Source: Glaciecola amylolytica
GTDB lineage: Bacteria; Bacteroidota; Bacteroidia; Flavobacteriales_D; Crocinitomicaceae
Assembly: GCA_003856375.1 (NCBI GenBank)
Contig: CP034120.1
Span: forward strand, 868,001-932,000
Direction: 5' to 3'
Length of the DNA: 64,000 nucleotides
How positions within the stretch are numbered: the stretch's first letter is position 1; each line of letters opens with the position of its first letter. This document shows, one piece after another, positions 1 through 64,000 of the stretch. Under the pieces are notes generated by a model. That model did not search any database and was not told the origin of the DNA. It was given only the letters and a program-made list of their open reading frames with translations. The position numbers were made by a program, and so were the translations under genes.

Positions 1-652
1 GCCGAATAAAAGTGGGTTTTCCATGTTGGGAAATGGAAAGTTGAAACTTGCTGTCCAGTTCCGTGTCAATCACATCATCCTTTATTTTGAATTTGCTTGT
101 TGCCTTTTCAATATCCAGATCAATCAAAACCGCATTGGCCTCATTGTATTTCCGGATATCGATGTGATCCAACACGATCGATTTCAGGTCCAGATGCAGT
201 TCTTCTTCAATTTCTTCTGCTTTTTTGGTCGAAGAAAGCGCGTTCAAAAGGTTTAAACTTCCGTCTAAATGCTGTGTCAGATGAATCTTTCCGTTTTTCG
301 CTTTAATGGATTTGATTTCGGTTTTTCCGGAGATTATGGTCCACAAATCAAAACCAACATATACATCCTGAACTTTCAGGATCGGTTTGCCCTTTTGTTT
401 CTTTCCTTCATAGATTTCCACGTTTTCCAGATCGATAGAAATATGCGGGAAATTGGCAAAAGGGGAAACATGGCTGCCGGAGATTTTAATTTCACCTTTG
501 AAATCCTCGTTTAAAGTGGTGAGAAGTTCCTGAACCAAGGCGTCCTGTTTCCAGTAAACAATGAGTACAAACAGCGAAAAAAGCAGAGTTGGAGTAATGA
601 TCAAATACATTACAAAACGCTTCCAGAATTTTTTTGTGACAAACAATTTCAT
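1..652 (-). CDS. AsmA-like membrane-anchored protein, 3' end outside window
   Basis: Reading the minus strand from an ATG at 652 gives an uninterrupted frame that runs off the left edge (at least 217 residues). It begins with a basic stretch and one membrane segment (about residues 14-34), then a periplasmic region alternating beta-strand-like segments (ISIDLENVEIYEG, LKVQDVYVGFDLWTIISGK, IKSIKAKNGKIHL). This spacing is typical of the AsmA/YicH/TamB N-terminus, a family linked to outer-membrane lipid transport. Divergent from sucC across 235 bp. The family call rests on pattern only and the C-terminus is not visible. Confidence 0.7.
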   Translation of the reverse strand, partial: MKLFVTKKFWKRFVMYLIITPTLLFSLFVLIVYWKQDALVQELLTTLNEDFKGEIKISGSHVSPFANFPHISIDLENVEIYEGKKQKGKPILKVQDVYVGFDLWTIISGKTEIKSIKAKNGKIHLTQHLDGSLNLLNALSSTKKAEEIEEELHLDLKSIVLDHIDIRKYNEANAVLIDLDIEKATSKFKIKDDVIDTELDSKFQLSISQHGKPTFIR

Positions 653-853
653 GATACGGATAAATGAACTCCGCTTAAAATTAGGCAATCTATTGTTTAG
701 CCATGCTTTGGAGGTTAAATTCTAATCTCATTTTAATCTCGGAGACCCGTTTCGAATTCAAAGATTTTTAACGGATGAAAACCGGAACCGGAAATTTTAC
801 AAATCCATTGAATTTTTATAGAATCCGGATTATCTCGAACCAATTTAATTACT

Positions 854-861
854 TACCTTTA
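854..861 (+). promoter_or_regulatory. Possible -7 box for sucC (TACCTTTA)
   Basis: TACCTTTA matches the Bacteroidota -7 consensus TAnnTTTG except at the last base and lies 26 nt upstream of the sucC start. No convincing -33 TTG was picked out. Confidence 0.4.
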
Positions 862-887
862 GCGCACCAAAAATTTAAAAAGTTGTC

Positions 888-2099
888 ATGAACTTACACG
901 AATATCAAGGAAAATCAATTTTACAAAAATACGGGGTGGCAATCCAGCGCGGAGTTGTTGTAGAAAAAGTAGAAGATGCAATTGCTGCAGCTAAAAAATT
1001 GACAGAGGAAACAGGAACTGGTTGGTATGTGGTTAAAGCACAGATCCATGCTGGTGGACGCGGAAAAGGTGTCGTTGAAGAAACTGGTTCTCATGGTGTA
1101 GTTTTGGCAAAAGGTCTTGATCAGGTAGAGGAGAAGGTAAAAGGAATCCTTGGTGGTCATTTGGAGACAGCTCAAACAAACGGGAAAGGTAAATTGGTGA
1201 GTAAAGTATTGCTTGCTGAGGATGTTTATTACCCGGGAGAAGCTGAAGTAGAAGAGTTTTACATGTCAGTTTTGTTGGATCGCGAAAGAGGCCGCAACAC
1301 CATCATGTATTCTACAGAAGGAGGAATGGATATCGAAACTGTTGCTCACGATACTCCACATTTGATTTTCAAAGAAGAAATCGATCCGCGTGTTGGAATT
1401 CAAGGTTTCCAGGCTCGTAAAATCGCTTTCAATCTTGGTTTGTCAGGAGAAGCATTCAAGCAAATGACGAAATTCGTTGTGAACTTGTACAATGCTTATG
1501 AAGGATGTGATGCTGCGATGTTTGAGATCAATCCGGTATTGAAAACTTCAGATAACAAAATTATTGCAGTTGATGCGAAAGTAACATTGGACGGAAACGG
1601 ATTGTACCGCCATCCGGACTATGCAGCAATGCGTGATACTTCAGAAGAAGATCCGTTGGATGTTGAAGCTGATGCAGCAGGATTGAACTTCGTGAAATTG
1701 GACGGAAACGTTGCTTGTATGGTAAACGGAGCAGGTTTGGCAATGGCTACTATGGATATTATTAAGTATTCAGGTGGTAACCCGGCAAACTTCCTGGATG
1801 TTGGTGGAACTGCAGATGCTGAGCGCGTTGAAAAAGCATTCCATATCATCTTGAAAGATCCGAACGTAAAAGCAATTTTGATTAATATCTTCGGAGGAAT
1901 CGTTCGTTGTGACCGTGTTGCTCAGGGAGTTGTTGATGCTTACAAGAGCATTGGAAACATTCCAGTTCCGATCATCGTTCGTTTGCAAGGAACAAATGCA
2001 ATTGAAGCAAAGAAAATCATTGATGATTCAGGATTGAATGTGCATTCAGCTGTATTGTTGCAGGAAGCAGCAGATAAAGTAAAAGAAGTATTGGCGTAA
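888..2099 (+). CDS. sucC: Succinate-CoA ligase, beta subunit
   Basis: 403 residues, full length for the family. It opens with [12 protein letters not shown], the standard start of SucC, followed by the ATP-grasp fold ([14 protein letters not shown], then [11 protein letters not shown]) and the C-terminal CoA-ligase flavodoxin-like domain containing [10 protein letters not shown]. With SucD it converts succinyl-CoA, NDP and phosphate to succinate, CoA and NTP in the cytosolic TCA cycle. sucD is not adjacent: the gene is monocistronic here, with its own terminator 20 bp after the stop. The upstream region carries a near-consensus -7 box. Confidence 0.97.
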
Positions 2100-2119
2100 G
2101 TCAAAACAAATATTAGTGA

Positions 2120-2150
2120 AAGCCTCGACAATATGTCGGGGCTTTTTTGT
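2120..2150 (+). terminator. Rho-independent terminator of sucC
   Basis: Stem 2120-2130 (AAGCCTCGACA) pairs with 2134-2144 around a 3-nt ATA loop with one G-T pair, followed by a T-run to about 2149. Confidence 0.9.
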
Positions 2151-2246
2151 TTTAGTCTCATTATAAATAAGAGCTTGGTTTTTGGGGAAATTGTGATTGG
2201 ATTTGTGTTGCTTTTTCCGAGTTGAAAAAGAGGGGCTTTAAACTTC

Positions 2247-2310
2247 CGAAACCCTTATTGTCATTGGCTGGTACACAATATCGCGAATATAGGTCAGGAA
2301 GTGAAAAATA
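2247..2310 (+). repeat. Intergenic direct repeat, copy 1
   Basis: First of three related copies of a roughly 46-64-bp sequence (core TGTCATTGGCTGGTACGCAA followed by ATCGCGAATA). The others are at 2579-2642 and 2755-2800. Lies in the gene-poor 2.15-2.88 kb gap. No protein motif or RNA gene is evident. Confidence 0.75.
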
Positions 2311-2578
2311 AGACTTATTTCTAGCAGTTTCGATATGTGAAAAAACTCAGGTTTTCCCTTAGATTAAACAGAGGATCGCGGAGGAGATTATTGTTTATTG
2401 TCACTTCTGGTTTTTTGCTATTTCATATGAAATTGTGAAACGCAAATTGTTTTCAAAAGTATCGGAAAGAAACAGCGGTGGTTTTTTGTTAATCAGGAAA
2501 AATCGACCTAAAAAAAGAGCGTGTCAAACACATTTTTTTGGAAAATTGTTGCTTAAATAATTACAGTTTTTTAGTCCT

Positions 2579-2642
2579 GAAACGCTTGCTGTCATTGGCT
2601 GGTACGCAATATCGCGAATATAGATCAGGAAGCGAAAAAATA
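2579..2642 (+). repeat. Intergenic direct repeat, copy 2
   Basis: About 88 percent identical by eye to copy 1 over the full length, including the trailing AGGAAGYGAAAAA. The 95-codon frame that crosses copies 2 and 3 (2538-2825) exists only because the repeat is open in one frame. I do not consider it a gene. Confidence 0.75.
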
Positions 2643-2754
2643 GGCTTCCTTTTGGAGATATTCACCCCGCAAAAATCAAAAGATGATCTATCGCAAAAAC
2701 CGATTCAAATTTCCCCATCCAATCACCCAAAAAATGACAAAGTTTTTTTACCTC

Positions 2755-2800
2755 TGAAACCCTTGCTGTCATTGGCCAATACGCAATATCGCGAATTTGG
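2755..2800 (+). repeat. Intergenic direct repeat, copy 3 (shorter)
   Basis: Matches copies 1 and 2 through the TCGCGAAT core, with GGCCAATACG in place of GGCTGGTACG, and loses similarity after 2800. The rest of 2160-2880 holds nothing else I can identify. Confidence 0.7.
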
Positions 2801-2884
2801 TTTTTTTCTTATAACTATGTTATAAGGGTTTCCCTCCCAAACTTTTTTTAGCAATCCATAGCAACCGTGTCATTTTTTTTGCGT

Positions 2885-2892
2885 TACCTTTG
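2885..2892 (+). promoter_or_regulatory. -7 promoter box TACCTTTG
   Basis: Exact match to TAnnTTTG, 53 bp upstream of the ATG of a 25-codon ORF whose transcript would end at a strong terminator at 3049-3083. This defines a transcription unit of about 190 nt. Confidence 0.65.
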
Positions 2893-2945
2893 TCGACGAT
2901 TATAAGAATCAAGAATTAGTATTAACAATTTTAAAAACCGAAGCA

Positions 2946-3023
2946 ATGTTCAAATTCAGTACAACATTAGGAGCTCCAACTGGTCAAGGGACTAGTGCGC
3001 TCGGGCTTTGGGTTTTTCAATAG
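2946..3023 (+). CDS. Small ORF (25 aa) in its own short transcription unit
   Basis: ATG at 2946 encodes a 25-residue peptide starting MFKFSTTLGAPTG and ending GLWVFQ, Gly/Thr-rich with one Trp. It is framed by a consensus -7 box (2885) and a hairpin terminator (3049), so the region is probably transcribed. The purine-rich AAACCGAAGCA just upstream is a weak ribosome-binding candidate. It could be a real small protein, a leader peptide, or an incidental ORF in a small RNA. No family recognised. Confidence 0.45.
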   Translation: MFKFSTTLGAPTGQGTSALGLWVFQ

Positions 3024-3048
3024 CGATTATCAAAATCATCTTTATATG

Positions 3049-3083
3049 AAAATCCGAAGCTGTTAGAGGTTTCGGATTTTTTT
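3049..3083 (+). terminator. Rho-independent terminator of the small unit
   Basis: Perfect 10-bp stem (AAAATCCGAA, 3049-3058, with 3071-3080), a 12-nt loop and a T-run to 3083. Confidence 0.85.
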
Positions 3084-3324
3084 ATGTCAAAATTTCCCGA
3101 AATCTCTTTTTACCGAATCAGGTAAAACAAATTCAAAAAGAGTATTGAAACCAAAGTTGAGTTGAAAATCAGATTTTTAACTTGTTTCTCTGATACAGTT
3201 TGATGTTATTTCATTTAGTGCATCAAGCGAGTCCGGTAGGCGAGCAAGAATCTGTGAATCTGCGGTAAAATGAATCTTCAATTTGCCAAAAGAAAGCGCA
3301 ACAGAGGTCGATAATTAAAATTTT

Positions 3325-4713
3325 ATGGGAAATAAGATAAAGGGAAAAGACCTGTTGAAAATAGGCTTTCCCAATGACAACTCTGTAAACATCGCCTTAG
3401 GGGTGATCAGCAGATATAAAAAGAAAGAAACAAAAGACCGCGTTTTAAGTGAATTGTCCGAATTGCTTTACACTCCGGATGAATACATCGGAGACGGAAT
3501 TTGGGGAAAAATAGCAGAAGGCTTAATCGCTCCGGTAGAAGTGAAATTCAATGAATTAAAGGTCGAACGCTCACCGTTTTTGATCTACGGCGAAAACGAA
3601 ATTGACGAACAAACAAAACATCAGTTTTACCAATCTCTGAAATTGCCGGTTTCGGTTCAGGGAGCGTTGATGCCGGATGCACATTACGGATACGGCTTAC
3701 CGATCGGAGGAGTTTTGGCAACGAAAAATGCCGTGATTCCTTACGGAGTGGGAGTAGATATCGGATGCCGGATGTCGATGACCATTTTTGATGCACCCGC
3801 TTCGTTTTTCAACGGCAGAACGCATCAATTGGAAAACCTGCTTTCAGAACATACCAAGTTTGGAATGTACGAAACGCATAAGGTCAAACACGATCACGAA
3901 GTTTTGGAAAGTTCCTTATTCCGCGAAATTCCCTTGTTGAGAAAACTCCACGGAAAAGCTTACCAACAGTTGGGGACTTCAGGTGGAGGAAATCACTTCG
4001 TAGAGTTTGGAACGGTGACCATTACCGCAACAGATGCAGGAGTTCCTCCGGGTGAGTATTTGGGATTGCTGAGCCACAGCGGTTCGCGCGGATTGGGAGC
4101 TGCAATTGCAAAACAGTACACGCAGTCGGCGATTAAACAATGTCCTTTGCCAAGACAAGTACAGCATTTGGCATGGCTGGATCTGAACACACACGATGGA
4201 CAGGAATACTGGAAAGTGATGAATCTGGCAGGAGAATATGCAAAAGCGTGTCACGATGATATTCACGCAAGATTGACCAAAAAGTTGGGGCTTCGCATGT
4301 TGATGACGATAGAGAACCACCACAATTTTGCATGGAAAGAAACCGTGAACGGAGAAGAGTGTATTGTGCATCGAAAAGGTGCTACGCCGGCAGGTTTAGG
4401 TCAGATGGGAATTATTCCCGGAAGCATGACCGCACCCGGATTCATTGTGAGAGGCTTAGGAAACGAAGCGAGTATCAATTCCGCATCTCACGGAGCAGGC
4501 CGTTTGTATTCGCGCTCTCAATGTAAAGGACGCTTTACGAAGAGCGAAATGATGAAAACATTGAAGGATTCTGATGTGAGTTTAATTGGCGGAGCAGTAG
4601 ATGAAAGCCCGATGGCATATAAGAACATTCACCATGTAATGGGGAATCAGCAGGAATTGGTAGAAACAATCGGGACTTTTTCACCGAAGATTGTAAGAAT
4701 GGATAAGAAGTAG
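3325..4713 (+). CDS. rtcB: RNA-splicing ligase RtcB
   Basis: 462 residues with the RtcB landmarks in order: PDAHYGYGLPIGGVLAT, GVGVDIGCR (metal-binding Cys), GTSGGGNHFVEFG (metal-binding His), SHSGSRGLG, HRKGATPAG and, near the C-terminus, SASHGAGR with the His that carries GMP. The family joins RNA 2',3'-cyclic phosphate or 3'-phosphate ends to 5'-OH ends using GTP and Mn2+. Followed 141 bp later by prfH. RtcB-PrfH pairs have been reported to act in repair of cleaved rRNA. The 55-60-residue N-terminal extension is distinctive of this subfamily as I recall it. Confidence 0.95.
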   Translation: MGNKIKGKDLLKIGFPNDNSVNIALGVISRYKKKETKDRVLSELSELLYTPDEYIGDGIWGKIAEGLIAPVEVKFNELKVERSPFLIYGENEIDEQTKHQFYQSLKLPVSVQGALMPDAHYGYGLPIGGVLATKNAVIPYGVGVDIGCRMSMTIFDAPASFFNGRTHQLENLLSEHTKFGMYETHKVKHDHEVLESSLFREIPLLRKLHGKAYQQLGTSGGGNHFVEFGTVTITATDAGVPPGEYLGLLSHSGSRGLGAAIAKQYTQSAIKQCPLPRQVQHLAWLDLNTHDGQEYWKVMNLAGEYAKACHDDIHARLTKKLGLRMLMTIENHHNFAWKETVNGEECIVHRKGATPAGLGQMGIIPGSMTAPGFIVRGLGNEASINSASHGAGRLYSRSQCKGRFTKSEMMKTLKDSDVSLIGGAVDESPMAYKNIHHVMGNQQELVETIGTFSPKIVRMDKK

Positions 4714-4854
4714 CGGTAGCTGCCGAAGACTGAGCGAGGTAATATCAAATTGCTTAAGCGAAGGAAAAACATTCGTGCAGACATGAAGAAGTACTGCTTC
4801 TGATACCGGGTCCAGAGAAGTGGGGCTGGCATCAGTTAAAGACAACAAGAACAG

Positions 4855-5550
4855 ATGGAAACAACAATTTTACATATTACAACAGCGAAAGGTCCTTTGG
4901 AATGCCAATTGGCTGCAGGAAAAATTCTGGGCGCCTTACTCTCTGATCTGAGAGGAAAAGGAGTGCAGGCAGAAACACTGGAACGCACTCCGGGCTCCGA
5001 AAACGGAACCATTCTTTCCGCAACTGTCCAGCTTAGCGGAAAGAACCTTCAACCGATCATTCAAACCTGGTTAGGGACGATATTGTGGATTCAAAAAAGT
5101 CCGTATCGTCCCAATCACGGGCGGAAAAATTGGTTTGTGGGAATTTATGAAACGAAAATGCCCGATAAACTGATCTGGAAAGAAGACGATTTGGTTTATC
5201 AGTCAGTGAGAAGCAGCGGAGCCGGCGGACAACATGTCAATAAAGTGAGTTCCGCCATTCGTGCCATTCATCCGCCAACAGGAATGATGGTTTTTGTTCA
5301 GGATAGCCGTTCACAGCTTCAGAATAAGAAACTGGCACGTGAACGGATGCGCGAAAAACTGGAAAAAGTGCAGATTCAGAAAATGATCGACAATGTGAAT
5401 GAACAATGGTCACAACATCATGAACTGGAACGTGGAAATCCGGTGAGAACATTTACAGGAATGGATTTCAAACCCAAAAAAGAAGCGAAATCCTTCAAAA
5501 AAGAACGAAGTAAGTTGAAACAAGAATTATACAAGGAATTGAAATTATGA
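4855..5550 (+). CDS. prfH: Peptide chain release factor homolog PrfH
   Basis: 231 residues, short for a release factor. It has the catalytic GGQ loop ([18 protein letters not shown]) and a basic C-terminal tail, but lacks the codon-recognition domain 2 of RF1/RF2. This is the PrfH architecture, and it sits next to rtcB as in other genomes. The known model is that PrfH releases the peptide from ribosomes with damaged decoding centres so that RtcB can reseal the RNA; the role here is inferred from context. The stop overlaps the next start by 4 bp. Confidence 0.92.
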
Positions 5551-6026
5551 CAACTAATAATTACCTGATCAAAGCGTTGGAAAGCTACCCTTACGATTTG
5601 GAACAATGCATGGAATCGTTGAATTATGCCATGGCGTATGAAGACAACCATCCGATTGCATATTGTTTGATGGGAAGAGTTCATTTGGAAATCTTCAAGG
5701 ATTATCCGACCGCAAACAGCTATTTCAGAGAAGCATTGGCTTCCGATGTCGATTACGTTGAAACATACGGCTACTTTTTGGAATGCCTCTTGATTCAGGC
5801 AGATTTCGAAGAGTTGAAAAAGCTCTTGGTTTTCGCCGGAAAACGAAAAGGAATGGATCACGCATTGCTCTTCTATTATGAAGCATTGCTTTTGGAACGG
5901 CAGATGAAATTCAAAAAAGCCCAAAAGAAGCTGAAAGAATCCATGCTGTTGGCTCCAAGCTCAGCCTTCATGTCAGACCTCGAAGAAATGAAGCGCCGTA
6001 TCGAGAAGAAAAGCGCTTTGAAATAA
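5547..6026 (+). CDS. TPR-repeat protein downstream of prfH
   Basis: 159 residues, no signal peptide, helical throughout with TPR-like pairs ([54 protein letters not shown]). Overlaps prfH by 4 bp (ATGA), implying coupled translation and a shared function with the RNA-repair pair. A scaffold or co-factor role is inference. Confidence 0.75.
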
Positions 6027-6172
6027 ATAGCGAATCAATGATGTTTTTGATGAACCGCAAAGACCGGAGAATGCAGAGTTGTTAAATAAACAGTTCTTTG
6101 TACCCTTTGTCTCTTTGCGGTTCATTTTTTCTCTTAAATTGCATCTGAATTTCAAACCCGAATCTAAAGCCC

Positions 6173-7033
6173 ATGAATCCTTTCCTGCGTTTGTGCTTAA
6201 CCTTTTTCGCGATAGGTATTTTTGCCAGTTGCAACATGAATCCGTCCGATACAATTGATGGCGTTTACACCGATCAACAGCTTATAGACACATCCGGAAC
6301 CAGGATCGAAACACGGATTTTGCCTCCCGAAGGATTCAAAAGGAGACAGTTGGACAGTACGAGTTTTGGCTTCTACCTGCGGAATCTTTCGTTGAAACCG
6401 GATGGTTCTCCCGTTCATTTGTATGACGGATCACTGAAAGGAAATCAAAGCGCACACGTTGCTGTTGTGGATATGTCGGTAGGGAAGCGCGATTTACAAC
6501 AATGTGCAGATGCGGTCATGCGTTTGAGAGCAGAATATTTGTTTCGTCAAAAACGCTATGCGGATATTCATTTCCGTTTTGTGAGCGGATTTGATTGTGC
6601 ATATTCCAAGTGGAGAGAAGGAAACAGAGTCGTGATTCACGGAAATTCCGTTTCCTGGCAAAAAACAGCCGGAGAAGACAAAAGCTATACCTCATTCCTG
6701 AAATACATGGAAACCGTTTTCAACTATGCAAGTACACTTTCGCTGGATAAAGAACTGCGTTCTGTGGAATTGAAAGACGTGGAAATCGGAGATGTGCTCA
6801 TTCGCGGAGGATCGCCCGGACATGCGGTAATCGTGGTGGATATGGCCGTAAATACAGAAGGAAAAAAGTTGGTGCTTCTGGCTCAAAGTTACATGCCGGC
6901 ACAGGAAATACAGGTATTGATGAATCCGGTGAATTCCAAACAATCTCCTTGGTTTGACCTGGAAGAAAGAATGAAAATCTACACTCCCGAATGGACTTTT
7001 GAAGCATTTCAGTTAAAGCGATTTGAAAGATAA
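6173..7033 (+). CDS. DUF4846-family lipoprotein
   Basis: 286 residues. Signal peptide with lipobox-like FASC (Cys about residue 20). The body contains GFYLRNLSLKP, HVAVVDMSVGKRDLQQCADAVMRLRAEY and a C-terminal GDVLIRGGSPGHAVIVVDMA segment followed by LLAQSYMPAQEIQVL, which I recognise as DUF4846 (function unknown, with an NlpC/P60-like GHAVIV stretch). Probably outer-membrane anchored. Monocistronic, with 146 bp upstream. Confidence 0.8.
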   Translation: MNPFLRLCLTFFAIGIFASCNMNPSDTIDGVYTDQQLIDTSGTRIETRILPPEGFKRRQLDSTSFGFYLRNLSLKPDGSPVHLYDGSLKGNQSAHVAVVDMSVGKRDLQQCADAVMRLRAEYLFRQKRYADIHFRFVSGFDCAYSKWREGNRVVIHGNSVSWQKTAGEDKSYTSFLKYMETVFNYASTLSLDKELRSVELKDVEIGDVLIRGGSPGHAVIVVDMAVNTEGKKLVLLAQSYMPAQEIQVLMNPVNSKQSPWFDLEERMKIYTPEWTFEAFQLKRFER

Positions 7034-7178
7034 ATTGAAAAGAAAGAAAGGTAAAAGTGAGATAATTCAAATTTAAGTCGTGAATCTTTGAGGAAAAACC
7101 TCATTTATTACATTGAAACTTTCTTGTTACACATATGTGTAATTTTTGCCTTTTCAATTTTTACTTTTCAATTTACAG

Positions 7179-7186
7179 TATCTTTG
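7179..7186 (+). promoter_or_regulatory. -7 box TATCTTTG upstream of map
   Basis: Exact TAnnTTTG match ending 26 nt before the ATG at 7213. It lies inside the longer open frame that could start at 7135, which argues that the true start is 7213 (or 7192). Confidence 0.65.
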
Positions 7187-7212
7187 TGTCGATGAATTTC
7201 TTGAATAAGAGT

Positions 7213-7995
7213 ATGATTAAATATAAGACAGCCGAAGAAATTGAAATTATGCGTCAGGCAGCGCAAGTCGTAAGCAGAACTTTAGGAAAGGTTGCTGAAA
7301 TGATGCGTCCTGGAGTAACTCCTTTGGAATTGGATAAAATGGCAGAAGCGTATATCCGTTCGCAAGATGCAATTCCGGGATTTTTAGGTTTGTACGGTTG
7401 TCCGAGTACTCTGTTGATCTCGGTAAATGAGCAGGTTGTTCATGGTTTGCCCACTGAAAGACCTATTCAGGAAGGTGATATCGTTTCCGTTGATTGCGGA
7501 GCGGTTTACAAAGGTTATTACGGAGACCACGCTTACACCTTTGCGGTTGGAAAAATCTCCGAAGCAAAACAAAAATTACTCGACGTAACATTGGAATGCC
7601 TGTATCTGGGAATCGAACAGGCAACCACCTCCAACAGGATGGAAGATATCGGCTGGGCAATTCAAACTCATGCCGAAAAACACGGTTACGGAGTTGTGCG
7701 TGAATTAGTTGGTCACGGATTGGGAAAAACCCTGCACGAAGATCCACAAGTTCCAAACTACGGAAAACGCGGAAGAGGAAAGAAAATTATGAATGGTCTG
7801 ACGATCGCAATCGAACCGATGATCAATCTGGGAACCGAAAAAGTCATTCAATTGGAAGATAATTGGACAATCGTAACAGCCGACGGACAGCCGAGTGCGC
7901 ATTTTGAGCACGATATTGCGGTTGTAGACGGAAAACCGGTTATTCTTTCAACATTCGATTACATCGAAGAGGCTTTGGCGAAAAAGAATGATTAG
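7213..7995 (+). CDS. map: Methionine aminopeptidase, type I
   Basis: 260 residues from the ATG at 7213, beginning MIKYKTAEEIEIMRQAA. Metal ligands of the pita-bread fold are visible: VDCGAVYKGYYGDHAYTF (two Asp), GHGLGKTLHEDP (His), AIEPMINLG (Glu) and AHFEHDIAV (Glu/His). Removes N-terminal Met from nascent proteins in the cytosol. An upstream in-frame ATG at 7135 would add 26 hydrophobic residues, but a promoter box lies inside that stretch. Overlaps the next gene by 8 bp. Confidence 0.95.
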   Translation: MIKYKTAEEIEIMRQAAQVVSRTLGKVAEMMRPGVTPLELDKMAEAYIRSQDAIPGFLGLYGCPSTLLISVNEQVVHGLPTERPIQEGDIVSVDCGAVYKGYYGDHAYTFAVGKISEAKQKLLDVTLECLYLGIEQATTSNRMEDIGWAIQTHAEKHGYGVVRELVGHGLGKTLHEDPQVPNYGKRGRGKKIMNGLTIAIEPMINLGTEKVIQLEDNWTIVTADGQPSAHFEHDIAVVDGKPVILSTFDYIEEALAKKND

Positions 7996-8605
7996 CGAGC
8001 GAATCGTTTTACTGGCCATCTTAACGGCATGTATGTTCGGATTATCCACCTTGATGAGAGATGGAGTATTCCTGCTTCCTTTTGTACTCTATAAATTCGG
8101 ACTTTTTTTGATAGCGGTGATTCTATTGATCGCCAACAGAACGAAAATCCGTCTGCAGGAAATCATGCTGCTGCTCTGGACTTTTTCATTGGTTTTGTCT
8201 TCACGACCGGTTTTCGAAGTGTTTTTCGGAGAAGACTATCTGCGTCAGCATCAGGAAGGATTACTGGTGTTTTCGACCTGGAGTTTGCTCGGTTTTGTCG
8301 TCTTCTTTTTCGTTTGGCAGATTCTCATCGCATTGAAAGATAAAACCGTTTTCCGCTGGCTGCAAATGATCAATGCATCCCTGATCATGATTTGCTTTTT
8401 CATGAATATGTATGAATGGATGATCGTTCCGTTCTGGATGTGGATGTTGAGTGTTTTCCTCAGTCGAAATGAAAATCCTTTACATAAATCATTTGCCGGT
8501 TTGTATGGATTTGTGTTTTTGAGCGCATGGATTTCGGCACTTTATTTCGGTAAAGATGCTATTTTGAGTGTAACTTTAACGGAGTTTCATATTATAGGAA
8601 CATAG
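7988..8605 (+). CDS. Multi-pass membrane protein, function unknown
   Basis: 205 residues, six or so hydrophobic segments from residue 5 to the end (for example LLPFVLYKFGLFLIAVILL; GLYGFVFLSAWISALYFG). Overlaps map by 8 bp, so it is translationally coupled to it. No catalytic motif seen and no family named with confidence. Confidence 0.75.
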   Translation: MISERIVLLAILTACMFGLSTLMRDGVFLLPFVLYKFGLFLIAVILLIANRTKIRLQEIMLLLWTFSLVLSSRPVFEVFFGEDYLRQHQEGLLVFSTWSLLGFVVFFFVWQILIALKDKTVFRWLQMINASLIMICFFMNMYEWMIVPFWMWMLSVFLSRNENPLHKSFAGLYGFVFLSAWISALYFGKDAILSVTLTEFHIIGT

Positions 8606-8614
8606 TTACCACTT

Positions 8615-10210
8615 ATGAAAATCGGTTATTTCTTCCTTTTTTTTCTTCCCTTGTTTCTTCAGGCTCAAACAGTGCAGGAACAAATTTCCTTTGTGTTGAA
8701 AACGCAGCCAAGGAATGTTGAGAAGTACACGAAATCGACCCGGAAAGATCAGATTTTCCTCGAAACAGCCTTCAATAATGCCATTTTTTCAGACAAAGCA
8801 GCCTTACAAACCATTAAGGATAAAGTCATCCTGAAAATAGAATTAGTATACACGACCTACCGGAAATCCGAAACGTTTGACCAGCACGGACTCAATAAAA
8901 AGCGTTTGGAAAGTTTATTTCTGTCGGCGCCGAATTGTTTGAATCAGGAAGGAATTGAATGGGTATTGATGGCTCAGACCGGATGTACTTCCGCCGAAGC
9001 AGGAAAAGATTTCTTTCACGGTTTTGTGATCACTTACCGCGATCTTCCGGATGCTGTTTCCGCGAAAGCAGAAACAAACTTTATTCGGGAAGTTGCTGCC
9101 GGAAAGATCAAATCCTATGCCTACGATATCTATTTGAAACGGGAAACGGAAAAAATAAAACAAGATTCTCTTGATGATGTGGAACCGGTGATCGTTCTTC
9201 CCAGGTTTCCGCACAGCGAACAGGCACGCATCAATTACTTTTCGAAATACCTCAATTTCCCTGCGGAATCTTCCAAACCGGCTAAAATTGATGTTCAGTT
9301 TATTCTCAGCAAGGAAGGGAAGATCACCAAAATCGTTTTCCCCAATAATCCGGAATCTTCACCCTACAAAGATGAGGTAAGAGAATTCATCAAGAATATG
9401 CCCGACTGGACTCCGGGAGCCATCAACGGAAAACCAAGCGAATGCATGGTGCAGTTTTCGGTCGATTTCATGAACAGGGGAAGCGTTATTCCTTCGCCAT
9501 TGGAGATTTTTTCGACGGAAGTTCCTCCCAAAATGAAATCCAAACTCCCGGCTTACGATTACAATACGATCAAGCCTGCGCCGTCTTCCAATCAGGTTTC
9601 GAATGCCTTGCAGAAAGTGAATTGGGCAAATACAACGCTCGTGTGTGATGTTACGGGAAGTATGGCTCCGTTCAATGCGCAGATCATCGAATTCATCAAC
9701 AATCAGCTGAAAAACAAACAGGAAGCGCCTCAGCAATTTGTGTTTTTCAATGATGGAGACGATAAGAAAGACAGATCGAAGAAAGTGGGGCAGACCGGAG
9801 GAATTTATTCCTGTAAATCGACCAGTTTGGATTCAATCTCTTCGGTAATGATCACAACGATGGAGAAAGGTTTTGGAGGAGATTTGCCTGAAAACAATGT
9901 GGAAGCGCTGATGAAAGCATTGGAAATCTACCCGAAAACCAAGAAACTGATTTTGATTGCTGATAATTTTGCTTCGCCGAGAGACATGTCTTTAGTGAAA
10001 AACATTGGAGTTCCGGTACATGTTTTAGTTTGCGGAGGAACAGTTTTAAACGAAGATTACCTCGACCTGGCTTATCAGACAAAAGGATCGATCAGCTTCG
10101 CAGGAAAAGAGTATACCGATTTTTATTCCTTTGAAGATGGAGCTACCATGCAGATCGGGAAAATGACCTATGTGCTTAAAAAAGGGCATTTCGTGCGAAA
10201 GAAAGACTGA
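8615..10210 (+). CDS. Secreted protein with TonB-C-like and von Willebrand A-like domains
   Basis: 531 residues with an N-terminal signal peptide (cleavage near LQA-QT). The N-terminal third has no recognised fold. The middle (about 225-285) resembles a TonB C-terminal domain (KIDVQFILSKEGKITKIVF ... WTPGAINGKP). The C-terminal third is vWA-like, with the MIDAS start DVTGSM (about residue 347) and LILIADNFASP later. Starts 9 bp after the preceding gene. Probably periplasmic or surface-exposed. Function unknown. Confidence 0.75.
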   Translation: MKIGYFFLFFLPLFLQAQTVQEQISFVLKTQPRNVEKYTKSTRKDQIFLETAFNNAIFSDKAALQTIKDKVILKIELVYTTYRKSETFDQHGLNKKRLESLFLSAPNCLNQEGIEWVLMAQTGCTSAEAGKDFFHGFVITYRDLPDAVSAKAETNFIREVAAGKIKSYAYDIYLKRETEKIKQDSLDDVEPVIVLPRFPHSEQARINYFSKYLNFPAESSKPAKIDVQFILSKEGKITKIVFPNNPESSPYKDEVREFIKNMPDWTPGAINGKPSECMVQFSVDFMNRGSVIPSPLEIFSTEVPPKMKSKLPAYDYNTIKPAPSSNQVSNALQKVNWANTTLVCDVTGSMAPFNAQIIEFINNQLKNKQEAPQQFVFFNDGDDKKDRSKKVGQTGGIYSCKSTSLDSISSVMITTMEKGFGGDLPENNVEALMKALEIYPKTKKLILIADNFASPRDMSLVKNIGVPVHVLVCGGTVLNEDYLDLAYQTKGSISFAGKEYTDFYSFEDGATMQIGKMTYVLKKGHFVRKKD

Positions 10211-10384
10211 TCAGTAAGGAAAAAGGTAAAATTGAAAAGTTTAAAAAAATGAATTCAAGTAGTTTGTAATTGCCTGAACCTTAATTGATTTGAATGCATT
10301 GATGAATCATTTTTACAACTTTTAACATCCATCCATAAATCTTATTCCTACTTTCACTCTGAAAACCAATCGAAACTGAAAACT

Positions 10385-12619
10385 ATGGAATCTGATAAGG
10401 ATAAGATTATTCGCCTTGAAGAAGCCTACCGAAACCTCTGGAAGGAACAGGAAGATCTGAAACTTCGAATCAAGGAAAATTATGCCGAATTCAAACTCTT
10501 ACGCGATCAATTCGGAGTTGAAAAACAAGAAGTCCATTCGACCGAATCAATGACGATTCGGGAAGAAAGCCCGAAAGTAGCAGCACCTGTTCAGGAATCG
10601 GTTAAACCACCCGTAACGGTCAGCAAAGAGAAAACTTCCTGGGAACAATTCATCGGTGAACAGCTTTTGAGTAAGATCGGGATCGCAATTGTTTTGATCG
10701 GTGTGGGAATCGGTGCGAAATACGCCATTGATCACAATCTGATCGGAGAAGTGGGACGTGTTTTTTCAGGATTTGTGATTGCTTTGGTTTTAGGATTTTT
10801 TGCCTTTTTCTTTCGTGAAAAGTATCGTTCTTTCAGCGCGGTTCTGGCAAGCGGATCCATTGCCGTTGCTTATTTCATGACCTATGCGGCCTATAGCTTT
10901 TATCAGCTGATTCCTTCTTCCGTAGCCTTTGGCTGTTTGTTGGTTTTGGTTCTGATCGCGGTTTTTCTGGCGATGTACTACAATATGGCGGTCATTGCGC
11001 ATTTGGGCTTGCTCGGAGCGTATATTCTTCCTCCGCTGGTGTCCGACGGTTCGAAACACATCTCGTATTATTTGCTCTACATGCTCATTATCAATATCGG
11101 GATGCTGTTTATTTCGATAGCCCGGAAATGGCCGACCATTCAATATCCGATAATCATCTGGACCAGTTTTATTTTCCTATTCTGGTTCAATTCGGATTTC
11201 AGTTATAAAACCTCAGATCCTTCCATCGCTGCGCCTTATCTACTGGCCTTTTTCGCCTTGTTTGTTTTTGGAATTGTGGGAAGAAACCATTGGAAAAAAG
11301 AAACGTTGGTCGGACATCAGGTTGTTCAATTGGTTCTGGTCGGGATTTGCTATTTCGGAGCGATCGGTTTTGTTTTGGATAAATCCCCGATTTGGGAAAC
11401 CGTTTTGTACAATGTCATCGGAGTAGGAGTTTACTACCTGAATAAAATGCTTTTCGAACGCGAGAACAGATTGGAATTCAAGCGCATTTTCCTGGCTCTT
11501 TCCTTGTTCGGGTTGTCCAATTTGCTAACCTCCTTTTGCGGAGATTATTCTTATATCTACGTGATGATTACCGGAGTTTTGCTGCTTTTCTGGTTGTCCA
11601 AAGAGATCGAACGAAACCTGGAAGAAGTGATCGGAATTATTTTGCTGTCTTTGGCTTCGCTTTCTGTGTTGATCGAAATGGTGATTCAATCGTTTAACAA
11701 AGAAGTCTTTCCGTTCTATGAAAATGAATTGTTCATTACGATCAGTTTGTCGGTGCTGGCTATGGGAATCACCTTTGCAATGCTTTCGAAATTCCAACCC
11801 GATTATCATAAAAATATGGCTTGGAAAACGGCAGGTGTTTTTGCCCTGTTCTTTTTGCTTTTCGTTGGGTTTTACGGAATTCATTTACAGATGGAATTCA
11901 TTGAAACGACCCAATTCAGCTATAATATCTTTGATGCGAAAGAAACTATTTTAAAGGCGGAAAGCATGAGCTGCTTCACAGATTCCATGTATTTGTGGCA
12001 GTACGCCTGGATTTCGGTATCCATCGGAATTTCAATTGCTTTCAGAAAATGGGTTTTGAGAAGAGAAGAAACCTTCTCAGCCGGACTGGCAATCATGGGA
12101 AATATGCTGCTTGGAGTTTCCCTTTTGGGAATGACGGCAAGTATTTCGAATATTGAAACCATCGTAGCGAATGAAACCTACTGGGGCTCTTTCAATTTGG
12201 CACATTATGTATTGTTTGCGGGAATCCTGGTTTCAATGTTGATCGTTCGAACGCAGCAGGGACAAGAGAATTGGACAAGAGTCATGAGCTTGTTGTTCAT
12301 TTTGTGGATTCTTTCCCTCGAATTGGTCCAATGGTCTTTCGTTTCCGGATTTGGAGCAGGTTACAAGATCTTATTGTCGCTTCTCTGGGCTTCTTTCGCA
12401 ATTACCATGATTGTGATCGGAATCAAGAAAAAACAGGCAATCATGCGGATTACGGCTATGGCGATTCTGGGAGGAACGATTGTGAAAATGTTCTTTTACG
12501 ATTTGAGCACCTTAAGTACGATCTATAAAACGATTGTTTTCATTGCAATCGGAGGATTGTTGCTAATCGGAGCATATTTCTATCAAAGCTTGTCGAAACA
12601 GGAGGAAGAGATTCAATAA
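10385..12619 (+). CDS. DUF2339 integral membrane protein
   Basis: 744 residues. A short N-terminal coiled coil (about 5-40), a Pro/Val-rich linker, the conserved SWEQFIGEQLLSKIGIAIVL entry into the membrane part, then about 20 hydrophobic segments to the C-terminus. This is the DUF2339 layout, a large inner-membrane family of unknown function. Isolated gene: 174 bp upstream gap, 93 bp downstream. Confidence 0.9.
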   Translation: MESDKDKIIRLEEAYRNLWKEQEDLKLRIKENYAEFKLLRDQFGVEKQEVHSTESMTIREESPKVAAPVQESVKPPVTVSKEKTSWEQFIGEQLLSKIGIAIVLIGVGIGAKYAIDHNLIGEVGRVFSGFVIALVLGFFAFFFREKYRSFSAVLASGSIAVAYFMTYAAYSFYQLIPSSVAFGCLLVLVLIAVFLAMYYNMAVIAHLGLLGAYILPPLVSDGSKHISYYLLYMLIINIGMLFISIARKWPTIQYPIIIWTSFIFLFWFNSDFSYKTSDPSIAAPYLLAFFALFVFGIVGRNHWKKETLVGHQVVQLVLVGICYFGAIGFVLDKSPIWETVLYNVIGVGVYYLNKMLFERENRLEFKRIFLALSLFGLSNLLTSFCGDYSYIYVMITGVLLLFWLSKEIERNLEEVIGIILLSLASLSVLIEMVIQSFNKEVFPFYENELFITISLSVLAMGITFAMLSKFQPDYHKNMAWKTAGVFALFFLLFVGFYGIHLQMEFIETTQFSYNIFDAKETILKAESMSCFTDSMYLWQYAWISVSIGISIAFRKWVLRREETFSAGLAIMGNMLLGVSLLGMTASISNIETIVANETYWGSFNLAHYVLFAGILVSMLIVRTQQGQENWTRVMSLLFILWILSLELVQWSFVSGFGAGYKILLSLLWASFAITMIVIGIKKKQAIMRITAMAILGGTIVKMFFYDLSTLSTIYKTIVFIAIGGLLLIGAYFYQSLSKQEEEIQ

Positions 12620-12680
12620 TTGAAAAGTGAAAAGTCTGATTAATTTGTAATTGTCTGAACTCTTTTGAATTTTTTACCTT

Positions 12681-12708
12681 TTGCATTTTTAATTTAGCTT
12701 TATCTTTG
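12681..12708 (+). promoter_or_regulatory. Promoter of dusB (TTG-N17-TATCTTTG)
   Basis: TTG at 12681-12683, a 17-bp spacer, then TATCTTTG at 12701-12708. The dusB ATG is only 5 nt further, so the transcript is predicted to start at or right next to the ATG. Confidence 0.7.
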
Positions 12709-12712
12709 CACC

Positions 12713-13714
12713 ATGGTAAAAATCCGGGATATTGAATTGGGCGAATTTCCGCTTCTTTTGGCCCCCATGGAAGACGTCAGTGATCCTCCTTTCAGAGCCT
12801 TGTGCAAAAAACACGGAGCTGATTTGATGTACACCGAATTTATTTCTTCTGAGGGATTGATCAGAGATGCGATCAAGAGTCGTCAGAAACTCGATATTTT
12901 CGACTACGAAAAACCAATCGGGATTCAGATCTTTGGCGGTGATGAAGATGCGATGGCGATGTCTGCAAAGATCGTCGATGCAACCAATCCGGACTTATTG
13001 GATATCAATTTCGGATGTCCGGTGAAAAAAGTGGTTTGCAAAGGAGCCGGAGCCGGAGTTTTGAAAGATGTCGATCTGATGGTTCGTCTCACCAAGGCTT
13101 GTATCAGATCCACGAGTTTACCTGTTACGGTGAAAACCCGTTTGGGTTGGGATGATTCAATGATTAACATCATGGAAGTGGCCGAGCGTTTGCAGGATAT
13201 CGGAGTAGAAGCTTTGTCGATTCACGGACGCACCCGTGCTCAGATGTACAAAGGCGAAGCCGACTGGACGCGCATTGCAGAAGTAAAGAATAATCCGAGA
13301 ATCAAAATTCCGATCTTCGGAAACGGAGATATCGATTCACCTGAAAAAGCGGTGGAATACAAAAATCGTTACGGTGTAGACGGAATTATGATCGGTAGAG
13401 CAAGTATCGGTTATCCGTGGATTTTCAACGAGGTCAAACATTACATGGCAACCGGAGAACATCTGGCTCTTCCAAGTATCAAAGATCGGGTGGATGCAGC
13501 GCGCGATCATTTGATGATGAGTGTGAAATGGAAGGGCGAACGCCTCGGAGTGGTGGAAATGAAACGCCATTATACCAATTACTTCAAAGGAATTGCACAC
13601 TTCAAAGATTACAGAACCAAGTTGGTTACTTCTTTCGACTTACAGGAAATTCTGGATATGCTTTCTTATCTGGAAGAAAACGCGGAAGAATTCGTTTTCT
13701 CAAATCCGGCATAG
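12713..13714 (+). CDS. dusB: tRNA-dihydrouridine synthase
   Basis: 333 residues, TIM barrel. LLLAPMEDVSDPPFR at the start, INFGCPVKKVVCKGAGAG with the catalytic Cys, VTVKTRLGWDD, LSIHGRTRAQMYKGEADW and GNGDIDS / GIMIGRASIGYPW for FMN binding. Reduces specific uridines in tRNA D-loops using NADPH. The DusB/NifR3 subgroup fits best. A promoter immediately before the ATG suggests a leaderless mRNA. Confidence 0.93.
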   Translation: MVKIRDIELGEFPLLLAPMEDVSDPPFRALCKKHGADLMYTEFISSEGLIRDAIKSRQKLDIFDYEKPIGIQIFGGDEDAMAMSAKIVDATNPDLLDINFGCPVKKVVCKGAGAGVLKDVDLMVRLTKACIRSTSLPVTVKTRLGWDDSMINIMEVAERLQDIGVEALSIHGRTRAQMYKGEADWTRIAEVKNNPRIKIPIFGNGDIDSPEKAVEYKNRYGVDGIMIGRASIGYPWIFNEVKHYMATGEHLALPSIKDRVDAARDHLMMSVKWKGERLGVVEMKRHYTNYFKGIAHFKDYRTKLVTSFDLQEILDMLSYLEENAEEFVFSNPA

Positions 13715-13742
13715 ATTTTTTTCGGGATTCAAAATAATTTTG

Positions 13743-13898
13743 TCCTCCCCCTTTATCCCCCTCCAAAGGGGGAAGATTTTAAATCCTCTTTCAAACAAAG
13801 AGAATGTTGTCGTCTTCGTCTTAAATTTTCGAAGCAAGTTTTGATCTTTAAATGCAAATCGTTGGCTTCCCCCTTTGGAGGGGGAATGAGGAGGAGGA
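13743..13898. repeat. REP-like inverted repeat pair
   Basis: A 33-nt arm at 13743-13775 and its near-perfect inverse at 13866-13898 share the palindromic centre CCCCCTTTGGAGGGGG and flank a 90-bp spacer. Similar C/G-run palindromes recur in Bacteroidota genomes. It sits between the convergent dusB and the TonB-C-like gene, where it could also act as a bidirectional terminator. Confidence 0.7.
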
Positions 13899-13905
13899 AA
13901 GATTC

Positions 13906-14247
13906 CTATTGTATTACATAAGAATACTTCACCCGTACATGTTCAAAAGGAGCATAACGCGTTCCAGCCGTAAAAGTCAGTTTTTTCGCTGCATTTTCAG
14001 CTTTCATACGAGATGGAGTCGACTTGATGGTGGATTGTTCTCCGATGATTTTTGTTCCGGTTACTTTCCCTTCACGATTGACAGATAATTCTACCACAAC
14101 TGTTCCTTCAGCTGCACTTGAGATGGTGAATTTTTCTTCCGTGTTTAATAATTTACGGCCAGAATCAACCAGCGTTCCTGTAAGAACCTGAGAATCTGCC
14201 TGAAAGTAACTGAAAAGCGCAATCGCCAGTAGAAGTGATTTTTTCAT
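13906..14247 (-). CDS. Secreted TonB C-terminal-domain-like protein
   Basis: 113 residues: signal peptide (MKKSLLLAIALFSYFQADSQ) followed by a single small domain with VVVELSVNREGKVTGTKII and a C-terminal basic/aromatic strand, like the TonB-C fold used without a membrane anchor. Lies 9 bp downstream of recG on the same strand. Function unknown. Confidence 0.75.
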   Translation of the reverse strand: MKKSLLLAIALFSYFQADSQVLTGTLVDSGRKLLNTEEKFTISSAAEGTVVVELSVNREGKVTGTKIIGEQSTIKSTPSRMKAENAAKKLTFTAGTRYAPFEHVRVKYSYVIQ

Positions 14248-14256
14248 TGTTCAAGT

Positions 14257-16356
14257 TTACGAAATTTCTGCCCAATTCGGTTTGTCCTGAAGGCGTTTTA
14301 TTGCTTCCATTCTCAAGAAAACGTGTTCTTGTTTTTCCAATCTGGGATCATCTGTTAAAAGCTCTCTTGCTTTTTCACGTGCTAATGCAACAAGCGGGCC
14401 ATCTTTTGCCAGATCCGCAATTTTCAGGTCCAGATTACCGCTTTGCTGTGTTCCCATGATGTCGCCCGGTCCTCTGAGTTCCAAATCGACCTCGGAAATT
14501 TCAAATCCGTCATTGGTTCGAACCATGGTCTGGATGCGTTTTTTGGTATCTGCCGAAAGTTTATTTCCGGTCATGAGCAAACAATAGGATTGTTCCGCTC
14601 CACGTCCCACGCGCCCTCGTAACTGATGCAATTGAGACAAACCGAAACGTTCGGAACTTTCAATCACCATGACGGAAGCATTCGGAACATTAACACCAAC
14701 TTCGATCACTGTTGTAGCGACCATGATCTGGGTTTTTCCCTCAATAAATTGCTGCATTTCGTAATCTTTCACTTCCGGTTTCATCTTTCCGTGCACAATA
14801 CTCACACGGTAATCCGGCAATGGAAAAGAGCGGCTGATTGCTTCGTAACCGTCCATCAGATTGTTGTAATCCAGTGTTTCAGATTCCTGAATCAAAGGGT
14901 AAACGATGTAAATCTGTCTTCCAAGTGCAATTTCCTTGCGAATGAAGCCGAAAACCAAAGAGCGGTCTTTCTCGAAATGATGTTTGGTCGTAATGGGTTT
15001 TCTTCCCGGAGGAAGCTCGTCAATGACGGAAACATCCAAATCTCCGTAATAAGTCATTGCCAGTGTTCGCGGAATAGGCGTGGCGGTCATAACCAAAATA
15101 TGCGGAGGAGAAGTGTTTTTCTTCCATAGGCGCGAACGCTGCTCCACTCCAAAACGGTGCTGTTCGTCAATGACCACAATTCCCAGATTCTTGAATTGAA
15201 CGATATCTTCCAGCAAGGCATGAGTTCCGACCAAAATGTGGATTTCTCCGTTCAGAAGGTTTTCATGAATCTCTCTTCGTGCTGCTTTTTTGGTAGAACC
15301 GGTCAACAATGCAATTTTTACGGGCGTACCTTCCAGTAATTCCTGCAATCCTACAAAATGCTGATTGGCGAGAATTTCCGTCGGAGCCATTAAAGCTCCC
15401 TGCAATCCGGAACCAATTCCCATGAGGATGGTCAGCAATGCAACGACCGTTTTTCCGCTTCCTACATCACCTTGCAATAGGCGGTTCATCTGAAATCCGG
15501 AACCAATGTCGCGGCGGATTTCTCTCAAAACCTTTTTCTGAGCATTGGTAAGCGGGAAAGGCAGATTGTTTTCGTAAAAATCGTGAAACAGCTGTCCCAC
15601 ATCGGAAACAACTTGTCCGCTGCTTTTTTGAAGGTTGATTGATTTACGTAATAACAACTCGATCTGCAGATTCAGCAATTCTTCAAACTTAAACCGCGTT
15701 CTTGCTTTTTGAGCAAGAGAAACATCGGCAGGCATATGAATAGCACGAATGGCAGTTCCGAAATCGGGAAGTTTGAGTTCCTGAATAAATCGGGGAGGAA
15801 GCGTTTCTTCGAATCGGACTTTGGATGTCAGATCCAACAGGTTTTCAACCAGTTTTTGAAGCCCTTTGGAATGTAATCCTGAAGCATTGAGTTTTTCAGT
15901 AGATGAATACACCGGCTGCCAACCCAAACTAGCTTCCGTTCCGTTATAAGGACTTAATTCCGGGTGAGAAATATTCCAGGTATTGACATAGGGTTTCGCT
16001 TTTCCGAAGACAATGTAATCGGTATTCAGTTTCAAATTCGGGAGAATGTATTTGTATCCCTGAAACCAAACCAAATCAATGATTCCGGTAGAATCCTGAA
16101 ACTTTACATTCAATCTTTTCTGACGACCGCTTCCGGTTTCCTGAACAGAAATAATCTGTCCTTTTAATTGCACGAAACCGTCTATGAAAGGAACATCCTT
16201 CACAAGATGAAATTTGGAGCGATCAATGTAACGGAAGGGAAAATGATAGAGTAAATCATGATAGGTCACAATACCGATTTCATCTCTTAAAAGCCTGGCT
16301 CTTTGCGGGCCAACTCCTTTCAGGAATTCGATGTGAGTTTGCAACCATTGGTTCAT
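14257..16356 (-). CDS. recG: ATP-dependent DNA helicase RecG
   Basis: 699 residues, full length. N-terminal HhH-like start (FLKGVGPQRARLL), OB wedge domain, then SF2 helicase motifs: QGDVGSGKTVVAL (Walker A), APTEILANQH (Ia), VIDEQHRFGVEQR (DEQH box), VMTATPIPRTLAMT (III), ATTVIEVGVNVPNASVMVIE and QLHQLRGRVGRG (V/VI). Remodels stalled replication forks and Holliday junctions. Confidence 0.97.
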   Translation of the reverse strand: MNQWLQTHIEFLKGVGPQRARLLRDEIGIVTYHDLLYHFPFRYIDRSKFHLVKDVPFIDGFVQLKGQIISVQETGSGRQKRLNVKFQDSTGIIDLVWFQGYKYILPNLKLNTDYIVFGKAKPYVNTWNISHPELSPYNGTEASLGWQPVYSSTEKLNASGLHSKGLQKLVENLLDLTSKVRFEETLPPRFIQELKLPDFGTAIRAIHMPADVSLAQKARTRFKFEELLNLQIELLLRKSINLQKSSGQVVSDVGQLFHDFYENNLPFPLTNAQKKVLREIRRDIGSGFQMNRLLQGDVGSGKTVVALLTILMGIGSGLQGALMAPTEILANQHFVGLQELLEGTPVKIALLTGSTKKAARREIHENLLNGEIHILVGTHALLEDIVQFKNLGIVVIDEQHRFGVEQRSRLWKKNTSPPHILVMTATPIPRTLAMTYYGDLDVSVIDELPPGRKPITTKHHFEKDRSLVFGFIRKEIALGRQIYIVYPLIQESETLDYNNLMDGYEAISRSFPLPDYRVSIVHGKMKPEVKDYEMQQFIEGKTQIMVATTVIEVGVNVPNASVMVIESSERFGLSQLHQLRGRVGRGAEQSYCLLMTGNKLSADTKKRIQTMVRTNDGFEISEVDLELRGPGDIMGTQQSGNLDLKIADLAKDGPLVALAREKARELLTDDPRLEKQEHVFLRMEAIKRLQDKPNWAEIS

Positions 16357-16437
16357 GATGCGAATTTAATAAAAATCCGGGTGTTGCATTTCGGATTAAG
16401 TAGTGTTCGGATGAGAAGAAACCCCTATAAATGATAA

Positions 16438-16500
16438 ATGGAGCTCAGACGGGCGTCCGAACTCCATTCACTAATCAACCTAACCTAACCACCTAAATCA
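16438..16500 (-). repeat. Hairpin plus TTAGGTTAGGTT element, copy 1
   Basis: On the minus strand: TGATTTAGGTGGTTAGGTTA, then a hairpin with stem ATGGAG/CTCCAT whose loop contains GACGCCCGT. Located in the 3' region of the dsbD-like gene. Two related copies are at 46805-46857 and 46944-47005, with the loop core GACnCCCGT kept while the stem sequence differs. Confidence 0.7.
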
Positions 16501-16591
16501 GTACAAAGTTAAATCTATTTTATAATTAAAAAAACAATTTTTAGTTAAAATTCTCTTAACACGTTTTTTTATGATGAACGGTAAATCTGGC

Positions 16592-18661
16592 TTATTTTTT
16601 GAACTTTTTTAAGCCACTATCCAACCACTTTTTGAACACTTCAGGACTTCCGTGATTTTGATAATCTGCCGATCCGACAGGAATATCTTTTCCGTCAGGA
16701 GTTTGCAATACATAATAGGGCTGCGAAGAAGTTTTGTACTCTTCAATTTGCTTCGCTGTCCATTTATTACCGATTGTAACCATCGAGAAATCGCGTCCGT
16801 TCAGCTTGATCGTTTTTTGCTCTTTCTTCGGTAATTCCGTACGCTCGTCTACATACAATGACACGATTACGACATCATTTCTCAATTTCTCAATAATGCC
16901 CGGTTCTCCCCAAACACTTTGCTCCATTCGACGGCAATTGACACAACCCCATCCTGTGAAATCCACGAAAAGCGGCTTGTTTACCTTTTGAGCATATGCC
17001 AATGCTTTATCATAGTCCTTGAAAGCAGGAATTCCTTGCGGTCCTTCGTGCATTCCATCTTCTATATGAGCTGAAATGGTCGATTGCGAATTTCCTCCTC
17101 CGCCAACTCCTTTCGGAGACTCTGCGTAAAAATCAGGAGGAAGGAATGCGTTTACCAATTTTAACGGAGCTCCCCATAATCCGGGAATCAGATACATGGT
17201 GAACGCGATGGTTAATGTTGCCATCATGGTTCTCCCAACGGATAATTTTTCAACCGGACTATCGTGTGGCAAGCGAATTTTGCCTAGGAGATAAAGGGCT
17301 AATGTTCCGAATACGGCGATCCAGATGGAAATGAACACTTCGCGTTCCAACAAGTGCCATTGCATCGTTGTGTCTGCAGTTGACAAGAATTTGAAAGCAA
17401 AGGCAATTTCCAAGAAGCCTAAGAATACTTTTACAACATTCAACCAACCTCCGGAATTCGGCATGGAGTTTAACCAGGAAGGGAAGATAGCAAAGAGCAT
17501 GAATGGTAAAGCCAAGGCTAGCCCAAAGGCAAACATTCCCATGATTAGTGCGGAATCACCTCCCGAAGTAGAAATACCTACAAGAAGACTTCCTAAAATT
17601 GGACCTGTACAAGAAAAGGATGCAAGCGATAATACCAAAGCCATGAAAAAGATTCCGACAATTCCGCCTTTATCTGCTTTTGCATCTGCCGAATTAACCC
17701 ATTTTGCAGGAAGTTGAATTTCGAAAGCTCCCAAAAATGACAGTCCGAAAACGAAAAGCATCGCAAAGAAAAATAAGTTAAACCAAACATTGGTAGACAT
17801 TTCGTTTAGGAGACTTGATGCTCTGGTGGCAACAACGATTACTCCGAACAAAACATGAATTGCGATAATGGACCCTCCGTAAATAAATGCATTTTTAATT
17901 CCTTGAGCTCTGGTTTTACTTCTTTTTGTGAAGAAACTCACCGTCATCGGAATCATCGGGAATACACAAGGCATAATCAAGGCCAGAAAACCACTCAGGA
18001 AAGCTCCTACAAAAACTCCGAACAAAGACTTTTTTTCTTTCTTTTTATCTCCGGAATTTTTTTGTGTCGTCTTTTTGTCTGCCGATCCGTTTTTTTGATC
18101 ATCATTAGTTGTTGGAGCAACACTTGCTGTTGTTGAAGTATCCGGGTCTGATCCGATTGTTTCAACACTTGCCTCGTCTGCATTCGGATTTCCTTTTACT
18201 TTAACGGTTCCGCTTGATGCATAGGGAGGAAGGCAGCTTGAATTGATCTCACAAGCCTGAAATTCGTATTTGTATTTAAGAACAAAGTCTTTTTTGTTTA
18301 ATACTTTGATTTTTTGCTTGAATACAGCTTTTCCAACATGATAAACCAATGTTTCTTCTAAGATTTCATCGTATTCGCTATGCGGTTTGGATTCCGTCAT
18401 AGGACCAACCAACTCGTAATCTTTCGATTTAACCAATTGAAGAATTGTTGGAAGGTTCGTAGATCCTTTCGGCAAAACAAGCGGGCCTATTTCCCAGTTC
18501 GGGATAATGGACGCTTCGATAATTACGGTTGCGTAATCATCTTTTTGTTCAATCCGACTGCTCCATTTTACTTTGTCTTCTGCGTATTGAACTTGTGCAC
18601 TTGCTTTGGTAATAATGGATAAACCAACTAAAAGAATTAAACTTTTTAATAAGGATTTCAT
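16592..18661 (-). CDS. dsbD: DsbD-type thiol:disulfide interchange protein
   Basis: 689 residues. Signal peptide, N-terminal periplasmic domain with two Cys (ACEINSSCLPP), a charged linker (about 180-215), the eight-helix CcdA-like membrane domain (LIMPCVFPMIPMTVSFF; SFSCTGPILGS), then a C-terminal thioredoxin-like domain with GWGCVNCRRMEQSVW (CVNC). Moves electrons from cytosolic thioredoxin to periplasmic disulfides. Operon with the 144-residue partner immediately upstream (16 bp). Confidence 0.92.
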   Translation of the reverse strand: MKSLLKSLILLVGLSIITKASAQVQYAEDKVKWSSRIEQKDDYATVIIEASIIPNWEIGPLVLPKGSTNLPTILQLVKSKDYELVGPMTESKPHSEYDEILEETLVYHVGKAVFKQKIKVLNKKDFVLKYKYEFQACEINSSCLPPYASSGTVKVKGNPNADEASVETIGSDPDTSTTASVAPTTNDDQKNGSADKKTTQKNSGDKKKEKKSLFGVFVGAFLSGFLALIMPCVFPMIPMTVSFFTKRSKTRAQGIKNAFIYGGSIIAIHVLFGVIVVATRASSLLNEMSTNVWFNLFFFAMLFVFGLSFLGAFEIQLPAKWVNSADAKADKGGIVGIFFMALVLSLASFSCTGPILGSLLVGISTSGGDSALIMGMFAFGLALALPFMLFAIFPSWLNSMPNSGGWLNVVKVFLGFLEIAFAFKFLSTADTTMQWHLLEREVFISIWIAVFGTLALYLLGKIRLPHDSPVEKLSVGRTMMATLTIAFTMYLIPGLWGAPLKLVNAFLPPDFYAESPKGVGGGGNSQSTISAHIEDGMHEGPQGIPAFKDYDKALAYAQKVNKPLFVDFTGWGCVNCRRMEQSVWGEPGIIEKLRNDVVIVSLYVDERTELPKKEQKTIKLNGRDFSMVTIGNKWTAKQIEEYKTSSQPYYVLQTPDGKDIPVGSADYQNHGSPEVFKKWLDSGLKKFKK

Positions 18662-18677
18662 AAAGTTTTTCGGATAA

Positions 18678-19112
18678 TTACGGAATTGTTATAGAAAAAT
18701 CAACGTCAACAGGAGGCAGGCACATAACTTCGTTACAAACCATGAATGTTACATAGCCTTTGATGACTTCACCTGATTTTGTTTTTGAAATTTTTCGGGT
18801 GAAAACCACTTCGTTTTTGAAAAAATCCAAAGCCGCTTCGAAGTTTTCATCGTATTCGTGAATGGCTTTTGGTTCTTTCACTTCACCTTCAAACTTAATA
18901 TTGGTATTTTCCGTAAATGTAAAACTGGTCGGAACCGGTCCGATTGTATTGCTGATGTGCTGGCTGTATAAATGCCAACCATCAGAAATAGTTGCTTTCA
19001 TTTGAATTTCCTGAGTACTTGGATTGTAGGAAAAATTCCATTTTACACGATCCTGAGCAAACAAGGCAGTGCCAAGCATCAGGAAAAGGCATAAAGAAAT
19101 CAGATTTCGCAT
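18678..19112 (-). CDS. Stand-alone DsbD N-terminal-domain-like periplasmic protein
   Basis: 144 residues. Signal peptide (MRNLISLCLFLMLGTALFAQ), then a beta-rich domain resembling the DsbD alpha domain, ending FMVCNEVMCLPPVDV with two Cys spaced as in the neighbouring DsbD N-terminus. Lies 16 bp upstream of dsbD. Probably a substrate-side redox partner, inferred from homology to its neighbour. Confidence 0.8.
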   Translation of the reverse strand: MRNLISLCLFLMLGTALFAQDRVKWNFSYNPSTQEIQMKATISDGWHLYSQHISNTIGPVPTSFTFTENTNIKFEGEVKEPKAIHEYDENFEAALDFFKNEVVFTRKISKTKSGEVIKGYVTFMVCNEVMCLPPVDVDFSITIP

Positions 19113-19191
19113 GGGCTTTAGTTTGTTTATACCAAAGCTACGAAACGAAAACTGCTTGTCGATAATGAGTTTGTATACTTTTCTTGAAAAG

Positions 19192-19461
19192 CTAAAACTT
19201 TAATTCTACAATATGATCAATTGGAATCCACATACCGCCTTTGAGGCAAATATACTTTTGACCAGTGGCCCAAATGGTTGTATTGACTCTTTTCAGTCCT
19301 TCGTCATCGTGGAAAATGATACCGACTTTGTGATGATAACCATTACCCAGCCTGGTTGCTTCTTCTAATTTTATGCGAATGTCTGATTGTTGTTCAAATT
19401 CAACGGGGTGTTTGAAAGACAAGTCTTTCACTACTTCCTTTTCTACTGTAACTGGTTCCAT
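19192..19461 (-). CDS. Small hypothetical protein
   Basis: 89 residues, soluble, no signal. Contains SDIRIKLEEATRLGNGYHHKVGI and a C-terminal YICLKGGMWIPIDHIVELKF. It looks like a conserved small beta-rich Bacteroidota protein, but I cannot name the family. Single-gene unit between dsbD's partner and tilS. Confidence 0.6.
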   Translation of the reverse strand: MEPVTVEKEVVKDLSFKHPVEFEQQSDIRIKLEEATRLGNGYHHKVGIIFHDDEGLKRVNTTIWATGQKYICLKGGMWIPIDHIVELKF

Positions 19462-19552
19462 TGTTTCGGGGTTTAAGCGTATACAAACCGAAATTTAATG
19501 AAAAAATAATTTAAAAAACACATTTCGTGAAAAAAAAATGCCGTGAGCGTTT

Positions 19553-20788
19553 TTATACTTTTGAAAGTTTGATAATCAGGTTGATACCTCTTTTTTGAGT
19601 GTGCTTTTCAGAAACAGCAATTCCCGGAATCCAGATTACTTCTTCACCAGATTTGAAAACGGGGTATGTGCTTCTCCATTGCTCAGGAATTCCATGATCC
19701 TTGAGTAATTTGTAAACACTGCTTCTCCCGCTTACACCGATTTTCTGAATCGTATCTGATTTTTTGGCTGTGCTCCGGATAATTGGCTCCGGGCACTTTT
19801 TTAAGTCGATGTAAGCTTCCCATTTCGAAAAAACATCAGGTAAGAATTCAACCTCTTCAATCTTGAATTCCCAATGTGTTGATTGCGGGAAATTAGGGCT
19901 CCATGAAAACCCTTCTTTTGTTCTGAAAATTGGACTGTTATCGATTTTGGAACTCAATTTTGTGTTTTCCAATTCTTGAATTCGTTGAATTGTCCAAAAA
20001 GGCCATGTTAAGAAATTGCAAACAATAATACGTTCTTCGGCGCTTAATTCATTCCATTCCGCGAAGGAAATTTCCTTGTTTTGTTTCCAGTTTGTTAAGC
20101 GTTCCGTTAGGTTTCCACGAATGATATGTTGTTCTTCTCTGAACAAGTTTTGGATCAATTGAATGGAATGGTTTAAGGTTGGGATTGATTTCTGAAGTTC
20201 CGGGAGAATGATATTCCGGAATTGATTGCGTTTGTAATGATTCTCGTTGTTGCTGAGATCTTCTCTCCACGAAATCCGGTTTTTCAAAGCAAACGTTTTC
20301 AGATCTTCTTTTGTGAGTGACAAAAAAGGACGCATGATCCCGTTTCGTTCGGGATGCATTCCTCCAAGTCCGAAAATTCCTGCGCCGCGCATAAGCTGCA
20401 GGAAGAATGTTTCTGTTTGATCGTCCTGATGATGCGCCAGCAAAACCCGATTGTCCGGATTTTGTTGAATAAAGACTTGAAATAATTCATGTCTGAATTT
20501 TCGCGCAGCTTCCTGTAAATTGATGCCGGTTCCTTTGGTCAGTTCTTTCGGACAACGAACAACTTCTATTTCCAACTGGTGTTTTTGAGCCAGGTTCCGG
20601 ACAAATTGCTCGTCTTTTTCACTGTCTTCTCCGCGCAATTGATAATTGATGTGAAGAACAAGCGGTTTGTGACCAAGTAATACGAGTGCTTCAAGTAATA
20701 CAACGGAATCAAGTCCGCCGGAACAAGCTATGCAGAGATTGAATCGCTCCGGGTTCTGCTTACTGATTGCTTCCGTTACCACTGACAT
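19553..20788 (-). CDS. tilS: tRNA(Ile)-lysidine synthetase
   Basis: About 411 residues from the ATG at 20788 (an upstream in-frame start at 20830 would overlap pabB by 55 bp). Start region ACSGGLDSVVLLEAL is the PP-loop; later LLAHHQDDQTETFFLQLMRG and LTKEDLKTFA are typical of TilS, and a C-terminal basic domain (EQWRSTYPVFKSGEEVIWIPG) follows. Converts C34 of the AUA-reading tRNA-Ile to lysidine. Overlaps pabB, so the two are co-translated. Confidence 0.93.
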   Translation of the reverse strand: MSVVTEAISKQNPERFNLCIACSGGLDSVVLLEALVLLGHKPLVLHINYQLRGEDSEKDEQFVRNLAQKHQLEIEVVRCPKELTKGTGINLQEAARKFRHELFQVFIQQNPDNRVLLAHHQDDQTETFFLQLMRGAGIFGLGGMHPERNGIMRPFLSLTKEDLKTFALKNRISWREDLSNNENHYKRNQFRNIILPELQKSIPTLNHSIQLIQNLFREEQHIIRGNLTERLTNWKQNKEISFAEWNELSAEERIIVCNFLTWPFWTIQRIQELENTKLSSKIDNSPIFRTKEGFSWSPNFPQSTHWEFKIEEVEFLPDVFSKWEAYIDLKKCPEPIIRSTAKKSDTIQKIGVSGRSSVYKLLKDHGIPEQWRSTYPVFKSGEEVIWIPGIAVSEKHTQKRGINLIIKLSKV

Positions 20789-21963
20789 GTTCCGAAAAGG
20801 GCTAAAATTTTCCCCACTTTTGCTTTGCATTCTTCGTATTCGGCTTCCGCATCGGAAAGAATGGTAATTGCGCCGCCTACGCCACAGGAAAGCTGTTTCA
20901 GTTGCGCATTATAGATAATCGTCCGGATCAGAACATTGAGGTCAAAATCTCCATTCGGGTAAATGACTCCAAGTGAGCCGGAATAAAATTCGCGTGAAAA
21001 TCCTTCGTACTGCTCGGCCAGTTCCACAGCTGCTTTCTTCGGCGCACCGGTCATCGATCCCATCGGGAAACTTGCTTTTAAAATGTGGGAGAAAGAGGTG
21101 TTTTCCTTTAAGTCACAGGAAACGGTGGAAATCAATTGATGAACGGTCGGGAAGGAGTAAACGGCACAAAGTTCGTCGACTGTTACACTTCCTTTTGTAG
21201 CAATTTGCGATAAATCATTCCGAACCAAATCAACAATCATCACGTTTTCGGAGCGCTCTTTCGGGTTTGTTTCCAGTTCGCGGATCAATTCCAGATCTTC
21301 CGAATCTGTTTTTCCCCTTGGTGCAGTTCCTTTGATCGGCTGCGAAATAAGTCGGTTTCCTTGTTTACGGATAAAGCGCTCCGGACTTGCAGATGCCAGC
21401 ATCCAGTTTTCCGTTTCAACCAATGCCGCAAAAGGTGTCGGATTGTTGTTCCAAAGCGAATGAAAAACGGGCTGCATGCTTTTCAGTTCAAGCTCATTTA
21501 CTTCGAAGCTCTGGCAAAAATTGATTTCGTAAACATCACCCAATTGAATGTGTTCTTTGAGTTTGTTTACCCGCTCAATATAGGTGTCGCGGTTGATTTT
21601 TGCTTTCCACTGCAGATTTTCGGGGGCGGCTTCGTTCGATTGAAACAATTGTTCTGCAAATTCAAAGTGAATCCCGGAATCTTCTCCTTCCAGTAATGTC
21701 AACTGATCTTCCTGATGCAAATAAGTGCTTTTGGGAAGCCAGATTCTAAGCAGGGGCAATTCGTTTGCTTTTCGGGATACCTGAAGAATGTCCAGCCCGA
21801 GCTGATAATTGATGATCGTAAACAAGGTTTTTCCCTGATGTTTCCGGATAAATGAATCGAGATCGTTCCAGTTTAAATCGGAGTCCATACAAAACGCGTC
21901 TTCACATCCGATTCCGATGAGGAAAGAATGTTCCGAGTTTCTGAAAATGGCGCGTTCAAGCAT
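20776..21963 (-). CDS. pabB: Aminodeoxychorismate synthase component I
   Basis: 395 residues, chorismate-binding enzyme fold. YEINFCQSF, PIKGTAPRG, EDLELIRELETNPKERSENVMIVDLVRNDLSQIA and SFPMGSMTGAPKKAAVEL are all signature motifs. Makes 4-amino-4-deoxychorismate for folate synthesis. Anthranilate synthase TrpE is the alternative, but the shortness and the lack of an adjacent trpG/trpD favour PabB. Confidence 0.9.
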   Translation of the reverse strand: MLERAIFRNSEHSFLIGIGCEDAFCMDSDLNWNDLDSFIRKHQGKTLFTIINYQLGLDILQVSRKANELPLLRIWLPKSTYLHQEDQLTLLEGEDSGIHFEFAEQLFQSNEAAPENLQWKAKINRDTYIERVNKLKEHIQLGDVYEINFCQSFEVNELELKSMQPVFHSLWNNNPTPFAALVETENWMLASASPERFIRKQGNRLISQPIKGTAPRGKTDSEDLELIRELETNPKERSENVMIVDLVRNDLSQIATKGSVTVDELCAVYSFPTVHQLISTVSCDLKENTSFSHILKASFPMGSMTGAPKKAAVELAEQYEGFSREFYSGSLGVIYPNGDFDLNVLIRTIIYNAQLKQLSCGVGGAITILSDAEAEYEECKAKVGKILALFGTCQW

Positions 21964-22163
21964 GCTGCGAATTTACGGAATTCGAGGCTATTCGTGTAAT
22001 TGTTGAATGCAAAATTCGTGATATACCATTTTGGCTAATTGCCGATTCGTAATATTACGAATTGCCAAATTTTGAACTCATGAAATTCAAAATCTAACGA
22101 ACTTTCACATTTGACTCATCTTCTAATTGATTTGAAACCACTAAATTCGTTCAAAACCCAAAC

Positions 22164-23480
22164 ATGTTATACCGCATCTTAAAAGCAATTATTTCATTTG
22201 GCATTCGACATTACTATAGAGATATCCAGGTTGTGAATCAACACATATTGGATAAAGAAGAAGGTCCTTTGATCATTATTGCCAATCATCCGAATACTTT
22301 GATGGATGCCTGGATGGTTGGATTTGCCAACCGGCGAAGGGTTCATTTCATGGCGAAGGCAACTTTCTTTAATTCTCCGCTGAAACGCAAATTATTGGGT
22401 GCTTTGGGAATGATTCCCATTAATCGGAAATCGGATGGAGCCGTTACGGGAGTAAACAACAAGGATTCATTTCAGGCTTGTTATGAATTGTTGGAGAAAG
22501 GCGAAATTTTGGTCGTGTTTCCGGAAGGAACGAGTTTTCTGGAGCGAAAGCTGAGAGAGATCAAAACAGGAACTGCCCGCATTGCTTTGGAAGTAGAAAG
22601 AAGGAATCAGGGAAAATTGGGATTGAAAGTAATTCCGATTGGTTTGAACTACATTTCGGCGGATTCATACAGAGGAAAAGTATTGGTTCATGTTGGTAAA
22701 CCGATCGGTTTGGATGATCTGTGGAAAGAATACGAGTTGAATCAGGGAAATGCCGCAAAAGCACTTACGGAACGATTCCGGGTGGAATTGTCGCGCGTGT
22801 TTGTGAATATGGATGATTCCACAAGGGAAGATCTGGTGGAGCAATTGAGAAAGTTGTTCGTCACAAAATACACGAAACGAACGGATGTTGCGGATGAAAT
22901 GGATTTTATGAAGTCGGTACAAAGCCGCCTGGAAGAATACAGTTTGACAGCTCCGTGGAAAGTGGATGAAATTCACACGGAAACCGGAAAAGTATTTGCT
23001 TCCCTTCAGTTTTTGGGAATTAAACCTGATTTTCTGGATCGACCATACCGACCGGGATTATTTTTAAGGCAATTTATTCAAAGCTGGTTGTTCATTATCG
23101 TTACCGTTCCGCTTTTCCTGATCGGTTTTATTCATCACGTTATTCCTTATTGGTTTATCGGTTGGATTGTTCCTAAAATGACGAAGGAAGTAGAATATCA
23201 CGCGCCCTTATCCATTTTATTGGGATTGGTACTGTATCCTTTGAATTACCTGGGATTTGGCTTGCTTGCTCATTTCTGTTTTGACTTTTTCTGGCTTGAA
23301 TCCCTTGTTTATATGGCTTTGCTTCCTTTGTTCGGAACCTTTGCGCATTTTTATATGCGTTATATGCATCATTTGAATTCCAAGCAGCGATTCGGGCGAT
23401 TTGCGAGTAGAAGAAGTGCAATTCTTCAAAATTTACGTGAACAGCGCGAACAGTTGAAAGACTTGATTTTTAGAGATTAA
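22164..23480 (+). CDS. PlsC-like acyltransferase
   Basis: 438 residues. N-terminal acyltransferase domain with IANHPNTLMDAWM (NHxxxxD) and VVFPEGTSFLE (block III), followed by a C-terminal half with three or four membrane segments (about 295-410). Probably acylates lysophospholipid or glycerol-3-phosphate derivatives at the inner membrane; the exact acceptor cannot be told from sequence. Divergent from pabB across 200 bp. Confidence 0.85.
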   Translation: MLYRILKAIISFGIRHYYRDIQVVNQHILDKEEGPLIIIANHPNTLMDAWMVGFANRRRVHFMAKATFFNSPLKRKLLGALGMIPINRKSDGAVTGVNNKDSFQACYELLEKGEILVVFPEGTSFLERKLREIKTGTARIALEVERRNQGKLGLKVIPIGLNYISADSYRGKVLVHVGKPIGLDDLWKEYELNQGNAAKALTERFRVELSRVFVNMDDSTREDLVEQLRKLFVTKYTKRTDVADEMDFMKSVQSRLEEYSLTAPWKVDEIHTETGKVFASLQFLGIKPDFLDRPYRPGLFLRQFIQSWLFIIVTVPLFLIGFIHHVIPYWFIGWIVPKMTKEVEYHAPLSILLGLVLYPLNYLGFGLLAHFCFDFFWLESLVYMALLPLFGTFAHFYMRYMHHLNSKQRFGRFASRRSAILQNLREQREQLKDLIFRD

Positions 23481-23546
23481 GAAAGCGTTAAGAATCGGTA
23501 AAGCGGATCAAAATGATTTTTTTTCACTTTTTTTCATAAAAATCCT

Positions 23547-23575
23547 TTGATAGAACGATGCATTTATTAATTTTG
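23547..23575 (+). promoter_or_regulatory. Promoter of tRNA-Ser
   Basis: TTG at 23547-23549, 18-bp spacer, TAATTTTG at 23568-23575, 46 nt before the mature tRNA. Confidence 0.65.
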
Positions 23576-23620
23576 CGCCTGTCTTAGAAACACCTGAGAC
23601 GCGTTCTTTGTAAGAATTTT

Positions 23621-23707
23621 GGAGGGATGGGTGAGTGGCTGAAACCACCAGTTTGCTAAACTGACGTACTGGTAACGGTACCGCGAGTTCGAATCTCGCT
23701 CTCTCCG
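23621..23707 (+). tRNA. tRNA-Ser (GCU)
   Basis: 87-nt class II tRNA: acceptor GGAGGGA pairs with TCTCTCC, anticodon loop TTGCTAA gives GCT, long variable arm (GTACTGGTAACGGTAC), T-loop GTTCGAATC. CCA is not encoded. Confidence 0.95.
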
Positions 23708-23726
23708 CTTTTTTTTCTCAAAAGGG

Positions 23727-23756
23727 TTGCATAAGTCAAATAAGTGAGTATCTTTG
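23727..23756 (+). promoter_or_regulatory. Promoter of tRNA-Pro
   Basis: TTG at 23727-23729 and TATCTTTG at 23749-23756, spacer 19 bp. Confidence 0.65.
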
Positions 23757-23822
23757 CACCCTCAAAACGGAGAAATAACTACTTCAAAAACGATTGAAGT
23801 AAATTGAAATAAAAGCCTAGTT

Positions 23823-23897
23823 CGGGGCGTAGCGTAGTCCGGTCATCGCGCCTGGTTTGGGACCAGGAGGTCGCAGGTTCGAATCCTGCCGCCCCGA
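23823..23897 (+). tRNA. tRNA-Pro (UGG)
   Basis: Acceptor CGGGGCG pairs with CGCCCCG; anticodon loop TTTGGGA gives TGG; T-loop GTTCGAATC. CCA is not encoded. Confidence 0.95.
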
Positions 23898-23903
23898 CAC
23901 AAG

Positions 23904-23935
23904 AAAAGGGGATGAGCAATCATCCCCTTTTTTAT
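23904..23935 (+). terminator. Terminator after tRNA-Pro
   Basis: Perfect 12-bp stem AAAAGGGGATGA (23904-23915) with 23920-23931 around a GCAA tetraloop, followed by T-run. Confidence 0.9.
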
Positions 23936-23953
23936 TTATTAGCTGTTGAGTTG

Positions 23954-25597
23954 TCATTTCGAGTAACGCAGTTTATTGAGAAAAGACAACAAGATGAAAT
24001 TATCGGCCCCGTAGCTCAGCTGGATAGAGCAACTGCCTTCTAAGCAGTAGGTCTTTGGTTCGAATCCAAACGGGGTCACCAAGAGGGACAAACACGATTC
24101 ATATCGAGTTTGTCCCTTTTTCTTTTCCACGAAACGCCCGGTATGTTTGAGAATTAGAGCGACCATTTCATTTAATTGGGTGTTTCGAACTTCATTGTTT
24201 TGAAATTGGAACTTTCCGACAAAGATGGAAACAAGTATTTCTTTTTTTTGCTGTAAGCCCCCGTTTCTGTACCATTCAGCAACATTTGATAGAAAAGAAA
24301 TCTTTTCTTCTAATTCATTCGCGAATTTGTTTTTTCCGTCCTTTAGTTTGTTTAATTCCGTTTTAACTTCCATGATCTGTGTTTCAATCATGGGCTTTAG
24401 TTCTGTGTAATCCGATGCGGTGATTTGTCCTGCAATGAATGTATTTTGCAAATTGCTTTTTCGTTCTTCCAGCTTCTCTAATTTCTGTGATAAGATTGAA
24501 ATTTGTTGCGCCCTGTTTTGTGTTGATCCTTTCATTTCCTTTTCTAAAATCAGATTGTAGAGTGCTTCAACTTCTTCGATAATCTGAATGGTAGAAATCA
24601 AAGCTTCTATTTCATTGTTAGCAACGTCAGCACGATAACGCTCTTTTCCACACTTCATGCAATGGTAGTAATAATGCTTTGAACCGTTTCTTCCCTTAGA
24701 TGCACTTCCCGTAACATGGTTTCCGCACTTAGAACAGCTTAAAAAGCCCCTTAGGGGCAATTCTTCGCGTTCACAAATGGTTGAATGCTTATTGAGTTTC
24801 TTTTTCTTCCCTGCAAGGATTATTTGAACCTGATAAAATAATTCTTCGCTTACTATTCCATCATGTAACCCGTCAACAATTAATTCGGGTTCATCCTCAA
24901 AAGCCGGAATTAAAATTTTCCCCATATAAACAGGATTCCGTACCATTCTGCAAAAGTTTGATCTGGAAACCTTGAATCCTTTTTCCCCCATTTCAATTCG
25001 AATATCGTTCAGGGTTCTGATACCCTTTGCGATTTCTTCAAAAGCTTCTTTCAGCAAATGTGAATTGTCAGCGGGTACAATAATCGGCTTATTAGCTTCA
25101 TCCCTGCGGTTCTTATAACCTATTGGGGCGTTGCGAACCCAACGCCCCAATTTGTTAGCCCCGCGCATTCCTGAACGTACTTTTTGCGAACGAATATCGT
25201 TATCTACTTCGGGAAGTGTCAAGTAAATCGAAAGCATCACTTTGTTTTGCGGAACACTAAAATCAATCGGTTGCATGATCGCTTGCGCTTCAATGTTCCA
25301 TTTTTTAAGCTTTCCTAGCATTTCATAAGCATCGGGTGCATTGCGAGAAAACCGATCCCAGGAAACAAACAAAATGTAATCAATTGATTTATGGTTTGTT
25401 TTCGCATAGTTTAAGAACTCTTTGAACTGTGGGCGGTCAAAGCTTTTTGCGCTGTGATCGTCCACATAATGTTTCAAAATTTCAATGTTTCTGCTTTCAC
25501 AGTACTTTTCTAGCTGTTCTTTTTGGACTCCTAAACTATATCCTTTATCTGCTTGTTCATCCGTACTAACACGGGTATATAAAACTGCTGTTTTCAT
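23954..25597 (-). CDS. Large serine recombinase (integrase of the element)
   Basis: 547 residues. N-terminal resolvase domain AVLYTRVSTDEQ with nucleophile Ser11 and SWDRFSRN; recombinase domain (MVRNPVYMGKI); zinc ribbon with CSKCG and CMKCG; coiled-coil insertion (about 350-440). The C-terminal tail from about residue 500 (VTPFGFEPKTYCLEGSCS...) is antisense to tRNA-Arg (24005-24081), so the frame crosses the attachment site and ends in host DNA at 23954. Should catalyse integration at tRNA-Arg. Overlaps the upstream gene by 4 bp. Confidence 0.93.
   Translation of the reverse strand: MKTAVLYTRVSTDEQADKGYSLGVQKEQLEKYCESRNIEILKHYVDDHSAKSFDRPQFKEFLNYAKTNHKSIDYILFVSWDRFSRNAPDAYEMLGKLKKWNIEAQAIMQPIDFSVPQNKVMLSIYLTLPEVDNDIRSQKVRSGMRGANKLGRWVRNAPIGYKNRRDEANKPIIVPADNSHLLKEAFEEIAKGIRTLNDIRIEMGEKGFKVSRSNFCRMVRNPVYMGKILIPAFEDEPELIVDGLHDGIVSEELFYQVQIILAGKKKKLNKHSTICEREELPLRGFLSCSKCGNHVTGSASKGRNGSKHYYYHCMKCGKERYRADVANNEIEALISTIQIIEEVEALYNLILEKEMKGSTQNRAQQISILSQKLEKLEERKSNLQNTFIAGQITASDYTELKPMIETQIMEVKTELNKLKDGKNKFANELEEKISFLSNVAEWYRNGGLQQKKEILVSIFVGKFQFQNNEVRNTQLNEMVALILKHTGRFVEKKKGQTRYESCLSLLVTPFGFEPKTYCLEGSCSIQLSYGADNFILLSFLNKLRYSK
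24005..24081 (+). tRNA. tRNA-Arg (UCU) with encoded CCA; integration target
   Basis: Acceptor GGCCCCG pairs with CGGGGTC; anticodon loop CTTCTAA gives TCT; T-loop GTTCGAATC; discriminator A, then CCA at 24079-24081. It is the only one of the three tRNAs here with an encoded CCA, which could mean its 3' end was supplied by the element. The antisense strand is the C-terminal coding region of the recombinase. Confidence 0.95.
24084..24121 (+). terminator. Terminator after tRNA-Arg
   Basis: 10-bp stem AGGGACAAAC (24084-24093) with 24108-24117, T-run after. It lies inside the recombinase coding region on the other strand. Confidence 0.85.
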
Positions 25598-25932
25598 TTT
25601 TCGTTTATTATTAATTCTGAACTATAAAATCCTAATTCACCGCGAACAAGAATTAATTCGATTTCTTCGAAAATTTTTGGTGAAATGATCACTAAACAAT
25701 CAATTGGTTTTTTAGCAAATGCACTATAAAAAAACAATCGTAGAGCGAGGTTTAACCCTTCATAATTTTTTTGTTCCCCTTTGGGAATTTCATAATCTGA
25801 ATATTCGTCAATTACCTCAATTCCATTACTTGTGCAATATTCCTGTAACTTTTCTTTCTGATCCGCTAAAGAATTATTTTGATGCTCAATTTCTCCTTTA
25901 GGAGCGCGCATATACAAAACTGCTCTTTTCAT
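25594..25932 (-). CDS. Small recombinase-like protein lacking the catalytic serine
   Basis: 112 residues. The first 50 residues line up with the recombinase start next door (AVLYMRAPKGEIEHQNNSLADQKEKLQEYC versus AVLYTRVSTDEQ...GVQKEQLEKYC), but position 11, Ser in the recombinase, is Pro, and the WDRFSRN arginine motif is absent. It keeps the size of a resolvase catalytic domain only. ATGA overlap with the recombinase start and with the gene upstream. Possible partner, regulator or directionality factor; decay of a duplicate is the alternative, but the frame is intact. Confidence 0.75.
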   Translation of the reverse strand: MKRAVLYMRAPKGEIEHQNNSLADQKEKLQEYCTSNGIEVIDEYSDYEIPKGEQKNYEGLNLALRLFFYSAFAKKPIDCLVIISPKIFEEIELILVRGELGFYSSELIINEK

Positions 25933-26201
25933 CTTTCTAATTCTGAATTTCCGAAATCTCCTCCTGTATTCAATGCTTGAAAATCTTCATCGTCGATTTG
26001 TTCCGTGAGTTCTTCGGGTGTAAATCGGTCTGTAATTTTCAACAATTCATCCTCATTTTTTTCAAGCTTCTTTCTCATGAACTTTCGCAAATCATAATCA
26101 ATTTCCCAATTGTCCCCATTCTTTTCAATCCATGCAAAATCCTCAATGATTGATTTTGATAATCTGGCGATTTTATCGCGTGTTCTTTTGTGAATTTTCA
26201 T
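25929..26201 (-). CDS. Small hypothetical protein in recombinase operon
   Basis: 90 residues from the ATG at 26201 (a TTG start at 26225 is possible). Basic, helical N-terminus (MKIHKRTRDKIARLSKSI) and an acidic C-terminus. Overlaps the recombinase-like gene by 4 bp and the 57-residue ORF upstream by 29 bp. Could be a DNA-binding accessory; unproven. Confidence 0.6.
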   Translation of the reverse strand: MKIHKRTRDKIARLSKSIIEDFAWIEKNGDNWEIDYDLRKFMRKKLEKNEDELLKITDRFTPEELTEQIDDEDFQALNTGGDFGNSELER

Positions 26202-26346
26202 AATTCTCACTTTTAATTTTTTCAATCCATTTTTTGTTCATTCGTGCGATTTTGGTTAACCAATCGCGGAGCTGTTCAATTTGTTCATCTGTGTATTTCT
26301 CGAACTTCTTTCCGAGTACTTTTCTACACTCAATTACTGTTAGCAT
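26173..26346 (-). CDS. Small hypothetical protein (57 aa), first of recombinase operon
   Basis: ATG at 26346, stop at 26173. Helical, basic, with FEKYTDEQIEQLRDWLTKIARM. A frame of this size overlapping the next gene in a different frame is common in compact phage operons. No family recognised. The promoter would lie in 26347-26410, but no clear -7 box was seen. Confidence 0.5.
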   Translation of the reverse strand: MLTVIECRKVLGKKFEKYTDEQIEQLRDWLTKIARMNKKWIEKIKSENYENSQKNTR

Positions 26347-26419
26347 ATTTTGAACGTTTGCAATGAAGCTATTTGGGAAAACTCCGACCCGTGCTATTTT
26401 TGTTAAAAAACCAAAAAAG

Positions 26420-26455
26420 AACGCTGAACCCTGTATTTACAATGGATTCAGCGTT
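26420..26455. terminator. Bidirectional-looking terminator
   Basis: 9-bp stem AACGCTGAA (26420-26428) with TTCAGCGTT (26447-26455); A-rich and T-rich flanks. Separates the end of the long structural operon (26478) from the start of the recombinase operon. Confidence 0.75.
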
Positions 26456-26477
26456 TCATTTCTTGGAATGTGATTGT

Positions 26478-27566
26478 TTATTCCCAATCCGGTGAGCTAA
26501 TCACCGAATGAGCGCACAAATACCCGTGCAAGTAAGAATCCATGACCATAGAGCGCGAAAAATCCAATGCTCCTGAAAGTTCCCGTTTGGGTTCAATAAT
26601 TTTCACGTTGAACCGCCGGAGTTTGCGACCGCTTTCAGAAAACAATTCGACGTTTTTTCTTTCGGCTTGCTTTACTAATCGGTTTACCCGTAGAAATTCA
26701 CTTGTATCGGTATCTCCGATTTCGCTCAATGCTATATCGTAAATACTTCGCTGAATAACATTCAGGATGTTCGGTTTTTCATTCATGGTTGGAACTAGTC
26801 CGGTTCGGGTCGAAATGATCAGGAAATTGTATTCATCCGAGTCGGCTTGATCCAAAACATAGCGAACCGCATCGCCCAGGGGATTAATATTCCGCAATCC
26901 TCCGTCTATTAAGTTGGAAGTTTCGAATTGAGTCGTTGAAATTCGATCCACGGGCGACCAAATCAGGGGCATAGTGGATGAAGCTAACACTGCCTTTTGA
27001 AACTCTGAATTGTCACGAAAATCGGTGTGTTTGGCACTGTAATAATTCCCGTCGGTCAGCGACACAAAACCGGCTTGAAAAACCTCGCTTTTGATGTCTT
27101 TTAACTGAACAAGCAATTTTACTTTCTCATACAAGGGTGTATTATCAGCAATTGCGGTAAGGTTCTTTACTTTGTCAACGATCTTTTGAAGTACTTTTTG
27201 TCTTGAACCTTTGAACAATAAACCAACCTTTTGAAATGCCGAAATGTCGGATAGTAGAAACTTCCCAAGGCGTTCTATATCAAGGGTGGTTTTGTTGTTC
27301 TCAGTCTTTAGAAAATCGCTTAAATAGACCTCTTCAGGGCGACCCGCAATGTGATTCCACATTTCATTAAGTTCCTTGTTCTTTCCCGATGCGATTAATG
27401 CACCGTTTAGTGCTCCGGCTGACACACCAAAAACGGCGTACGGAATTCCGATTTTTTCAACTCCATTTCCGAAGTTGATTCCATCCTTTAAGATTCGTTG
27501 CCACGCACCGACCTGGAACGCTCCTCTGGCTCCGCCACCTGTGAGGATAACTATTAATTTTTTCAT
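26478..27566 (-). CDS. Patatin-like phospholipase
   Basis: 362 residues from ATG at 27566 (a longer frame to 27650 would overlap the upstream gene). Oxyanion motif LTGGGARGAF (residues 10-15), nucleophile elbow GVSAG (Ser49), DGG (Asp221): the complete Ser-Asp dyad. No signal peptide. Hydrolyses acyl chains of phospholipids. As last gene of the phage-like structural operon it could act on host membranes at entry or release, or on an internal lipid layer; the stage is inference. Confidence 0.9.
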   Translation of the reverse strand: MKKLIVILTGGGARGAFQVGAWQRILKDGINFGNGVEKIGIPYAVFGVSAGALNGALIASGKNKELNEMWNHIAGRPEEVYLSDFLKTENNKTTLDIERLGKFLLSDISAFQKVGLLFKGSRQKVLQKIVDKVKNLTAIADNTPLYEKVKLLVQLKDIKSEVFQAGFVSLTDGNYYSAKHTDFRDNSEFQKAVLASSTMPLIWSPVDRISTTQFETSNLIDGGLRNINPLGDAVRYVLDQADSDEYNFLIISTRTGLVPTMNEKPNILNVIQRSIYDIALSEIGDTDTSEFLRVNRLVKQAERKNVELFSESGRKLRRFNVKIIEPKRELSGALDFSRSMVMDSYLHGYLCAHSVISSPDWE

Positions 27567-27582
27567 GATGTTTGATTTAGGA

Positions 27583-28236
27583 TTACTTGATATTGTTCTG
27601 AATGACCATGAAAAACGGGGTTTTGTTTCCGGAAAGTTTTCCGTTTTCATCGGTCTTGTAGGTAGAAACTTTTACTTTGTTGCTGACATTTCCACCAATC
27701 GCCTTGATGTAATTTTTTCCGGTTTCAATGACTAATTCGCCATGTGAAGCAAAAAAGCCGTTCGTGTCGTAGCCTTTTCCGCTTTCGCGAGTAAATACTA
27801 CTAAGTCACCGATCTTTGGTGCGTATTCAGATACGCGGAAACCTCGAAGCGGTGCATTTTGATTATTGCGGTTTGCTTTGGCTCGTTGAAAGTACCCGCT
27901 GTGTCCTGTTGAATAAGGAAATTGATCTTTCGCTCCTGCTTTGTAGAATAACCAGGAAATAAATGCACTCGACCAAGGGTAAGAAGATTGAACAGAGGAA
28001 TTTTGCATTTGTGAAGCAGAAAAATTAATCCCTACTGCTTTCCAATACTCTAATAAGTAAGAACTTGCTTTTTCAGATAGTTCGGTGATTGTTTTCCATT
28101 TTTCGGCTTCACCTTTAGCTATTCGGATCAGTCGTTTTTTAAACGAATCCCTGAAGTAAAAGTAAAACCCGACTGCTATTCCAGCACTTAATAAAATAAC
28201 AATACTCGAAATCAGAATGATACGACGCGTTTTCAT
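27583..28236 (-). CDS. Membrane-anchored DUF2272-like protein, possible cell-wall hydrolase
   Basis: 217 residues from the ATG at 28236 (MKTRRIILISS). One N-terminal membrane segment (7-27), a helical linker, then a CHAP/NlpC-like domain: PWSSAFISWLFYKAGA, FPYSTGHSGYF, PKIGDLVVF and SHGELVIETG, matching what I know of DUF2272. No clear catalytic Cys is present where CHAP enzymes have one: a Ser (PWSSAF) is at that site. 16 bp before the phospholipase. Confidence 0.75.
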   Translation of the reverse strand: MKTRRIILISSIVILLSAGIAVGFYFYFRDSFKKRLIRIAKGEAEKWKTITELSEKASSYLLEYWKAVGINFSASQMQNSSVQSSYPWSSAFISWLFYKAGAKDQFPYSTGHSGYFQRAKANRNNQNAPLRGFRVSEYAPKIGDLVVFTRESGKGYDTNGFFASHGELVIETGKNYIKAIGGNVSNKVKVSTYKTDENGKLSGNKTPFFMVIQNNIK

Positions 28237-28474
28237 TATTTTAGCGCAAAATTTTTTGGTGGTTCTTTCAAGAAAAGAAATAAGGCGGGAGATCGGAACA
28301 CGCTCAAAGGGTATCATCTAGTCCAAACTTGTGCAGCATTCTATCCCCGCCTTGCCTAAAACCCTCCCTATTACCTAATTCCCTGGGCTAAAGGCGACCT
28401 AAAATTATTATTCCTTATGGTTTGAAATCCTCAAAAAGAGTTAAACAGTGTTAGAAGTTCACAAATGAATCTTT

Positions 28475-28753
28475 CTATTTCTCTGCTTCAATAAGGCGGT
28501 CAATCTTCTTTTCTATTCTTTGAAGACTTTCTTTAATTTGTTTAATTTCCGTATCGTCAACCGCGCCCTTTAGTTCAAGGGTTTGAATCCTTGTAAGGGT
28601 TTGATCAATTTCAGTCTGCTGTGAAATATTGGCTTGGTGGTTTTGCTCTGTCATCGCAGTGGTTCGAAAGTAAAATGGTACGACCGAAAAAACTGCTCCG
28701 GTCAGGATAAGTAAAACATTCTGTTTGACATTATCCCATAATTTGCCGTCCAT
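28475..28753 (-). CDS. Small membrane protein with coiled coil, holin-like size
   Basis: 92 residues from ATG at 28753 (a GTG start at 28780 is possible). One membrane segment (about 11-30: NVLLILTGAVFSVVPFYF) and a C-terminal coiled coil (TRIQTLELKG ... LQRIEKKIDRLIEAEK). Starts 4 nt after the preceding stop. Size and topology would suit a holin or spanin-like component; unproven. After its stop, 28237-28474 has no gene and nothing I recognise. Confidence 0.65.
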   Translation of the reverse strand: MDGKLWDNVKQNVLLILTGAVFSVVPFYFRTTAMTEQNHQANISQQTEIDQTLTRIQTLELKGAVDDTEIKQIKESLQRIEKKIDRLIEAEK

Positions 28754-28757
28754 TGTT

Positions 28758-29201
28758 TCAGGTGTTATCAGTGTCAGCACCGATTAACAGCGATACAGGC
28801 AACGCGTCCATTTTTACGTTTTGCTTGTATATGGCTATATACGGTACACCTAATCCATCTTCTTGTTTAGTGTAGAGCAATAAAAAAAGCTCTTTTGAAG
28901 ACGCAACCTGAAATTCTTTCATAGAAGATACAAAAATGTTTTTGATTACGTCCCGAACATACATTCCGACTATCATACTCATACTTTTACCGCCTCCGGC
29001 GTTAATGATTTCGTTCAAGTCTGATCTTTTAACCAGGACTGTCTTATCGAATAATGCAAAAATTGGTTTTGAGGTTGGATTTTCCAGATCAATTCGAATG
29101 TTAAATTGCGTTTTTTCGATCTTGTTTTCTTCTGCAAGCGTGTGAACTACCTTTTCACACACCTGAACAAGCATTGCTTGTGCTTCTTTAGGGTTAATCA
29201 T
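28758..29201 (-). CDS. Hypothetical soluble protein, element operon
   Basis: 147 residues from ATG at 29201 (MINPKEAQAM). Mixed alpha/beta, no membrane segment. Similar in length, order of secondary structure and last third (KELFLLLYTKQEDGLGVPYIAIYK) to the product of 29215-29649 (ISLVCYQSEKAQCPCIGILR), so the two may be diverged duplicates. Overlap with neighbours shows one operon. Confidence 0.6.
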   Translation of the reverse strand: MINPKEAQAMLVQVCEKVVHTLAEENKIEKTQFNIRIDLENPTSKPIFALFDKTVLVKRSDLNEIINAGGGKSMSMIVGMYVRDVIKNIFVSSMKEFQVASSKELFLLLYTKQEDGLGVPYIAIYKQNVKMDALPVSLLIGADTDNT

Positions 29202-29214
29202 GATTTCTGTGATT

Positions 29215-29649
29215 TTAGTTTTGCTGTTCACTTTCAAGTTGAATTGCTTCAATGACTTCTGAAAGCTTTAGTACTGTATATGTTTTTTCGTCCCGCAGGA
29301 TTCCGATACAAGGGCATTGCGCTTTTTCCGACTGATAACACACCAGGGAAATTCGAGCCGGATTATCAATCTTAGTTTCCATTAAAAAGGCGTTGTGAAC
29401 CGCTTTAAAAAGTTTTTCAAGTGCTATCGGGCTGAATCGTAGACCGATCATTTTATGAGTTAAAATGTCAGAAAGTCCAATCTCAAATTGAGGGATGGCG
29501 TTTTGACACAGTTGAAGGAGTATCTTTCCTTTTTCGAAAATCCGCACACTCATAGTCATTTGAATCGGCGGAATTTTGTATTTCACACACAGGGAAAAAA
29601 GAGATTCCCGAAACGTGCGGTTAATTTGTTCTGTGCTTAGTCCTTTCAT
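29215..29649 (-). CDS. Hypothetical soluble protein, possible paralogue of next gene
   Basis: 144 residues from ATG at 29649 (MKGLSTEQINRTF); an upstream extension to 29832 overlaps the LEA-like gene and is not favoured. No signal or membrane segment. Function unknown. Begins 12 nt after the preceding stop. Confidence 0.6.
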   Translation of the reverse strand: MKGLSTEQINRTFRESLFSLCVKYKIPPIQMTMSVRIFEKGKILLQLCQNAIPQFEIGLSDILTHKMIGLRFSPIALEKLFKAVHNAFLMETKIDNPARISLVCYQSEKAQCPCIGILRDEKTYTVLKLSEVIEAIQLESEQQN

Positions 29650-29660
29650 GATTTGAAGTG

Positions 29661-30149
29661 TTAGGGCAAAAACCACGATAAACGACCATTGAACCGAACC
29701 GGAAAACGTGAGATTTTCAGGAACGAGGTCTTTGCGGATAGTTTGCCTTTGATTAAAACCGGAAGATCTCCGAGGGCGGTTGTTGATGTTTGCGAATAAA
29801 GCGGAGCTACTTTCTGAGTCAGATCGTTCCAAGCGAAACGCACGTCCAGGGGAATAACGCTTGAATTTTCAGCAAGGATGCTATAATGAGCCTTTGATGT
29901 GATGTCAGACACTTTGTATCCACCAACATAAAATTCATACTCCTGATTCCAAACCTCCAGGTTAAAGCCCGAAGGATTTGTGACAAGGAACGACACTCTG
30001 AATGTAACGCCGTCACTATCCAAGGATTGAATCGCATAACTAAGCACCTCGTAATTGACATTTTTCGAAATCGAGATTATGCCGTAAGTAGTTATACCAA
30101 TCAATCCGGCAATGGAAACAAGCGCTACCGGAATCCATACCTTTTTCAT
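29661..30149 (-). CDS. Membrane-anchored LEA14/WHy-like protein
   Basis: 162 residues. N-terminal membrane segment (about 5-27), then one beta-sandwich-like domain (VTFRVSFLVTNPSGFNLEVWNQEYEFYVGG ... AENSSVIPLDVRF) with the hallmark of LEA14-type domains (N-P-S-x-F next to a short beta-hairpin). ATGA overlap with the muramidase gene. Structural or spike-like role is possible. Confidence 0.65.
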   Translation of the reverse strand: MKKVWIPVALVSIAGLIGITTYGIISISKNVNYEVLSYAIQSLDSDGVTFRVSFLVTNPSGFNLEVWNQEYEFYVGGYKVSDITSKAHYSILAENSSVIPLDVRFAWNDLTQKVAPLYSQTSTTALGDLPVLIKGKLSAKTSFLKISRFPVRFNGRLSWFLP

Positions 30150-30751
30150 AACCCAATGAAAAAAAGTCCGATGCCTACCGCCAGAATTGCTGAATACAAG
30201 AGGATATTTGACGAACCGCTTTCGGGGCTGTATTGAATGCGATCAAGGCGGGTCAGCCAACCGTTTATATACTTTTTCTTAGGAGAAGTTTTATACCGGT
30301 TTGCGCGGGCTTCTTTTAGAGCGTCAAACAAATCCTTTTGATTCAATTTGTTCATCAGGTTAATTCCCTCGATAGTAAATACCTTATAGTAAATCAAAGG
30401 GTGTTTCAGTTTGGATAATGCTTTTTCAGCTAGAATCCGCATTCCACCAACGCCTTGATTTACTGCGCCATCGTAAAGGATTGTAGCGACTGACTGATTT
30501 TGAAGTTTATCAAAATTGTTCTTTTCCCAATAATTACGTTTTAGGATCAGTTCCGCAGTTGCACGGGATAAGTTTTTCATTTCTGATACCGTTGGGATTC
30601 TTCCCAGGAATCCGGCTAAAGTTGGTGCAGCGATTCCCCAATTTGTACCGATTAACGAACCCATGTACCAATTTCCGTCGTCGTCCGGATCGTTTTGATA
30701 ACCGCCTTCTATAAGTCCTACGATTTTTTGAGATTTTTCAAATGTTGCCAT
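30146..30751 (-). CDS. GH108-type muramidase with C-terminal membrane anchor
   Basis: 201 residues. GLIEGGYQNDPDDDG (catalytic Glu15), NWGIAAPTLAGFLGR and YDGAVNQGVGGM match glycoside hydrolase family 108, phage-type lysozymes that cut the MurNAc-GlcNAc bond. Unlike soluble endolysins it ends in a membrane segment (about 181-201), which suggests attachment to a membrane and a role in cell entry through peptidoglycan as much as lysis. Confidence 0.88.
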   Translation of the reverse strand: MATFEKSQKIVGLIEGGYQNDPDDDGNWYMGSLIGTNWGIAAPTLAGFLGRIPTVSEMKNLSRATAELILKRNYWEKNNFDKLQNQSVATILYDGAVNQGVGGMRILAEKALSKLKHPLIYYKVFTIEGINLMNKLNQKDLFDALKEARANRYKTSPKKKYINGWLTRLDRIQYSPESGSSNILLYSAILAVGIGLFFIGL

Positions 30752-30795
30752 GATATGAAGATTTAAATGGTTACTTGTCTGTGTGGTGAGGTTGA

Positions 30796-31224
30796 TTAGA
30801 AGTTCATTGCTTTGGTATAGAGGTCGTCCAGGCTTTTTATGATTCCCTCTTTGATTGCTTCATTGTATGCTGTCTTGAATCCGGTTCCGATCTTACCGTC
30901 AATTCCTCCGGTATCGCGAATACTGCTAACAATTAGCTCATTGCCAGCCATCGCACCCATGTTGAACAAATAGGATTGCATTTTTTCAATTTCTGTCTTT
31001 GAAAACGTTCTTCCTCCAAAACTGTTGAGTGAAGAACCGCCCGAAGAACCCGAACTTGTTTTTGGTGCGGAATCTCCACCGCCGGAACTCGCTTTCAATG
31101 CTTCCCGTGCGTCCCTGTTTTTCTGAACCTGTTTGATGATCAGGTAAGTAATTACTGACAGGATCAGAACAGCCCCGACTGATATAGCCAGGATTTTCAA
31201 CGTCTTTTTAGTTTCTGCTGTCAT
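30796..31224 (-). CDS. Single-pass membrane protein with PG-binding-like tail
   Basis: 142 residues from ATG at 31224 (4-bp overlap upstream). Membrane segment about 9-29, Gly/Ser-rich spacer, then a C-terminal domain (KTEIEKMQSYLFNMG ... GGIDGKIGTGFKTAYNEA) that resembles the peptidoglycan-binding DGKxG motif. A short wall-binding virion protein is plausible. Confidence 0.65.
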   Translation of the reverse strand: MTAETKKTLKILAISVGAVLILSVITYLIIKQVQKNRDAREALKASSGGGDSAPKTSSGSSGGSSLNSFGGRTFSKTEIEKMQSYLFNMGAMAGNELIVSSIRDTGGIDGKIGTGFKTAYNEAIKEGIIKSLDDLYTKAMNF

Positions 31225-31799
31225 TTTGTGTATGGTACAAATGTTACTGTGTCCGCTCGTACAAATCCTTCCTCCGTAGTTCCCCAAAAACCAACCTTTT
31301 TGTTAAGCTTTACTTTGAACCATTTATAAGGGTATGAATTGTAAAGTCCTGTCGTTGATGAGATCACTTTTCCGATAGGTGTCCCTGCTCCAATAGTGGT
31401 TAACAGATTGTCAAATGGGTCATACCATCCCTGATCAGTGTTGACTTTGGCAGAACTTCTTACGTTGGTGTAATCCCAACCACCCTGCCATTCCCGTTTC
31501 GGATAAAGCTGTGTGGCTTTCAATTGTTCCAAAGAGTTTATCAATTCCTTTTCATCATTGAAAATTGGTACAACCTTTCCGTTCTGAATACTGCTTGTAT
31601 TGTTGCTTGTTCCTGGATTAGTTGCAGGTGGATTTTTAGTTGTCGGTTCATCATCTCCACCGCCGGAACCGTCTTTGTCTTTTTCCTGGTCTTTCTTGTC
31701 CCCATCATCCGGTTTTTTTGTCAGCATATAAAGCCCGATTCCAAGAGCGGTAAGAACAAGTACCGATCCGACAATCAAAAAAATGTGTTTCCGTTCCAT
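31221..31799 (-). CDS. Single-pass membrane protein with bacterial SH3-like domain
   Basis: 192 residues from ATG at 31799. N-terminal membrane segment (4-25), Asp/Lys/Gly-rich linker, C-terminal SH3b-like domain (YTNVRSSAKVN ... IGAGTPIGKV ... YKWFKVKL ... GFVRADTV). SH3b domains bind peptidoglycan peptides, consistent with the wall-active neighbours. Confidence 0.7.
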   Translation of the reverse strand: MERKHIFLIVGSVLVLTALGIGLYMLTKKPDDGDKKDQEKDKDGSGGGDDEPTTKNPPATNPGTSNNTSSIQNGKVVPIFNDEKELINSLEQLKATQLYPKREWQGGWDYTNVRSSAKVNTDQGWYDPFDNLLTTIGAGTPIGKVISSTTGLYNSYPYKWFKVKLNKKVGFWGTTEEGFVRADTVTFVPYTK

Positions 31800-31803
31800 G
31801 ACT

Positions 31804-32271
31804 TTAGGTATTTGGTAGTTTATTGATCTTGGCAATGAGTATGTTTAGTTTTGCCTTATCGGTAAGGGCTGATTGCAGTACCTCTAACAATTCATTGTCG
31901 TATGACGCTTTAAATTCGTGTGCAATTTTTGAAACATCGTGCTGATGACCCAAGCCGTTAAAGGCGTTTACAATGGTCATTTGATCACTTCCGAACAAAT
32001 AAGAATAAGCTTCCCAAACTACTTTCGCTCTGTCCCTTGCTTCCATTAATGTAATGGTTGCTTTTCCACTTTTTTGGTAGGTTGTAGGGTTAAATACTCC
32101 TGATACCAGGAGTTTATTTAATCCTCCCGAAGCTTCTTGACTATCAGGATTTCCAAAGGCTTCATCCAATCGTTTTTTAATCCCGGATTTCTGGAAACCG
32201 ACAACAACAAAATAACTAATTGCACCAACAACAAGGATTGATAAACCAATTACTACAACTTTCCTTTTCAT
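31804..32271 (-). CDS. Single-pass membrane protein, element operon
   Basis: 155 residues. N-terminal membrane segment (4-24: VVVIGLSILVVGAISYFVVVG), then a soluble helical domain (LMEARDRAKVVWEAYSYLFG). No homology recognised. ATGA overlap with the gene upstream. Confidence 0.65.
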   Translation of the reverse strand: MKRKVVVIGLSILVVGAISYFVVVGFQKSGIKKRLDEAFGNPDSQEASGGLNKLLVSGVFNPTTYQKSGKATITLMEARDRAKVVWEAYSYLFGSDQMTIVNAFNGLGHQHDVSKIAHEFKASYDNELLEVLQSALTDKAKLNILIAKINKLPNT

Positions 32272-32744
32272 GACAATAGTTTTACGTTTCTTGACCCACT
32301 GATTGCGCCTGATCTTCCAAGAGTTTTTACACCACCTTTTAATCCGATTGGAGCGTCAATAATCATTTGTGCAGCCGATTTTCCGCGATTGGTACTTTTG
32401 ATAATGTAAAAGGCTATTAAGCCTACACCCAAAACAACTGTTCCAAATACTACCACACGAAGAACGTTCGCGGTATCGGAAAACCAATCAATGAAACCAA
32501 TACCAAAGTCCGTTAATTCACCTTTCAAATCAGTTGTTAAATCAACTCCCTGTTCCTCCATGTATTCACGGAGATCATGGGTATCAGCAGAAGTTCCTGC
32601 ACCTGCCCGTTGATTCCAAAATTTGAGGAAATAGGCATTTGCTGACTGTTTTCCGAACCAACTCTTTAGTGATTTATGAAAAACAATCCAACGTTCTGAA
32701 GTATCTTCAGATGTTGGAATTATGGTGCTTGGATCAACTCGCAT
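32268..32744 (-). CDS. Membrane protein with internal segment, element operon
   Basis: 158 residues. Soluble N-terminal two-thirds (about 1-90) and one hydrophobic segment near 95-118 (VVVFGTVVLGVGLIAFYII), then a basic Gly-rich tail. Overlaps the metallopeptidase gene by 11 bp. No family recognised. Confidence 0.65.
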   Translation of the reverse strand: MRVDPSTIIPTSEDTSERWIVFHKSLKSWFGKQSANAYFLKFWNQRAGAGTSADTHDLREYMEEQGVDLTTDLKGELTDFGIGFIDWFSDTANVLRVVVFGTVVLGVGLIAFYIIKSTNRGKSAAQMIIDAPIGLKGGVKTLGRSGAISGSRNVKLLS

Positions 32745-33528
32745 AATTTCTTGATTTACATCGTTTACTTTCGTTGGTGCGGAATAACTGAATAAACTCG
32801 CTGATTGCTTTCATTCGCTTTCGGTTCAGTTCCGTGTCTTTCTTTGCGAAAACTGCACGGTAGCAATTCTCAACTTCGGTAAAGTCAAATCCAAGATTCA
32901 AAGCAATGTGAACCGCAATAATATCAGCCGTCAGTTCGTTTGCAACTTCTTTTCCATATTCTGGATTTTTCCATTTGTGACTATATTCGTGAAGTAGCAT
33001 GATCATTAGCATTGGAACAGTATAATCAGCAATTGCCTTTTTTGAAATTTCGATCATGCCTGAACCGCGGTCTATTCGTGCCGGAGTTGTGAGTTCCGTT
33101 TCTCCTTCTTTTAACTGATCCAGGTAGAGAATTGAAAAACCTTCACTTTGATAAATTGTACCCTTAGATCCTGCTTCTAATCGAGGTAGTTCCGTCGCAA
33201 ACCATTTGACAAAGGCAATAAACTTGCAATCGTTTTCAGAAAGCTCCAAGGGGCAGATCGTATCGGGTTTTACTTCAATGCTTTCAAGTCTGAAACTGTC
33301 GCGCCCTGGTGTTTCTTCTTTCGAAACAATCCGCGCAGTCAGTTCATCGGGGACAATCGGCATTTTCATTAAAAGATTCAGACTTTTTGAAAGTTTCAAT
33401 AATCGTTGTCCGTAAACACGTTTTGTTAGCGGATCATAGACCGTAATTTTGATTGTCACAGGTCTTAGAATCTTAAGCCCTAAAAACAGGTGAAAGGGCT
33501 TCTTATTGGGAAACAAATCAAATTCCAT
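32734..33528 (-). CDS. Zincin metallopeptidase (HEYSH)
   Basis: 264 residues, no signal or membrane segment. Catalytic helix LHEYSHKWK (HEXXH, residues 180-184) followed by ANELTAD (Glu198) as the probable third metal ligand, the gluzincin spacing. The N-terminal half is beta-rich. May process virion proteins or act on the wall; role inferred from position between structural genes. Confidence 0.75.
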   Translation of the reverse strand: MEFDLFPNKKPFHLFLGLKILRPVTIKITVYDPLTKRVYGQRLLKLSKSLNLLMKMPIVPDELTARIVSKEETPGRDSFRLESIEVKPDTICPLELSENDCKFIAFVKWFATELPRLEAGSKGTIYQSEGFSILYLDQLKEGETELTTPARIDRGSGMIEISKKAIADYTVPMLMIMLLHEYSHKWKNPEYGKEVANELTADIIAVHIALNLGFDFTEVENCYRAVFAKKDTELNRKRMKAISEFIQLFRTNESKRCKSRNYAS

Positions 33529-33530
33529 GA

Positions 33531-33881
33531 CTACATTTTTTTACCGATGATTATTCCAATGCCTATGGAGATCAGCGCAACCGCAATAAACAGGTGCGAA
33601 TGATCTTTCAGCGTATCAATCCAGGTCGAAGATTTAACAGGTGTAACCGGATTTGTGACTGTTGTAGCCGGTTCAGTTACTACGGTTGAAACAATTGGTG
33701 TTTCTTTCGTTGTAACAGGAACAGGTGGCGTCACAGTAGGCAGAACCTGCGGAATTGGCGAGGTTGTTGTCTCAGGAGTTTCAAGGTTTTTTTCCGTGTT
33801 TTGAGACGGGTAAATCACTTTGATCTGAGGTGAAACAATCCGTGGATCACTTAGTTTTGAATTAGGGGCTGTCGTTGACAT
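33531..33881 (-). CDS. Pro/Thr-rich protein with C-terminal membrane anchor
   Basis: 116 residues. Residues 30-85 are nearly all Pro, Thr, Val and Ser, an extended stalk; the last 20 residues are a membrane segment (LFIAVALISIGIGIIIGKKM). A tail-anchored stalk of this kind is seen in spikes or vertex proteins, but there is no sequence proof. Ends 2 bp before the metallopeptidase start. Confidence 0.65.
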   Translation of the reverse strand: MSTTAPNSKLSDPRIVSPQIKVIYPSQNTEKNLETPETTTSPIPQVLPTVTPPVPVTTKETPIVSTVVTEPATTVTNPVTPVKSSTWIDTLKDHSHLFIAVALISIGIGIIIGKKM

Positions 33882-33885
33882 AATT

Positions 33886-34056
33886 TTAAATTTTTCTGTT
33901 CATGGCAATAGCACCGAAAACAAGACCCAGAACAAGGGGCAGTGACCAAATTGGTTTTCGAATCATAAGGCAGACCACCACCCCGATCAATGCACCTATT
34001 AGAAAACCATTTCGATAGGATTTTGCCCCTTGTCTGAAATCATTAGTTGGTTGCAT
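33886..34056 (-). CDS. Small two-helix membrane protein (56 aa)
   Basis: ATG at 34056 to TAA at 33886. Short basic N-terminus (MQPTNDFRQGAKSYRNG), then two membrane segments separated by RKPIWS. Fits the 160-bp space between 33881 and the next gene with a 14-bp overlap, leaving no gap in the operon. Membrane-virion or holin-like component possible. Confidence 0.6.
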   Translation of the reverse strand: MQPTNDFRQGAKSYRNGFLIGALIGVVVCLMIRKPIWSLPLVLGLVFGAIAMNRKI

Positions 34057-34408
34057 ATTGCTTGTTTTTAATGCCCTTATAAACCTTAACTGAAAGGAGA
34101 ATCAACGCTACAAGTGCAACTGCAACCAGGATCGAAATTGCAACTGTCTTCCAAACTTTACCGTTCGGGTTGTCTATAACAGGTGTCGGTGCAATTGTAC
34201 TTTCTTTAGGTGCTACTGATATATCTATATCCGGCAGATTGATTTCTTTTTTTGCAATGGTCAATCCGTCTGAACTTGAAATAATGTACCATCCGGCGTT
34301 ATTCAAATCTTGTTCAAGCTGAATTGCAAGGGTATCGTTCCCGATTGCTTCTGCTTGCATGTACTGTGTAAAGACTTCTTTAGCCTTTTTTTCTGTCATA
34401 AAGCTCAT
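34043..34408 (-). CDS. Single-pass membrane protein, element operon
   Basis: 121 residues from ATG at 34408 (4-bp overlap upstream). Soluble helical N-terminus (EKKAKEVFTQYMQAEAIG), a Pro-rich connector, and a C-terminal membrane segment (about 92-112). No homology recognised. Confidence 0.65.
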   Translation of the reverse strand: MSFMTEKKAKEVFTQYMQAEAIGNDTLAIQLEQDLNNAGWYIISSSDGLTIAKKEINLPDIDISVAPKESTIAPTPVIDNPNGKVWKTVAISILVAVALVALILLSVKVYKGIKNKQYATN

Positions 34409-34974
34409 GATGCTGGTTGAAAATTTGTTGTTACTGTCGGTTTGACAGTGGCTTTGCTTGCTGATTTTGATTTCAAATAGGCTCTTACACCTAAAAAAAT
34501 TGCTGTAATGACTACGACGGAAATACCTATGGTAATCCACATTACACGGGTACTTTTTGCCCGTTCATTGTCTAACTGTTGTTGTATGATTTGGGCTTGT
34601 TTTTCTGAGTCAGTATCCGATTGGTCTTTCTGTCCTCGTCCGATACCGGAAAGAACAGATCCGACCGCCGTTACCGCACCTCCTATCATTTGCCAGACTT
34701 CACCGTTTGCGGAAGAATACCCGTCTGCTTCAATCAGCATTTTTGCAATTGCTTCCCGAAGCTGTGAGTTTGATCCCAGGTGTTTAATTACAACAGCAAA
34801 TAAAATAGGCGGTGGCAGAGCCACACCAATTGGAACCCCCGTTTTATGCAAAATCTCCAAAGTCTGTTTCGGAAACGCATAAACGAGTTCTTTAAGACGT
34901 GTGCGGACAAGTTTGCTGTTCTCCGCACTCTTTTGATTGCGTTCATTTTCTAATATGATTTCGGCGAGTTTCAT
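34405..34974 (-). CDS. Membrane protein with charged helical region
   Basis: 189 residues. Helical N-terminus, a hydrophobic Gly-rich patch (about 90-110), charged coiled coil, then a membrane segment about 145-165 (VMWITIGISVVVITAIFLGV). No homology recognised. ATGA overlaps on both sides. Confidence 0.65.
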   Translation of the reverse strand: MKLAEIILENERNQKSAENSKLVRTRLKELVYAFPKQTLEILHKTGVPIGVALPPPILFAVVIKHLGSNSQLREAIAKMLIEADGYSSANGEVWQMIGGAVTAVGSVLSGIGRGQKDQSDTDSEKQAQIIQQQLDNERAKSTRVMWITIGISVVVITAIFLGVRAYLKSKSASKATVKPTVTTNFQPAS

Positions 34975-35630
34975 TGTATGGAGGTTTTAAGTGCTAATGC
35001 CTTTTTTTGCTGACGAATCACCACTACTACAATTACTATCACCAGGATTGACCCGCCAATGATCAACCCCCATTTTAATTGCGGGTTCATACCTTGGCTT
35101 TTCTGTACTTCTGCTTGTGCTACTGCTTGCGCCTTTTGCAATTCAACTTCCTGCATTTGGGTTTCGTGGGTGATTTTCTCCTGTTCCTGTTGCAAGGCAA
35201 GTTGTCCGAGCTGTTGAGCATGCGCAACCGTCAAACCTTTGGTTAAACCCGTACTTTCACCACTTACCAAAGATTCAATTTGTCGGTCAATGGCTTCAAT
35301 TTGTGCAGGAATCCGGCTTTTCTCCGTGTTCATGGCTGAAATCTGAGCGTTGTAATCAACAATTCGATTCTTCGCATCATAAACAGCTTGCTCGACGCTT
35401 TTTCCATTCTCCTTTTCCCAATCTTTTTTCCGACGGTTGTTCAATCCCCCTAACCAGGTGATGTCAGAGGACATTAAATTGATCGAATTTTGAAGATTGG
35501 CAATTGTTCGCGGAATCTCAGTTAATCGGGCTTCCAATCGCTGTTTCTCAGTTTTCAGACTATCTAATGTTGTTGAACCGTCGGCAGAAAGCTTCGGTTT
35601 TGGCAGAAAGAAATTCAACATTTTTTTCAT
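34971..35630 (-). CDS. Coiled-coil protein with C-terminal membrane anchor
   Basis: 219 residues. Long coiled coil about 25-125 (heptads such as LKTEKQRLEARLTEIPRTI), Gln-rich second coil (140-180), membrane segment about 188-206 (LIIGGSILVIVIVVVVI). Lies directly downstream of the putative capsid gene, a place where scaffold or minor capsid genes are often found; inference only. Confidence 0.65.
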   Translation of the reverse strand: MKKMLNFFLPKPKLSADGSTTLDSLKTEKQRLEARLTEIPRTIANLQNSINLMSSDITWLGGLNNRRKKDWEKENGKSVEQAVYDAKNRIVDYNAQISAMNTEKSRIPAQIEAIDRQIESLVSGESTGLTKGLTVAHAQQLGQLALQQEQEKITHETQMQEVELQKAQAVAQAEVQKSQGMNPQLKWGLIIGGSILVIVIVVVVIRQQKKALALKTSIQ

Positions 35631-35687
35631 TGCTCAAAGTTTTAAAAGGCTGTTCGCCCGGATGGTGAACAGCCTTGATTTAGGGGC

Positions 35688-36410
35688 TTATCTGCGTGTT
35701 AGCAGACCTCTTTGTGGTAATTGCGGTAATTGCTGCGCTACTAACCCTGCCGTATTTACACGGGCAGGAGCATAAGTTTTGATCGGTTCGTTTCCGCTCA
35801 ACGGTTCCGAAAGGTCTACTTTGTAAAGCGGGAAAATGGTATAAAACACGCGTGTGAGCGGTTCAATATCAATTTCCCAATAAGTAGAGCCTGTGATTTT
35901 CTCATTGATAGGTGCGTCGAGCATGTTTTCGAGATTTTGATATGCTGACTTGAACTGTTGCATGTTCAACGAACGTTGATTCGAATTTCCATTCGGATTT
36001 CGTTCTGTGACCGTGATAAACTTGGTCAATTGCAGTTTGTTGTCCGATTCAATTCGCATGAACTGAGTAACAAACGCACTCGAAGAAGATTCCAACAATT
36101 CGACGTATTCAACGCCAGGTTGTCCCATTGAGATAATGATTTCCTTATCACTTCCGAAATTTGGTGCAGTCCGGTATCTGTTTTTCCCGAAAATGATTGC
36201 TTTGTGAACAACTTTGTCCGGATTCTCAATGATGATTTGATAAGGGTCTGCCTGAAAAATTCTAGTTGTGTTGTTGGCTTCTTCGGGTGCTCCTTCAATG
36301 TAATCATAATAGGGTTGCTCGTATCCTGAACCGTCAAAACTGCTGTATTTTTGATCCAGGTGATTTAACACCTCCGCGAACGGGGTGCGTCTTTGATTTG
36401 GTGATTTCAT
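35688..36410 (-). CDS. Putative double jelly-roll major capsid protein
   Basis: 240 residues, no signal or membrane segment, beta-rich. Internal pattern KAIIFGKNRYRTAPNFGSD ... YVELLESSSSAFVTQFMRIES ... QLTKFITVTERNPNGNSNQ ... LNMQQFKSAYQNLENMLD ... TYWEIDIEPLTRVFYTIFPL resembles, from memory, major capsid proteins of small tailless phages of the FLiP/PM2-like kind. Length fits (PM2 P2 about 270). Second gene of the operon. A structure prediction is needed for certainty. Confidence 0.65.
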   Translation of the reverse strand: MKSPNQRRTPFAEVLNHLDQKYSSFDGSGYEQPYYDYIEGAPEEANNTTRIFQADPYQIIIENPDKVVHKAIIFGKNRYRTAPNFGSDKEIIISMGQPGVEYVELLESSSSAFVTQFMRIESDNKLQLTKFITVTERNPNGNSNQRSLNMQQFKSAYQNLENMLDAPINEKITGSTYWEIDIEPLTRVFYTIFPLYKVDLSEPLSGNEPIKTYAPARVNTAGLVAQQLPQLPQRGLLTRR

Positions 36411-36430
36411 AACTTAAAATTGTTATGTTA

Positions 36431-36652
36431 CTAGCCTTGTGTTGTGGTAGTGGTGGTTGGAACGGTCGTTACCGTCGGCGTTTGAGTTTGCGTTGTCCCC
36501 AGGTTCGTTGGGGCTGGTGGAGTTGTTGCCGGATCAGTTGTTTTAGGCTTTGTCAGGTGGTAAACAATTAACCCACCTACGACCTGAGCTAAAACAGTGA
36601 TTCCTACAATGATAAGCAACTGCTTACCTGAGAATTTTTGTGTTGCGTCCAT
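36431..36652 (-). CDS. Small single-pass membrane protein, first of structural operon
   Basis: 73 residues. Short N-terminus, membrane segment about 10-30 (LLIIVGITVLAQVVGGLIVYH), then a Pro/Thr tail. Same PT-rich composition as the product at 33531-33881. Marks the 5' end of a roughly 10-kb operon of at least 17 genes running to 26478. Confidence 0.65.
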   Translation of the reverse strand: MDATQKFSGKQLLIIVGITVLAQVVGGLIVYHLTKPKTTDPATTPPAPTNLGTTQTQTPTVTTVPTTTTTTQG

Positions 36653-36723
36653 TTGAAGAAAATTTTAGTTATAGGACTTGCTTTTCTTCTTCCAACGACA
36701 AAGTTTCGTTTTTGTTAGATTGG

Positions 36724-36814
36724 TAACTGCCCAGTAAACACAGTGCTTGTGGGGCAAATAAATGTTAATCTACTGATTTAGTGGATTATCAAAAAGGCAA
36801 AAAGTGGGCAGTTA
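36724..36814. promoter_or_regulatory. Split inverted half-sites TAACTGCCCA ... GTGGGCAGTTA
   Basis: TAACTGCCCA at 36724-36733 and GTGGGCAGTTA at 36804-36814 form an inverted pair 70 bp apart, in the region between the structural operon (starts 36652, minus) and the AbiC-like gene (36919, plus). The same arms, 6 nt apart, occur three times at 45.78-45.96 kb. A binding site of a phage regulator or a recombination site is possible. An AAACTTTG near-consensus -7 box for the structural operon lies on the minus strand near 36700. Confidence 0.5.
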
Positions 36815-36918
36815 AATTGTTAGACTTTCTTTTGAAAAAGAAAATAACACTGAAATTCAGTATAAATACGGTTGGTTTTGTATAATCTAGTAATTAGGTT
36901 TGCGCAAAAAAGACCATA

Positions 36919-38055
36919 ATGAATACTACAAAAGACGAAGTCGAAGCCAATAATAAAAGACGAAAGAAGAATGCAAAATGGTGGATGTACGGGGGGACAT
37001 TCCTTGTTTTGGTTGCTCCGTTTTTACTTTCGCGGGATATAGGTTTACCACCATTTACTCAAGGTACTGCTTCAGTTGGAGATACGATCGGAGGAATAAC
37101 CTCGCCTATTGTTGGAATAATGGGTGCGGTACTTGTGTATTACGCATTACTAGCGCAAATCGAAGCAAACAAGCAAATTAATGATCAATTTCAAGAACAA
37201 AAGAAAACTACCATTCAACAAAATTTTGAGCAGACATTTTTTAATTTGCTTAATATACATCACGAAATTGTAAATAACATAAGGATTTCAAGTGATTCCT
37301 TGAATATCTCGGTAAAATGGGATCGCGACAAACTTCAGTATCATAACAATGAAAAAATTAGTAAAAGTGTTCTTAATGCGACAAACACTTTCAATGGAAA
37401 ATACCCTTTTATTCAACTACACAGCCCCGATTCTATAGAATACAAAAGCCGTGAGTTTTTTAAATATACAGTTGAGAAAATGGAGACATTGATTACTAAA
37501 TTAGATTCAATTGGTGGAGTATATACTGAAATTGTGGTAGGCTTTAAATCTGAAATTGAGGAATCTAAAAGTACAGGGCAAAAAGTTGAATCATCCTTTA
37601 AAAGCGTTTATCAGAAGATGTTCAAACAATTAGATTCTGATCTAGGTCATTACTATCGAAATCTTTATAGAATAATAAAAATGATAAGTGAACAAAATTT
37701 CGGTGAAACAGATGAAAAAGTAATTTACGATAAACAATATATCTACACGTCAATAGTTCGATCTCAACTTTCTGATTACGAAATAAAATGGTTGTTCTAT
37801 AATGGATTATTTAAATACGGAGAAAAATTCAAACCTTTAATTGAAGAATTTACTTTGTTGAAAATTCTGAGTAGAAACGATAGCGATTCACCTATTGAAG
37901 AAGATTCAGAACCAATCAAAAAGTTAAAACCTCTTTATAGAGATATAGCATTTGAAAAAATTGATTGGATAAAAAAAAATGATCCGAAGACGAATAAAGA
38001 AACATATTCAAGAAAACCAGGGCAAGAAAAAGATGTTGCACTTATCAAAAAATAA
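36919..38055 (+). CDS. AbiC-like putative phage abortive infection protein
   Basis: 378 residues. Two N-terminal membrane segments (about 22-42 and 58-80), then a cytosolic helical domain with the FEQTFFNLLNIHHEIVNNI motif, which I recognise from the putative phage abortive infection family (PF16872). Members are known from lactococcal AbiC and prophage/island cargo. Lies alone on the plus strand between phage modules, which suggests superinfection-exclusion cargo. Confidence 0.75.
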   Translation: MNTTKDEVEANNKRRKKNAKWWMYGGTFLVLVAPFLLSRDIGLPPFTQGTASVGDTIGGITSPIVGIMGAVLVYYALLAQIEANKQINDQFQEQKKTTIQQNFEQTFFNLLNIHHEIVNNIRISSDSLNISVKWDRDKLQYHNNEKISKSVLNATNTFNGKYPFIQLHSPDSIEYKSREFFKYTVEKMETLITKLDSIGGVYTEIVVGFKSEIEESKSTGQKVESSFKSVYQKMFKQLDSDLGHYYRNLYRIIKMISEQNFGETDEKVIYDKQYIYTSIVRSQLSDYEIKWLFYNGLFKYGEKFKPLIEEFTLLKILSRNDSDSPIEEDSEPIKKLKPLYRDIAFEKIDWIKKNDPKTNKETYSRKPGQEKDVALIKK

Positions 38056-38094
38056 AGGCGATAAAGAAATTGCCGATAGATTAATCAAATTAGG

Positions 38095-38964
38095 TTATTC
38101 CTCCAGATAAATATGTTCATTGAACCAGGAATCATTAATTTTTACTGCTACAAAAGCGTTTTCTCTAGGTAAGTTTTTTTCTGTACAGTCTAAAAATAGT
38201 TTACTGCCATCTTGCAGTAAGAAATGAATTTTGGGATAATATTCGTCGGAACCAGGGATTATTTTTTCAATTTTTCCTATGGTGAATTTTCGGGCGTATG
38301 TCGCTTTCTTAAGAATGCCTTGAACATACTCATTAAACTTTTCTTCTGGTAAGATTCTTGAAACATTATGAATATTCAATCTTTCTTGACAAGCAAGTGA
38401 AATTATTTCAACGTCGGTTAGTACTTCAAGGCTTTCATCTTTCAATTTGTATTGAACTAGTTGATTAATTAGTTTGTGCATCAATTTTTGATTTAGTGTT
38501 AACCGCTCAAAAGTTGGCACTCGATTATCTATTACACTAGTACTATTATGTTTTATGCTTTCAATTTCGTCCATAAGTGAACGAAAGGCTTCCGGATCTT
38601 CCTTTTTTGTTATTAGAATTCCCATTTCAATATTATTCTGTTGGGAATATTCGTATAAGTTCATCGAACAAATTACAGCTCTTGATTCATTTAGGTAACA
38701 TTTTGCGTGGAGGTTCTTTTTATCTAAAACGATCAGATTTTTAATTTCTTCCATCCATTCGATCTCTGACGGTCTTAATGATTCTTTACCATAAATAATA
38801 GTTAGTTCAGTCAATGTACTTCGTTCACTTTTTGTTCTTATACGTTCACGGAACAGTTCAGAAGTCTGGAAATAAGGTGATACTAAAATCAATTTTCTTT
38901 TTGCGTCCTTAATGATTTGTAATACCTCCCTGGAAATTGATTGTGTATCAAGAAACAGTGCCAT
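38095..38964 (-). CDS. PLD-like (phospholipase D superfamily) protein
   Basis: 289 residues. N-terminal half carries one HxK motif with the usual surroundings (LDKKNLHAKCYLNESRAVICSMNLYEYSQQNNIEMG). The C-terminal half has no recognised domain. Single-HKD members work as dimers, many as nucleases. Lies within the cargo block (36.9-39.8 kb) between the two phage modules; a defence role is inference. Confidence 0.75.
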   Translation of the reverse strand: MALFLDTQSISREVLQIIKDAKRKLILVSPYFQTSELFRERIRTKSERSTLTELTIIYGKESLRPSEIEWMEEIKNLIVLDKKNLHAKCYLNESRAVICSMNLYEYSQQNNIEMGILITKKEDPEAFRSLMDEIESIKHNSTSVIDNRVPTFERLTLNQKLMHKLINQLVQYKLKDESLEVLTDVEIISLACQERLNIHNVSRILPEEKFNEYVQGILKKATYARKFTIGKIEKIIPGSDEYYPKIHFLLQDGSKLFLDCTEKNLPRENAFVAVKINDSWFNEHIYLEE

Positions 38965-39048
38965 AGATCAGAAAATAGTAGCAATAATATACTGATTAAT
39001 CCCGGGGTTTACTAGGAGTTAACAAAATTAATGATTTTTGGATATTGA

Positions 39049-39786
39049 TTAATTACTAGCGAGTAATGAGTCTTTTACTCCTTTTGGCATTTTCCAGGAA
39101 TATGAAGTCGCAATTTTCCTAAAAGCGATTTTCCAATTTGGCGAGTTTGTCTCATAAAGTAATTCTTTTTGAGAATCGAGGTATTTGGCAATTTCATATA
39201 CCTGATGATACTGATTGTATGTTGCCTCACTTTGTTTAAAACAATATATAGCATTCTTTACATCTCTTTTCAATAAATAGAAAAAGCCTTGTTCTTCCCA
39301 AGCACTAGCTAGCTCAGATTTGGAGTTACTATTTGAAACAGAAACTAAAGGCGTTTCATACTGAGCCATTAATACCTCATTCTTTTGTCTTTGCTGTTCA
39401 GCTTTCGAAATCGTGTCAGGAATCTTTGCAAGTTTCAATTTTATAAATTCTTTGTAGTCCTTACTGATACTATCCCTATAAATTTCCCATCTTTCTCTTA
39501 GCCTTTCTGTGGGAGTAACGGTTGAAAAATATTGAGTCAATTTCCAGCGTTTTTCGATGTTGTCAGCTTCAAGAATAACGGCAACATACTTGTCATAAGC
39601 ATTCATTTCTTGGATTCCTGCTGCTCTTTCTCTAAAACCCTTCTCGATAATCATTGAAATTGAGACAAGAACTACACTTCCAATAAACCATTTAAACACT
39701 TCGACCTTTATCTTGAATTTCTCAAGTTTAAAGGCGTTTTCATCATGTGTAAGTTTTTCTTTTTCAGTTGTTGCGTTATTTTCCAT
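39049..39786 (-). CDS. Hypothetical membrane protein, cargo region
   Basis: 245 residues. Basic N-terminal region with one membrane segment about 29-49 (WFIGSVVLVSISMIIE), then a helical cytosolic or periplasmic domain. No family recognised. Follows the PLD-like gene on the same strand; 84-bp gap. Confidence 0.6.
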   Translation of the reverse strand: MENNATTEKEKLTHDENAFKLEKFKIKVEVFKWFIGSVVLVSISMIIEKGFRERAAGIQEMNAYDKYVAVILEADNIEKRWKLTQYFSTVTPTERLRERWEIYRDSISKDYKEFIKLKLAKIPDTISKAEQQRQKNEVLMAQYETPLVSVSNSNSKSELASAWEEQGFFYLLKRDVKNAIYCFKQSEATYNQYHQVYEIAKYLDSQKELLYETNSPNWKIAFRKIATSYSWKMPKGVKDSLLASN

Positions 39787-40468
39787 AAAGCGAATAGTGT
39801 TATAAGTATGGGGTTAATATAGTAAATTATTCATTTTGTTGATTTTACGTTGAAGCCTGTTTTTAATGACTTTCAATCATTCATTGATTCTTTGAAGTTT
39901 TCGACTCAATCAATTTTCGACAAAATTGACTTTCTGAGTCGGTTAATTGGGTATTTCGACTCGATCAATTTTTCTTTGTAGTCGACGGGGTGTTAAATGG
40001 GCAAAACTTTGGTCGGTTCCGAGCGGGGTTCGGGTCGGTTCCGGGTTGTATTGCATTTCGACAAAGGCGACTTTTCGAGTCCCGAATTTGACATTCCGAC
40101 TCGATTAATTTGTTTATTTGATCGACGAGATAGTGAGCATTCGAAACATCATTCTGTTTCGAGTGGGAATCGAGTCGCTTTCGGGTCGGATTGATTTCGA
40201 CGAAATTCACGTTCCGACTATATGAACCGACTTTACCGACCCTATCAGCGACTCAAAATTGACGATGAATAGCTTTGAACCCCAGTAAAACAAAGGGATT
40301 TGTAAAGAAATGTTAAAGTTGTTCGACAATGTAACAATTGAAAAAAAATGTCGTTGGAATTGATACCTAACGTGCAGAATCTTCGCACGTCCCCTAAATT
40401 AAAACGGGCAAGTCCAAACGCCCGATTCAAAGGCTATCGCATAGGTATTCATTTAAATTCTATGTGTT
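39787..40468. other. Gene-free stretch: putative origin with repeats
   Basis: No ORF with coding character in 682 bp. The middle, 39898-40254, holds the GACTCGATCAATTT-type repeats described separately; 40254-40468 holds an AT-rich zone just upstream of the replication-side genes. Confidence 0.6.
39898..40254. repeat. Iteron-like repeats TTTCGACTCGATCAATTTT
   Basis: Related units: 39898-39917 (TTTTCGACTCAATCAATTTT), 39955-39974 (TTTCGACTCGATCAATTTTT), 40094-40113 (TTCCGACTCGATTAATTTGT), an inverted GAGTCGGTTAATTGGG at 39936-39951, and many partial units (TTTCGAC, CGAGTCG, GGTCGGTTCC) up to 40254. Dense CGAC/GTCG motifs in an otherwise AT-rich region upstream of the phage plus-strand module suggest a replication origin or packaging site. 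Confidence 0.65.
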
Positions 40469-40621
40469 ATGGCAACATTCACAAAAAACAAGAAATCATT
40501 CTGCGGAATGAAAACCGGAATGGGAAACGTATGTCTTTCCGGCCGGAAAATCGGTGATCCAAATTCCCGAATCGAAAAAGGCGAGCAACTTAGTATCCAC
40601 CGCCATGAAATCAAGCAATAA
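40469..40621 (+). CDS. Small hypothetical protein (50 aa)
   Basis: ATG at 40469, stop at 40621, overlapping the next gene's ATG (40605) by 17 bp. Basic, with two Cys (KKSFCGMKTGMGNVCLSGRK). First ORF of the plus-strand module. A DNA-binding accessory is possible. Confidence 0.5.
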   Translation: MATFTKNKKSFCGMKTGMGNVCLSGRKIGDPNSRIEKGEQLSIHRHEIKQ

Positions 40622-42500
40622 CAGTGCGTATACCTTAGAAGAAATTCTGGCACTTTTTAACGAGGAACTTGTAAGCAATTGGACGAAATTAACCTCATTA
40701 ATCCGGGCTTATGAGGGGATTGGTTACGATGAAGCAAAAAGGAAAGCTTTAAACCTTCTCAAAAATGATGAAGCAGAGGAATACATTCAGCAAGTTCGCA
40801 GTGCTGTCAAAAGACAACAATCGGGTGAATCGAATTCTTTGCAACAAAAAACGGATCAGCCGGATAAGAAAACCGATCCGAAACCAGATCAGGATAATCC
40901 AAAGATTGGTTCGCTTGGAATAAAATTGAAAAATCAGAAAACGATTTATGAAAAGAATTATGAGCGACTAATGAAAATTGCTCCTGGATTGGAAGAACGA
41001 TTATTAAACTACAAGTCTTCTGACTATATCTACGGGAAGTCTGAAAGTACCGGATATATGGATTTCACGTTGGAGGTTTTAGATCGTGATAAAACAGGTT
41101 TTTATATTTCTATCACCCATTATTACAAGCAACACGGGGATTTAGTACCTGATCCTGATATGGAAATTTTAGTAAGGCTTGAAAACAAAACTGTCGAAGC
41201 ACTTCATTTTCAAGATTGGATGCGTTACCACGAGGTTTACGATGATAAACGCAAACGTACAATGGTAAACACCAAGCAAAAGGACTCACAAAACAAGTTT
41301 TTGCAAGATTGGTTTAGAAACCTCAAAAATCAGGGGCATGTAATTGAATGGAAAGACGATGATGATTCTACACCATCGAGTGAGATCATCGACCATTACA
41401 AAAAGGAAAATGTTCCCCAGGAAACAAAACTTCATATTGTGCCACCTGTTGAAGAACCAAAAAAAGAGAAGGATGAACCGAAACAGGAAACGGAGCAGAA
41501 ACAGGATGAAAAGCCAAAAGAAACGTCTGACGAACCCGAATTAGCAAAAATAATTTCGCTCAATCCTGGTCTCACTTTGGAAGAACAAAAACAGGTTATT
41601 GAACGATTTATTGGCGTTGTTTCTGCAATTAAGAAGAAGACGAAAAATATTGCGATGCTAGACGCATTGAATATTTTCAAAGAAGGGAAAGCAATACCTT
41701 ATCTTCTTGATGCTTTAGACAATGTAAAGGCAAGGGATTACAACCATTTGTTGGAATTGAATTATCTCCGGTTGAATTTAGTCGTTCCCAACCTTTTAGA
41801 AATGCTTGCACAAGAAGACGGAGTTATCAGGTTGGTTTCTTCGAAAACAAAAACAGCCTTCCGAATTGAGCTTGGTGACGAACGAAAAGAAAATGTTGTT
41901 GTCCTGGGAATTCACCAAATGAATAAGAAAAAGCCCGAACCGACTTTATTAGTCAAAATCCAAAAAGACAAGGGGACAATTGCAAGTGACCTTTCTATCA
42001 ATGGTTTTGCGGGTTTAACGGATTTCAATGCTGATGCGCAAAGCAAATATTTTGAACCGAAATACGAATCTGCTTTAGGCTTTGAAAGATGGCTGAAATA
42101 TCTGGTTTTGCAGGAGTTTAAACCGCTTTTGGTTCAACTGAAAAAGGTTGAAAATGTTCCTGTCCCTGAAACTGAACCGGAAGAAATTCCAAGAGAAGAA
42201 CGAAAATACAGTAAAAACTATATCAATGCTGGGATTCCACACATGGAACCAGGAAAAGGGTGGTTAACTGAACAACATAAAAAGCAAGGTATCACCCAAG
42301 AAATGATTGATTGGGTTAATGAGCATCACACAGGTTTGGTTGCCATTCCAAGAAAAAAGGCAATGGTATACAATACGGTAGACAAAGAAGCAGATTTGAG
42401 AAAACAGGCGAAAGGTCCAGGGCTAAGATTATCAGCAAATTACTTAATGTATCCCGAAGGACGAAGTAACCGATCAGACAGAACAAGAAACGGATATTAA
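40605..42500 (+). CDS. Large hypothetical protein with two similar modules, plus-strand element module
   Basis: 631 residues from ATG at 40605 (a start at 40554 would add 17 residues). N-terminal helical domain (LEEILALFNEELVSNW), a module with FYISITHYYKQHGDLVPDPDMEILVRLEN, a Lys/Glu/Pro-rich linker (about 270-320), a second module (LLVKIQKDKGTI ...), and a C-terminal tail (VNEHHTGLVAIPRKKAM ... GLRLSANYLMYPEGRSNRS) that resembles tails seen in Bacteroidota mobile-element proteins. Replication or DNA-processing role is inferred from position only. Confidence 0.6.
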   Translation: MKSSNNSAYTLEEILALFNEELVSNWTKLTSLIRAYEGIGYDEAKRKALNLLKNDEAEEYIQQVRSAVKRQQSGESNSLQQKTDQPDKKTDPKPDQDNPKIGSLGIKLKNQKTIYEKNYERLMKIAPGLEERLLNYKSSDYIYGKSESTGYMDFTLEVLDRDKTGFYISITHYYKQHGDLVPDPDMEILVRLENKTVEALHFQDWMRYHEVYDDKRKRTMVNTKQKDSQNKFLQDWFRNLKNQGHVIEWKDDDDSTPSSEIIDHYKKENVPQETKLHIVPPVEEPKKEKDEPKQETEQKQDEKPKETSDEPELAKIISLNPGLTLEEQKQVIERFIGVVSAIKKKTKNIAMLDALNIFKEGKAIPYLLDALDNVKARDYNHLLELNYLRLNLVVPNLLEMLAQEDGVIRLVSSKTKTAFRIELGDERKENVVVLGIHQMNKKKPEPTLLVKIQKDKGTIASDLSINGFAGLTDFNADAQSKYFEPKYESALGFERWLKYLVLQEFKPLLVQLKKVENVPVPETEPEEIPREERKYSKNYINAGIPHMEPGKGWLTEQHKKQGITQEMIDWVNEHHTGLVAIPRKKAMVYNTVDKEADLRKQAKGPGLRLSANYLMYPEGRSNRSDRTRNGY

Positions 42501-42514
42501 CTAAACTGAAAATC

Positions 42515-42844
42515 ATGGAATCAACACAAAATAATGAATACTTCTTTGGTGAAGATATGCCACACCTGGTATTCATGGACGAACACGATTTAACGGCTGA
42601 AAGGTTCAGCGAATCATTACAGCAAAAACTTGAATTATTTGATGATGCGTTTGAAAAGGCAATGACTGACGGGATTGTTGACAAACAAGAATACTATTCA
42701 TTACACACATTTTCTACGGAGCTGAAAGTACTCATGTTGAATGAATTGAATTCGCGCAAAATAGATGCAGAAACAGGAGCTTTAATAACCATCTTCACAG
42801 CGTTAGGCGCAACAATTGGACTTGGTAAACTTTTCAGATCATGA
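42515..42844 (+). CDS. Small hypothetical protein with hydrophobic C-terminus
   Basis: 109 residues. Acidic N-terminus (MESTQNNEYFFGEDMPHLVF), helical middle, then a hydrophobic end (LITIFTALGATIGLGKLFRS) that could insert in a membrane. Follows by 14 bp and overlaps the next gene by 4 bp. Confidence 0.6.
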   Translation: MESTQNNEYFFGEDMPHLVFMDEHDLTAERFSESLQQKLELFDDAFEKAMTDGIVDKQEYYSLHTFSTELKVLMLNELNSRKIDAETGALITIFTALGATIGLGKLFRS

Positions 42845-43329
42845 ATATCCCTAGCAATTTTAACATGCAGACAAAAGAGTTTGTCCAGGTGTTTACAAAG
42901 TTCTGTTTACTGTTTGCCAAATTTGGGGCTAAAGAAATGAATGACTATTTGGATAGTATTCCGGTTAAAATGGGTAAAACCGATGGAAGACACACAGGAG
43001 CTTTTATCATTCATAAAGTTCTAATGGAATACGAACAAATCGAAAAGCCGTTTTCCAAATTCGAGTTGTACACCTCCAAGGAAAGACGGCAGGAACTTGC
43101 AGAAGCCAGAATGCTTGTGTGTGTGTTTGCACACACCTATTTAAAAATGGATAACGGGGAAATTTCCTCTATGTTCAACAAAAGTCGTGATTTCGCCAAA
43201 CGTGCGCTTTCTGACTTTTCGAAACTCGATGAAGCAATTCCGGCGCACCGCAAACTAATAGAAAAGTATAAGAAAATTGACACGCTTATAAGTGCTTACG
43301 TCAATTTCAAACCTAAATCAATAAAATAG
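42841..43329 (+). CDS. Hypothetical protein with DnaA-domain-IV-like helix-turn-helix
   Basis: 162 residues. The region about 83-125 (EARMLVCVFAHTYLKMDNGEISSMFNKSRDFAKRAL) resembles the DNA-binding C-terminal domain of DnaA, in which an AR...Y helix is followed by EIG..F..RDHsTV. The remainder is helical. It could bind the repeats at 39.9 kb. Analogy only; no P-loop domain present. Confidence 0.5.
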   Translation: MNIPSNFNMQTKEFVQVFTKFCLLFAKFGAKEMNDYLDSIPVKMGKTDGRHTGAFIIHKVLMEYEQIEKPFSKFELYTSKERRQELAEARMLVCVFAHTYLKMDNGEISSMFNKSRDFAKRALSDFSKLDEAIPAHRKLIEKYKKIDTLISAYVNFKPKSIK

Positions 43330-43331
43330 TC

Positions 43332-44261
43332 ATGGACTTTTTTTATAAACGTGCTAGTGTCGGAAGATACAGCACAGACGAACAAATGATGCTAGATGCT
43401 ATTAAAAGCATTATTGAGCAAAAACAAATACCTATTGAACAAATCCCGGACTGTCATTCTTTGGACGAATTAATTGAACTCAAGCAGTTTTTAGAAATCT
43501 ATGAACATGAACCGGAGTTTTTAGAGGATCACCAGGAACAGCCAACACCGGAACCGGAATCAATAGACGAACCAGAACCGGAGTTTAAAGAAGAAATAAC
43601 GGCAGATATAACCGATTCGAGTTTTTCGGAGGAAAAACCGATCGAGTCGGAAACTCCTGATCTTTTTATTTCAGATAATTACAGTCCTTTTGCTGATCCG
43701 ATCATTGAACGGTCATACAATCAGGCACAAGGACCAATCACAAATTCTGATAATGACGGAGAAGAACAATTGAACCTGGAAGAATCGCAAGGCAACCCGC
43801 TTTCGGATCTCCCACCACATACCAAACGGAGAGCCGCCGAACAAACAGCGGATACACTTTTGAAAGGCTATGCACAAATAGCACCAATCCCGTTTAAATG
43901 GTGGGCAAAATTCCCTGAAGCCAAAATTGAAAAGATGGCTTTTAACGGTCAGATTGATCTATCTCTTGAAGTTTCTGAAGGAGTGACTTTTGACGATTAT
44001 ATCAAGCAGACAAACGCACAGTTAGACGAAATTTTCGAGGTTGACTCCGATACGCTTGACGACATCCGCGAACCGCTTATTGAGGTGTTGATGGAACAAA
44101 ATATGCAACTGACACCAACACAACGATTATTAGCTGCGGTCTTTTCTCACGTAATGCAAATGTTTACTGTTGCTTTTAAACTTAGTCAGCAGAACAACCG
44201 CATTTTGTCTTACCAAAAACATTTGACTTTTTTAATGCAAGGCGTAAGGTCGCAAAATTAA
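43332..44261 (+). CDS. Acidic hypothetical protein
   Basis: 309 residues. Helical N-terminus, a long acidic/Pro-rich region (about 60-160), then a folded C-terminal half with WWAKFPEAKIEKMAFNG and a hydrophobic helical end. The stop is 30 bp before the ATPase. Possibly a packaging or replication partner of the ATPase; no homology recognised. Confidence 0.6.
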   Translation: MDFFYKRASVGRYSTDEQMMLDAIKSIIEQKQIPIEQIPDCHSLDELIELKQFLEIYEHEPEFLEDHQEQPTPEPESIDEPEPEFKEEITADITDSSFSEEKPIESETPDLFISDNYSPFADPIIERSYNQAQGPITNSDNDGEEQLNLEESQGNPLSDLPPHTKRRAAEQTADTLLKGYAQIAPIPFKWWAKFPEAKIEKMAFNGQIDLSLEVSEGVTFDDYIKQTNAQLDEIFEVDSDTLDDIREPLIEVLMEQNMQLTPTQRLLAAVFSHVMQMFTVAFKLSQQNNRILSYQKHLTFLMQGVRSQN

Positions 44262-44291
44262 CGACCGTGAATTTCCTAAATCAAATCTCCC

Positions 44292-45152
44292 ATGTCACAC
44301 AAATGGAGAGAAGCAAAATTAATCATGGTGGCAGGACGAAAAGGGGTTGGAAAAACCTTTCAGACTCTTTGCCAGATAGCAGATTATCTAAAGACCACCA
44401 CAGCGAAACTAGGTAGAAAGGTTCTCATTTTTGACGTTAACAACGAATTTGGAAACGTCCAAGCAGATCACGGGAACGCGAAATTTCCGAACATCGGGTT
44501 AATTAAACTTTCCCAGGTTCCGGCGTATGCTAAGATAACGCGCCCGTTTGCAAAACGTGTTTCGATCTTCAAAGATGACGGACAAAGAATGACGCTTTCT
44601 GAAATGGCACAAGCTTTAGGTTTTATCCTGGAGCATTACCGGAACGGACTTCTGTTGATCGAAGACATTAGCAAGTATATTACCGATTCCTTGCCTGGTG
44701 ATTTGATCGGTGCGATCTGTACACAAAGACACGTTTCTGTTGATGTAATTATCCATGTTCAGACAGTCGGAAAACTTTTTCATCCGAAGCTTTGGGGGAA
44801 CTGTAACGAGATTCGTTTACACCGAACAGATGACACCGTAGAACGGCACAAAAACAAGATCAGCGGAAACCTGGAACACTTGTTAATCATGGAAAAACTG
44901 ATCGAACTGAAATTCAAAGCCGGAGACAACCGTTTTTGCTGTTATCTGAATAAAGATTCTGGTAAGATCCGTGGACGGTTCACATTGAACGACTTCAAAC
45001 AAGCAGTTGAAGACTATCTTTCCTCGAACTATCAACGTATTTTAAAACCGCTCCTGGACAAACGACATATCTACACAGGTGAGCGAATGTACAGGAATCA
45101 AAAAGAAGCTGTTGACGACTACATGAGGTATATGATGAGTGAATATTTATGA
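44292..45152 (+). CDS. P-loop ATPase, packaging-type (HerA/FtsK-like)
   Basis: 286 residues. Walker A GRKGVGKT (15-22), Walker B LLLIED (120-125), IFDVNNEFG after the first strand, and RLHRTDDTVERHKNK toward the end. This is the size and motif pattern of genome-packaging ATPases of membrane-containing tailless phages (PM2 P9, PRD1 P9 lineage); Zot-like ATPases of filamentous phages are the main alternative, but no membrane segment is present here. Last gene of the plus-strand module. Confidence 0.8.
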   Translation: MSHKWREAKLIMVAGRKGVGKTFQTLCQIADYLKTTTAKLGRKVLIFDVNNEFGNVQADHGNAKFPNIGLIKLSQVPAYAKITRPFAKRVSIFKDDGQRMTLSEMAQALGFILEHYRNGLLLIEDISKYITDSLPGDLIGAICTQRHVSVDVIIHVQTVGKLFHPKLWGNCNEIRLHRTDDTVERHKNKISGNLEHLLIMEKLIELKFKAGDNRFCCYLNKDSGKIRGRFTLNDFKQAVEDYLSSNYQRILKPLLDKRHIYTGERMYRNQKEAVDDYMRYMMSEYL

Positions 45153-45180
45153 AAAAATCCCGGTTGATCCGGGATTTTTT
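45152..45180. terminator. Bidirectional terminator after ATPase
   Basis: Perfect 12-bp stem AAAAAATCCCGG (45152-45163) with 45169-45180 around TTGAT. Symmetric T/A flanks serve both the ATPase and the converging minus-strand lipoprotein gene. Confidence 0.88.
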
Positions 45181-45188
45181 TATTGTCT

Positions 45189-45740
45189 TTAATAAGGTTC
45201 AGCAGAAACTATTTTATAGTTAGAGTAACTAACGTTATCCCACCAATGACCAATTTTGTGTTTAAATGAAACTGAACCATTGGACGAAACAAATTCCATT
45301 ATTGTAAACGTTTCCTGACCTAAAAGAAGATCAGTCTTTGAATAAAAATAAACAGTCAACTTTACATTTTTAAAACCTGCAACCATAGCCGAATTACTTA
45401 TAGAACCTTCAATTATTGTATTTCCGATCATGGTTACTTTATAGCTGTAATCAGCCGTAAGATATTTATTTGGCGATTTTATTTCCTTTGCATATATCTT
45501 TCCCAAAGCCCCATCGCCTTCCGCAAGATCTGAATCATTTTCCGGCGGTGATTGTTTTTCTTTTACTTCCTGGTAGTTCGTTGTATTATGATAGGATTGT
45601 TTTTCATCTAATGCTTTTTCTTTCAGTTCTAATTCACGTTCCCGTAAATCTAATTCACGTTCTCTTATTGAGTTGTCGTTTCCACATCCAAGGATTGTTA
45701 AGAAAGGAATCAGGTAGGTAATAAATAGTAGTTTATTCAT
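45189..45740 (-). CDS. Lipoprotein with charged coiled-coil N-terminus
   Basis: 183 residues. Signal peptide ending LTILGCGN (lipobox Cys about residue 19), heptad-like charged repeat (ERELDLRERELELKEKALDEK), then a beta-rich domain. Function unknown. Lies beyond the packaging ATPase, so probably cargo of the element or a flanking gene. Confidence 0.65.
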   Translation of the reverse strand: MNKLLFITYLIPFLTILGCGNDNSIRERELDLRERELELKEKALDEKQSYHNTTNYQEVKEKQSPPENDSDLAEGDGALGKIYAKEIKSPNKYLTADYSYKVTMIGNTIIEGSISNSAMVAGFKNVKLTVYFYSKTDLLLGQETFTIMEFVSSNGSVSFKHKIGHWWDNVSYSNYKIVSAEPY

Positions 45741-45777
45741 TTAATGTACTTTTTTCAAATCTAACAAAAAATAATAA

Positions 45778-45955
45778 AAAGCTAACTGCCCACTAACAGG
45801 TGGGCAGTTAGCTTTTTTTTGTTCCAAAATGTCTTTTTTGGTGGAAAAATGGTTCAAAAAAAATTAGTTGCCCACTAACAGGTGGGCAGTTAGTATTTTT
45901 TAGCCTAAAATCATCGAAAAAAAAGTTAGTTGCCCACTTACTAGTGGGCAATTAG
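45778..45955. repeat. Three tandem palindromes TAACTGCCCAC-N6-GTGGGCAGTTA
   Basis: Copy 1 at 45778-45815 (stem extended to AAAGCTAACTGCCCAC), copy 2 at 45864-45893, copy 3 at 45926-45955; loop TAACAG, TAACAG, TTACTA. Copies 2 and 3 have compensating or wobble changes in the arms while keeping GCCCAC/GTGGGC. Copy 1 is followed by a T-run, so each may be a bidirectional terminator; half-sites at 36724 and 36804 suggest a protein-binding or recombination role as well. Confidence 0.75.
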
Positions 45956-45970
45956 TGAAAAATAGAAAAA

Positions 45971-46023
45971 GGGGTGCGGTAATCACCCCCTTTATTATTT
46001 ACCGGCTCCGACGTGCAAAACTC
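45971..46023. repeat. Hairpin and conserved tail, copy 1
   Basis: GGGGTG-CGGTAAT-CACCCCC hairpin followed by TTTACCGGCTCCGACGTGCA. A related hairpin plus tail (TTTACAGACTACGATTTGCA) is at 47698-47762, bracketing a 1.7-kb block with three minus-strand genes. Confidence 0.5.
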
Positions 46024-46116
46024 GAAACAGAATTTAGCATTACTCGTCTGCTGATTCAAATATAGTCAAAAAAATGAAATTGTTACATATATGTGTAATT
46101 TTCTCAGTTTTGAGAA

Positions 46117-46449
46117 TCAATGCTTTTTCTTGATATTAGACATATAAGGATCGAATTCATCCCAGGGTTTTGCCCCTTCAATGTGACTCTTTCCGGATGG
46201 CTTTAGAAGTTCTCCAGAATGCAATTTCTCCATAAAGATTTTTGGCTCCAATCCGGCAGTTAATAGATTGATCGTTTGTTTGATTTCTTGAATTTTGATC
46301 AGATGGCAGTTTCCCTGGTTCAATCTTTCATATACTTTCAATTCCGTTTCTAAGTGTAACACGTTTAATACCGTCCGTAAAGCTTCTTGTTGCAGATTAA
46401 TTGCACCAAATTGATTAATTACGGATGAAATGTATTTCGTGTACTTCAT
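46117..46449 (-). CDS. Hypothetical protein
   Basis: 110 residues, soluble, helical (SVINQFGAINLQQEALRTVLNVLHLETEL). No signal or motif. Belongs to a short minus-strand block with the genes at 46503 and 47017. No family recognised. Confidence 0.55.
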   Translation of the reverse strand: MKYTKYISSVINQFGAINLQQEALRTVLNVLHLETELKVYERLNQGNCHLIKIQEIKQTINLLTAGLEPKIFMEKLHSGELLKPSGKSHIEGAKPWDEFDPYMSNIKKKH

Positions 46450-46502
46450 TTCGCAAAACTACGAAACGATCAAATTCAAATCAAAAAAAGATTAGAATAT
46501 AG

Positions 46503-46757
46503 TCATTTTTTAATCTTCACGGGTTCGATATGAATTGTAATATGTTGATGCAGTTCTGCTGAACTTTCACCTATACGATAAAGATATGTTACGTCCAGAA
46601 CCGTCCACCATTTTCCTTCGTTTCGACGAGGTAGATCAGTCACAAGGAAAACGTCTTCGCCTTGTCTTGGAATAATTGGTGTAATAGCTGTGTCCCATTT
46701 AAATATCTCTTCATCAAGATGCAAAAATATTAAGTGATAGCGTGCGTTTTCTTCCAT
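46503..46757 (-). CDS. Small hypothetical protein
   Basis: 84 residues, beta-rich, no signal (EENARYHLIFLHLDEEIFKW ... RIGESSAELHQHITIHIEPV). 53 bp upstream of the 46117-46449 gene. No family recognised. Confidence 0.55.
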   Translation of the reverse strand: MEENARYHLIFLHLDEEIFKWDTAITPIIPRQGEDVFLVTDLPRRNEGKWWTVLDVTYLYRIGESSAELHQHITIHIEPVKIKK

Positions 46758-46804
46758 ATTAAATAGTGATTTTAAATTTTGACTAATCTAATTATTATTT
46801 AAGA

Positions 46805-46857
46805 AAAAAGGCACAAGACGGGTGTCGTTGTACCTTTTATAACTAACCTAACCACTA
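46805..46857 (-). repeat. Hairpin plus GGTTAGGTTAG element, copy 2
   Basis: Minus strand: GTGGTTAGGTTAGTT then a hairpin with arms AAAAGG.AC/GT.CCTTTT whose loop contains GACACCCGT, then a T-run. Located between the stop of the XRE gene and the small gene at 46757, so it likely acts as a terminator. Confidence 0.7.
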
Positions 46858-46943
46858 TTCACTAACTATAAAACGTTTTTATTAGTTCAATGTTGCGTGA
46901 TCGGTTCTTATTTAAGTTTTTTTTTGATTAGGGTCAAAAGCAG

Positions 46944-47005
46944 AAAGGCATTAGAACGGGAGTCCTAATGCCTTTCAAATCAACCTAACCTAACCACCTA
47001 AATCA
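46944..47005 (-). repeat. Hairpin plus TTAGGTTAGGTT element, copy 3
   Basis: Minus strand: TGATTTAGGTGGTTAGGTTA (identical to copy 1 at 16.5 kb) then an 11-bp hairpin AAAGGCATTAG/CTAATGCCTTT with loop GACTCCCGTT. It begins 12 nt after the XRE gene's stop. Confidence 0.75.
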
Positions 47006-47016
47006 GGTGCAAGATA

Positions 47017-47415
47017 TTATTTTTTTTTGAGTTCATTTTTCAATTCAATTATTTCCTCTAATAACCGAATTCGCTTTTCTTTCTCTTCCAGTAATAATTC
47101 GTAGACTTCCTTTAAATCTTCTCCAGTAAATGTAAACGTATTGTTAACACCTGAAAAAGTGCCTGATTGATTGCAATTATTGAAAACGTTGGATTTGTCA
47201 AAGTTTAATATTTCATCAACCTCAACACCAAGAATTGAAGCAATTTGTTCGACTTTATCAAAAGTCAATTTTGTCTCATTACTTTCTATTTTGCTATATG
47301 CAGGCTGTGAGATGTTCAATTTGTCGGCAACGAAGTCTTGTGAAATATCTTGAACTATACGAATAGCTCGAATCCTATGCCCAACTGCTAATTTTGTTAT
47401 CGCTTTATCTGCCAT
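47017..47415 (-). CDS. XRE-family transcriptional regulator
   Basis: 132 residues. N-terminal helix-turn-helix of the Cro/C1 type (VGHRIRAIRIVQDISQDFVADKLNISQPAYSKIES), then a short linker and a C-terminal Glu/Lys coiled coil. Could be the repressor of the neighbouring element or a regulator of the divergent peptide cluster at 47.8 kb; position fits either. Confidence 0.85.
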   Translation of the reverse strand: MADKAITKLAVGHRIRAIRIVQDISQDFVADKLNISQPAYSKIESNETKLTFDKVEQIASILGVEVDEILNFDKSNVFNNCNQSGTFSGVNNTFTFTGEDLKEVYELLLEEKEKRIRLLEEIIELKNELKKK

Positions 47416-47842
47416 AATATGCCTTAATAATCATTAATCAATTAAAACAAATATACTTTTAATGGAGATAATATCGAGTATTTATCCGGGTTTATTTTGA
47501 TTAATCATCTGTGCTTCATGCAAATAATTAATCAAAAAAGCAAGTTATAAATTATAACCCGCGAAATGTAACGGGAAAATAAAAAAAACATTATACTTGC
47601 CAACGTTAGCAATAATCACAGTCCTACGTTTTTAACCATTACTTAGGACACTATCACTGAAGAATAAATTCAGCGAAAAAAACATATTAAAAAAAAATGG
47701 AGGTGCTGTAACACCCCCATCAATGCATTTCGGTTGTTTACAGACTACGATTTGCAAAAACTTTGCAATTGTTGGGTATTGCCGAAAACGCTATTGTAAA
47801 GTTATCATTTTAGAGTAGGCATAACAAATAAATTTTGCTCTT
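47416..47842. other. Intergenic region between XRE gene and precursor peptide
   Basis: 427 bp with no gene. Contains a hairpin plus conserved tail (47698-47762). The divergent XRE gene and the peptide operon both start from here, but I cannot pick out a consensus -7 box for either. Confidence 0.5.
47698..47762. repeat. Hairpin and conserved tail, copy 2
   Basis: GGAGGTG-CTGTAA-CACCCCC hairpin followed by TTTACAGACTACGATTTGCA, related to 45971-46023. Lies 80 bp before the precursor gene. Confidence 0.5.
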
Positions 47843-48064
47843 ATGGCAGCTAAAAAAATCGAAGCATTGTCTTCAAAAAAGTTTGACTCCGCAGGTTTAG
47901 GAAAAGTTATGGGTGGGGTTCCAACGTACGGACCTTGGTACAAAACATCTTATGGAAAACCAGACCCTTATGGAACAGCAGATGAAGCACGTACCACTTA
48001 CAATCCAACTGGTTATCCTGTTGGAACTAAAGGTGATGGTGACGACTTAACATGGTGTGAGTAA
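47843..48064 (+). CDS. Double-glycine RiPP precursor (grasp-with-spasm substrate candidate)
   Basis: 73 residues. Leader MAAKKIEALSSKKFDSAG followed by LGKVMGG, with Gly24-Gly25 as the expected C39 cleavage site, then a 48-residue core starting VPTYGPWYKTSYG and ending TKGDGDDLTWCE. The core is rich in Thr, Tyr, Gly, Pro and Asp; Thr/Ser/Lys with Asp/Glu would give the ester or amide rings made by ATP-grasp ligases. A single Cys precedes the final Glu. A hairpin follows the stop. Confidence 0.8.
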   Translation: MAAKKIEALSSKKFDSAGLGKVMGGVPTYGPWYKTSYGKPDPYGTADEARTTYNPTGYPVGTKGDGDDLTWCE

Positions 48065-48077
48065 TTTTTTCATTTCC

Positions 48078-48112
48078 AAGACAGCTAAGTGAGTGATTCA
48101 CTTAGCTGTCTT
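48078..48112 (+). terminator. Hairpin after precursor gene, no T-run
   Basis: Perfect 15-bp stem AAGACAGCTAAGTGA (48078-48092) with 48098-48112, loop GTGAT. It is followed by AAACC rather than T's, so it probably acts as a stabiliser or partial terminator that keeps precursor mRNA higher than the downstream enzymes. Confidence 0.7.
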
Positions 48113-48126
48113 AAACCTTATTTACT

Positions 48127-49032
48127 ATGAAATATTTGAATTTATTTTTTTTGATAATCTCCTGTCAATGTTCATTTGGGCAATTGATAAATCATATTGA
48201 ATATAAAAAATCGTGCAATACGATTTACCAATTGGGAATTGATTCCTCCCAACATAAAAAGGCATTAGTCGAACTTAATAAATTAGAAAAGAAGTACGGA
48301 CAATTGTACACGGAAGAGTATATGTTACGTGCTTTTTGCTACCACAAACTAGGGAATAACAATAAAGCATCAAAAGCAATTAAAGTAGCTTGGTCACATC
48401 GAATTTGTGATCCGGCATATCTCAATCAAATGGATGGATTTGATTGGATCAAGATGACAGAATCCTTTAATGAAAAACAAACCAAAAGGCTAAATGAGGG
48501 ATATGAGAATAATCTGAAACTTAGAAGCAAGGATTTCGATTCTTTAGAGTTTTTAGTACAAGCACTAACAGATAAAGATCAGCGTTTTAGAGCTTTTTTA
48601 TCTCCTAAAGAAAGAGATTCTCTTAGTGCTGAACAAGTATCAGCATTGACCGTAAACCAAGATTCCCTTGATATACTTGAATTTGAACGAATATATTTGA
48701 AGTATGGTTTTCCTGGTGAGAAAGTTGGATGTCTTTTTTCAACTAGGTTACTTGTTTTTCTATTACATAGCGCAGATTATAAATGGTTTGTTGATAGAAT
48801 GCGACCAAAGTTCCTGGAAGATGTAAAGAACGGCGACATGCCAGCTTCATTATTTTTGACCTGGTTGGATAGGAGTTCTCATTATCAAGGAGAAAAGGAA
48901 GAGTTTGCAATGTACGTTAACCCTAAAAAATTCAAAGCAACTCCGGAAGAAATAAAGACTATTAAACAAGCTCGCCTTTCCTATGGGGTTGTAAATTCTT
49001 TTCGAGTTCCATACCAATTTACACACCTTTAA
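48127..49032 (+). CDS. Secreted protein, peptide-cluster operon
   Basis: 301 residues. Signal peptide (cleaved near CSFGQ), then a helical body with TPR-like units (KKALVELNKLEKKYGQLY; EEYMLRAFCYHKLGNNNKASKAIKVAW). No catalytic motif. Two bases separate it from the ATP-grasp gene. Might be an immunity or chaperone component; unproven. Confidence 0.65.
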   Translation: MKYLNLFFLIISCQCSFGQLINHIEYKKSCNTIYQLGIDSSQHKKALVELNKLEKKYGQLYTEEYMLRAFCYHKLGNNNKASKAIKVAWSHRICDPAYLNQMDGFDWIKMTESFNEKQTKRLNEGYENNLKLRSKDFDSLEFLVQALTDKDQRFRAFLSPKERDSLSAEQVSALTVNQDSLDILEFERIYLKYGFPGEKVGCLFSTRLLVFLLHSADYKWFVDRMRPKFLEDVKNGDMPASLFLTWLDRSSHYQGEKEEFAMYVNPKKFKATPEEIKTIKQARLSYGVVNSFRVPYQFTHL

Positions 49033-49033
49033 A

Positions 49034-50008
49034 ATGATTCTGATTTTCACAGAGAACGTTAGTTACTCAGCGAGATATGTAACAAGACACCTTTTAAAGA
49101 TGAAGGAGGTTTTTGAAGTATTTCTGGAAACTGACAAAATCGGATTCAAATACAATTATGACTCTTCAGAATACCAAATTTCGATTTATAAAAACGGACA
49201 ATTCTTGTGCTTCTACAATGACATTAAATCAGTTTGGGCACATCGGAGCGAAATAAATATTGAAATTCCTACCTTTTCTGCTCCACTCGATAAAGAGGAA
49301 GAAAACTATTTAAAAAGACATCAAGACACCCAGGTGAAATTTTTAATTCACCTACTCCATAATAAAAAGTGTTTGGGAAAATTCGGGAAGTTAAATTTCA
49401 ACAAATTACTATTCCTAGACGTATGTAAACAACTAAATATCAGAATACCAAAGACATTAATAACTCGAAAAAAAGTCGATCTAATTCCTTTTTTTGAAGG
49501 GCAAGAGAATGGTATTATTGTAAAATCAATAGCAAGAAATTTCAATCATTGTGTTTCAATTTCTGATAACGAGCAAGTATGGCAAAGTGGAATGACTAAT
49601 CCGGTTGACAATACAAAATTAGATCGAATTCCTGATGAATTCGATTTGAGTATGTTTCAGGAGAAACTAAACAAGAAATATGAATTAAGAGTTTTATATG
49701 TAGCCGGAAAATGTTTTCCACTCATAATTTTTTCTCAAAAACAATCACTTTCAGAAATTGATTACAGATTAGGGCTTGGCGGATCAGAAATGAGACAATG
49801 CAATTTTAATTTACCCCCCAATTTAATTAATCAAATAAACCTGCTTATGAATGCTTTAAACCTAAATATTGGGTGTATTGATATTGTTGTCACAAAGCAG
49901 GAAGAATTTGTTTTTTTGGAAGTCAATCCGTCAGGAATTTTTACAGACATGATGGATTATTGTAATTATGATATGCACCATGAAATAGCTAAATACCTTG
50001 CATCATGA
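49034..50008 (+). CDS. gwsG: ATP-grasp peptide maturase, grasp-with-spasm type
   Basis: 324 residues. MvdD-like N-terminal lobe (SVWAHRSEINIE), ATP-grasp core with IIVKSIAR, YELRVLYVAGKCFPLIIFSQ and the Mg-binding end CIDIVVTKQEEFVFLEVNPSG. Family members join Ser/Thr/Lys side chains to Asp/Glu side chains of a precursor. Together with the SPASM protein and C39 exporter it matches the grasp-with-spasm class of Bacteroidota. Overlaps the next gene by 4 bp. Confidence 0.88.
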   Translation: MILIFTENVSYSARYVTRHLLKMKEVFEVFLETDKIGFKYNYDSSEYQISIYKNGQFLCFYNDIKSVWAHRSEINIEIPTFSAPLDKEEENYLKRHQDTQVKFLIHLLHNKKCLGKFGKLNFNKLLFLDVCKQLNIRIPKTLITRKKVDLIPFFEGQENGIIVKSIARNFNHCVSISDNEQVWQSGMTNPVDNTKLDRIPDEFDLSMFQEKLNKKYELRVLYVAGKCFPLIIFSQKQSLSEIDYRLGLGGSEMRQCNFNLPPNLINQINLLMNALNLNIGCIDIVVTKQEEFVFLEVNPSGIFTDMMDYCNYDMHHEIAKYLAS

Positions 50009-50196
50009 AATCACAAATAAAGACAGTTGATGCCATACTTGCAGACGAAAAAAGTTTTCCCGTTGAAGACATTCAACCAACTGAACCCAATGGAATTAAA
50101 ATTGGAATTCTAGGATTTCAGAATGTCAGATACAGGGAAAAGCCTGGTCGGGTAATATCCAAAATCATTAACCCCTCAACAAAGATCAATGAATAG
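50005..50196 (+). CDS. Small protein between ATP-grasp and SPASM genes
   Basis: 63 residues, soluble, no double glycine. Contains DIQPTEPNGIKIGILGFQNVRYREKPGRV. It overlaps the ATP-grasp gene by 4 bp and the SPASM gene by 8 bp. It could be a leader-binding helper or a second substrate; its lack of a GG site argues against export by the C39 transporter. Confidence 0.65.
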   Translation: MKSQIKTVDAILADEKSFPVEDIQPTEPNGIKIGILGFQNVRYREKPGRVISKIINPSTKINE

Positions 50197-51322
50197 TAAT
50201 TCGAGATACATTTCTCTTTATCCGAATGTTATTCCTGTTAAAGGATATAATAGATCCTTGCTTATGGATTTATATTTAGGGAACTTCTTTTTTATACCCA
50301 ATTATCTTTGCAATTTTTTATTGGAGAATGAAAAGAAGAAACTGACAGAAAAAGACTTTCTCGATTTGGGTGAAACTGAAGATGAAGTAAAGGAAATTTC
50401 GCAATTACTAAATTCTTTGATAGAGGAAGAATATTTAACCCAGGTTGATTTACCACTTTGGGAGGGATTTAATGTCGGAACTCCTTATAAAAGTCCAGAC
50501 TCATTAATTACTGATTGTATTATCGAAATCTCCGAAAAATCAGAATGGGATTTGGAAGGACTTTTTTTTGAATTGAATCGGATCGGGGTCAAGTTTGTCG
50601 AAATTCGATTTTTAGACTTCATTTCCTTTGAAAATAAAATACAAGATTTACGGTTCTCTGTTCAAAACCATTCAATTGAGTTTATACACCTCATAATTCC
50701 ATATAGTATTAATCTCGAAAAAGCGATTAAGGATGAATTATTAGGCTTCGAAAGATTAGGACAACTAACTGTTTATAATGCGCAAAAGAGAATTGAAATA
50801 AAAGGGCATCATTTCAATTTAGATTTCACTTCCCAAACAAGTATTGACAATTCGAAATGTGGGTGTATTGATCCAAGTTATTTCCATTTTAATGTTTCAA
50901 ACTATTATAGTAATCGTATTTACAACAATTGCCTTTCTCATAAATTAAGTATTGACCAATTCGGAAATATAAAAAATTGCCCTTCAAAAAAGGATTCGTT
51001 CGGAAGGTTCTCAGATAACAATTTAGAACAAACAGTTCAGTTGGAATCCTTTAAAAAAGAATGGCACGTCACAAAGGAATCAATTTTAGTTTGTTCCGAT
51101 TGCGAGTTTAGATTTATGTGTTCTGATTGCAGAGTATTTATAAAAGACAGTACTAACCCATTATCTAAACCTAGCAAATGTGGTTACAACCCCTATATCA
51201 GTAAATGGGTTAATGAAGAATATTATCTATCCGAAGAGGAATGCGGAATCAAATTCCATGAGAACCGCTTAATAATTGATGAAGAGTTGCTAGAAATGAC
51301 TAACAATAAAATTTGGGGATGA
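50189..51322 (+). CDS. gwsS: SPASM-domain protein without radical-SAM motif
   Basis: 377 residues. The CxxxCxxC of radical SAM enzymes is absent. The C-terminal half has SPASM-type cysteines: NNCLSHKLS..G-x4-C (GNIKNCP), then CSDCEFRFMCSDC and KCGYNP. Such proteins accompany ATP-grasp ligases in the grasp-with-spasm class. Presumed to bind an iron-sulfur cluster and help recognise or modify the precursor; the precise chemistry is not evident. Confidence 0.85.
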   Translation: MNSNSRYISLYPNVIPVKGYNRSLLMDLYLGNFFFIPNYLCNFLLENEKKKLTEKDFLDLGETEDEVKEISQLLNSLIEEEYLTQVDLPLWEGFNVGTPYKSPDSLITDCIIEISEKSEWDLEGLFFELNRIGVKFVEIRFLDFISFENKIQDLRFSVQNHSIEFIHLIIPYSINLEKAIKDELLGFERLGQLTVYNAQKRIEIKGHHFNLDFTSQTSIDNSKCGCIDPSYFHFNVSNYYSNRIYNNCLSHKLSIDQFGNIKNCPSKKDSFGRFSDNNLEQTVQLESFKKEWHVTKESILVCSDCEFRFMCSDCRVFIKDSTNPLSKPSKCGYNPYISKWVNEEYYLSEEECGIKFHENRLIIDEELLEMTNNKIWG

Positions 51323-53532
51323 AAGTATTCCCTACATATTTACAACCTGATAGCATGGATTGTGGACCGACTTGTTTACGAATCATTGCTAAGTATTACG
51401 GCAAGTCGTTTTCATTGGAAAAACTCCGTGAGTTGTGCGAAACAACAAGACAAGGAAGCAGTTTACTTTCAATTAGCAATGCTGCGGAAAATATTGGCTT
51501 CAGAACCCTGGCAGTAAAAATTAATCTAAACGAATTAAAAAAAGATGCCCCTCTTCCTTGCATTTGCTTTTGGAACGAACAACATTATGTTGTTTTATAC
51601 AAGATCAAAGGCGACAAATTTTACATTTCAGATCCGGGCAAAGGAAGACTTGTTTATGATAAAGACGAATTTTTAAAATATTGGATTGGATTACACGGTA
51701 CTGATACTACGGACGAAGGTATTGTCTTATTGTTAGAGCCAACACCATTGCTTTCAGAGAATAAAGAAGATCATAGTAATAGTAATGGATTTAAATTTTT
51801 ATTCAAATACTTAAAAGGCTATCGAAAACTACTAGTTCAACTTAGTTTAGGTCTGTTGGCAGGTAGTATTTTACAATTAATATTTCCTTTTTTAACTCAA
51901 AGTATTATTGATATTGGAATTCAAAATAAAGACATACATTTTCTATACCTGGTCTTATTTGGACAGTTGTTTGTTTTTATTGGAAAAATGACAATTGAGA
52001 TAATTCGAAGTTGGATTTTATTGCATTTAAGCGCAAGAATTAATCTTTCTTTAGTATCCAACTTTTTGATCAAACTAATGAAATTGCCAATCTCATTTTT
52101 TGATTCAAAAAGAATTGGAGATTTAATGCAAAGAGTCGATGACCACCAACGAATCGAAGCATTGCTTACAAATCAAACTCTAGGCGTTCTCTTTTCATTT
52201 TTCAATTTTGTGGTCTTCAGTATAGTGTTGATTTTATATAGTGTGCCGGTCTTTCTTATTTTCTTAGCAGGAAGTGTGATCTATTTTTTATGGGTTCAAA
52301 TCTTTCTAAAGAAAAGAAAGGATTTGGACTATAAACGATTTTCTCAAGGTAGTGAAGACAGATCAAAAATTGTCGAATTGATCTTTGGAATGCAAGAAAT
52401 AAAATTGCACAATGCAGAGAGATTAAAACGCTGGGGATGGGAAAGAATACAAGTCCGGTTGTTCAAATTAAGAATAAAGAGGTTGCGCCTTGAACAAATA
52501 CAAAACAACGGGGCAACACTACTTAATGAGTTTAAAAACATTTTAATTAGTTTCTATACAGCCAAGTTGGTAATACAAGGCGAATTGACATTAGGAATGA
52601 TGTTGTCAATTTCATATATAATCGGGCAGTTAAATGCGCCTATTTCCCAATTCGTTGCATTTATTTACTCCGTTCAGGACGCGAAAATTTCACTTGAAAG
52701 ACTTAGTGAAATTCATAACCGGGAAAATGAAGAATCGACGGATTCAGAAAAAATGAATGAATTACCTGAAAACAAAGATTTGATTCTTGAAAATGTTTCC
52801 TTTCGCTATTTAGGAGGGGAAGAAAATGTTCTTAAAGATATTAGTATAACAATAGAAGCAAAACGTTTAACGGCAATTGTTGGAGCTAGTGGAAGTGGTA
52901 AAACCACCTTAATGAAATTGCTAATGAGATTTTATTTACCGCAAACGGGAAGAATCAAAGTCGGTAACAGCGATCTTGAAAATTTCAGGCAACATACATG
53001 GAGAGAAAATTGCGGTTCTGTTATGCAGGATGGATATATTTTCAATGATACAATTGCAAACAATATTGCTTTCGGTGAAGAACGTATTGACAAAGTAAAG
53101 CTTAGACAATCCGCGCAAATTGCAAATATTCATGATTTTATTGAAACACTTCCTCTAGGCTATAACACAACAATCGGAAACGAAGGAATGGGAATTAGTG
53201 GAGGGCAAAAACAGCGAATACTAATAGCCCGTGCGGTGTATAAAAATCCGACTTACTTGTTTTTTGATGAAGCCACAAGTTCGCTAGATTCTAAAAATGA
53301 AAGGTTAATTATGGAGAACCTGGATCAATTTTTCCAAGGTAGAACCGCAGTAGTAATTGCTCATAGATTGAGTACAGTTAAAAACGCAGATCAAATTATT
53401 GTGTTAGACGATGGTTACTTAGTAGAAAAGGGGACACATAAGGAACTTATTGCTTTAAAAGGCTCTTATTATTCTCTTGTTCAAAGTCAACTTGATCTGG
53501 AAGAAATACAAAGTAACAATTCATTGAATTAA
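51319..53532 (+). CDS. Peptidase-containing ABC transporter (C39)
   Basis: 737 residues from the ATG at 51319, which gives an ATGA overlap with the SPASM gene. C39 protease domain (catalytic Cys15 in DCGPTCLR, His89, Asp105), six-helix membrane domain (about 165-440), ATPase domain with GASGSGKT, SGGQKQR and LFFDEATSS. Cleaves after the double glycine and pumps the peptide across the inner membrane. Confidence 0.95.
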   Translation: MKVFPTYLQPDSMDCGPTCLRIIAKYYGKSFSLEKLRELCETTRQGSSLLSISNAAENIGFRTLAVKINLNELKKDAPLPCICFWNEQHYVVLYKIKGDKFYISDPGKGRLVYDKDEFLKYWIGLHGTDTTDEGIVLLLEPTPLLSENKEDHSNSNGFKFLFKYLKGYRKLLVQLSLGLLAGSILQLIFPFLTQSIIDIGIQNKDIHFLYLVLFGQLFVFIGKMTIEIIRSWILLHLSARINLSLVSNFLIKLMKLPISFFDSKRIGDLMQRVDDHQRIEALLTNQTLGVLFSFFNFVVFSIVLILYSVPVFLIFLAGSVIYFLWVQIFLKKRKDLDYKRFSQGSEDRSKIVELIFGMQEIKLHNAERLKRWGWERIQVRLFKLRIKRLRLEQIQNNGATLLNEFKNILISFYTAKLVIQGELTLGMMLSISYIIGQLNAPISQFVAFIYSVQDAKISLERLSEIHNRENEESTDSEKMNELPENKDLILENVSFRYLGGEENVLKDISITIEAKRLTAIVGASGSGKTTLMKLLMRFYLPQTGRIKVGNSDLENFRQHTWRENCGSVMQDGYIFNDTIANNIAFGEERIDKVKLRQSAQIANIHDFIETLPLGYNTTIGNEGMGISGGQKQRILIARAVYKNPTYLFFDEATSSLDSKNERLIMENLDQFFQGRTAVVIAHRLSTVKNADQIIVLDDGYLVEKGTHKELIALKGSYYSLVQSQLDLEEIQSNNSLN

Positions 53533-53534
53533 TT

Positions 53535-54815
53535 ATGAGTGAAGAAAAAGAAATTGAACTCAAAAGTGAGCAAATGAATGAAATGCTTTCTGACCCACCT
53601 TCATGGATTGTAAACTCCGGAAGTGGCATCTTTTTAATTGTTCTTATCATAGTATTTATACTATCATGGTTAATTAAATATCCCGACGAAATCAAAGGCG
53701 AGGTTGTTGTAACAACTTCCAAAGCACCAATTGAACTTTCCAATCAAAGTTATATCCAATTGAAGACCTTGGAAGTAAAGGAAAATGATCATGTAAACAC
53801 AGGAGAATTAATCGCTCAATTTGATATTCAAGCTAATCCGGAAGACATTCAAAAGATCAGTAACTATCTGAATCATCTAAATAATTTGAAAGCAGATTTT
53901 AATATGATTCCGCAATACACAGGATCAGTTAAACTTGGAACATTCCAAGAATCCTGGATGAAATTAAATTCCTTGATTCGTGATTGGAACGGTGAGGTTC
54001 AATCAGATATTTTAGATAAGAAAACGAAATCAATCCAACATGAAATTGATCTGCGGGAACAATTGCAAACAATTAATGAAAAACGGATCAGTATTTCAGC
54101 AGAAGAATACGAGATAATCAAAAAAGAATTAGAAAGCAGCGAACGGCTTGCGGAACAGAAGGCTATATCACAGCAGATATTATCAGTTGATAAAAGAACC
54201 CATTCACAAGCTCTACAAACGGTACAAAACCAAAAAGAACAGAAAATTCAAAATCTCATAACTCTCAATACCTTAAGAAACGAATTAACTCAATTAAAGC
54301 ATGATAATTTATTGAATAGACAGCAAAAAAGAACAGAAATCTTGGTTGGTATTTCTTCTTTGCAAAACACATTAAATACCTGGGGGAAAAATGCTGTTTG
54401 GGTTGCTCCATGTTCGGGTAAAGTATTATTCAACAAAATTTTGCAAGTGAACCGTTTTTACAAGACTAATGAAGCTTCTGTTGTTATTGTTCCGAACGGA
54501 AGTGGATATAATGCAGTTGCAACGATTACCACCAACGGAGCAGGAAAAGTCAATGCGGGACAAAAAGTATTAATTGAGTTGGTTGATTATCCCAAATCTG
54601 AATTTGGGACATTAAAAGGAACTGTAAACGGTATTACCCAGATTGATAAAGAAGGAAAATATGAAGTAAAAATTCAGTTAGCAAGTCAATTGAAAACAAC
54701 TTATGGGAAACAAATTCCTTACAAGGCGCAATTCAAAGGAACTGCAAAGATTATTACTAAGAACAAACGGTTGCTAGACCGATTTTTTGAACAGTTAACC
54801 GATTTGATAAAATGA
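53535..54815 (+). CDS. HlyD-like periplasmic adaptor
   Basis: 426 residues. Short cytosolic N-terminus, membrane segment about 31-50 (GIFLIVLIIVFILSWLI), first half-lipoyl region, long coiled coil (about 150-270), second half with VWVAPCSGKVLFNKIL and a beta-barrel. Links the inner-membrane exporter to the outer-membrane channel. Starts 2 bp after the ABC gene. Confidence 0.9.
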   Translation: MSEEKEIELKSEQMNEMLSDPPSWIVNSGSGIFLIVLIIVFILSWLIKYPDEIKGEVVVTTSKAPIELSNQSYIQLKTLEVKENDHVNTGELIAQFDIQANPEDIQKISNYLNHLNNLKADFNMIPQYTGSVKLGTFQESWMKLNSLIRDWNGEVQSDILDKKTKSIQHEIDLREQLQTINEKRISISAEEYEIIKKELESSERLAEQKAISQQILSVDKRTHSQALQTVQNQKEQKIQNLITLNTLRNELTQLKHDNLLNRQQKRTEILVGISSLQNTLNTWGKNAVWVAPCSGKVLFNKILQVNRFYKTNEASVVIVPNGSGYNAVATITTNGAGKVNAGQKVLIELVDYPKSEFGTLKGTVNGITQIDKEGKYEVKIQLASQLKTTYGKQIPYKAQFKGTAKIITKNKRLLDRFFEQLTDLIK

Positions 54816-56083
54816 AAAAACTGCTCATAATATTTACACTAATTTGCTTCACTTCTTTCGGGCAGAACCCTATTACATTGCAAGTTTGTTTAGATAAAGC
54901 TCAATCGAACACAACACTTTTTGCTAACCAATATAGTACATTCAGAACGGCACAGATAGAACGAAAATTCCATAATTGGTCTTTATTACCTAACCTGAGT
55001 GCTTATTCAGGATTTAATACCTCATTCGGTCGTCGACTCGATCCGTTTACAAATACATTCGCAACTACAAGTGTAAATTCGCATTCTCTAGGCTTGAATT
55101 CTAGTGTAGTTGTTTTTAATGGCTTGAATTTCGTTTACAAAAAAAATCTACTGAATACTAATATTCGGAAAAGCGAGATTTCAAAAGAATCAAAATTAAA
55201 TGATCTAATTATTCAGGTTATTCAGTCTTATATTAACCTTTCCAAGTTGACAAAGCAAGTTGAACTATCGAATGTAAGAATTGAAAAATATAGACAAATA
55301 CAAGCGATTCAGCGATTACTATTAAATGGCGGTAAGATCAACGAAGTTGATACCTTAAAAAGTCATAATTCCATGTTGAACGAACAAATGTTAATGCTTG
55401 GATTAGAGATTGATATTAAAATCAAAACCGTTGATTTGAATTATTTGATCGGTGAACCGCTAACAGCGAAATACAGTTATTCATTAGAATCTATTTCACA
55501 TATTACAAGCAAACCTAAATTTTCAGAAAGCTATGCTTTAGAACAACTCGAATTAGATCAGAATATTGCCGAAAATCAATTGAAAATTGATCAGTCCAAT
55601 TATTTACCCAGCCTTACATTAAGTGGACTTCTTGGAACAGGGTTTTCAACCAACAATAAAGATTTTCTTTCTCCGGGCAATCCTACCAAACGCTATGGCG
55701 ATCAGATTAATCAAAATTTATACGAGGGAATAGGTTTTTATTTGAGTATTCCTCTTTTTAATCGAGGATTATGGTTCAAATCTAAACAGCTTTATCAGGT
55801 GAAAACCACAGAAATTTCAAGTGTAATTCTGCAAACGGAACGACAACTTGAAAAACAAAAACTAGAGTTGGAACAAAAATTAATCAAGAACCGATCAGAA
55901 CAAGAAATAGCGAAACAAAGCGCTGATAACTTTCATGTAATTTACGATAAAACTGTTTTGCTTTACAGCGAGGGACGAACCACTTATGCTGAATTAGAAA
56001 TTGCTTTCATGGATTGGCAAACAAAGTTAATTGTATTGGAGTCCTTGAAATTGGATTATGAAATATTAAAGTTATATGAGTAA
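54812..56083 (+). CDS. TolC-like outer-membrane efflux channel
   Basis: 423 residues. Signal peptide (MKKLLIIFTLICFTSFGQ), then two repeats of long helices and short strands typical of outer-membrane efflux proteins, with the usual NRGLW and LYSEGRTTYAELEIAF segments. Completes a type I secretion route for the modified peptide. 4-bp overlap with the adaptor gene. Confidence 0.88.
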   Translation: MKKLLIIFTLICFTSFGQNPITLQVCLDKAQSNTTLFANQYSTFRTAQIERKFHNWSLLPNLSAYSGFNTSFGRRLDPFTNTFATTSVNSHSLGLNSSVVVFNGLNFVYKKNLLNTNIRKSEISKESKLNDLIIQVIQSYINLSKLTKQVELSNVRIEKYRQIQAIQRLLLNGGKINEVDTLKSHNSMLNEQMLMLGLEIDIKIKTVDLNYLIGEPLTAKYSYSLESISHITSKPKFSESYALEQLELDQNIAENQLKIDQSNYLPSLTLSGLLGTGFSTNNKDFLSPGNPTKRYGDQINQNLYEGIGFYLSIPLFNRGLWFKSKQLYQVKTTEISSVILQTERQLEKQKLELEQKLIKNRSEQEIAKQSADNFHVIYDKTVLLYSEGRTTYAELEIAFMDWQTKLIVLESLKLDYEILKLYE

Positions 56084-56426
56084 TCCAGGAGTTTTTCAAA
56101 TTGGAATAGATGATTTCTTTGAACTTGCTGTAAGTCTAATTGCATACGATATACAGGTTCATAATCAACAATATTGGTTATCCGATCACGAAGTATATCC
56201 ACCTCCAATTCAGTTACAATTACATAAACGTATTTTTTCATTAATCGGGTTCAAAAAAGAAGAAATAAACATTGAGCTAGAAGAATGGTATTTTAAAAAA
56301 GCTGAACAGGGAATTTCCATTGATGCAATTAAAAATGAAAAAGCCCTTTTAGAATTATCTGCTGAAATTCTAAAAGAGCTAAATCAAAAATTGGTAGAAT
56401 CTAAACGAAGTAAATTTGCATCATAA
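56076..56426 (+). CDS. Hypothetical protein ending the peptide operon
   Basis: 116 residues, soluble, helical, no signal. Overlaps the TolC-like gene by 8 bp, so it is part of the operon. Immunity proteins of such clusters are often the last small gene, but there is no sequence proof. Confidence 0.6.
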   Translation: MSNPGVFQIGIDDFFELAVSLIAYDIQVHNQQYWLSDHEVYPPPIQLQLHKRIFSLIGFKKEEINIELEEWYFKKAEQGISIDAIKNEKALLELSAEILKELNQKLVESKRSKFAS

Positions 56427-56815
56427 TTCATTTGAATTATCAATAAAAGTTTTCGAACTTTGTTGCAGTGGGTTCACCACAAAAAGAAAAGCCTTGACGA
56501 TTTATCGTTGAGGCTTTCTTTTTGTACTTCATTTTCGTTCTCAGTCTCATTCTACCTTGCTTTTCTTTTTACAGAGCGAGAGTGGAGAGTGAGAATGAGG
56601 AAGGGAATCTGTGTTCGAGGTTTCAATTTGATTTTCCTCCCTTGAGGGAGGATCAAGGAGGGTGGCGAAACAAAAATCTTCCGAAAACCGTTGGTTTTAT
56701 TGTGTTTGCCTATCGAATCAAATTCGTTCGAATCTAATTGGTTTTTTCTCTGGTATAATATCATTTCATAATTTATTGCTAGTATTGAAAAGCACATAAT
56801 AACATCGTTAAAAAA
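56427..56815. other. Gene-free stretch with long repeat copy A
   Basis: 389 bp holding repeat copy A (56471-56740), including a terminator hairpin after the peptide operon and a REP-like palindrome around 56636 (CCTCCCTTGAGGGAGG). The short frames here are repeat-derived. Confidence 0.6.
56471..56740 (+). repeat. Long dispersed repeat, copy A
   Basis: Begins GGTTCACCACAAAAAGAAAA, then a terminator hairpin (AAGCCTTGACGAT...GAGGCTT), then TGTACTTCATTTTCGTTCTC and AGCGAGAGTGGAGAGTGAGA, ending near TATCGAATCAAATTCGTTCG. Copy B at 60746-60995 matches nearly all of it in order, and a partial copy C at 57733-57812 shares the terminator arrangement. Confidence 0.75.
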
Positions 56816-57319
56816 ATGAAACTAAATTCAATATGCTTTTTCTATATATTAATCGTGATACTTTACTCATGTGTAAACAACCATAATGAAAAATCAGAAA
56901 CTCAACCCATGACAAAAAATCATTTATACGAAGAGAGTGGATCGCTTGATGAAACGTTGAGCGTCAAACCTGATGCAATTAGTAAACTCAAGAAATTACT
57001 AGAAAAAGAAAAATTCGGACCGGAAGAAAAGACCGATCAACAACCCTTAGGATATGTTGGCTTTTTACCAGAAGAAGATAGACCTTTGGCAAACAAAATT
57101 ATGAACGAATCAATTGCTCGATTAATTTCCGTCCTGGAGCAAAATAAAAAGGTTACTGCCCGTATGGTTTTAAACGAATTTGAGAATGGTTTAAATTCTT
57201 TTGAAGATTTGGCTTTCGATACGGAAGACAGAGAAAGAGTATGTTGGTACTTTGAGGATATTATGGATATCATTGGTCTCGAAAGCACAAATGAATTACT
57301 AAATAACTGGATGTATTAA
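56816..57319 (+). CDS. Hypothetical lipoprotein
   Basis: 167 residues. Signal peptide with lipobox YSC (Cys about 19), acidic helical body (EKEKFGPEEKTDQQ; ENGLNSFEDLAFDTEDRERVCWYFEDI). No family recognised. Followed 19 bp later by a small membrane protein; the pair lies between dispersed repeats. Confidence 0.6.
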   Translation: MKLNSICFFYILIVILYSCVNNHNEKSETQPMTKNHLYEESGSLDETLSVKPDAISKLKKLLEKEKFGPEEKTDQQPLGYVGFLPEEDRPLANKIMNESIARLISVLEQNKKVTARMVLNEFENGLNSFEDLAFDTEDRERVCWYFEDIMDIIGLESTNELLNNWMY

Positions 57320-57338
57320 TACATACTATAAAAAGAAA

Positions 57339-57701
57339 ATGAGCAACAATGATATTATAGATTCATCTCAATTTCCAAATCGGATTCCGAGAAATCTTAG
57401 AATTAAGATGCTTCTGATTAGTCTTGTTTTAACGATTGCTTTTTTCTTTTTCGCCTTGTTTTGGTACAAGCTCGGTTTTGAGTATAATTCAATAATCACA
57501 TACTTAGATTTATGCTTTATTCTTGCAATGGTAGCAAGTATTATAGGAACTGTAACTGGAGTGAAATTTTTAAAGCATGACAAGAAAAAAGCAATTGTTG
57601 GTTTGGTTGGGAATTTAATTATTCTTTCGATCCATGGTGCGTTTCTGTTTTATTCAACAACGACTGAATATTCGATTATATCTATGATGGCTCTTTATTA
57701 A
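57339..57701 (+). CDS. Small integral membrane protein
   Basis: 120 residues, three membrane segments (about 25-45, 52-75, 85-108). No motif recognised. Probably in an operon with the lipoprotein. Confidence 0.6.
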   Translation: MSNNDIIDSSQFPNRIPRNLRIKMLLISLVLTIAFFFFALFWYKLGFEYNSIITYLDLCFILAMVASIIGTVTGVKFLKHDKKKAIVGLVGNLIILSIHGAFLFYSTTTEYSIISMMALY

Positions 57702-58082
57702 TTGATAAATTGAAGTCGGTACTAAAATCTTTTCAAATCCTCCACCAAATAGTTCGAAATATCTCTCATTAGGATCACACAAAAAGAAAAGCATCACTTT
57801 CGCGATGCTTTTTTCTTTTTGTCCCTCTTTGCTCACACTCCACACTCACACGGGGTTGATGGATTTATTGTCCTATCAGTTTCCCAAGCTGCAAGATTCA
57901 ACTTATCGAATGGAAATTGAAAAGGCATGAACAATAGAATTTCATTTAAACCTCTATATCACGAAAAAAAAATTATTAAAGACAGTATTGATTAAAATTG
58001 TTATCAAATAGATTTTTTAATTCCGATTTTATATTGAACTGATCCTATTTTTATTGAATTTTACTATTCAATAATTCCAGGA
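57702..58082. other. Gene-free stretch with repeat copy C
   Basis: 381 bp holding repeat copy C (57733-57812) and otherwise AT-rich DNA with no coding signal. The promoter of the HEPN gene at 58083 should lie here, but no clear -7 box is seen. Confidence 0.5.
57733..57812 (+). repeat. Dispersed repeat, copy C with terminator
   Basis: TCCTCCACCAAATAGTTCGA, then AATATCTCTCATTAGGATCA, then CAC and a hairpin AAAAGCATC...GATGCTTTT (57788-57812) with T-run. The same CCACCAAATAGTTCGAAATA block occurs at 60706-60752 and 62289-62334. Confidence 0.75.
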
Positions 58083-59810
58083 ATGAAAGGAGAAAATGAA
58101 ACCACTAATTTGATTGTATTATCTAATTTTTCTACGACAGTCGGGGCAATAAACACCTTAAGAAATGAGATTAGAAAACGGCTAGGAAACCAACTTTTCG
58201 AATTCAAAACAATGGACGAATTTGTTTTTGAAGTTCTCAAACTTATTGATCCAGTTCAAAGAGAAATGAAATCATTTAAGAATAATTCAAAAGGAATGAA
58301 AATTGTTTTGAAACATTTCAAACTCGAAAAATCAAGGCAAAACTTATATGGAGTATCAAATCTTGATAACAAGACAGTTTTAGATGATAAGGACTTTAAC
58401 TTTAAATATTTCATTTTGGGTCTTAATAAATTGCCGTATTATGAGATCAAAGAATTAAAACCACAAGTTGAATATGATTTAAAGTTGGTAAATGATCTAA
58501 TACTAAAATATGAAGAAGACCCTGCTATTATTCATTTCCGGAAAGATTATCAGGTTTATAGAAGATCTAATATCCCAATAGTACAATTTTATTGGCGTTG
58601 TCTTGATGCAAGGCAAGAAATATTGAATTATTATTTCAATGGTATGTATGATTGGGCGATCAATTTATGTAGCCATTTTGGCGGTCTTGGCACATTTGCG
58701 ATCGCTCATCTTTTTTCTGTGGCAACACATAGACCATACGAATTTAATCGAAATGAAATAGGTCCAAATTATGATTATTGGAACATTGATCGATCTTCTC
58801 ACAGGATTCTTCATTCAGATAAATTCAGTGTGAAAGAATTGCCTTTTTATCATGACTTGTATGAATCAGATAAACGGTCATTTTATGAAAGGTTTTTTGG
58901 ATTATATCCCAAAGAAGAGGTGATCGAAGAGATATTGGTAAATATCAAATACTTGTCAACAGATAGACAGCTAATATTCAATAGAATGATCCATTACTTT
59001 AAAAACGAAGAATGGTTAGCTTTTTATTCGATTGCTTTACCACAAATAGAAGGTTTATTTTCTGAAATAATGGAAAGTGAATCTTTGAACGAAAAACCGG
59101 ATTCACTGTCTAAAAAAGTACGCTCATTAAGAGAAAACGCGTATCTCAATGTTAGAGCTTTAGATTATTATGAATATAAATTACCTGAACAAAGAAATAA
59201 TTTTGCTCATGGAGGTATTTTAGAGGATATTGAATTACTTGCCTATGATACCATAACGGACCTTAATTGTCTGCTCCATCAGTTTTCAGAACTTGAAAAT
59301 CCCTACATACAAGCGTCACGAGTTTTAAATTTGGATTCCCCGCCAAGCTTTGATGGTTTATTTTCTTTGGGTGAATTTTTTAAACTCATTTTGAACTTGA
59401 AGGATTTTGAAGAAGATCGTTTAAAAAGTAGGATCACTCAAATGAACAATGAATTCATTCTACCTAACGAGGACAGTTTTAAAGAAATGTTCAGATTTCA
59501 AGGGGTTAGGTATGACTTTGGGAAAGCCGATTTTAATGATGAGTTGCAAAAGCTTGGGTTCAAAGTTTTGGATGAAATCGACGATTTAGTTAGGGAGCTT
59601 AAAGGGAACGAAGCAATTCTTGAAATTAAAAGAGAGTTTATAGGTTTTTTGTTTGAAACTGAAGAATTATTGGATGTCTTAGAATTAACTAGAAGGTATG
59701 CTTCGAAGTACTTTCATAATGATTTTTTGACTGAAGTATTAGATGAATACGGATCCACTGAAAAAAAGGCAATGTTTAGTTTGAAAAATTTGAATCGGTA
59801 CAAAGATTAA
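58083..59810 (+). CDS. Large hypothetical protein with HEPN-like motif
   Basis: 575 residues, no signal or membrane segment. The region YSIALPQIEGLFSEIMESES followed about 60 residues later by PEQRNNFAHGG looks like an Apea-type HEPN domain; R371-x4-H376 is the catalytic RNase pair. The rest is helical and unrecognised. Single gene between dispersed repeats and near a type I restriction system, so a toxin or antiphage role is plausible; inference. Confidence 0.6.
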   Translation: MKGENETTNLIVLSNFSTTVGAINTLRNEIRKRLGNQLFEFKTMDEFVFEVLKLIDPVQREMKSFKNNSKGMKIVLKHFKLEKSRQNLYGVSNLDNKTVLDDKDFNFKYFILGLNKLPYYEIKELKPQVEYDLKLVNDLILKYEEDPAIIHFRKDYQVYRRSNIPIVQFYWRCLDARQEILNYYFNGMYDWAINLCSHFGGLGTFAIAHLFSVATHRPYEFNRNEIGPNYDYWNIDRSSHRILHSDKFSVKELPFYHDLYESDKRSFYERFFGLYPKEEVIEEILVNIKYLSTDRQLIFNRMIHYFKNEEWLAFYSIALPQIEGLFSEIMESESLNEKPDSLSKKVRSLRENAYLNVRALDYYEYKLPEQRNNFAHGGILEDIELLAYDTITDLNCLLHQFSELENPYIQASRVLNLDSPPSFDGLFSLGEFFKLILNLKDFEEDRLKSRITQMNNEFILPNEDSFKEMFRFQGVRYDFGKADFNDELQKLGFKVLDEIDDLVRELKGNEAILEIKREFIGFLFETEELLDVLELTRRYASKYFHNDFLTEVLDEYGSTEKKAMFSLKNLNRYKD

Positions 59811-59828
59811 TCCTAAAATTTCTTTAAA

Positions 59829-60620
59829 CTACCATTTTGATGATCTCTCCCAACGCATTAAATCGTTCATTCTAGCAGCTTGTCTTTTGATTTTTACTCT
59901 AGAATATTTTAATTCAGCAAGCTTAACTTTTAATCTTTTTTTGGCCTCTGAAAGTACAAGCTCCGGTTCTGTAAAAGCTCCATTAGTATAACATGTTTCG
60001 CAAAAGAATTTTGATTTACTTCTATCAGAATTCGTTCCTCGTTCGTCGAAATAAATGAATGTTTTGAAACAGGATTGGCAATTGTCTTTATAGAATTCTT
60101 CTGATAAAACTTTTTGCTGATATTCATTATCACTTGGTTTTTGAATTTTTTCGTACCAATGAAATACACCAAGCAGGCAAAATACTTCTGCAACCGCTAT
60201 TAAAATGACTATTAATATTACATCCCAACTGAAATCATTATCTTGTGATTCAAGCTCATCTATGCGAAACTTTACAATCATTTTTTCCTTAAGAAGCTTC
60301 TTATATTGACTACTGTGCTTTCTCGAAAGTTTACTAATGAAATTGATATTGGAATGTGCATCTATGTTCTTAATATTAATACTCTCAATCTTAGCACTAT
60401 CAGATTTTGATAAGTTTAAGGTAGTGTCGTCAAGTAAGTCGATTTTGAGTAGTTCAACGTTTACTCTAATGTTATTTAATTTAGATTCTAAATGATAAAG
60501 TCTGTCAACAAATAGTTTGTCGTGATCGATTACAATGTACGCTAAGTAAATAAAAAGAGTTAGACCCGCTACTGCACAGAACTTGTACAAACTATCAGTT
60601 GGAGGTGTGAGTAAATTCAT
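59829..60620 (-). CDS. Hypothetical membrane protein with zinc-ribbon-like cysteines
   Basis: 263 residues. Membrane segments about 12-31 and 131-152, an extracytoplasmic middle, then a cytosolic C-terminus with DNCQSCFKTF and FCETCYT (CxxC ... CxxC), 28 residues apart. Converges with the HEPN gene, stops 18 bp apart. No family recognised. Confidence 0.6.
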   Translation of the reverse strand: MNLLTPPTDSLYKFCAVAGLTLFIYLAYIVIDHDKLFVDRLYHLESKLNNIRVNVELLKIDLLDDTTLNLSKSDSAKIESINIKNIDAHSNINFISKLSRKHSSQYKKLLKEKMIVKFRIDELESQDNDFSWDVILIVILIAVAEVFCLLGVFHWYEKIQKPSDNEYQQKVLSEEFYKDNCQSCFKTFIYFDERGTNSDRSKSKFFCETCYTNGAFTEPELVLSEAKKRLKVKLAELKYSRVKIKRQAARMNDLMRWERSSKW

Positions 60621-60705
60621 GAATTATAGATGATATTTAGTCGATGAATTTAGGATTATTATTCCATTGTGAGAACTGAGCGTGATTAGAACTGAAATAA
60701 TTTTT

Positions 60706-60995
60706 CCAAATCCTCCACCAAATAGTTCGAAATATCTGACATTAGGGTCACCACAAAAAGAAAGCCTTGACGATTGTTCGTTGAGGCTTTCTTTTTGTAC
60801 TTCATTCTCGTTCTCAGTCTCATTCTGCCTGGGCTTTTCTTTTGCAGAGCGAGAGTGGAGAGTGAGAATGATGAACGGGGTCCGTGTTCGAAGTTTCAAT
60901 CAAGCTTCTTCAGAAGATAAACTCAAATTTTCCGCGACCCCCTTGATTTTATTACGTTTTCTGTCGAATCAAAGTCGTTCGAATCCAAATGGGTT
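60706..60995 (+). repeat. Long dispersed repeat, copy B
   Basis: CCAAATCCTCCACCAAATAG ... ATTAGGGTCACCA (60706-60752) followed by the same 250-bp terminator-containing unit as copy A. The frame on the minus strand (60624-60899) is repeat-derived. The remaining 60996-61153 shows nothing recognisable. Confidence 0.75.
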
Positions 60996-61153
60996 TTCAG
61001 ACTTAAATTTAACCTCTAGGTTCAGACAATATTATGTACCAATTGTATTGAAAAGAGTTTTCTAATGCTTTAGCACAATCTCTTTATATATAACATTATG
61101 GATAAATATCCAACCTTTTGATATGTATACTCATCTGTTGTGAAAATGATAAA

Positions 61154-62236
61154 ATGCAGAAATTTGAATTAGCCATAAGTTTATTAATTTGTTGTTTAAT
61201 TAGCACATTATGGAGCTACTCTCAAATCAATTTTTCATACGACTTTGAAAGTGGTTCAACTGATCTCTGCCAATGTCCTCCTGACTTTACATGTTTCAAC
61301 GATGCCGGCCGGGTAATCGACGGAGTTCAACCAATTTATGTTGTGGGCGATCTTGGATGTGTAGGTATTGGACCACTCGCAGTCAATCACACAAACTCCA
61401 TTGGAGCTCATGGCGGTTCAGGTTATGTTTATTTTTATGCTGGAGCAGATCAAATAAGGACGTCAAATATTTGGTTTAACCCTAATGAGCAAGTTGAGTT
61501 AAGTGTTTGGTATTGTGGACCTCAAGATTCTGGTGATGTTCATCAAAATACTGGTTTAGCACATTTTTCATTTGGTGTTGACGGTGTCCAAGTAAGTCCA
61601 AATGTTACGGTTTCGACAAACACTCTCTGGACAAAATATACATATCTTTTAACTTTGAGTTCTGGCTTTCACAATTTAAGCATTCTAAGCGGAGGTATAG
61701 GTAAGTATGCCATGTGGTTTGATGATTTTACTATTTCAACATGTCTTAATTATACTTTCGATGTTGGATATGACACTTCAATTTGCAAAAATGAATCATT
61801 TCAAATTTCGTTACCAAATTCAGATTTTACCTACCAGTGGAATGATGGCACAACTAATAATGAATATGAAGTTCATCAACCTGGAACTTATTGGGTGAAT
61901 GCGTTACTTGGTAATTGCTCATATTCGGATACATTTTTTGTTAAACCATTGAACATAGATTATCAAATTGAAATGCCAAACATATTCACCCCAAATTTTG
62001 ATGAGATTAACAATCTTTTTCACCCAATAGTTTTTTCCGGCATTGTTGAGTATAACATTACAATCGTTAATCGATGGGGAAATGTGATGTGGAAAACGGA
62101 TAACATCCTTATCGGTTGGGATGGTATGTGTGATGAAAAAAAATGTTCTGAAGGAGTCTATTTTTGGACAATAAGATTCAAAGATAAATGTGGAACTGAA
62201 CATGAAAAACATGATTTTCTTACACTAATTCGATAA
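61154..62236 (+). CDS. Secreted protein with T9SS type B C-terminal domain
   Basis: 360 residues from the ATG at 61154 (an in-frame start at 61118 adds 12 residues before the signal). Signal peptide (LLICCLISTLWSYSQ), a carbohydrate-binding-like or jelly-roll body (about 30-200), an immunoglobulin-like segment (GYDTSICKNESFQI ... YQWNDGTTN) and a C-terminal gliding-motility-associated domain: PNIFTPNFDEINNLF, VNRWGNVMW, GWDG, EGVYFWTIRF. Exported through the outer membrane by the type IX system. Confidence 0.85.
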   Translation: MQKFELAISLLICCLISTLWSYSQINFSYDFESGSTDLCQCPPDFTCFNDAGRVIDGVQPIYVVGDLGCVGIGPLAVNHTNSIGAHGGSGYVYFYAGADQIRTSNIWFNPNEQVELSVWYCGPQDSGDVHQNTGLAHFSFGVDGVQVSPNVTVSTNTLWTKYTYLLTLSSGFHNLSILSGGIGKYAMWFDDFTISTCLNYTFDVGYDTSICKNESFQISLPNSDFTYQWNDGTTNNEYEVHQPGTYWVNALLGNCSYSDTFFVKPLNIDYQIEMPNIFTPNFDEINNLFHPIVFSGIVEYNITIVNRWGNVMWKTDNILIGWDGMCDEKKCSEGVYFWTIRFKDKCGTEHEKHDFLTLIR

Positions 62237-62288
62237 ACAACAATGTCCTTACAGAGAGTGAGATGAGGAAAAAATTAAAGTAAACTTT

Positions 62289-62334
62289 TCAAATCTCCCA
62301 CCAAATAGTTCGAAATATCTGACATCAGGATCAC
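62289..62334 (+). repeat. Dispersed repeat, copy D
   Basis: TCAAATCTCCCACCAAATAG ... GACATCAGGATCAC; ends exactly as copies B and C do at G(G/A)TCAC, then a terminator follows (next entry). Confidence 0.75.
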
Positions 62335-62335
62335 G

Positions 62336-62362
62336 AAAGCTTCACAGAAATGTGGAGCTTTT
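62336..62362 (+). terminator. Terminator after T9SS gene
   Basis: Stem AAAGCTTCACA with TGTGGAGCTTT around GAAA, one G-T pair, followed by T-run. Confidence 0.85.
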
Positions 62363-62378
62363 TTGATTTATATTATTT

Positions 62379-62463
62379 GCTCAGCTGGATAGAGCGTCCC
62401 GACCGCAAGAGTCGTGAAGGTCTTTGGTTGGTCCCGATAGCTATCGGGACCAACCGGGGTCAC
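62379..62463 (+). pseudogene. tRNA-Arg-like remnant with palindromic T-arm
   Basis: GCTCAGCTGGATAGAGC (62379-62395) is identical to the D-arm of tRNA-Arg at 24014-24030; AGGTCTTTGGTT and the final GGGGTCAC also match. The acceptor 5' strand is gone, the anticodon arm is different (CGAC-CGCAAGA-GTCG, G at position 33), and the T-loop is replaced by a hairpin: 62426-62455 is a perfect 30-bp palindrome centred on CCCGATAGCTATCGGG. Not a functional tRNA. May be an old attachment site. Confidence 0.75.
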
Positions 62464-62474
62464 TTTTAAAAGTA

Positions 62475-62512
62475 AAAAGCTTTTGCAAACATGAGTTTGT
62501 GGAGGCTTTTTT
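62475..62512 (+). terminator. Terminator downstream of tRNA-like remnant
   Basis: AAAGC.TTTGCAAAC with GTTTGTG.AGGCTTT around ATGA, then a T-run; same place relative to the remnant as the terminator after the intact tRNA-Arg. Confidence 0.75.
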
Positions 62513-62693
62513 AGTTTTTGGGTAAACAAATGAGTATTTAGTGGATATTTAATTAAGAAAGCTATACTAATACTATTTTTATCAACTGGTTCTTATTTTA
62601 CTGACTATTTCCATACTATTTTTATATTTACCCTACTTGACAAAATATTGAATCAAAGCAAAATTAAAACAGAGCGGATGCTCAAAAAAATAA

Positions 62694-64000
62694 ATGAATC
62701 CAGAAGAACAGAAGTATCTCAAAGATCTTGATAAGAAGTTATGGACTGCAGCAGACAAGCTCAGATCGACACTTTCTGCCGCGGAATATAAACATGCGGT
62801 ATTAGGTCTTATTTTTTTAAAATATGTGAGTGATACGTTTGAAGAAAGACGTACTGAATTATTAAAAGAACTTAAAGATCCAAAAAGTGATATTTATCTT
62901 TCTAAGGATGATTTCGATAAACAGGAGGATTACGATAAAGAAATTCAATATGAGTTGGAAGTAAGAGATTCTTATACTGAAAAAAATGTCTTTTGGGTAC
63001 CTGAAAAAGCGAGGTGGAAAACACTAGTAGAACTTGCCAAATTACCCGTAGGAGAAGATTTGCCATGGGAAAAGAAAACTCCAAACGGTGACAAATTTGA
63101 AAAAATGCGAGGAGTAGATTTTTTGATTGATGATGCTTTAGAAGCAATTGAGAAAGACAATTCTAAGCTTAAAGGTGTTCTAAACAAAACCTACACTCGA
63201 TTAAATTTGGATAATGATAAGCTCTCGGAGTTAATAGACCATATAAATACCATTCAACCGGTATTTGGATCATTACATGCAAAAGACATACTTGGACACG
63301 TTTATGAATATTTCTTAGGAGAATTTGCGAGTGCAGAAGGAAAAAAAGGAGGGCAATATTACACTCCGAAGTCTATTGTAGGCTTGATTGTAGATATGTT
63401 GGAACCATATAAAGGCAGAATATATGATCCAGCAATGGGATCTGGCGGATTCTTTGTACAAAGTGAAAAGTTTGTGCAAAAATTTGGAGGAAAAATTGGG
63501 GATATTTCTGTTTATGGGCAGGAATATAATCACACTACCTGGCAACTTGCTGCTATGAATATGGCAATCCGTGGCATTGATTTCAATTTTGGAAAGGGAC
63601 CTGCGGACACATTGAATAATGATCAACATCCCGATTTACGTGCAGACTATATCATGGCTAACCCTCCTTTTAACATTAGAGAATGGTGGAGTGAAAAACT
63701 GGTTGATGATGTACGCTGGAAATATGGAATTCCTCCAGAAGGAAATGCCAATTTCGCATGGCTGCAGCACATGATTCATCACTTAAGCCCACAAGGATCG
63801 ATGGCTTTGTTATTGGCAAATGGTTCTATGAGCTCTTCCACCAAAGGGGAAGGTGATATCAGAGAGGCGGTATTGAAAGCAGATTTGGTAGAATGTATGG
63901 TGGCTTTGCCTGGGCAATTGTTTACTAACACTCAAATTCCTGCATGTATTTGGTTTCTAACAAAAAACAAAAAAGCAACAGATACGAAAAGAGATAGAAG
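62694..64000 (+). CDS. hsdM: Type I restriction-modification DNA methylase (HsdM), 3' end outside window
   Basis: 435 residues visible from ATG at 62694. N-terminal HsdM domain (KKLWTAADKLRSTLSAAEYK ... VLGLIFLKYVSD), then the N6-adenine methylase core: GQYYTPKSIV, DPAMGSGGFF (SAM-binding, FxGxG equivalent) and IMANPPFNI (catalytic NPPF). Methylates adenine in the recognition sequence of a type I system. The specificity and restriction subunits should follow beyond the right edge. Confidence 0.95.
   Translation, partial: MNPEEQKYLKDLDKKLWTAADKLRSTLSAAEYKHAVLGLIFLKYVSDTFEERRTELLKELKDPKSDIYLSKDDFDKQEDYDKEIQYELEVRDSYTEKNVFWVPEKARWKTLVELAKLPVGEDLPWEKKTPNGDKFEKMRGVDFLIDDALEAIEKDNSKLKGVLNKTYTRLNLDNDKLSELIDHINTIQPVFGSLHAKDILGHVYEYFLGEFASAEGKKGGQYYTPKSIVGLIVDMLEPYKGRIYDPAMGSGGFFVQSEKFVQKFGGKIGDISVYGQEYNHTTWQLAAMNMAIRGIDFNFGKGPADTLNNDQHPDLRADYIMANPPFNIREWWSEKLVDDVRWKYGIPPEGNANFAWLQHMIHHLSPQGSMALLLANGSMSSSTKGEGDIREAVLKADLVECMVALPGQLFTNTQIPACIWFLTKNKKATDTKRDR

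Follow-up and report, generated by a model that had tools for sequence, protein, structure and literature searches.

A chromosomal segment of Glaciecola amylolytica, probably about 21–23 kb long, is best read as a provirus, apparently intact, that belongs to a lineage of tailless bacterial viruses not described before, with the mechanism proposed below; we put the probability of this reading at roughly 75%. No description of such a lineage was recognised in the literature searched, bioRxiv and most subscription journals lying outside that search. The first-pass annotation had proposed a tailless, membrane-containing temperate phage with a double jelly-roll capsid protein. Gene content, synteny, the ATPase and the lack of Pfam tail families uphold the general proposal, while the double jelly-roll has to be given up. 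The window is the whole stretch analysed, 64,000 nt of the forward strand (assembly GCA_003856375.1, contig CP034120.1, positions 868,001–932,000), and all coordinates are window positions, position 1 being its first letter.

Genome organization

The features comprise an integrase at a tRNA gene, a leftward late operon, a cargo slot and a rightward early block, as follows (TM, predicted transmembrane helix; source counts are from profile searches).

23954–25597, minus: large serine integrase, open frame running through tRNA-Arg (Pfam Resolvase 8e-26, Recombinase 5e-9)
24005–24081, plus: tRNA-Arg (tct), attachment site (ARAGORN); the element starts directly past its 3' end
24085–24121, no strand: stem-loop with T-run where the integrase gene ends (3'), on the element's side of the left junction (sequence inspection)
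25594–25932, minus: second, short resolvase-N-like protein (Pfam Resolvase 3e-5)
26478–27566, minus: patatin-like phospholipase (Pfam 6e-21)
27583–28236, minus: membrane-anchored DUF2272/CHAP-like peptidoglycan hydrolase (Pfam DUF2272 3e-22; TM)
28475–28780, minus: 101-aa protein, one TM, perhaps a holin or membrane protein (weak matches only: XhlA 0.004; PHROG)
28758–29201, minus: 147-aa core protein, in one profile family with the 144-aa protein, in proviruses and large viruses
29215–29649, minus: 144-aa core protein p144 (15 sources)
29661–30149, minus: LEA_2-domain core protein, N-terminal TM (Pfam LEA_2 1.6e-6; 16 sources)
30146–30751, minus: GH108 muramidase, C-terminal TM (Pfam 7e-19)
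30796–31218, minus: single-TM protein (hydropathy)
31221–31835, minus: single-TM protein (hydropathy)
31804–32271, minus: single-TM protein p155 (hydropathy; 17 sources, though TM-rich families may cross-match)
32268–32744, minus: single-TM core protein p158 (18 sources)
32734–33528, minus: 264-aa HExxH putative metalloprotease, core (34 sources)
33531–33881, minus: single-TM protein (hydropathy)
33886–34056, minus: 56-aa single-TM protein (hydropathy)
34043–34411, minus: single-TM protein (hydropathy)
34405–34974, minus: 189-aa TM core protein p189 (38 sources, with several matches per record, partly perhaps via TM stretches)
34971–35630, minus: 219-aa protein, C-terminal TM (profile search, hydropathy)
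35688–36410, minus: putative major capsid protein, disordered N-terminus and one beta-sandwich of about 155 residues (two structure models)
36431–36652, minus: 73-aa single-TM protein, first late-operon gene (gene-order comparison, hydropathy)
36919–39786, no strand: variable cargo slot between the two operons (Pfam, PADLOC)
36919–38055, plus: AbiP/putAbiC-like cargo gene (Pfam, PADLOC)
38095–38964, minus: PLD-like cargo gene (Pfam, PADLOC)
39049–39786, minus: cargo gene of unknown family
40554–42500, plus: DUF6908 protein, early operon (Pfam 4e-24; gene-order comparison)
42515–42844, plus: 109-aa early protein (gene-order comparison)
42841–43329, plus: DnaA-C-terminal-like core protein (Pfam Bac_DnaA_C 7e-4, under the family cut-off; 53 sources)
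43332–44261, plus: 309-aa core protein p309 (52 sources)
44292–45152, plus: putative genome-packaging ATPase, P23-77/IN93-like (hhalign)
47017–47415, minus: HTH regulator, perhaps a repressor, close to the right end (Pfam HTH_3 7e-13)

In two large relatives the DnaA-C-like protein matches Bac_DnaA_C at 5e-6 and 5e-12 (Pfam), and no other replication protein was recognised in the provirus. The HTH regulator matches NCBIfam RstR at 7e-10, under the family cut-off, and has relatives in the sister elements G048 and G049a.

Integration site and ends

The element is a provirus integrated at a tRNA gene, with its left end at 24082. Similarity to eight relatives in the genus stops, at the tRNA, between 24079 and 24085, and the element has an integrase as well as a left junction defined at the tRNA gene, as expected of a temperate, tRNA-integrating provirus. 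Pfam identifies the integrase noted at first pass as a large serine enzyme, and PHROG also gives an integrase match (6e-77); it adjoins the tRNA-Arg. Integration at this gene, with its left junction backed by the comparison with relatives, also holds. Similar stem-loops are found directly 3' of three different tRNAs. The right end probably lies between 45152 and about 47.5 kb, perhaps further. In the empty-site comparison, synteny with relatives ended at the tRNA and the right flank was unmatched; no repeat long enough for a right att site was found near the element end, where repeats of the tRNA end were short matches only. A motif at 46986 was dropped as an element feature because the host genome also carries it at 16481 and once more elsewhere; its 18-base core is common to all four sister elements.

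A decayed tRNA-Arg-like copy lies at 62370–62465, and a 1.2-kb stretch (56612–57781) is 93% alike in another genome, G058, where it sits just past a second tRNA-Arg-like copy. Together these could mean that the island at tRNA-Arg is older, larger or layered.

Related proviruses and viral contigs

The search for the same gene order in other genomes, suggested at first pass, was productive: the order of both operons recurs in four other complete proviruses (G048, two copies in G049, and G253b). G048 and both G049 copies start at the 3' end of a tRNA-Arg(acg) (two) or a tRNA-Phe (one), and in G253b a tRNA-Met lies about 1.3 kb left of the first element-side gene and may be the attachment site. 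Of the 13 genes compared with G048, 11 have a dN/dS of 0.04–0.20, and in the remaining two dS is saturated; the low ratios and the recurring order argue against a chance finding. The patatin relative in G253b sits to the right of the ATPase, and the PLD gene alone among the cargo genes has a relative in a sister element (G048).

The core order was found in 49 loci, not all independent, and 47 of these lie on IMG/VR contigs of up to 102 kb, which are uncultured and come with no completeness estimate or assigned host. The early-block order is kept in 47 of the 49, the ATPase gene precedes the capsid gene in all 35 loci with both, and the capsid gene is followed by p189 in 31/31 and by the protease in 28/28. 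Neither the window ATPase nor the capsid protein of a large relative gave a tblastn match in the phages collection.

Putative packaging ATPase and capsid protein

The similarity to packaging ATPases, as first proposed, was borne out by hhalign. Pfam showed no nuclease domain in the 286-aa protein, and Walker A is present in 54/54 rows of its family. Against single-sequence targets, its profile aligned with P23-77 ORF13 over 183 columns (Prob 89.5) and with IN93 ORF11, annotated only as hypothetical, over 149 columns (Prob 82), compared with at most 0.3 for reversed controls and 12.6 for the best of 34 unrelated window ORFs. The P23-77 packaging ATPase was the top match in a small test set of 194 reference ORFs. 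The ATPases of PM2, HCIV-1, STIV and PRD1 aligned over 19–48 columns only (PM2 P9, ranked second, 48 columns; PRD1 P9, ranked fifth, 19; HCIV-1, single-sequence target, Prob 33 over 37 columns), and that of SNJ1, likewise a single sequence, was unmatched (Prob 0.1).

The product of 35688–36410 probably serves as the capsid protein; its family has 42 sources by profile search. It was the sole late-operon protein modelled, and both models show one ordered domain (9 strands, pTM 0.78), which contradicts the double jelly-roll that structure prediction had been expected to reveal. As far as this modelling goes, the double jelly-roll proposal thereby falls to the refuting condition named at first pass, an operon lacking any such fold. 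The capsid profile matched none of the 194 reference ORFs, nor did it match VP16, VP17, PM2 P2, PRD1 P3 or the FLiP capsid protein, and the sequence found nothing below E 0.1 among PDB sequences. Foldseek matches in the PDB were weak and mixed (best E 2e-3 for the full model and 1e-3 for the core, the latter to a non-capsid protein; TM by query at most about 0.3), with no P23-77-type capsid among the best 50 listed for either. In genome samples the profile hit 2 of 395 at phylum level (its own and a weak 71-aa fragment) and 2 of 395 at class level (its own and G039). Against Viral_contigs, the window capsid sequence alone had no match, and the A7 query gave 60 loci; the A2 query gave none, perhaps because the diverged window sequence was the confirming query. 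The capsid-family profile found one gene and no second capsid protein in the window, though an unrelated one would escape it; the large late proteins lacking a TM are otherwise the 264-aa HExxH protein and the patatin, which leaves no good second candidate.

These results bear on two alternatives. We read the lineage as working like the Helvetiavirae without demonstrated membership, since neither a capsid similarity nor a second capsid protein was found. That it is a true, highly diverged member, Halopanivirales-like with two vertical single jelly-rolls, is possible but doubtful: the best ATPase similarities, the P23-77-like gene order and a beta-sandwich close in size to VP16 all point that way, but VP16, VP17 and the SNJ1 ATPase are unmatched, the Foldseek matches listed include no such capsid, the related contigs are far longer, and the capsid gene is single (the relative L035 alone has two adjacent copies). 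A PM2- or FLiP-like provirus with a double jelly-roll, as first proposed, now seems very unlikely; the host phylum, size class, membrane proteins and second rank of PM2 P9 would fit, but the candidate capsid protein has a single domain, the remaining large TM-less late proteins are a protease-like protein and a patatin, the PM2, PRD1 and FLiP capsids are unmatched, and the element has a packaging ATPase, which FLiP lacks (PMC7654751, PMC5894146).

Membrane proteins and lysins

Hydropathy analysis (own script) predicted a TM helix in 14 of the 19 late genes, 13 with one helix and one with two, in agreement with the dozen or so single-pass membrane proteins noted earlier and consistent with an internal lipid membrane, which the virion would probably contain. 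The GH108 muramidase was likewise confirmed, and HExxH is present in 34/34 rows of the protease family. Many single-TM proteins, a serine integrase, the polyvalent-protein domains seen in two large relatives (Pfam) and the TraI_2 domain that p158 matches at chance level (Pfam, 0.089) might also occur in a non-viral integrative element, conjugative or otherwise, whose ATPase was of the secretion type and which encoded surface proteins. Such an element is very unlikely here: neither Pfam nor PHROG gave a further relaxase, coupling-protein or T4SS family (for large relatives, among the best 25 PHROG matches listed), the relatives encode a holin, endolysins and fibre-like genes and are catalogued as viral contigs, and the ATPase matches that of P23-77 over its full length.

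Search for tailed-phage genes

Portal, terminase and tail genes had been reported absent, and no Pfam family for terminase, portal, HK97, tail tube, tape measure or baseplate was found in 30 window ORFs at E 0.1, a scan that omitted short ORFs such as 26173–26346, 33886–34056 and 36431–36652. The same held for terminase, portal, HK97, tube and tape measure in 162 proteins of three large relatives (parts of two IMG/VR contigs, and a contig from a related genome), and the provirus has no tape-measure-sized gene. With respect to the Caudoviricetes hallmarks (HK97 capsid, portal, terminase and tail genes), there are only scattered PHROG tail labels. PHROG searches of 20 window ORFs labelled the CHAP-like protein 'baseplate hub/tail lysozyme' (6e-8), the ATPase 'terminase large subunit' (5e-4) and the 101-aa protein 'pilot protein for DNA ejection' (6e-4) and 'major head protein' (0.044), and tail fibre, baseplate hub and tail spike were among the best 25 labels listed for the large relatives G241 and G244. 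We take the baseplate-hub label of the CHAP-like protein to reflect a common lysin domain, and the terminase, pilot and head labels to be chance or a common P-loop or coiled coil. These labels could be accounted for by a tailed phage or satellite so diverged that the profiles missed its terminase, portal and capsid, but this is the least probable explanation, given the Pfam result in the relatives, the lack of a tape-measure-sized gene and the short, nuclease-free ATPase.

Proposed life cycle and wider significance

For a provirus of an undescribed tailless lineage, we propose that the circular genome is inserted at the 3' end of a tRNA gene through recombination by the serine integrase. Upon induction, the rightward early block would supply the DnaA-C-like protein, which probably recruits host replication, together with p309 and the P23-77-type ATPase. 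The leftward late operon would then provide one small single-beta-sandwich capsid protein, single-pass proteins that probably lie in a lipid membrane beneath the shell, and the HExxH protease, while the membrane-anchored GH108 and CHAP-like hydrolases would serve entry or exit. The ATPase would pump the genome into a membrane-lined procapsid, and the slot between the operons appears to bear anti-phage-like cargo.

A broader reading, to which we give slightly less than even odds, is that tailless membrane viruses with a common morphogenesis module make up a new lineage of high rank (DnaA-like protein, p309, ATPase, single-barrel capsid protein, TM proteins, zinc-type protease and LEA_2 forming the module), from temperate members of about 21–23 kb to uncultured ones on contigs of about 55–102 kb. 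The large viruses would probably be lytic, and some of them would carry multiple additional capsid-like domains, among them a two-domain tandem protein resembling a route to the double jelly-roll. Through the conserved module, a prophage from a sequenced bacterial genome is linked with tens of metagenomic contigs, which reach 102 kb and were unmatched by the phages collection. If confirmed, the lineage would form a further branch beside the single-jelly-roll viruses, one for which a host genome is already available. Tailless bacterial viruses would then be known to reach larger sizes, and the group could serve as a natural experiment on the duplication of single-barrel capsid proteins towards double-barrel ones.

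Comparison with known tailless viruses

The eight tailless viruses compared here have genomes of 9–31 kb, and the contigs of the large relatives are far above this. P23-77 and IN93 (Matshushitaviridae, Helvetiavirae; 17–20 kb) offer the closest parallels. In P23-77 the genes for the ATPase, a small capsid protein, small structural proteins and lysins or lysozymes follow in an order similar to that seen here, VP16 (173 aa) is similar in size to the single beta-sandwich, and IN93 has an integrase-like gene. The proviruses differ in having a serine integrase at tRNA genes; both viruses have two capsid genes and the provirus one, without capsid sequence similarity; the HExxH protease, LEA_2, p309 and DnaA-C-like proteins have no profile match among their ORFs; and Helvetiavirae genomes span 16–31 kb, as against 102 kb for the longest related contig. 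SNJ1 (Simuloviridae) and HCIV-1 (Sphaerolipoviridae) are tailless membrane viruses of 16–31 kb with single jelly-roll capsid proteins and a packaging ATPase (PMC12642351; PMC5332951, PMC12643093). They have archaeal hosts and two capsid proteins, whereas the provirus has a bacterial host and one candidate, whose profile matches neither virus's capsids. FLiP shares the host phylum Bacteroidota; a lytic enzyme and an internal membrane are described for it (PMC7654751). It differs in its 9.2-kb ssDNA genome, its double-barrel capsid protein, its putative rolling-circle protein (no Rep family was found by Pfam in 30 ORFs here) and its lack of the packaging ATPase that the provirus putatively carries. 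PM2 (Corticoviridae) and PRD1 (Tectiviridae) also have double jelly-roll capsid proteins, with no capsid similarity here. FLiP and PM2 are thus not likely to be the nearest relatives, since the double jelly-roll is contradicted and the ATPase points to the P23-77 type.

Integration site and gene content of the probable provirus

The window spans bases 868001-932000 of one contig of 4.606 Mb. Comparison of related genomes demonstrated, at the level of sequence, a left junction at tRNA genes, adjoining the serine integrase. In eight genus relatives, similarity to the window at tRNA-Arg breaks off at 24079-24085, ahead of a stem-loop with a T-run that directly follows the 3' end of the tRNA in all four elements compared (the one described here, that of genome G048 and both copies in genome G049). 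In G048 and one G049 copy the element starts at tRNA-Arg(acg); the other G049 copy starts at tRNA-Phe, and the sequence similarity of G049 to the related genome G056 breaks off at that tRNA. G055 alone among the eight has an additional second tRNA-Arg-like copy, alike to 24129, which is perhaps the scar of a related element.

24005-24081: tRNA-Arg(tct)
23954-25597, minus strand: serine integrase, its frame running through tRNA-Arg
36652 down to 26478, minus strand: late operon of 19 genes, starting with a 73-aa transmembrane (TM) protein, the 240-aa capsid candidate, p219, p189 and three small TM proteins, continuing with a 264-aa HExxH protein, p158, p155, two TM proteins and GH108, and ending with an LEA_2 protein with TM, p144, p147, a 101-aa TM protein, a CHAP-like/DUF2272 protein and a patatin
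40554-45152, plus strand: early operon, with a DUF6908 protein, a 109-aa protein, a DnaA-C-like protein, p309 and the ATPase

A hydropathy scan predicted a TM helix in 14 of the 19 late-operon genes. The slot between the operons is GC-poor (31-34% vs about 38-43% on both sides) and carries AbiP/putAbiC-like and PLD-like genes. HExxH is present in all 34 rows of the family of the 264-aa protein, with an ExxAD stretch downstream of it in the 12 rows listed, and this protein may be a zinc-type protease for capsid maturation or entry.

Right end and flanking genes

The right end would lie between 45152 and about 47.5 kb, provided that the HTH gene is part of the element. Right of the ATPase, a GCCCAC...GTGGGC hairpin occurs three times at 45773-45950, and is likewise repeated there in G048 and in G049a, one of the G049 copies. 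The 20-base motif TAACCTAACCACCTAAATCA lies at 46986-47005 and also at 16481, behind terminator-like hairpins; it has three exact copies genome-wide vs none for a reversed control, and its 18-base core is found on the right side in four of four sister elements. Alternatively, the island may be larger or layered, reaching out to 57.8 or 62.5 kb. A decayed tRNA-Arg-like copy at 62370-62465, split by a perfect palindrome, may be the right end of such an older, larger island. The stretch 56612-57781 and its counterpart in G058 are 93% alike over 1171 bases, and the counterpart sits directly after a second tRNA-Arg-like copy, which suggests cargo common to this tRNA hotspot.

A Grasp-with-spasm peptide system occupies 47843-56083, with a small peptide gene, an ATP-grasp (matching TIGR04192 below cut-off), a SPASM maturase (matching TIGR04193 above cut-off) and a peptidase-type ABC exporter, along with HlyD and TolC look-alikes recognized by eye; four of its genes have relatives located after the G048 element. 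A T9SS type-B sorting domain protein is encoded at 61118-62236 (TIGR04131, 1.6e-12) and assigns the genome to Bacteroidota, the phylum to which T9SS is tied. Immediately beyond the right edge of the window, a ThsA/SIR2-like defence gene is flanked by type I restriction genes (L093:351-6047).

Recurrence in related genomes

The capsid candidate was found in five of 240 genomes of the host family, and in seven of 399 drawn from the host order, the same five included. The gene order recurs in G048 and both G049 copies, which carry same-order relatives of most genes at 26478-45152, the cargo slot excepted. G048 (118262-138835) and G049a (1592195-1611493) are alike at the DNA level from the tRNA through the ATPase stop, with interruptions at the cargo slot and within the DUF6908 gene, and the likeness resumes in a short stretch beyond the ATPase. 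Genome G253 has two copies. The first contains both operons, with tRNA-Met near the left end, a different gene at the integrase position and the patatin right of the ATPase; the second is without the early half within the 40 kb examined. The late operon is present in G261 within the 18 kb examined, and G039 carries a remnant. Against G048, dN/dS was 0.04-0.20 in 11 of 13 genes, values that are rough as dS mostly exceeds 1; dS was saturated in two.

Large uncultured relatives

Alignment of the ATPase retrieved 47 contigs from IMG/VR and two MAG contigs, all uncultured and without completeness estimates, the longest of them 102,228 bases. A profile search iterated over 2305 ORFs tied the core families of the window to these large relatives, with counts for TM-rich families that are possibly too high. 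Gene order was compared across 49 loci, some near-identical. DnaA-like, p309 and ATPase genes follow one another on one strand in 47 of them; in L028 and L029 the first two were not found within the stretch covered, and the record containing L029 (G245) has a DnaA-like gene on the downstream side of the ATPase, at a distance of about 29 kb. In 35 of the 49 loci a capsid-family gene occurs downstream of the ATPase; in 13 of the 14 loci without it the sequence stretch stops at most 1,818 bases from the ATPase, and the record containing L008 has it at a distance of about 20 kb. The order was constant for capsid before p189 (31/31 loci), capsid before protease (28/28), protease before LEA_2 (7/7) and LEA_2 before p144 (6/6), and in L052 p158 is ahead of the protease. 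Relative to these loci, the early block is inverted in the proviruses. A second scan, with the capsid alignment of the large viruses as query, gave 60 IMG/VR loci. In an ATPase tree rooted at midpoint, with long branches flagged unsafe, the five provirus sequences group in a single clade (100/99) that adjoins the large relatives G244 and G245 (99/95). Neither the window ATPase nor the L048 capsid protein had a tblastn match at E 1e-3 in the phages collection (50,697 records).

Pfam scans covered 68 of the 145 ORFs of the 102-kb G241, 51 of G244 (64 kb) and, from G099, which belongs to the host's family, 43 ORFs in 60 kb of a 102-kb contig. Families of terminase, portal, HK97, tube or tape measure were absent at E 1e-4 from the ORFs scanned; those present were lysozymes, a holin, RecT, RusA, methylases and polyvalent domains. 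PHROG labels, with 25 of 49 families listed for G241 and 25 of 40 for G244, also include fibre, tail-spike, baseplate-hub and 'virion structural protein'.

The capsid candidate

A capsid role for the product of 35688-36410 is suggested by its position, conservation and fold class. It had been proposed as a double jelly-roll protein, and structure prediction instead gave one beta-sandwich, not two. In the full-length model (mean pLDDT 68, pTM 0.61), residues from about 53 to 210 form an ordered core between disordered ends, and the trimmed core, predicted to be a single beta-sandwich, has nine strands (pLDDT 83, pTM 0.78). Among the 50 Foldseek matches listed for the full model are many single jelly-roll capsids (picornaviruses, STMV, cucumber mosaic virus), with TM scores of at most 0.25 by query length and 0.36 by target; none of these reached E 1e-3 in the PDB. 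In BFVD there were nine matches below 1e-3, the best being a picornavirus capsid domain (1e-4, low TM score). The core model gave weak, mixed beta-sandwich matches: nucleophosmin, proteins that bind carbohydrate, phage tail proteins and a few capsids of plant and insect viruses. TM scores reached 0.31 by query and 0.43 by target, and one match, to a non-capsid protein, was below 1e-3. Since the matches are weak, and P23-77-type or double jelly-roll capsids are absent from the 50 PDB matches listed for either model, 'jelly-roll' is a likely label for the predicted fold at class level, with homology not implied.

Further single-domain relatives are present in large-relative records, and L035 has two full, adjacent copies. 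In G241 two tandem capsid-like domains share one frame of about 400 aa (L075:17225-18415), accompanied by several single-domain paralogues on the same 102-kb contig. Acidic FDG/DG-rich N-terminal motifs are common to the capsid protein and several other proteins of one large relative (G099:C1:48134-57629, alignment A2), and are possibly an assembly-targeting or cleavage signal.

The ATPase and comparison with tailless viruses

Walker A is present in all 54 ATPase rows. In profile-to-sequence comparison, the ATPase profile aligned with IN93 ORF11 over 149 columns (Prob 82.2) and P23-77 ORF13 over 183 (Prob 89.5). PM2 P9, HCIV-1 ORF13 and the STIV ORF scored about 33 over 37-48 columns, PRD1 P9 6.1 over 19 columns and SNJ1 gp23 0.1, vs at most 0.3 for seven reversed controls and 12.6 (30 columns) for an ABC exporter, which ranked highest of the other 34 ORFs of the window. 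The short matches may reflect little beyond the common P-loop. In a set of 194 ORFs from eight tailless viruses, from which an overlap filter left out P23-77 ORF13, the five best targets were IN93, PM2 P9, HCIV-1, STIV and PRD1 P9. Annotation gives the ORFs of IN93 and STIV as hypothetical proteins and PM2 P9 as a structural one; we take all three to be packaging ATPases.

Judging from the gene families and from P23-77-type viruses, the ATPase would package the genome, the shell would be built of the single-barrel capsid protein, an inner membrane would hold the TM proteins, and the GH108 and CHAP-like proteins would digest peptidoglycan. The model for these packaging, shell, membrane and lysis steps is provided by P23-77-type viruses, as portrayed in three published accounts (PMC6414509, PMC5332951, PMC12642351).
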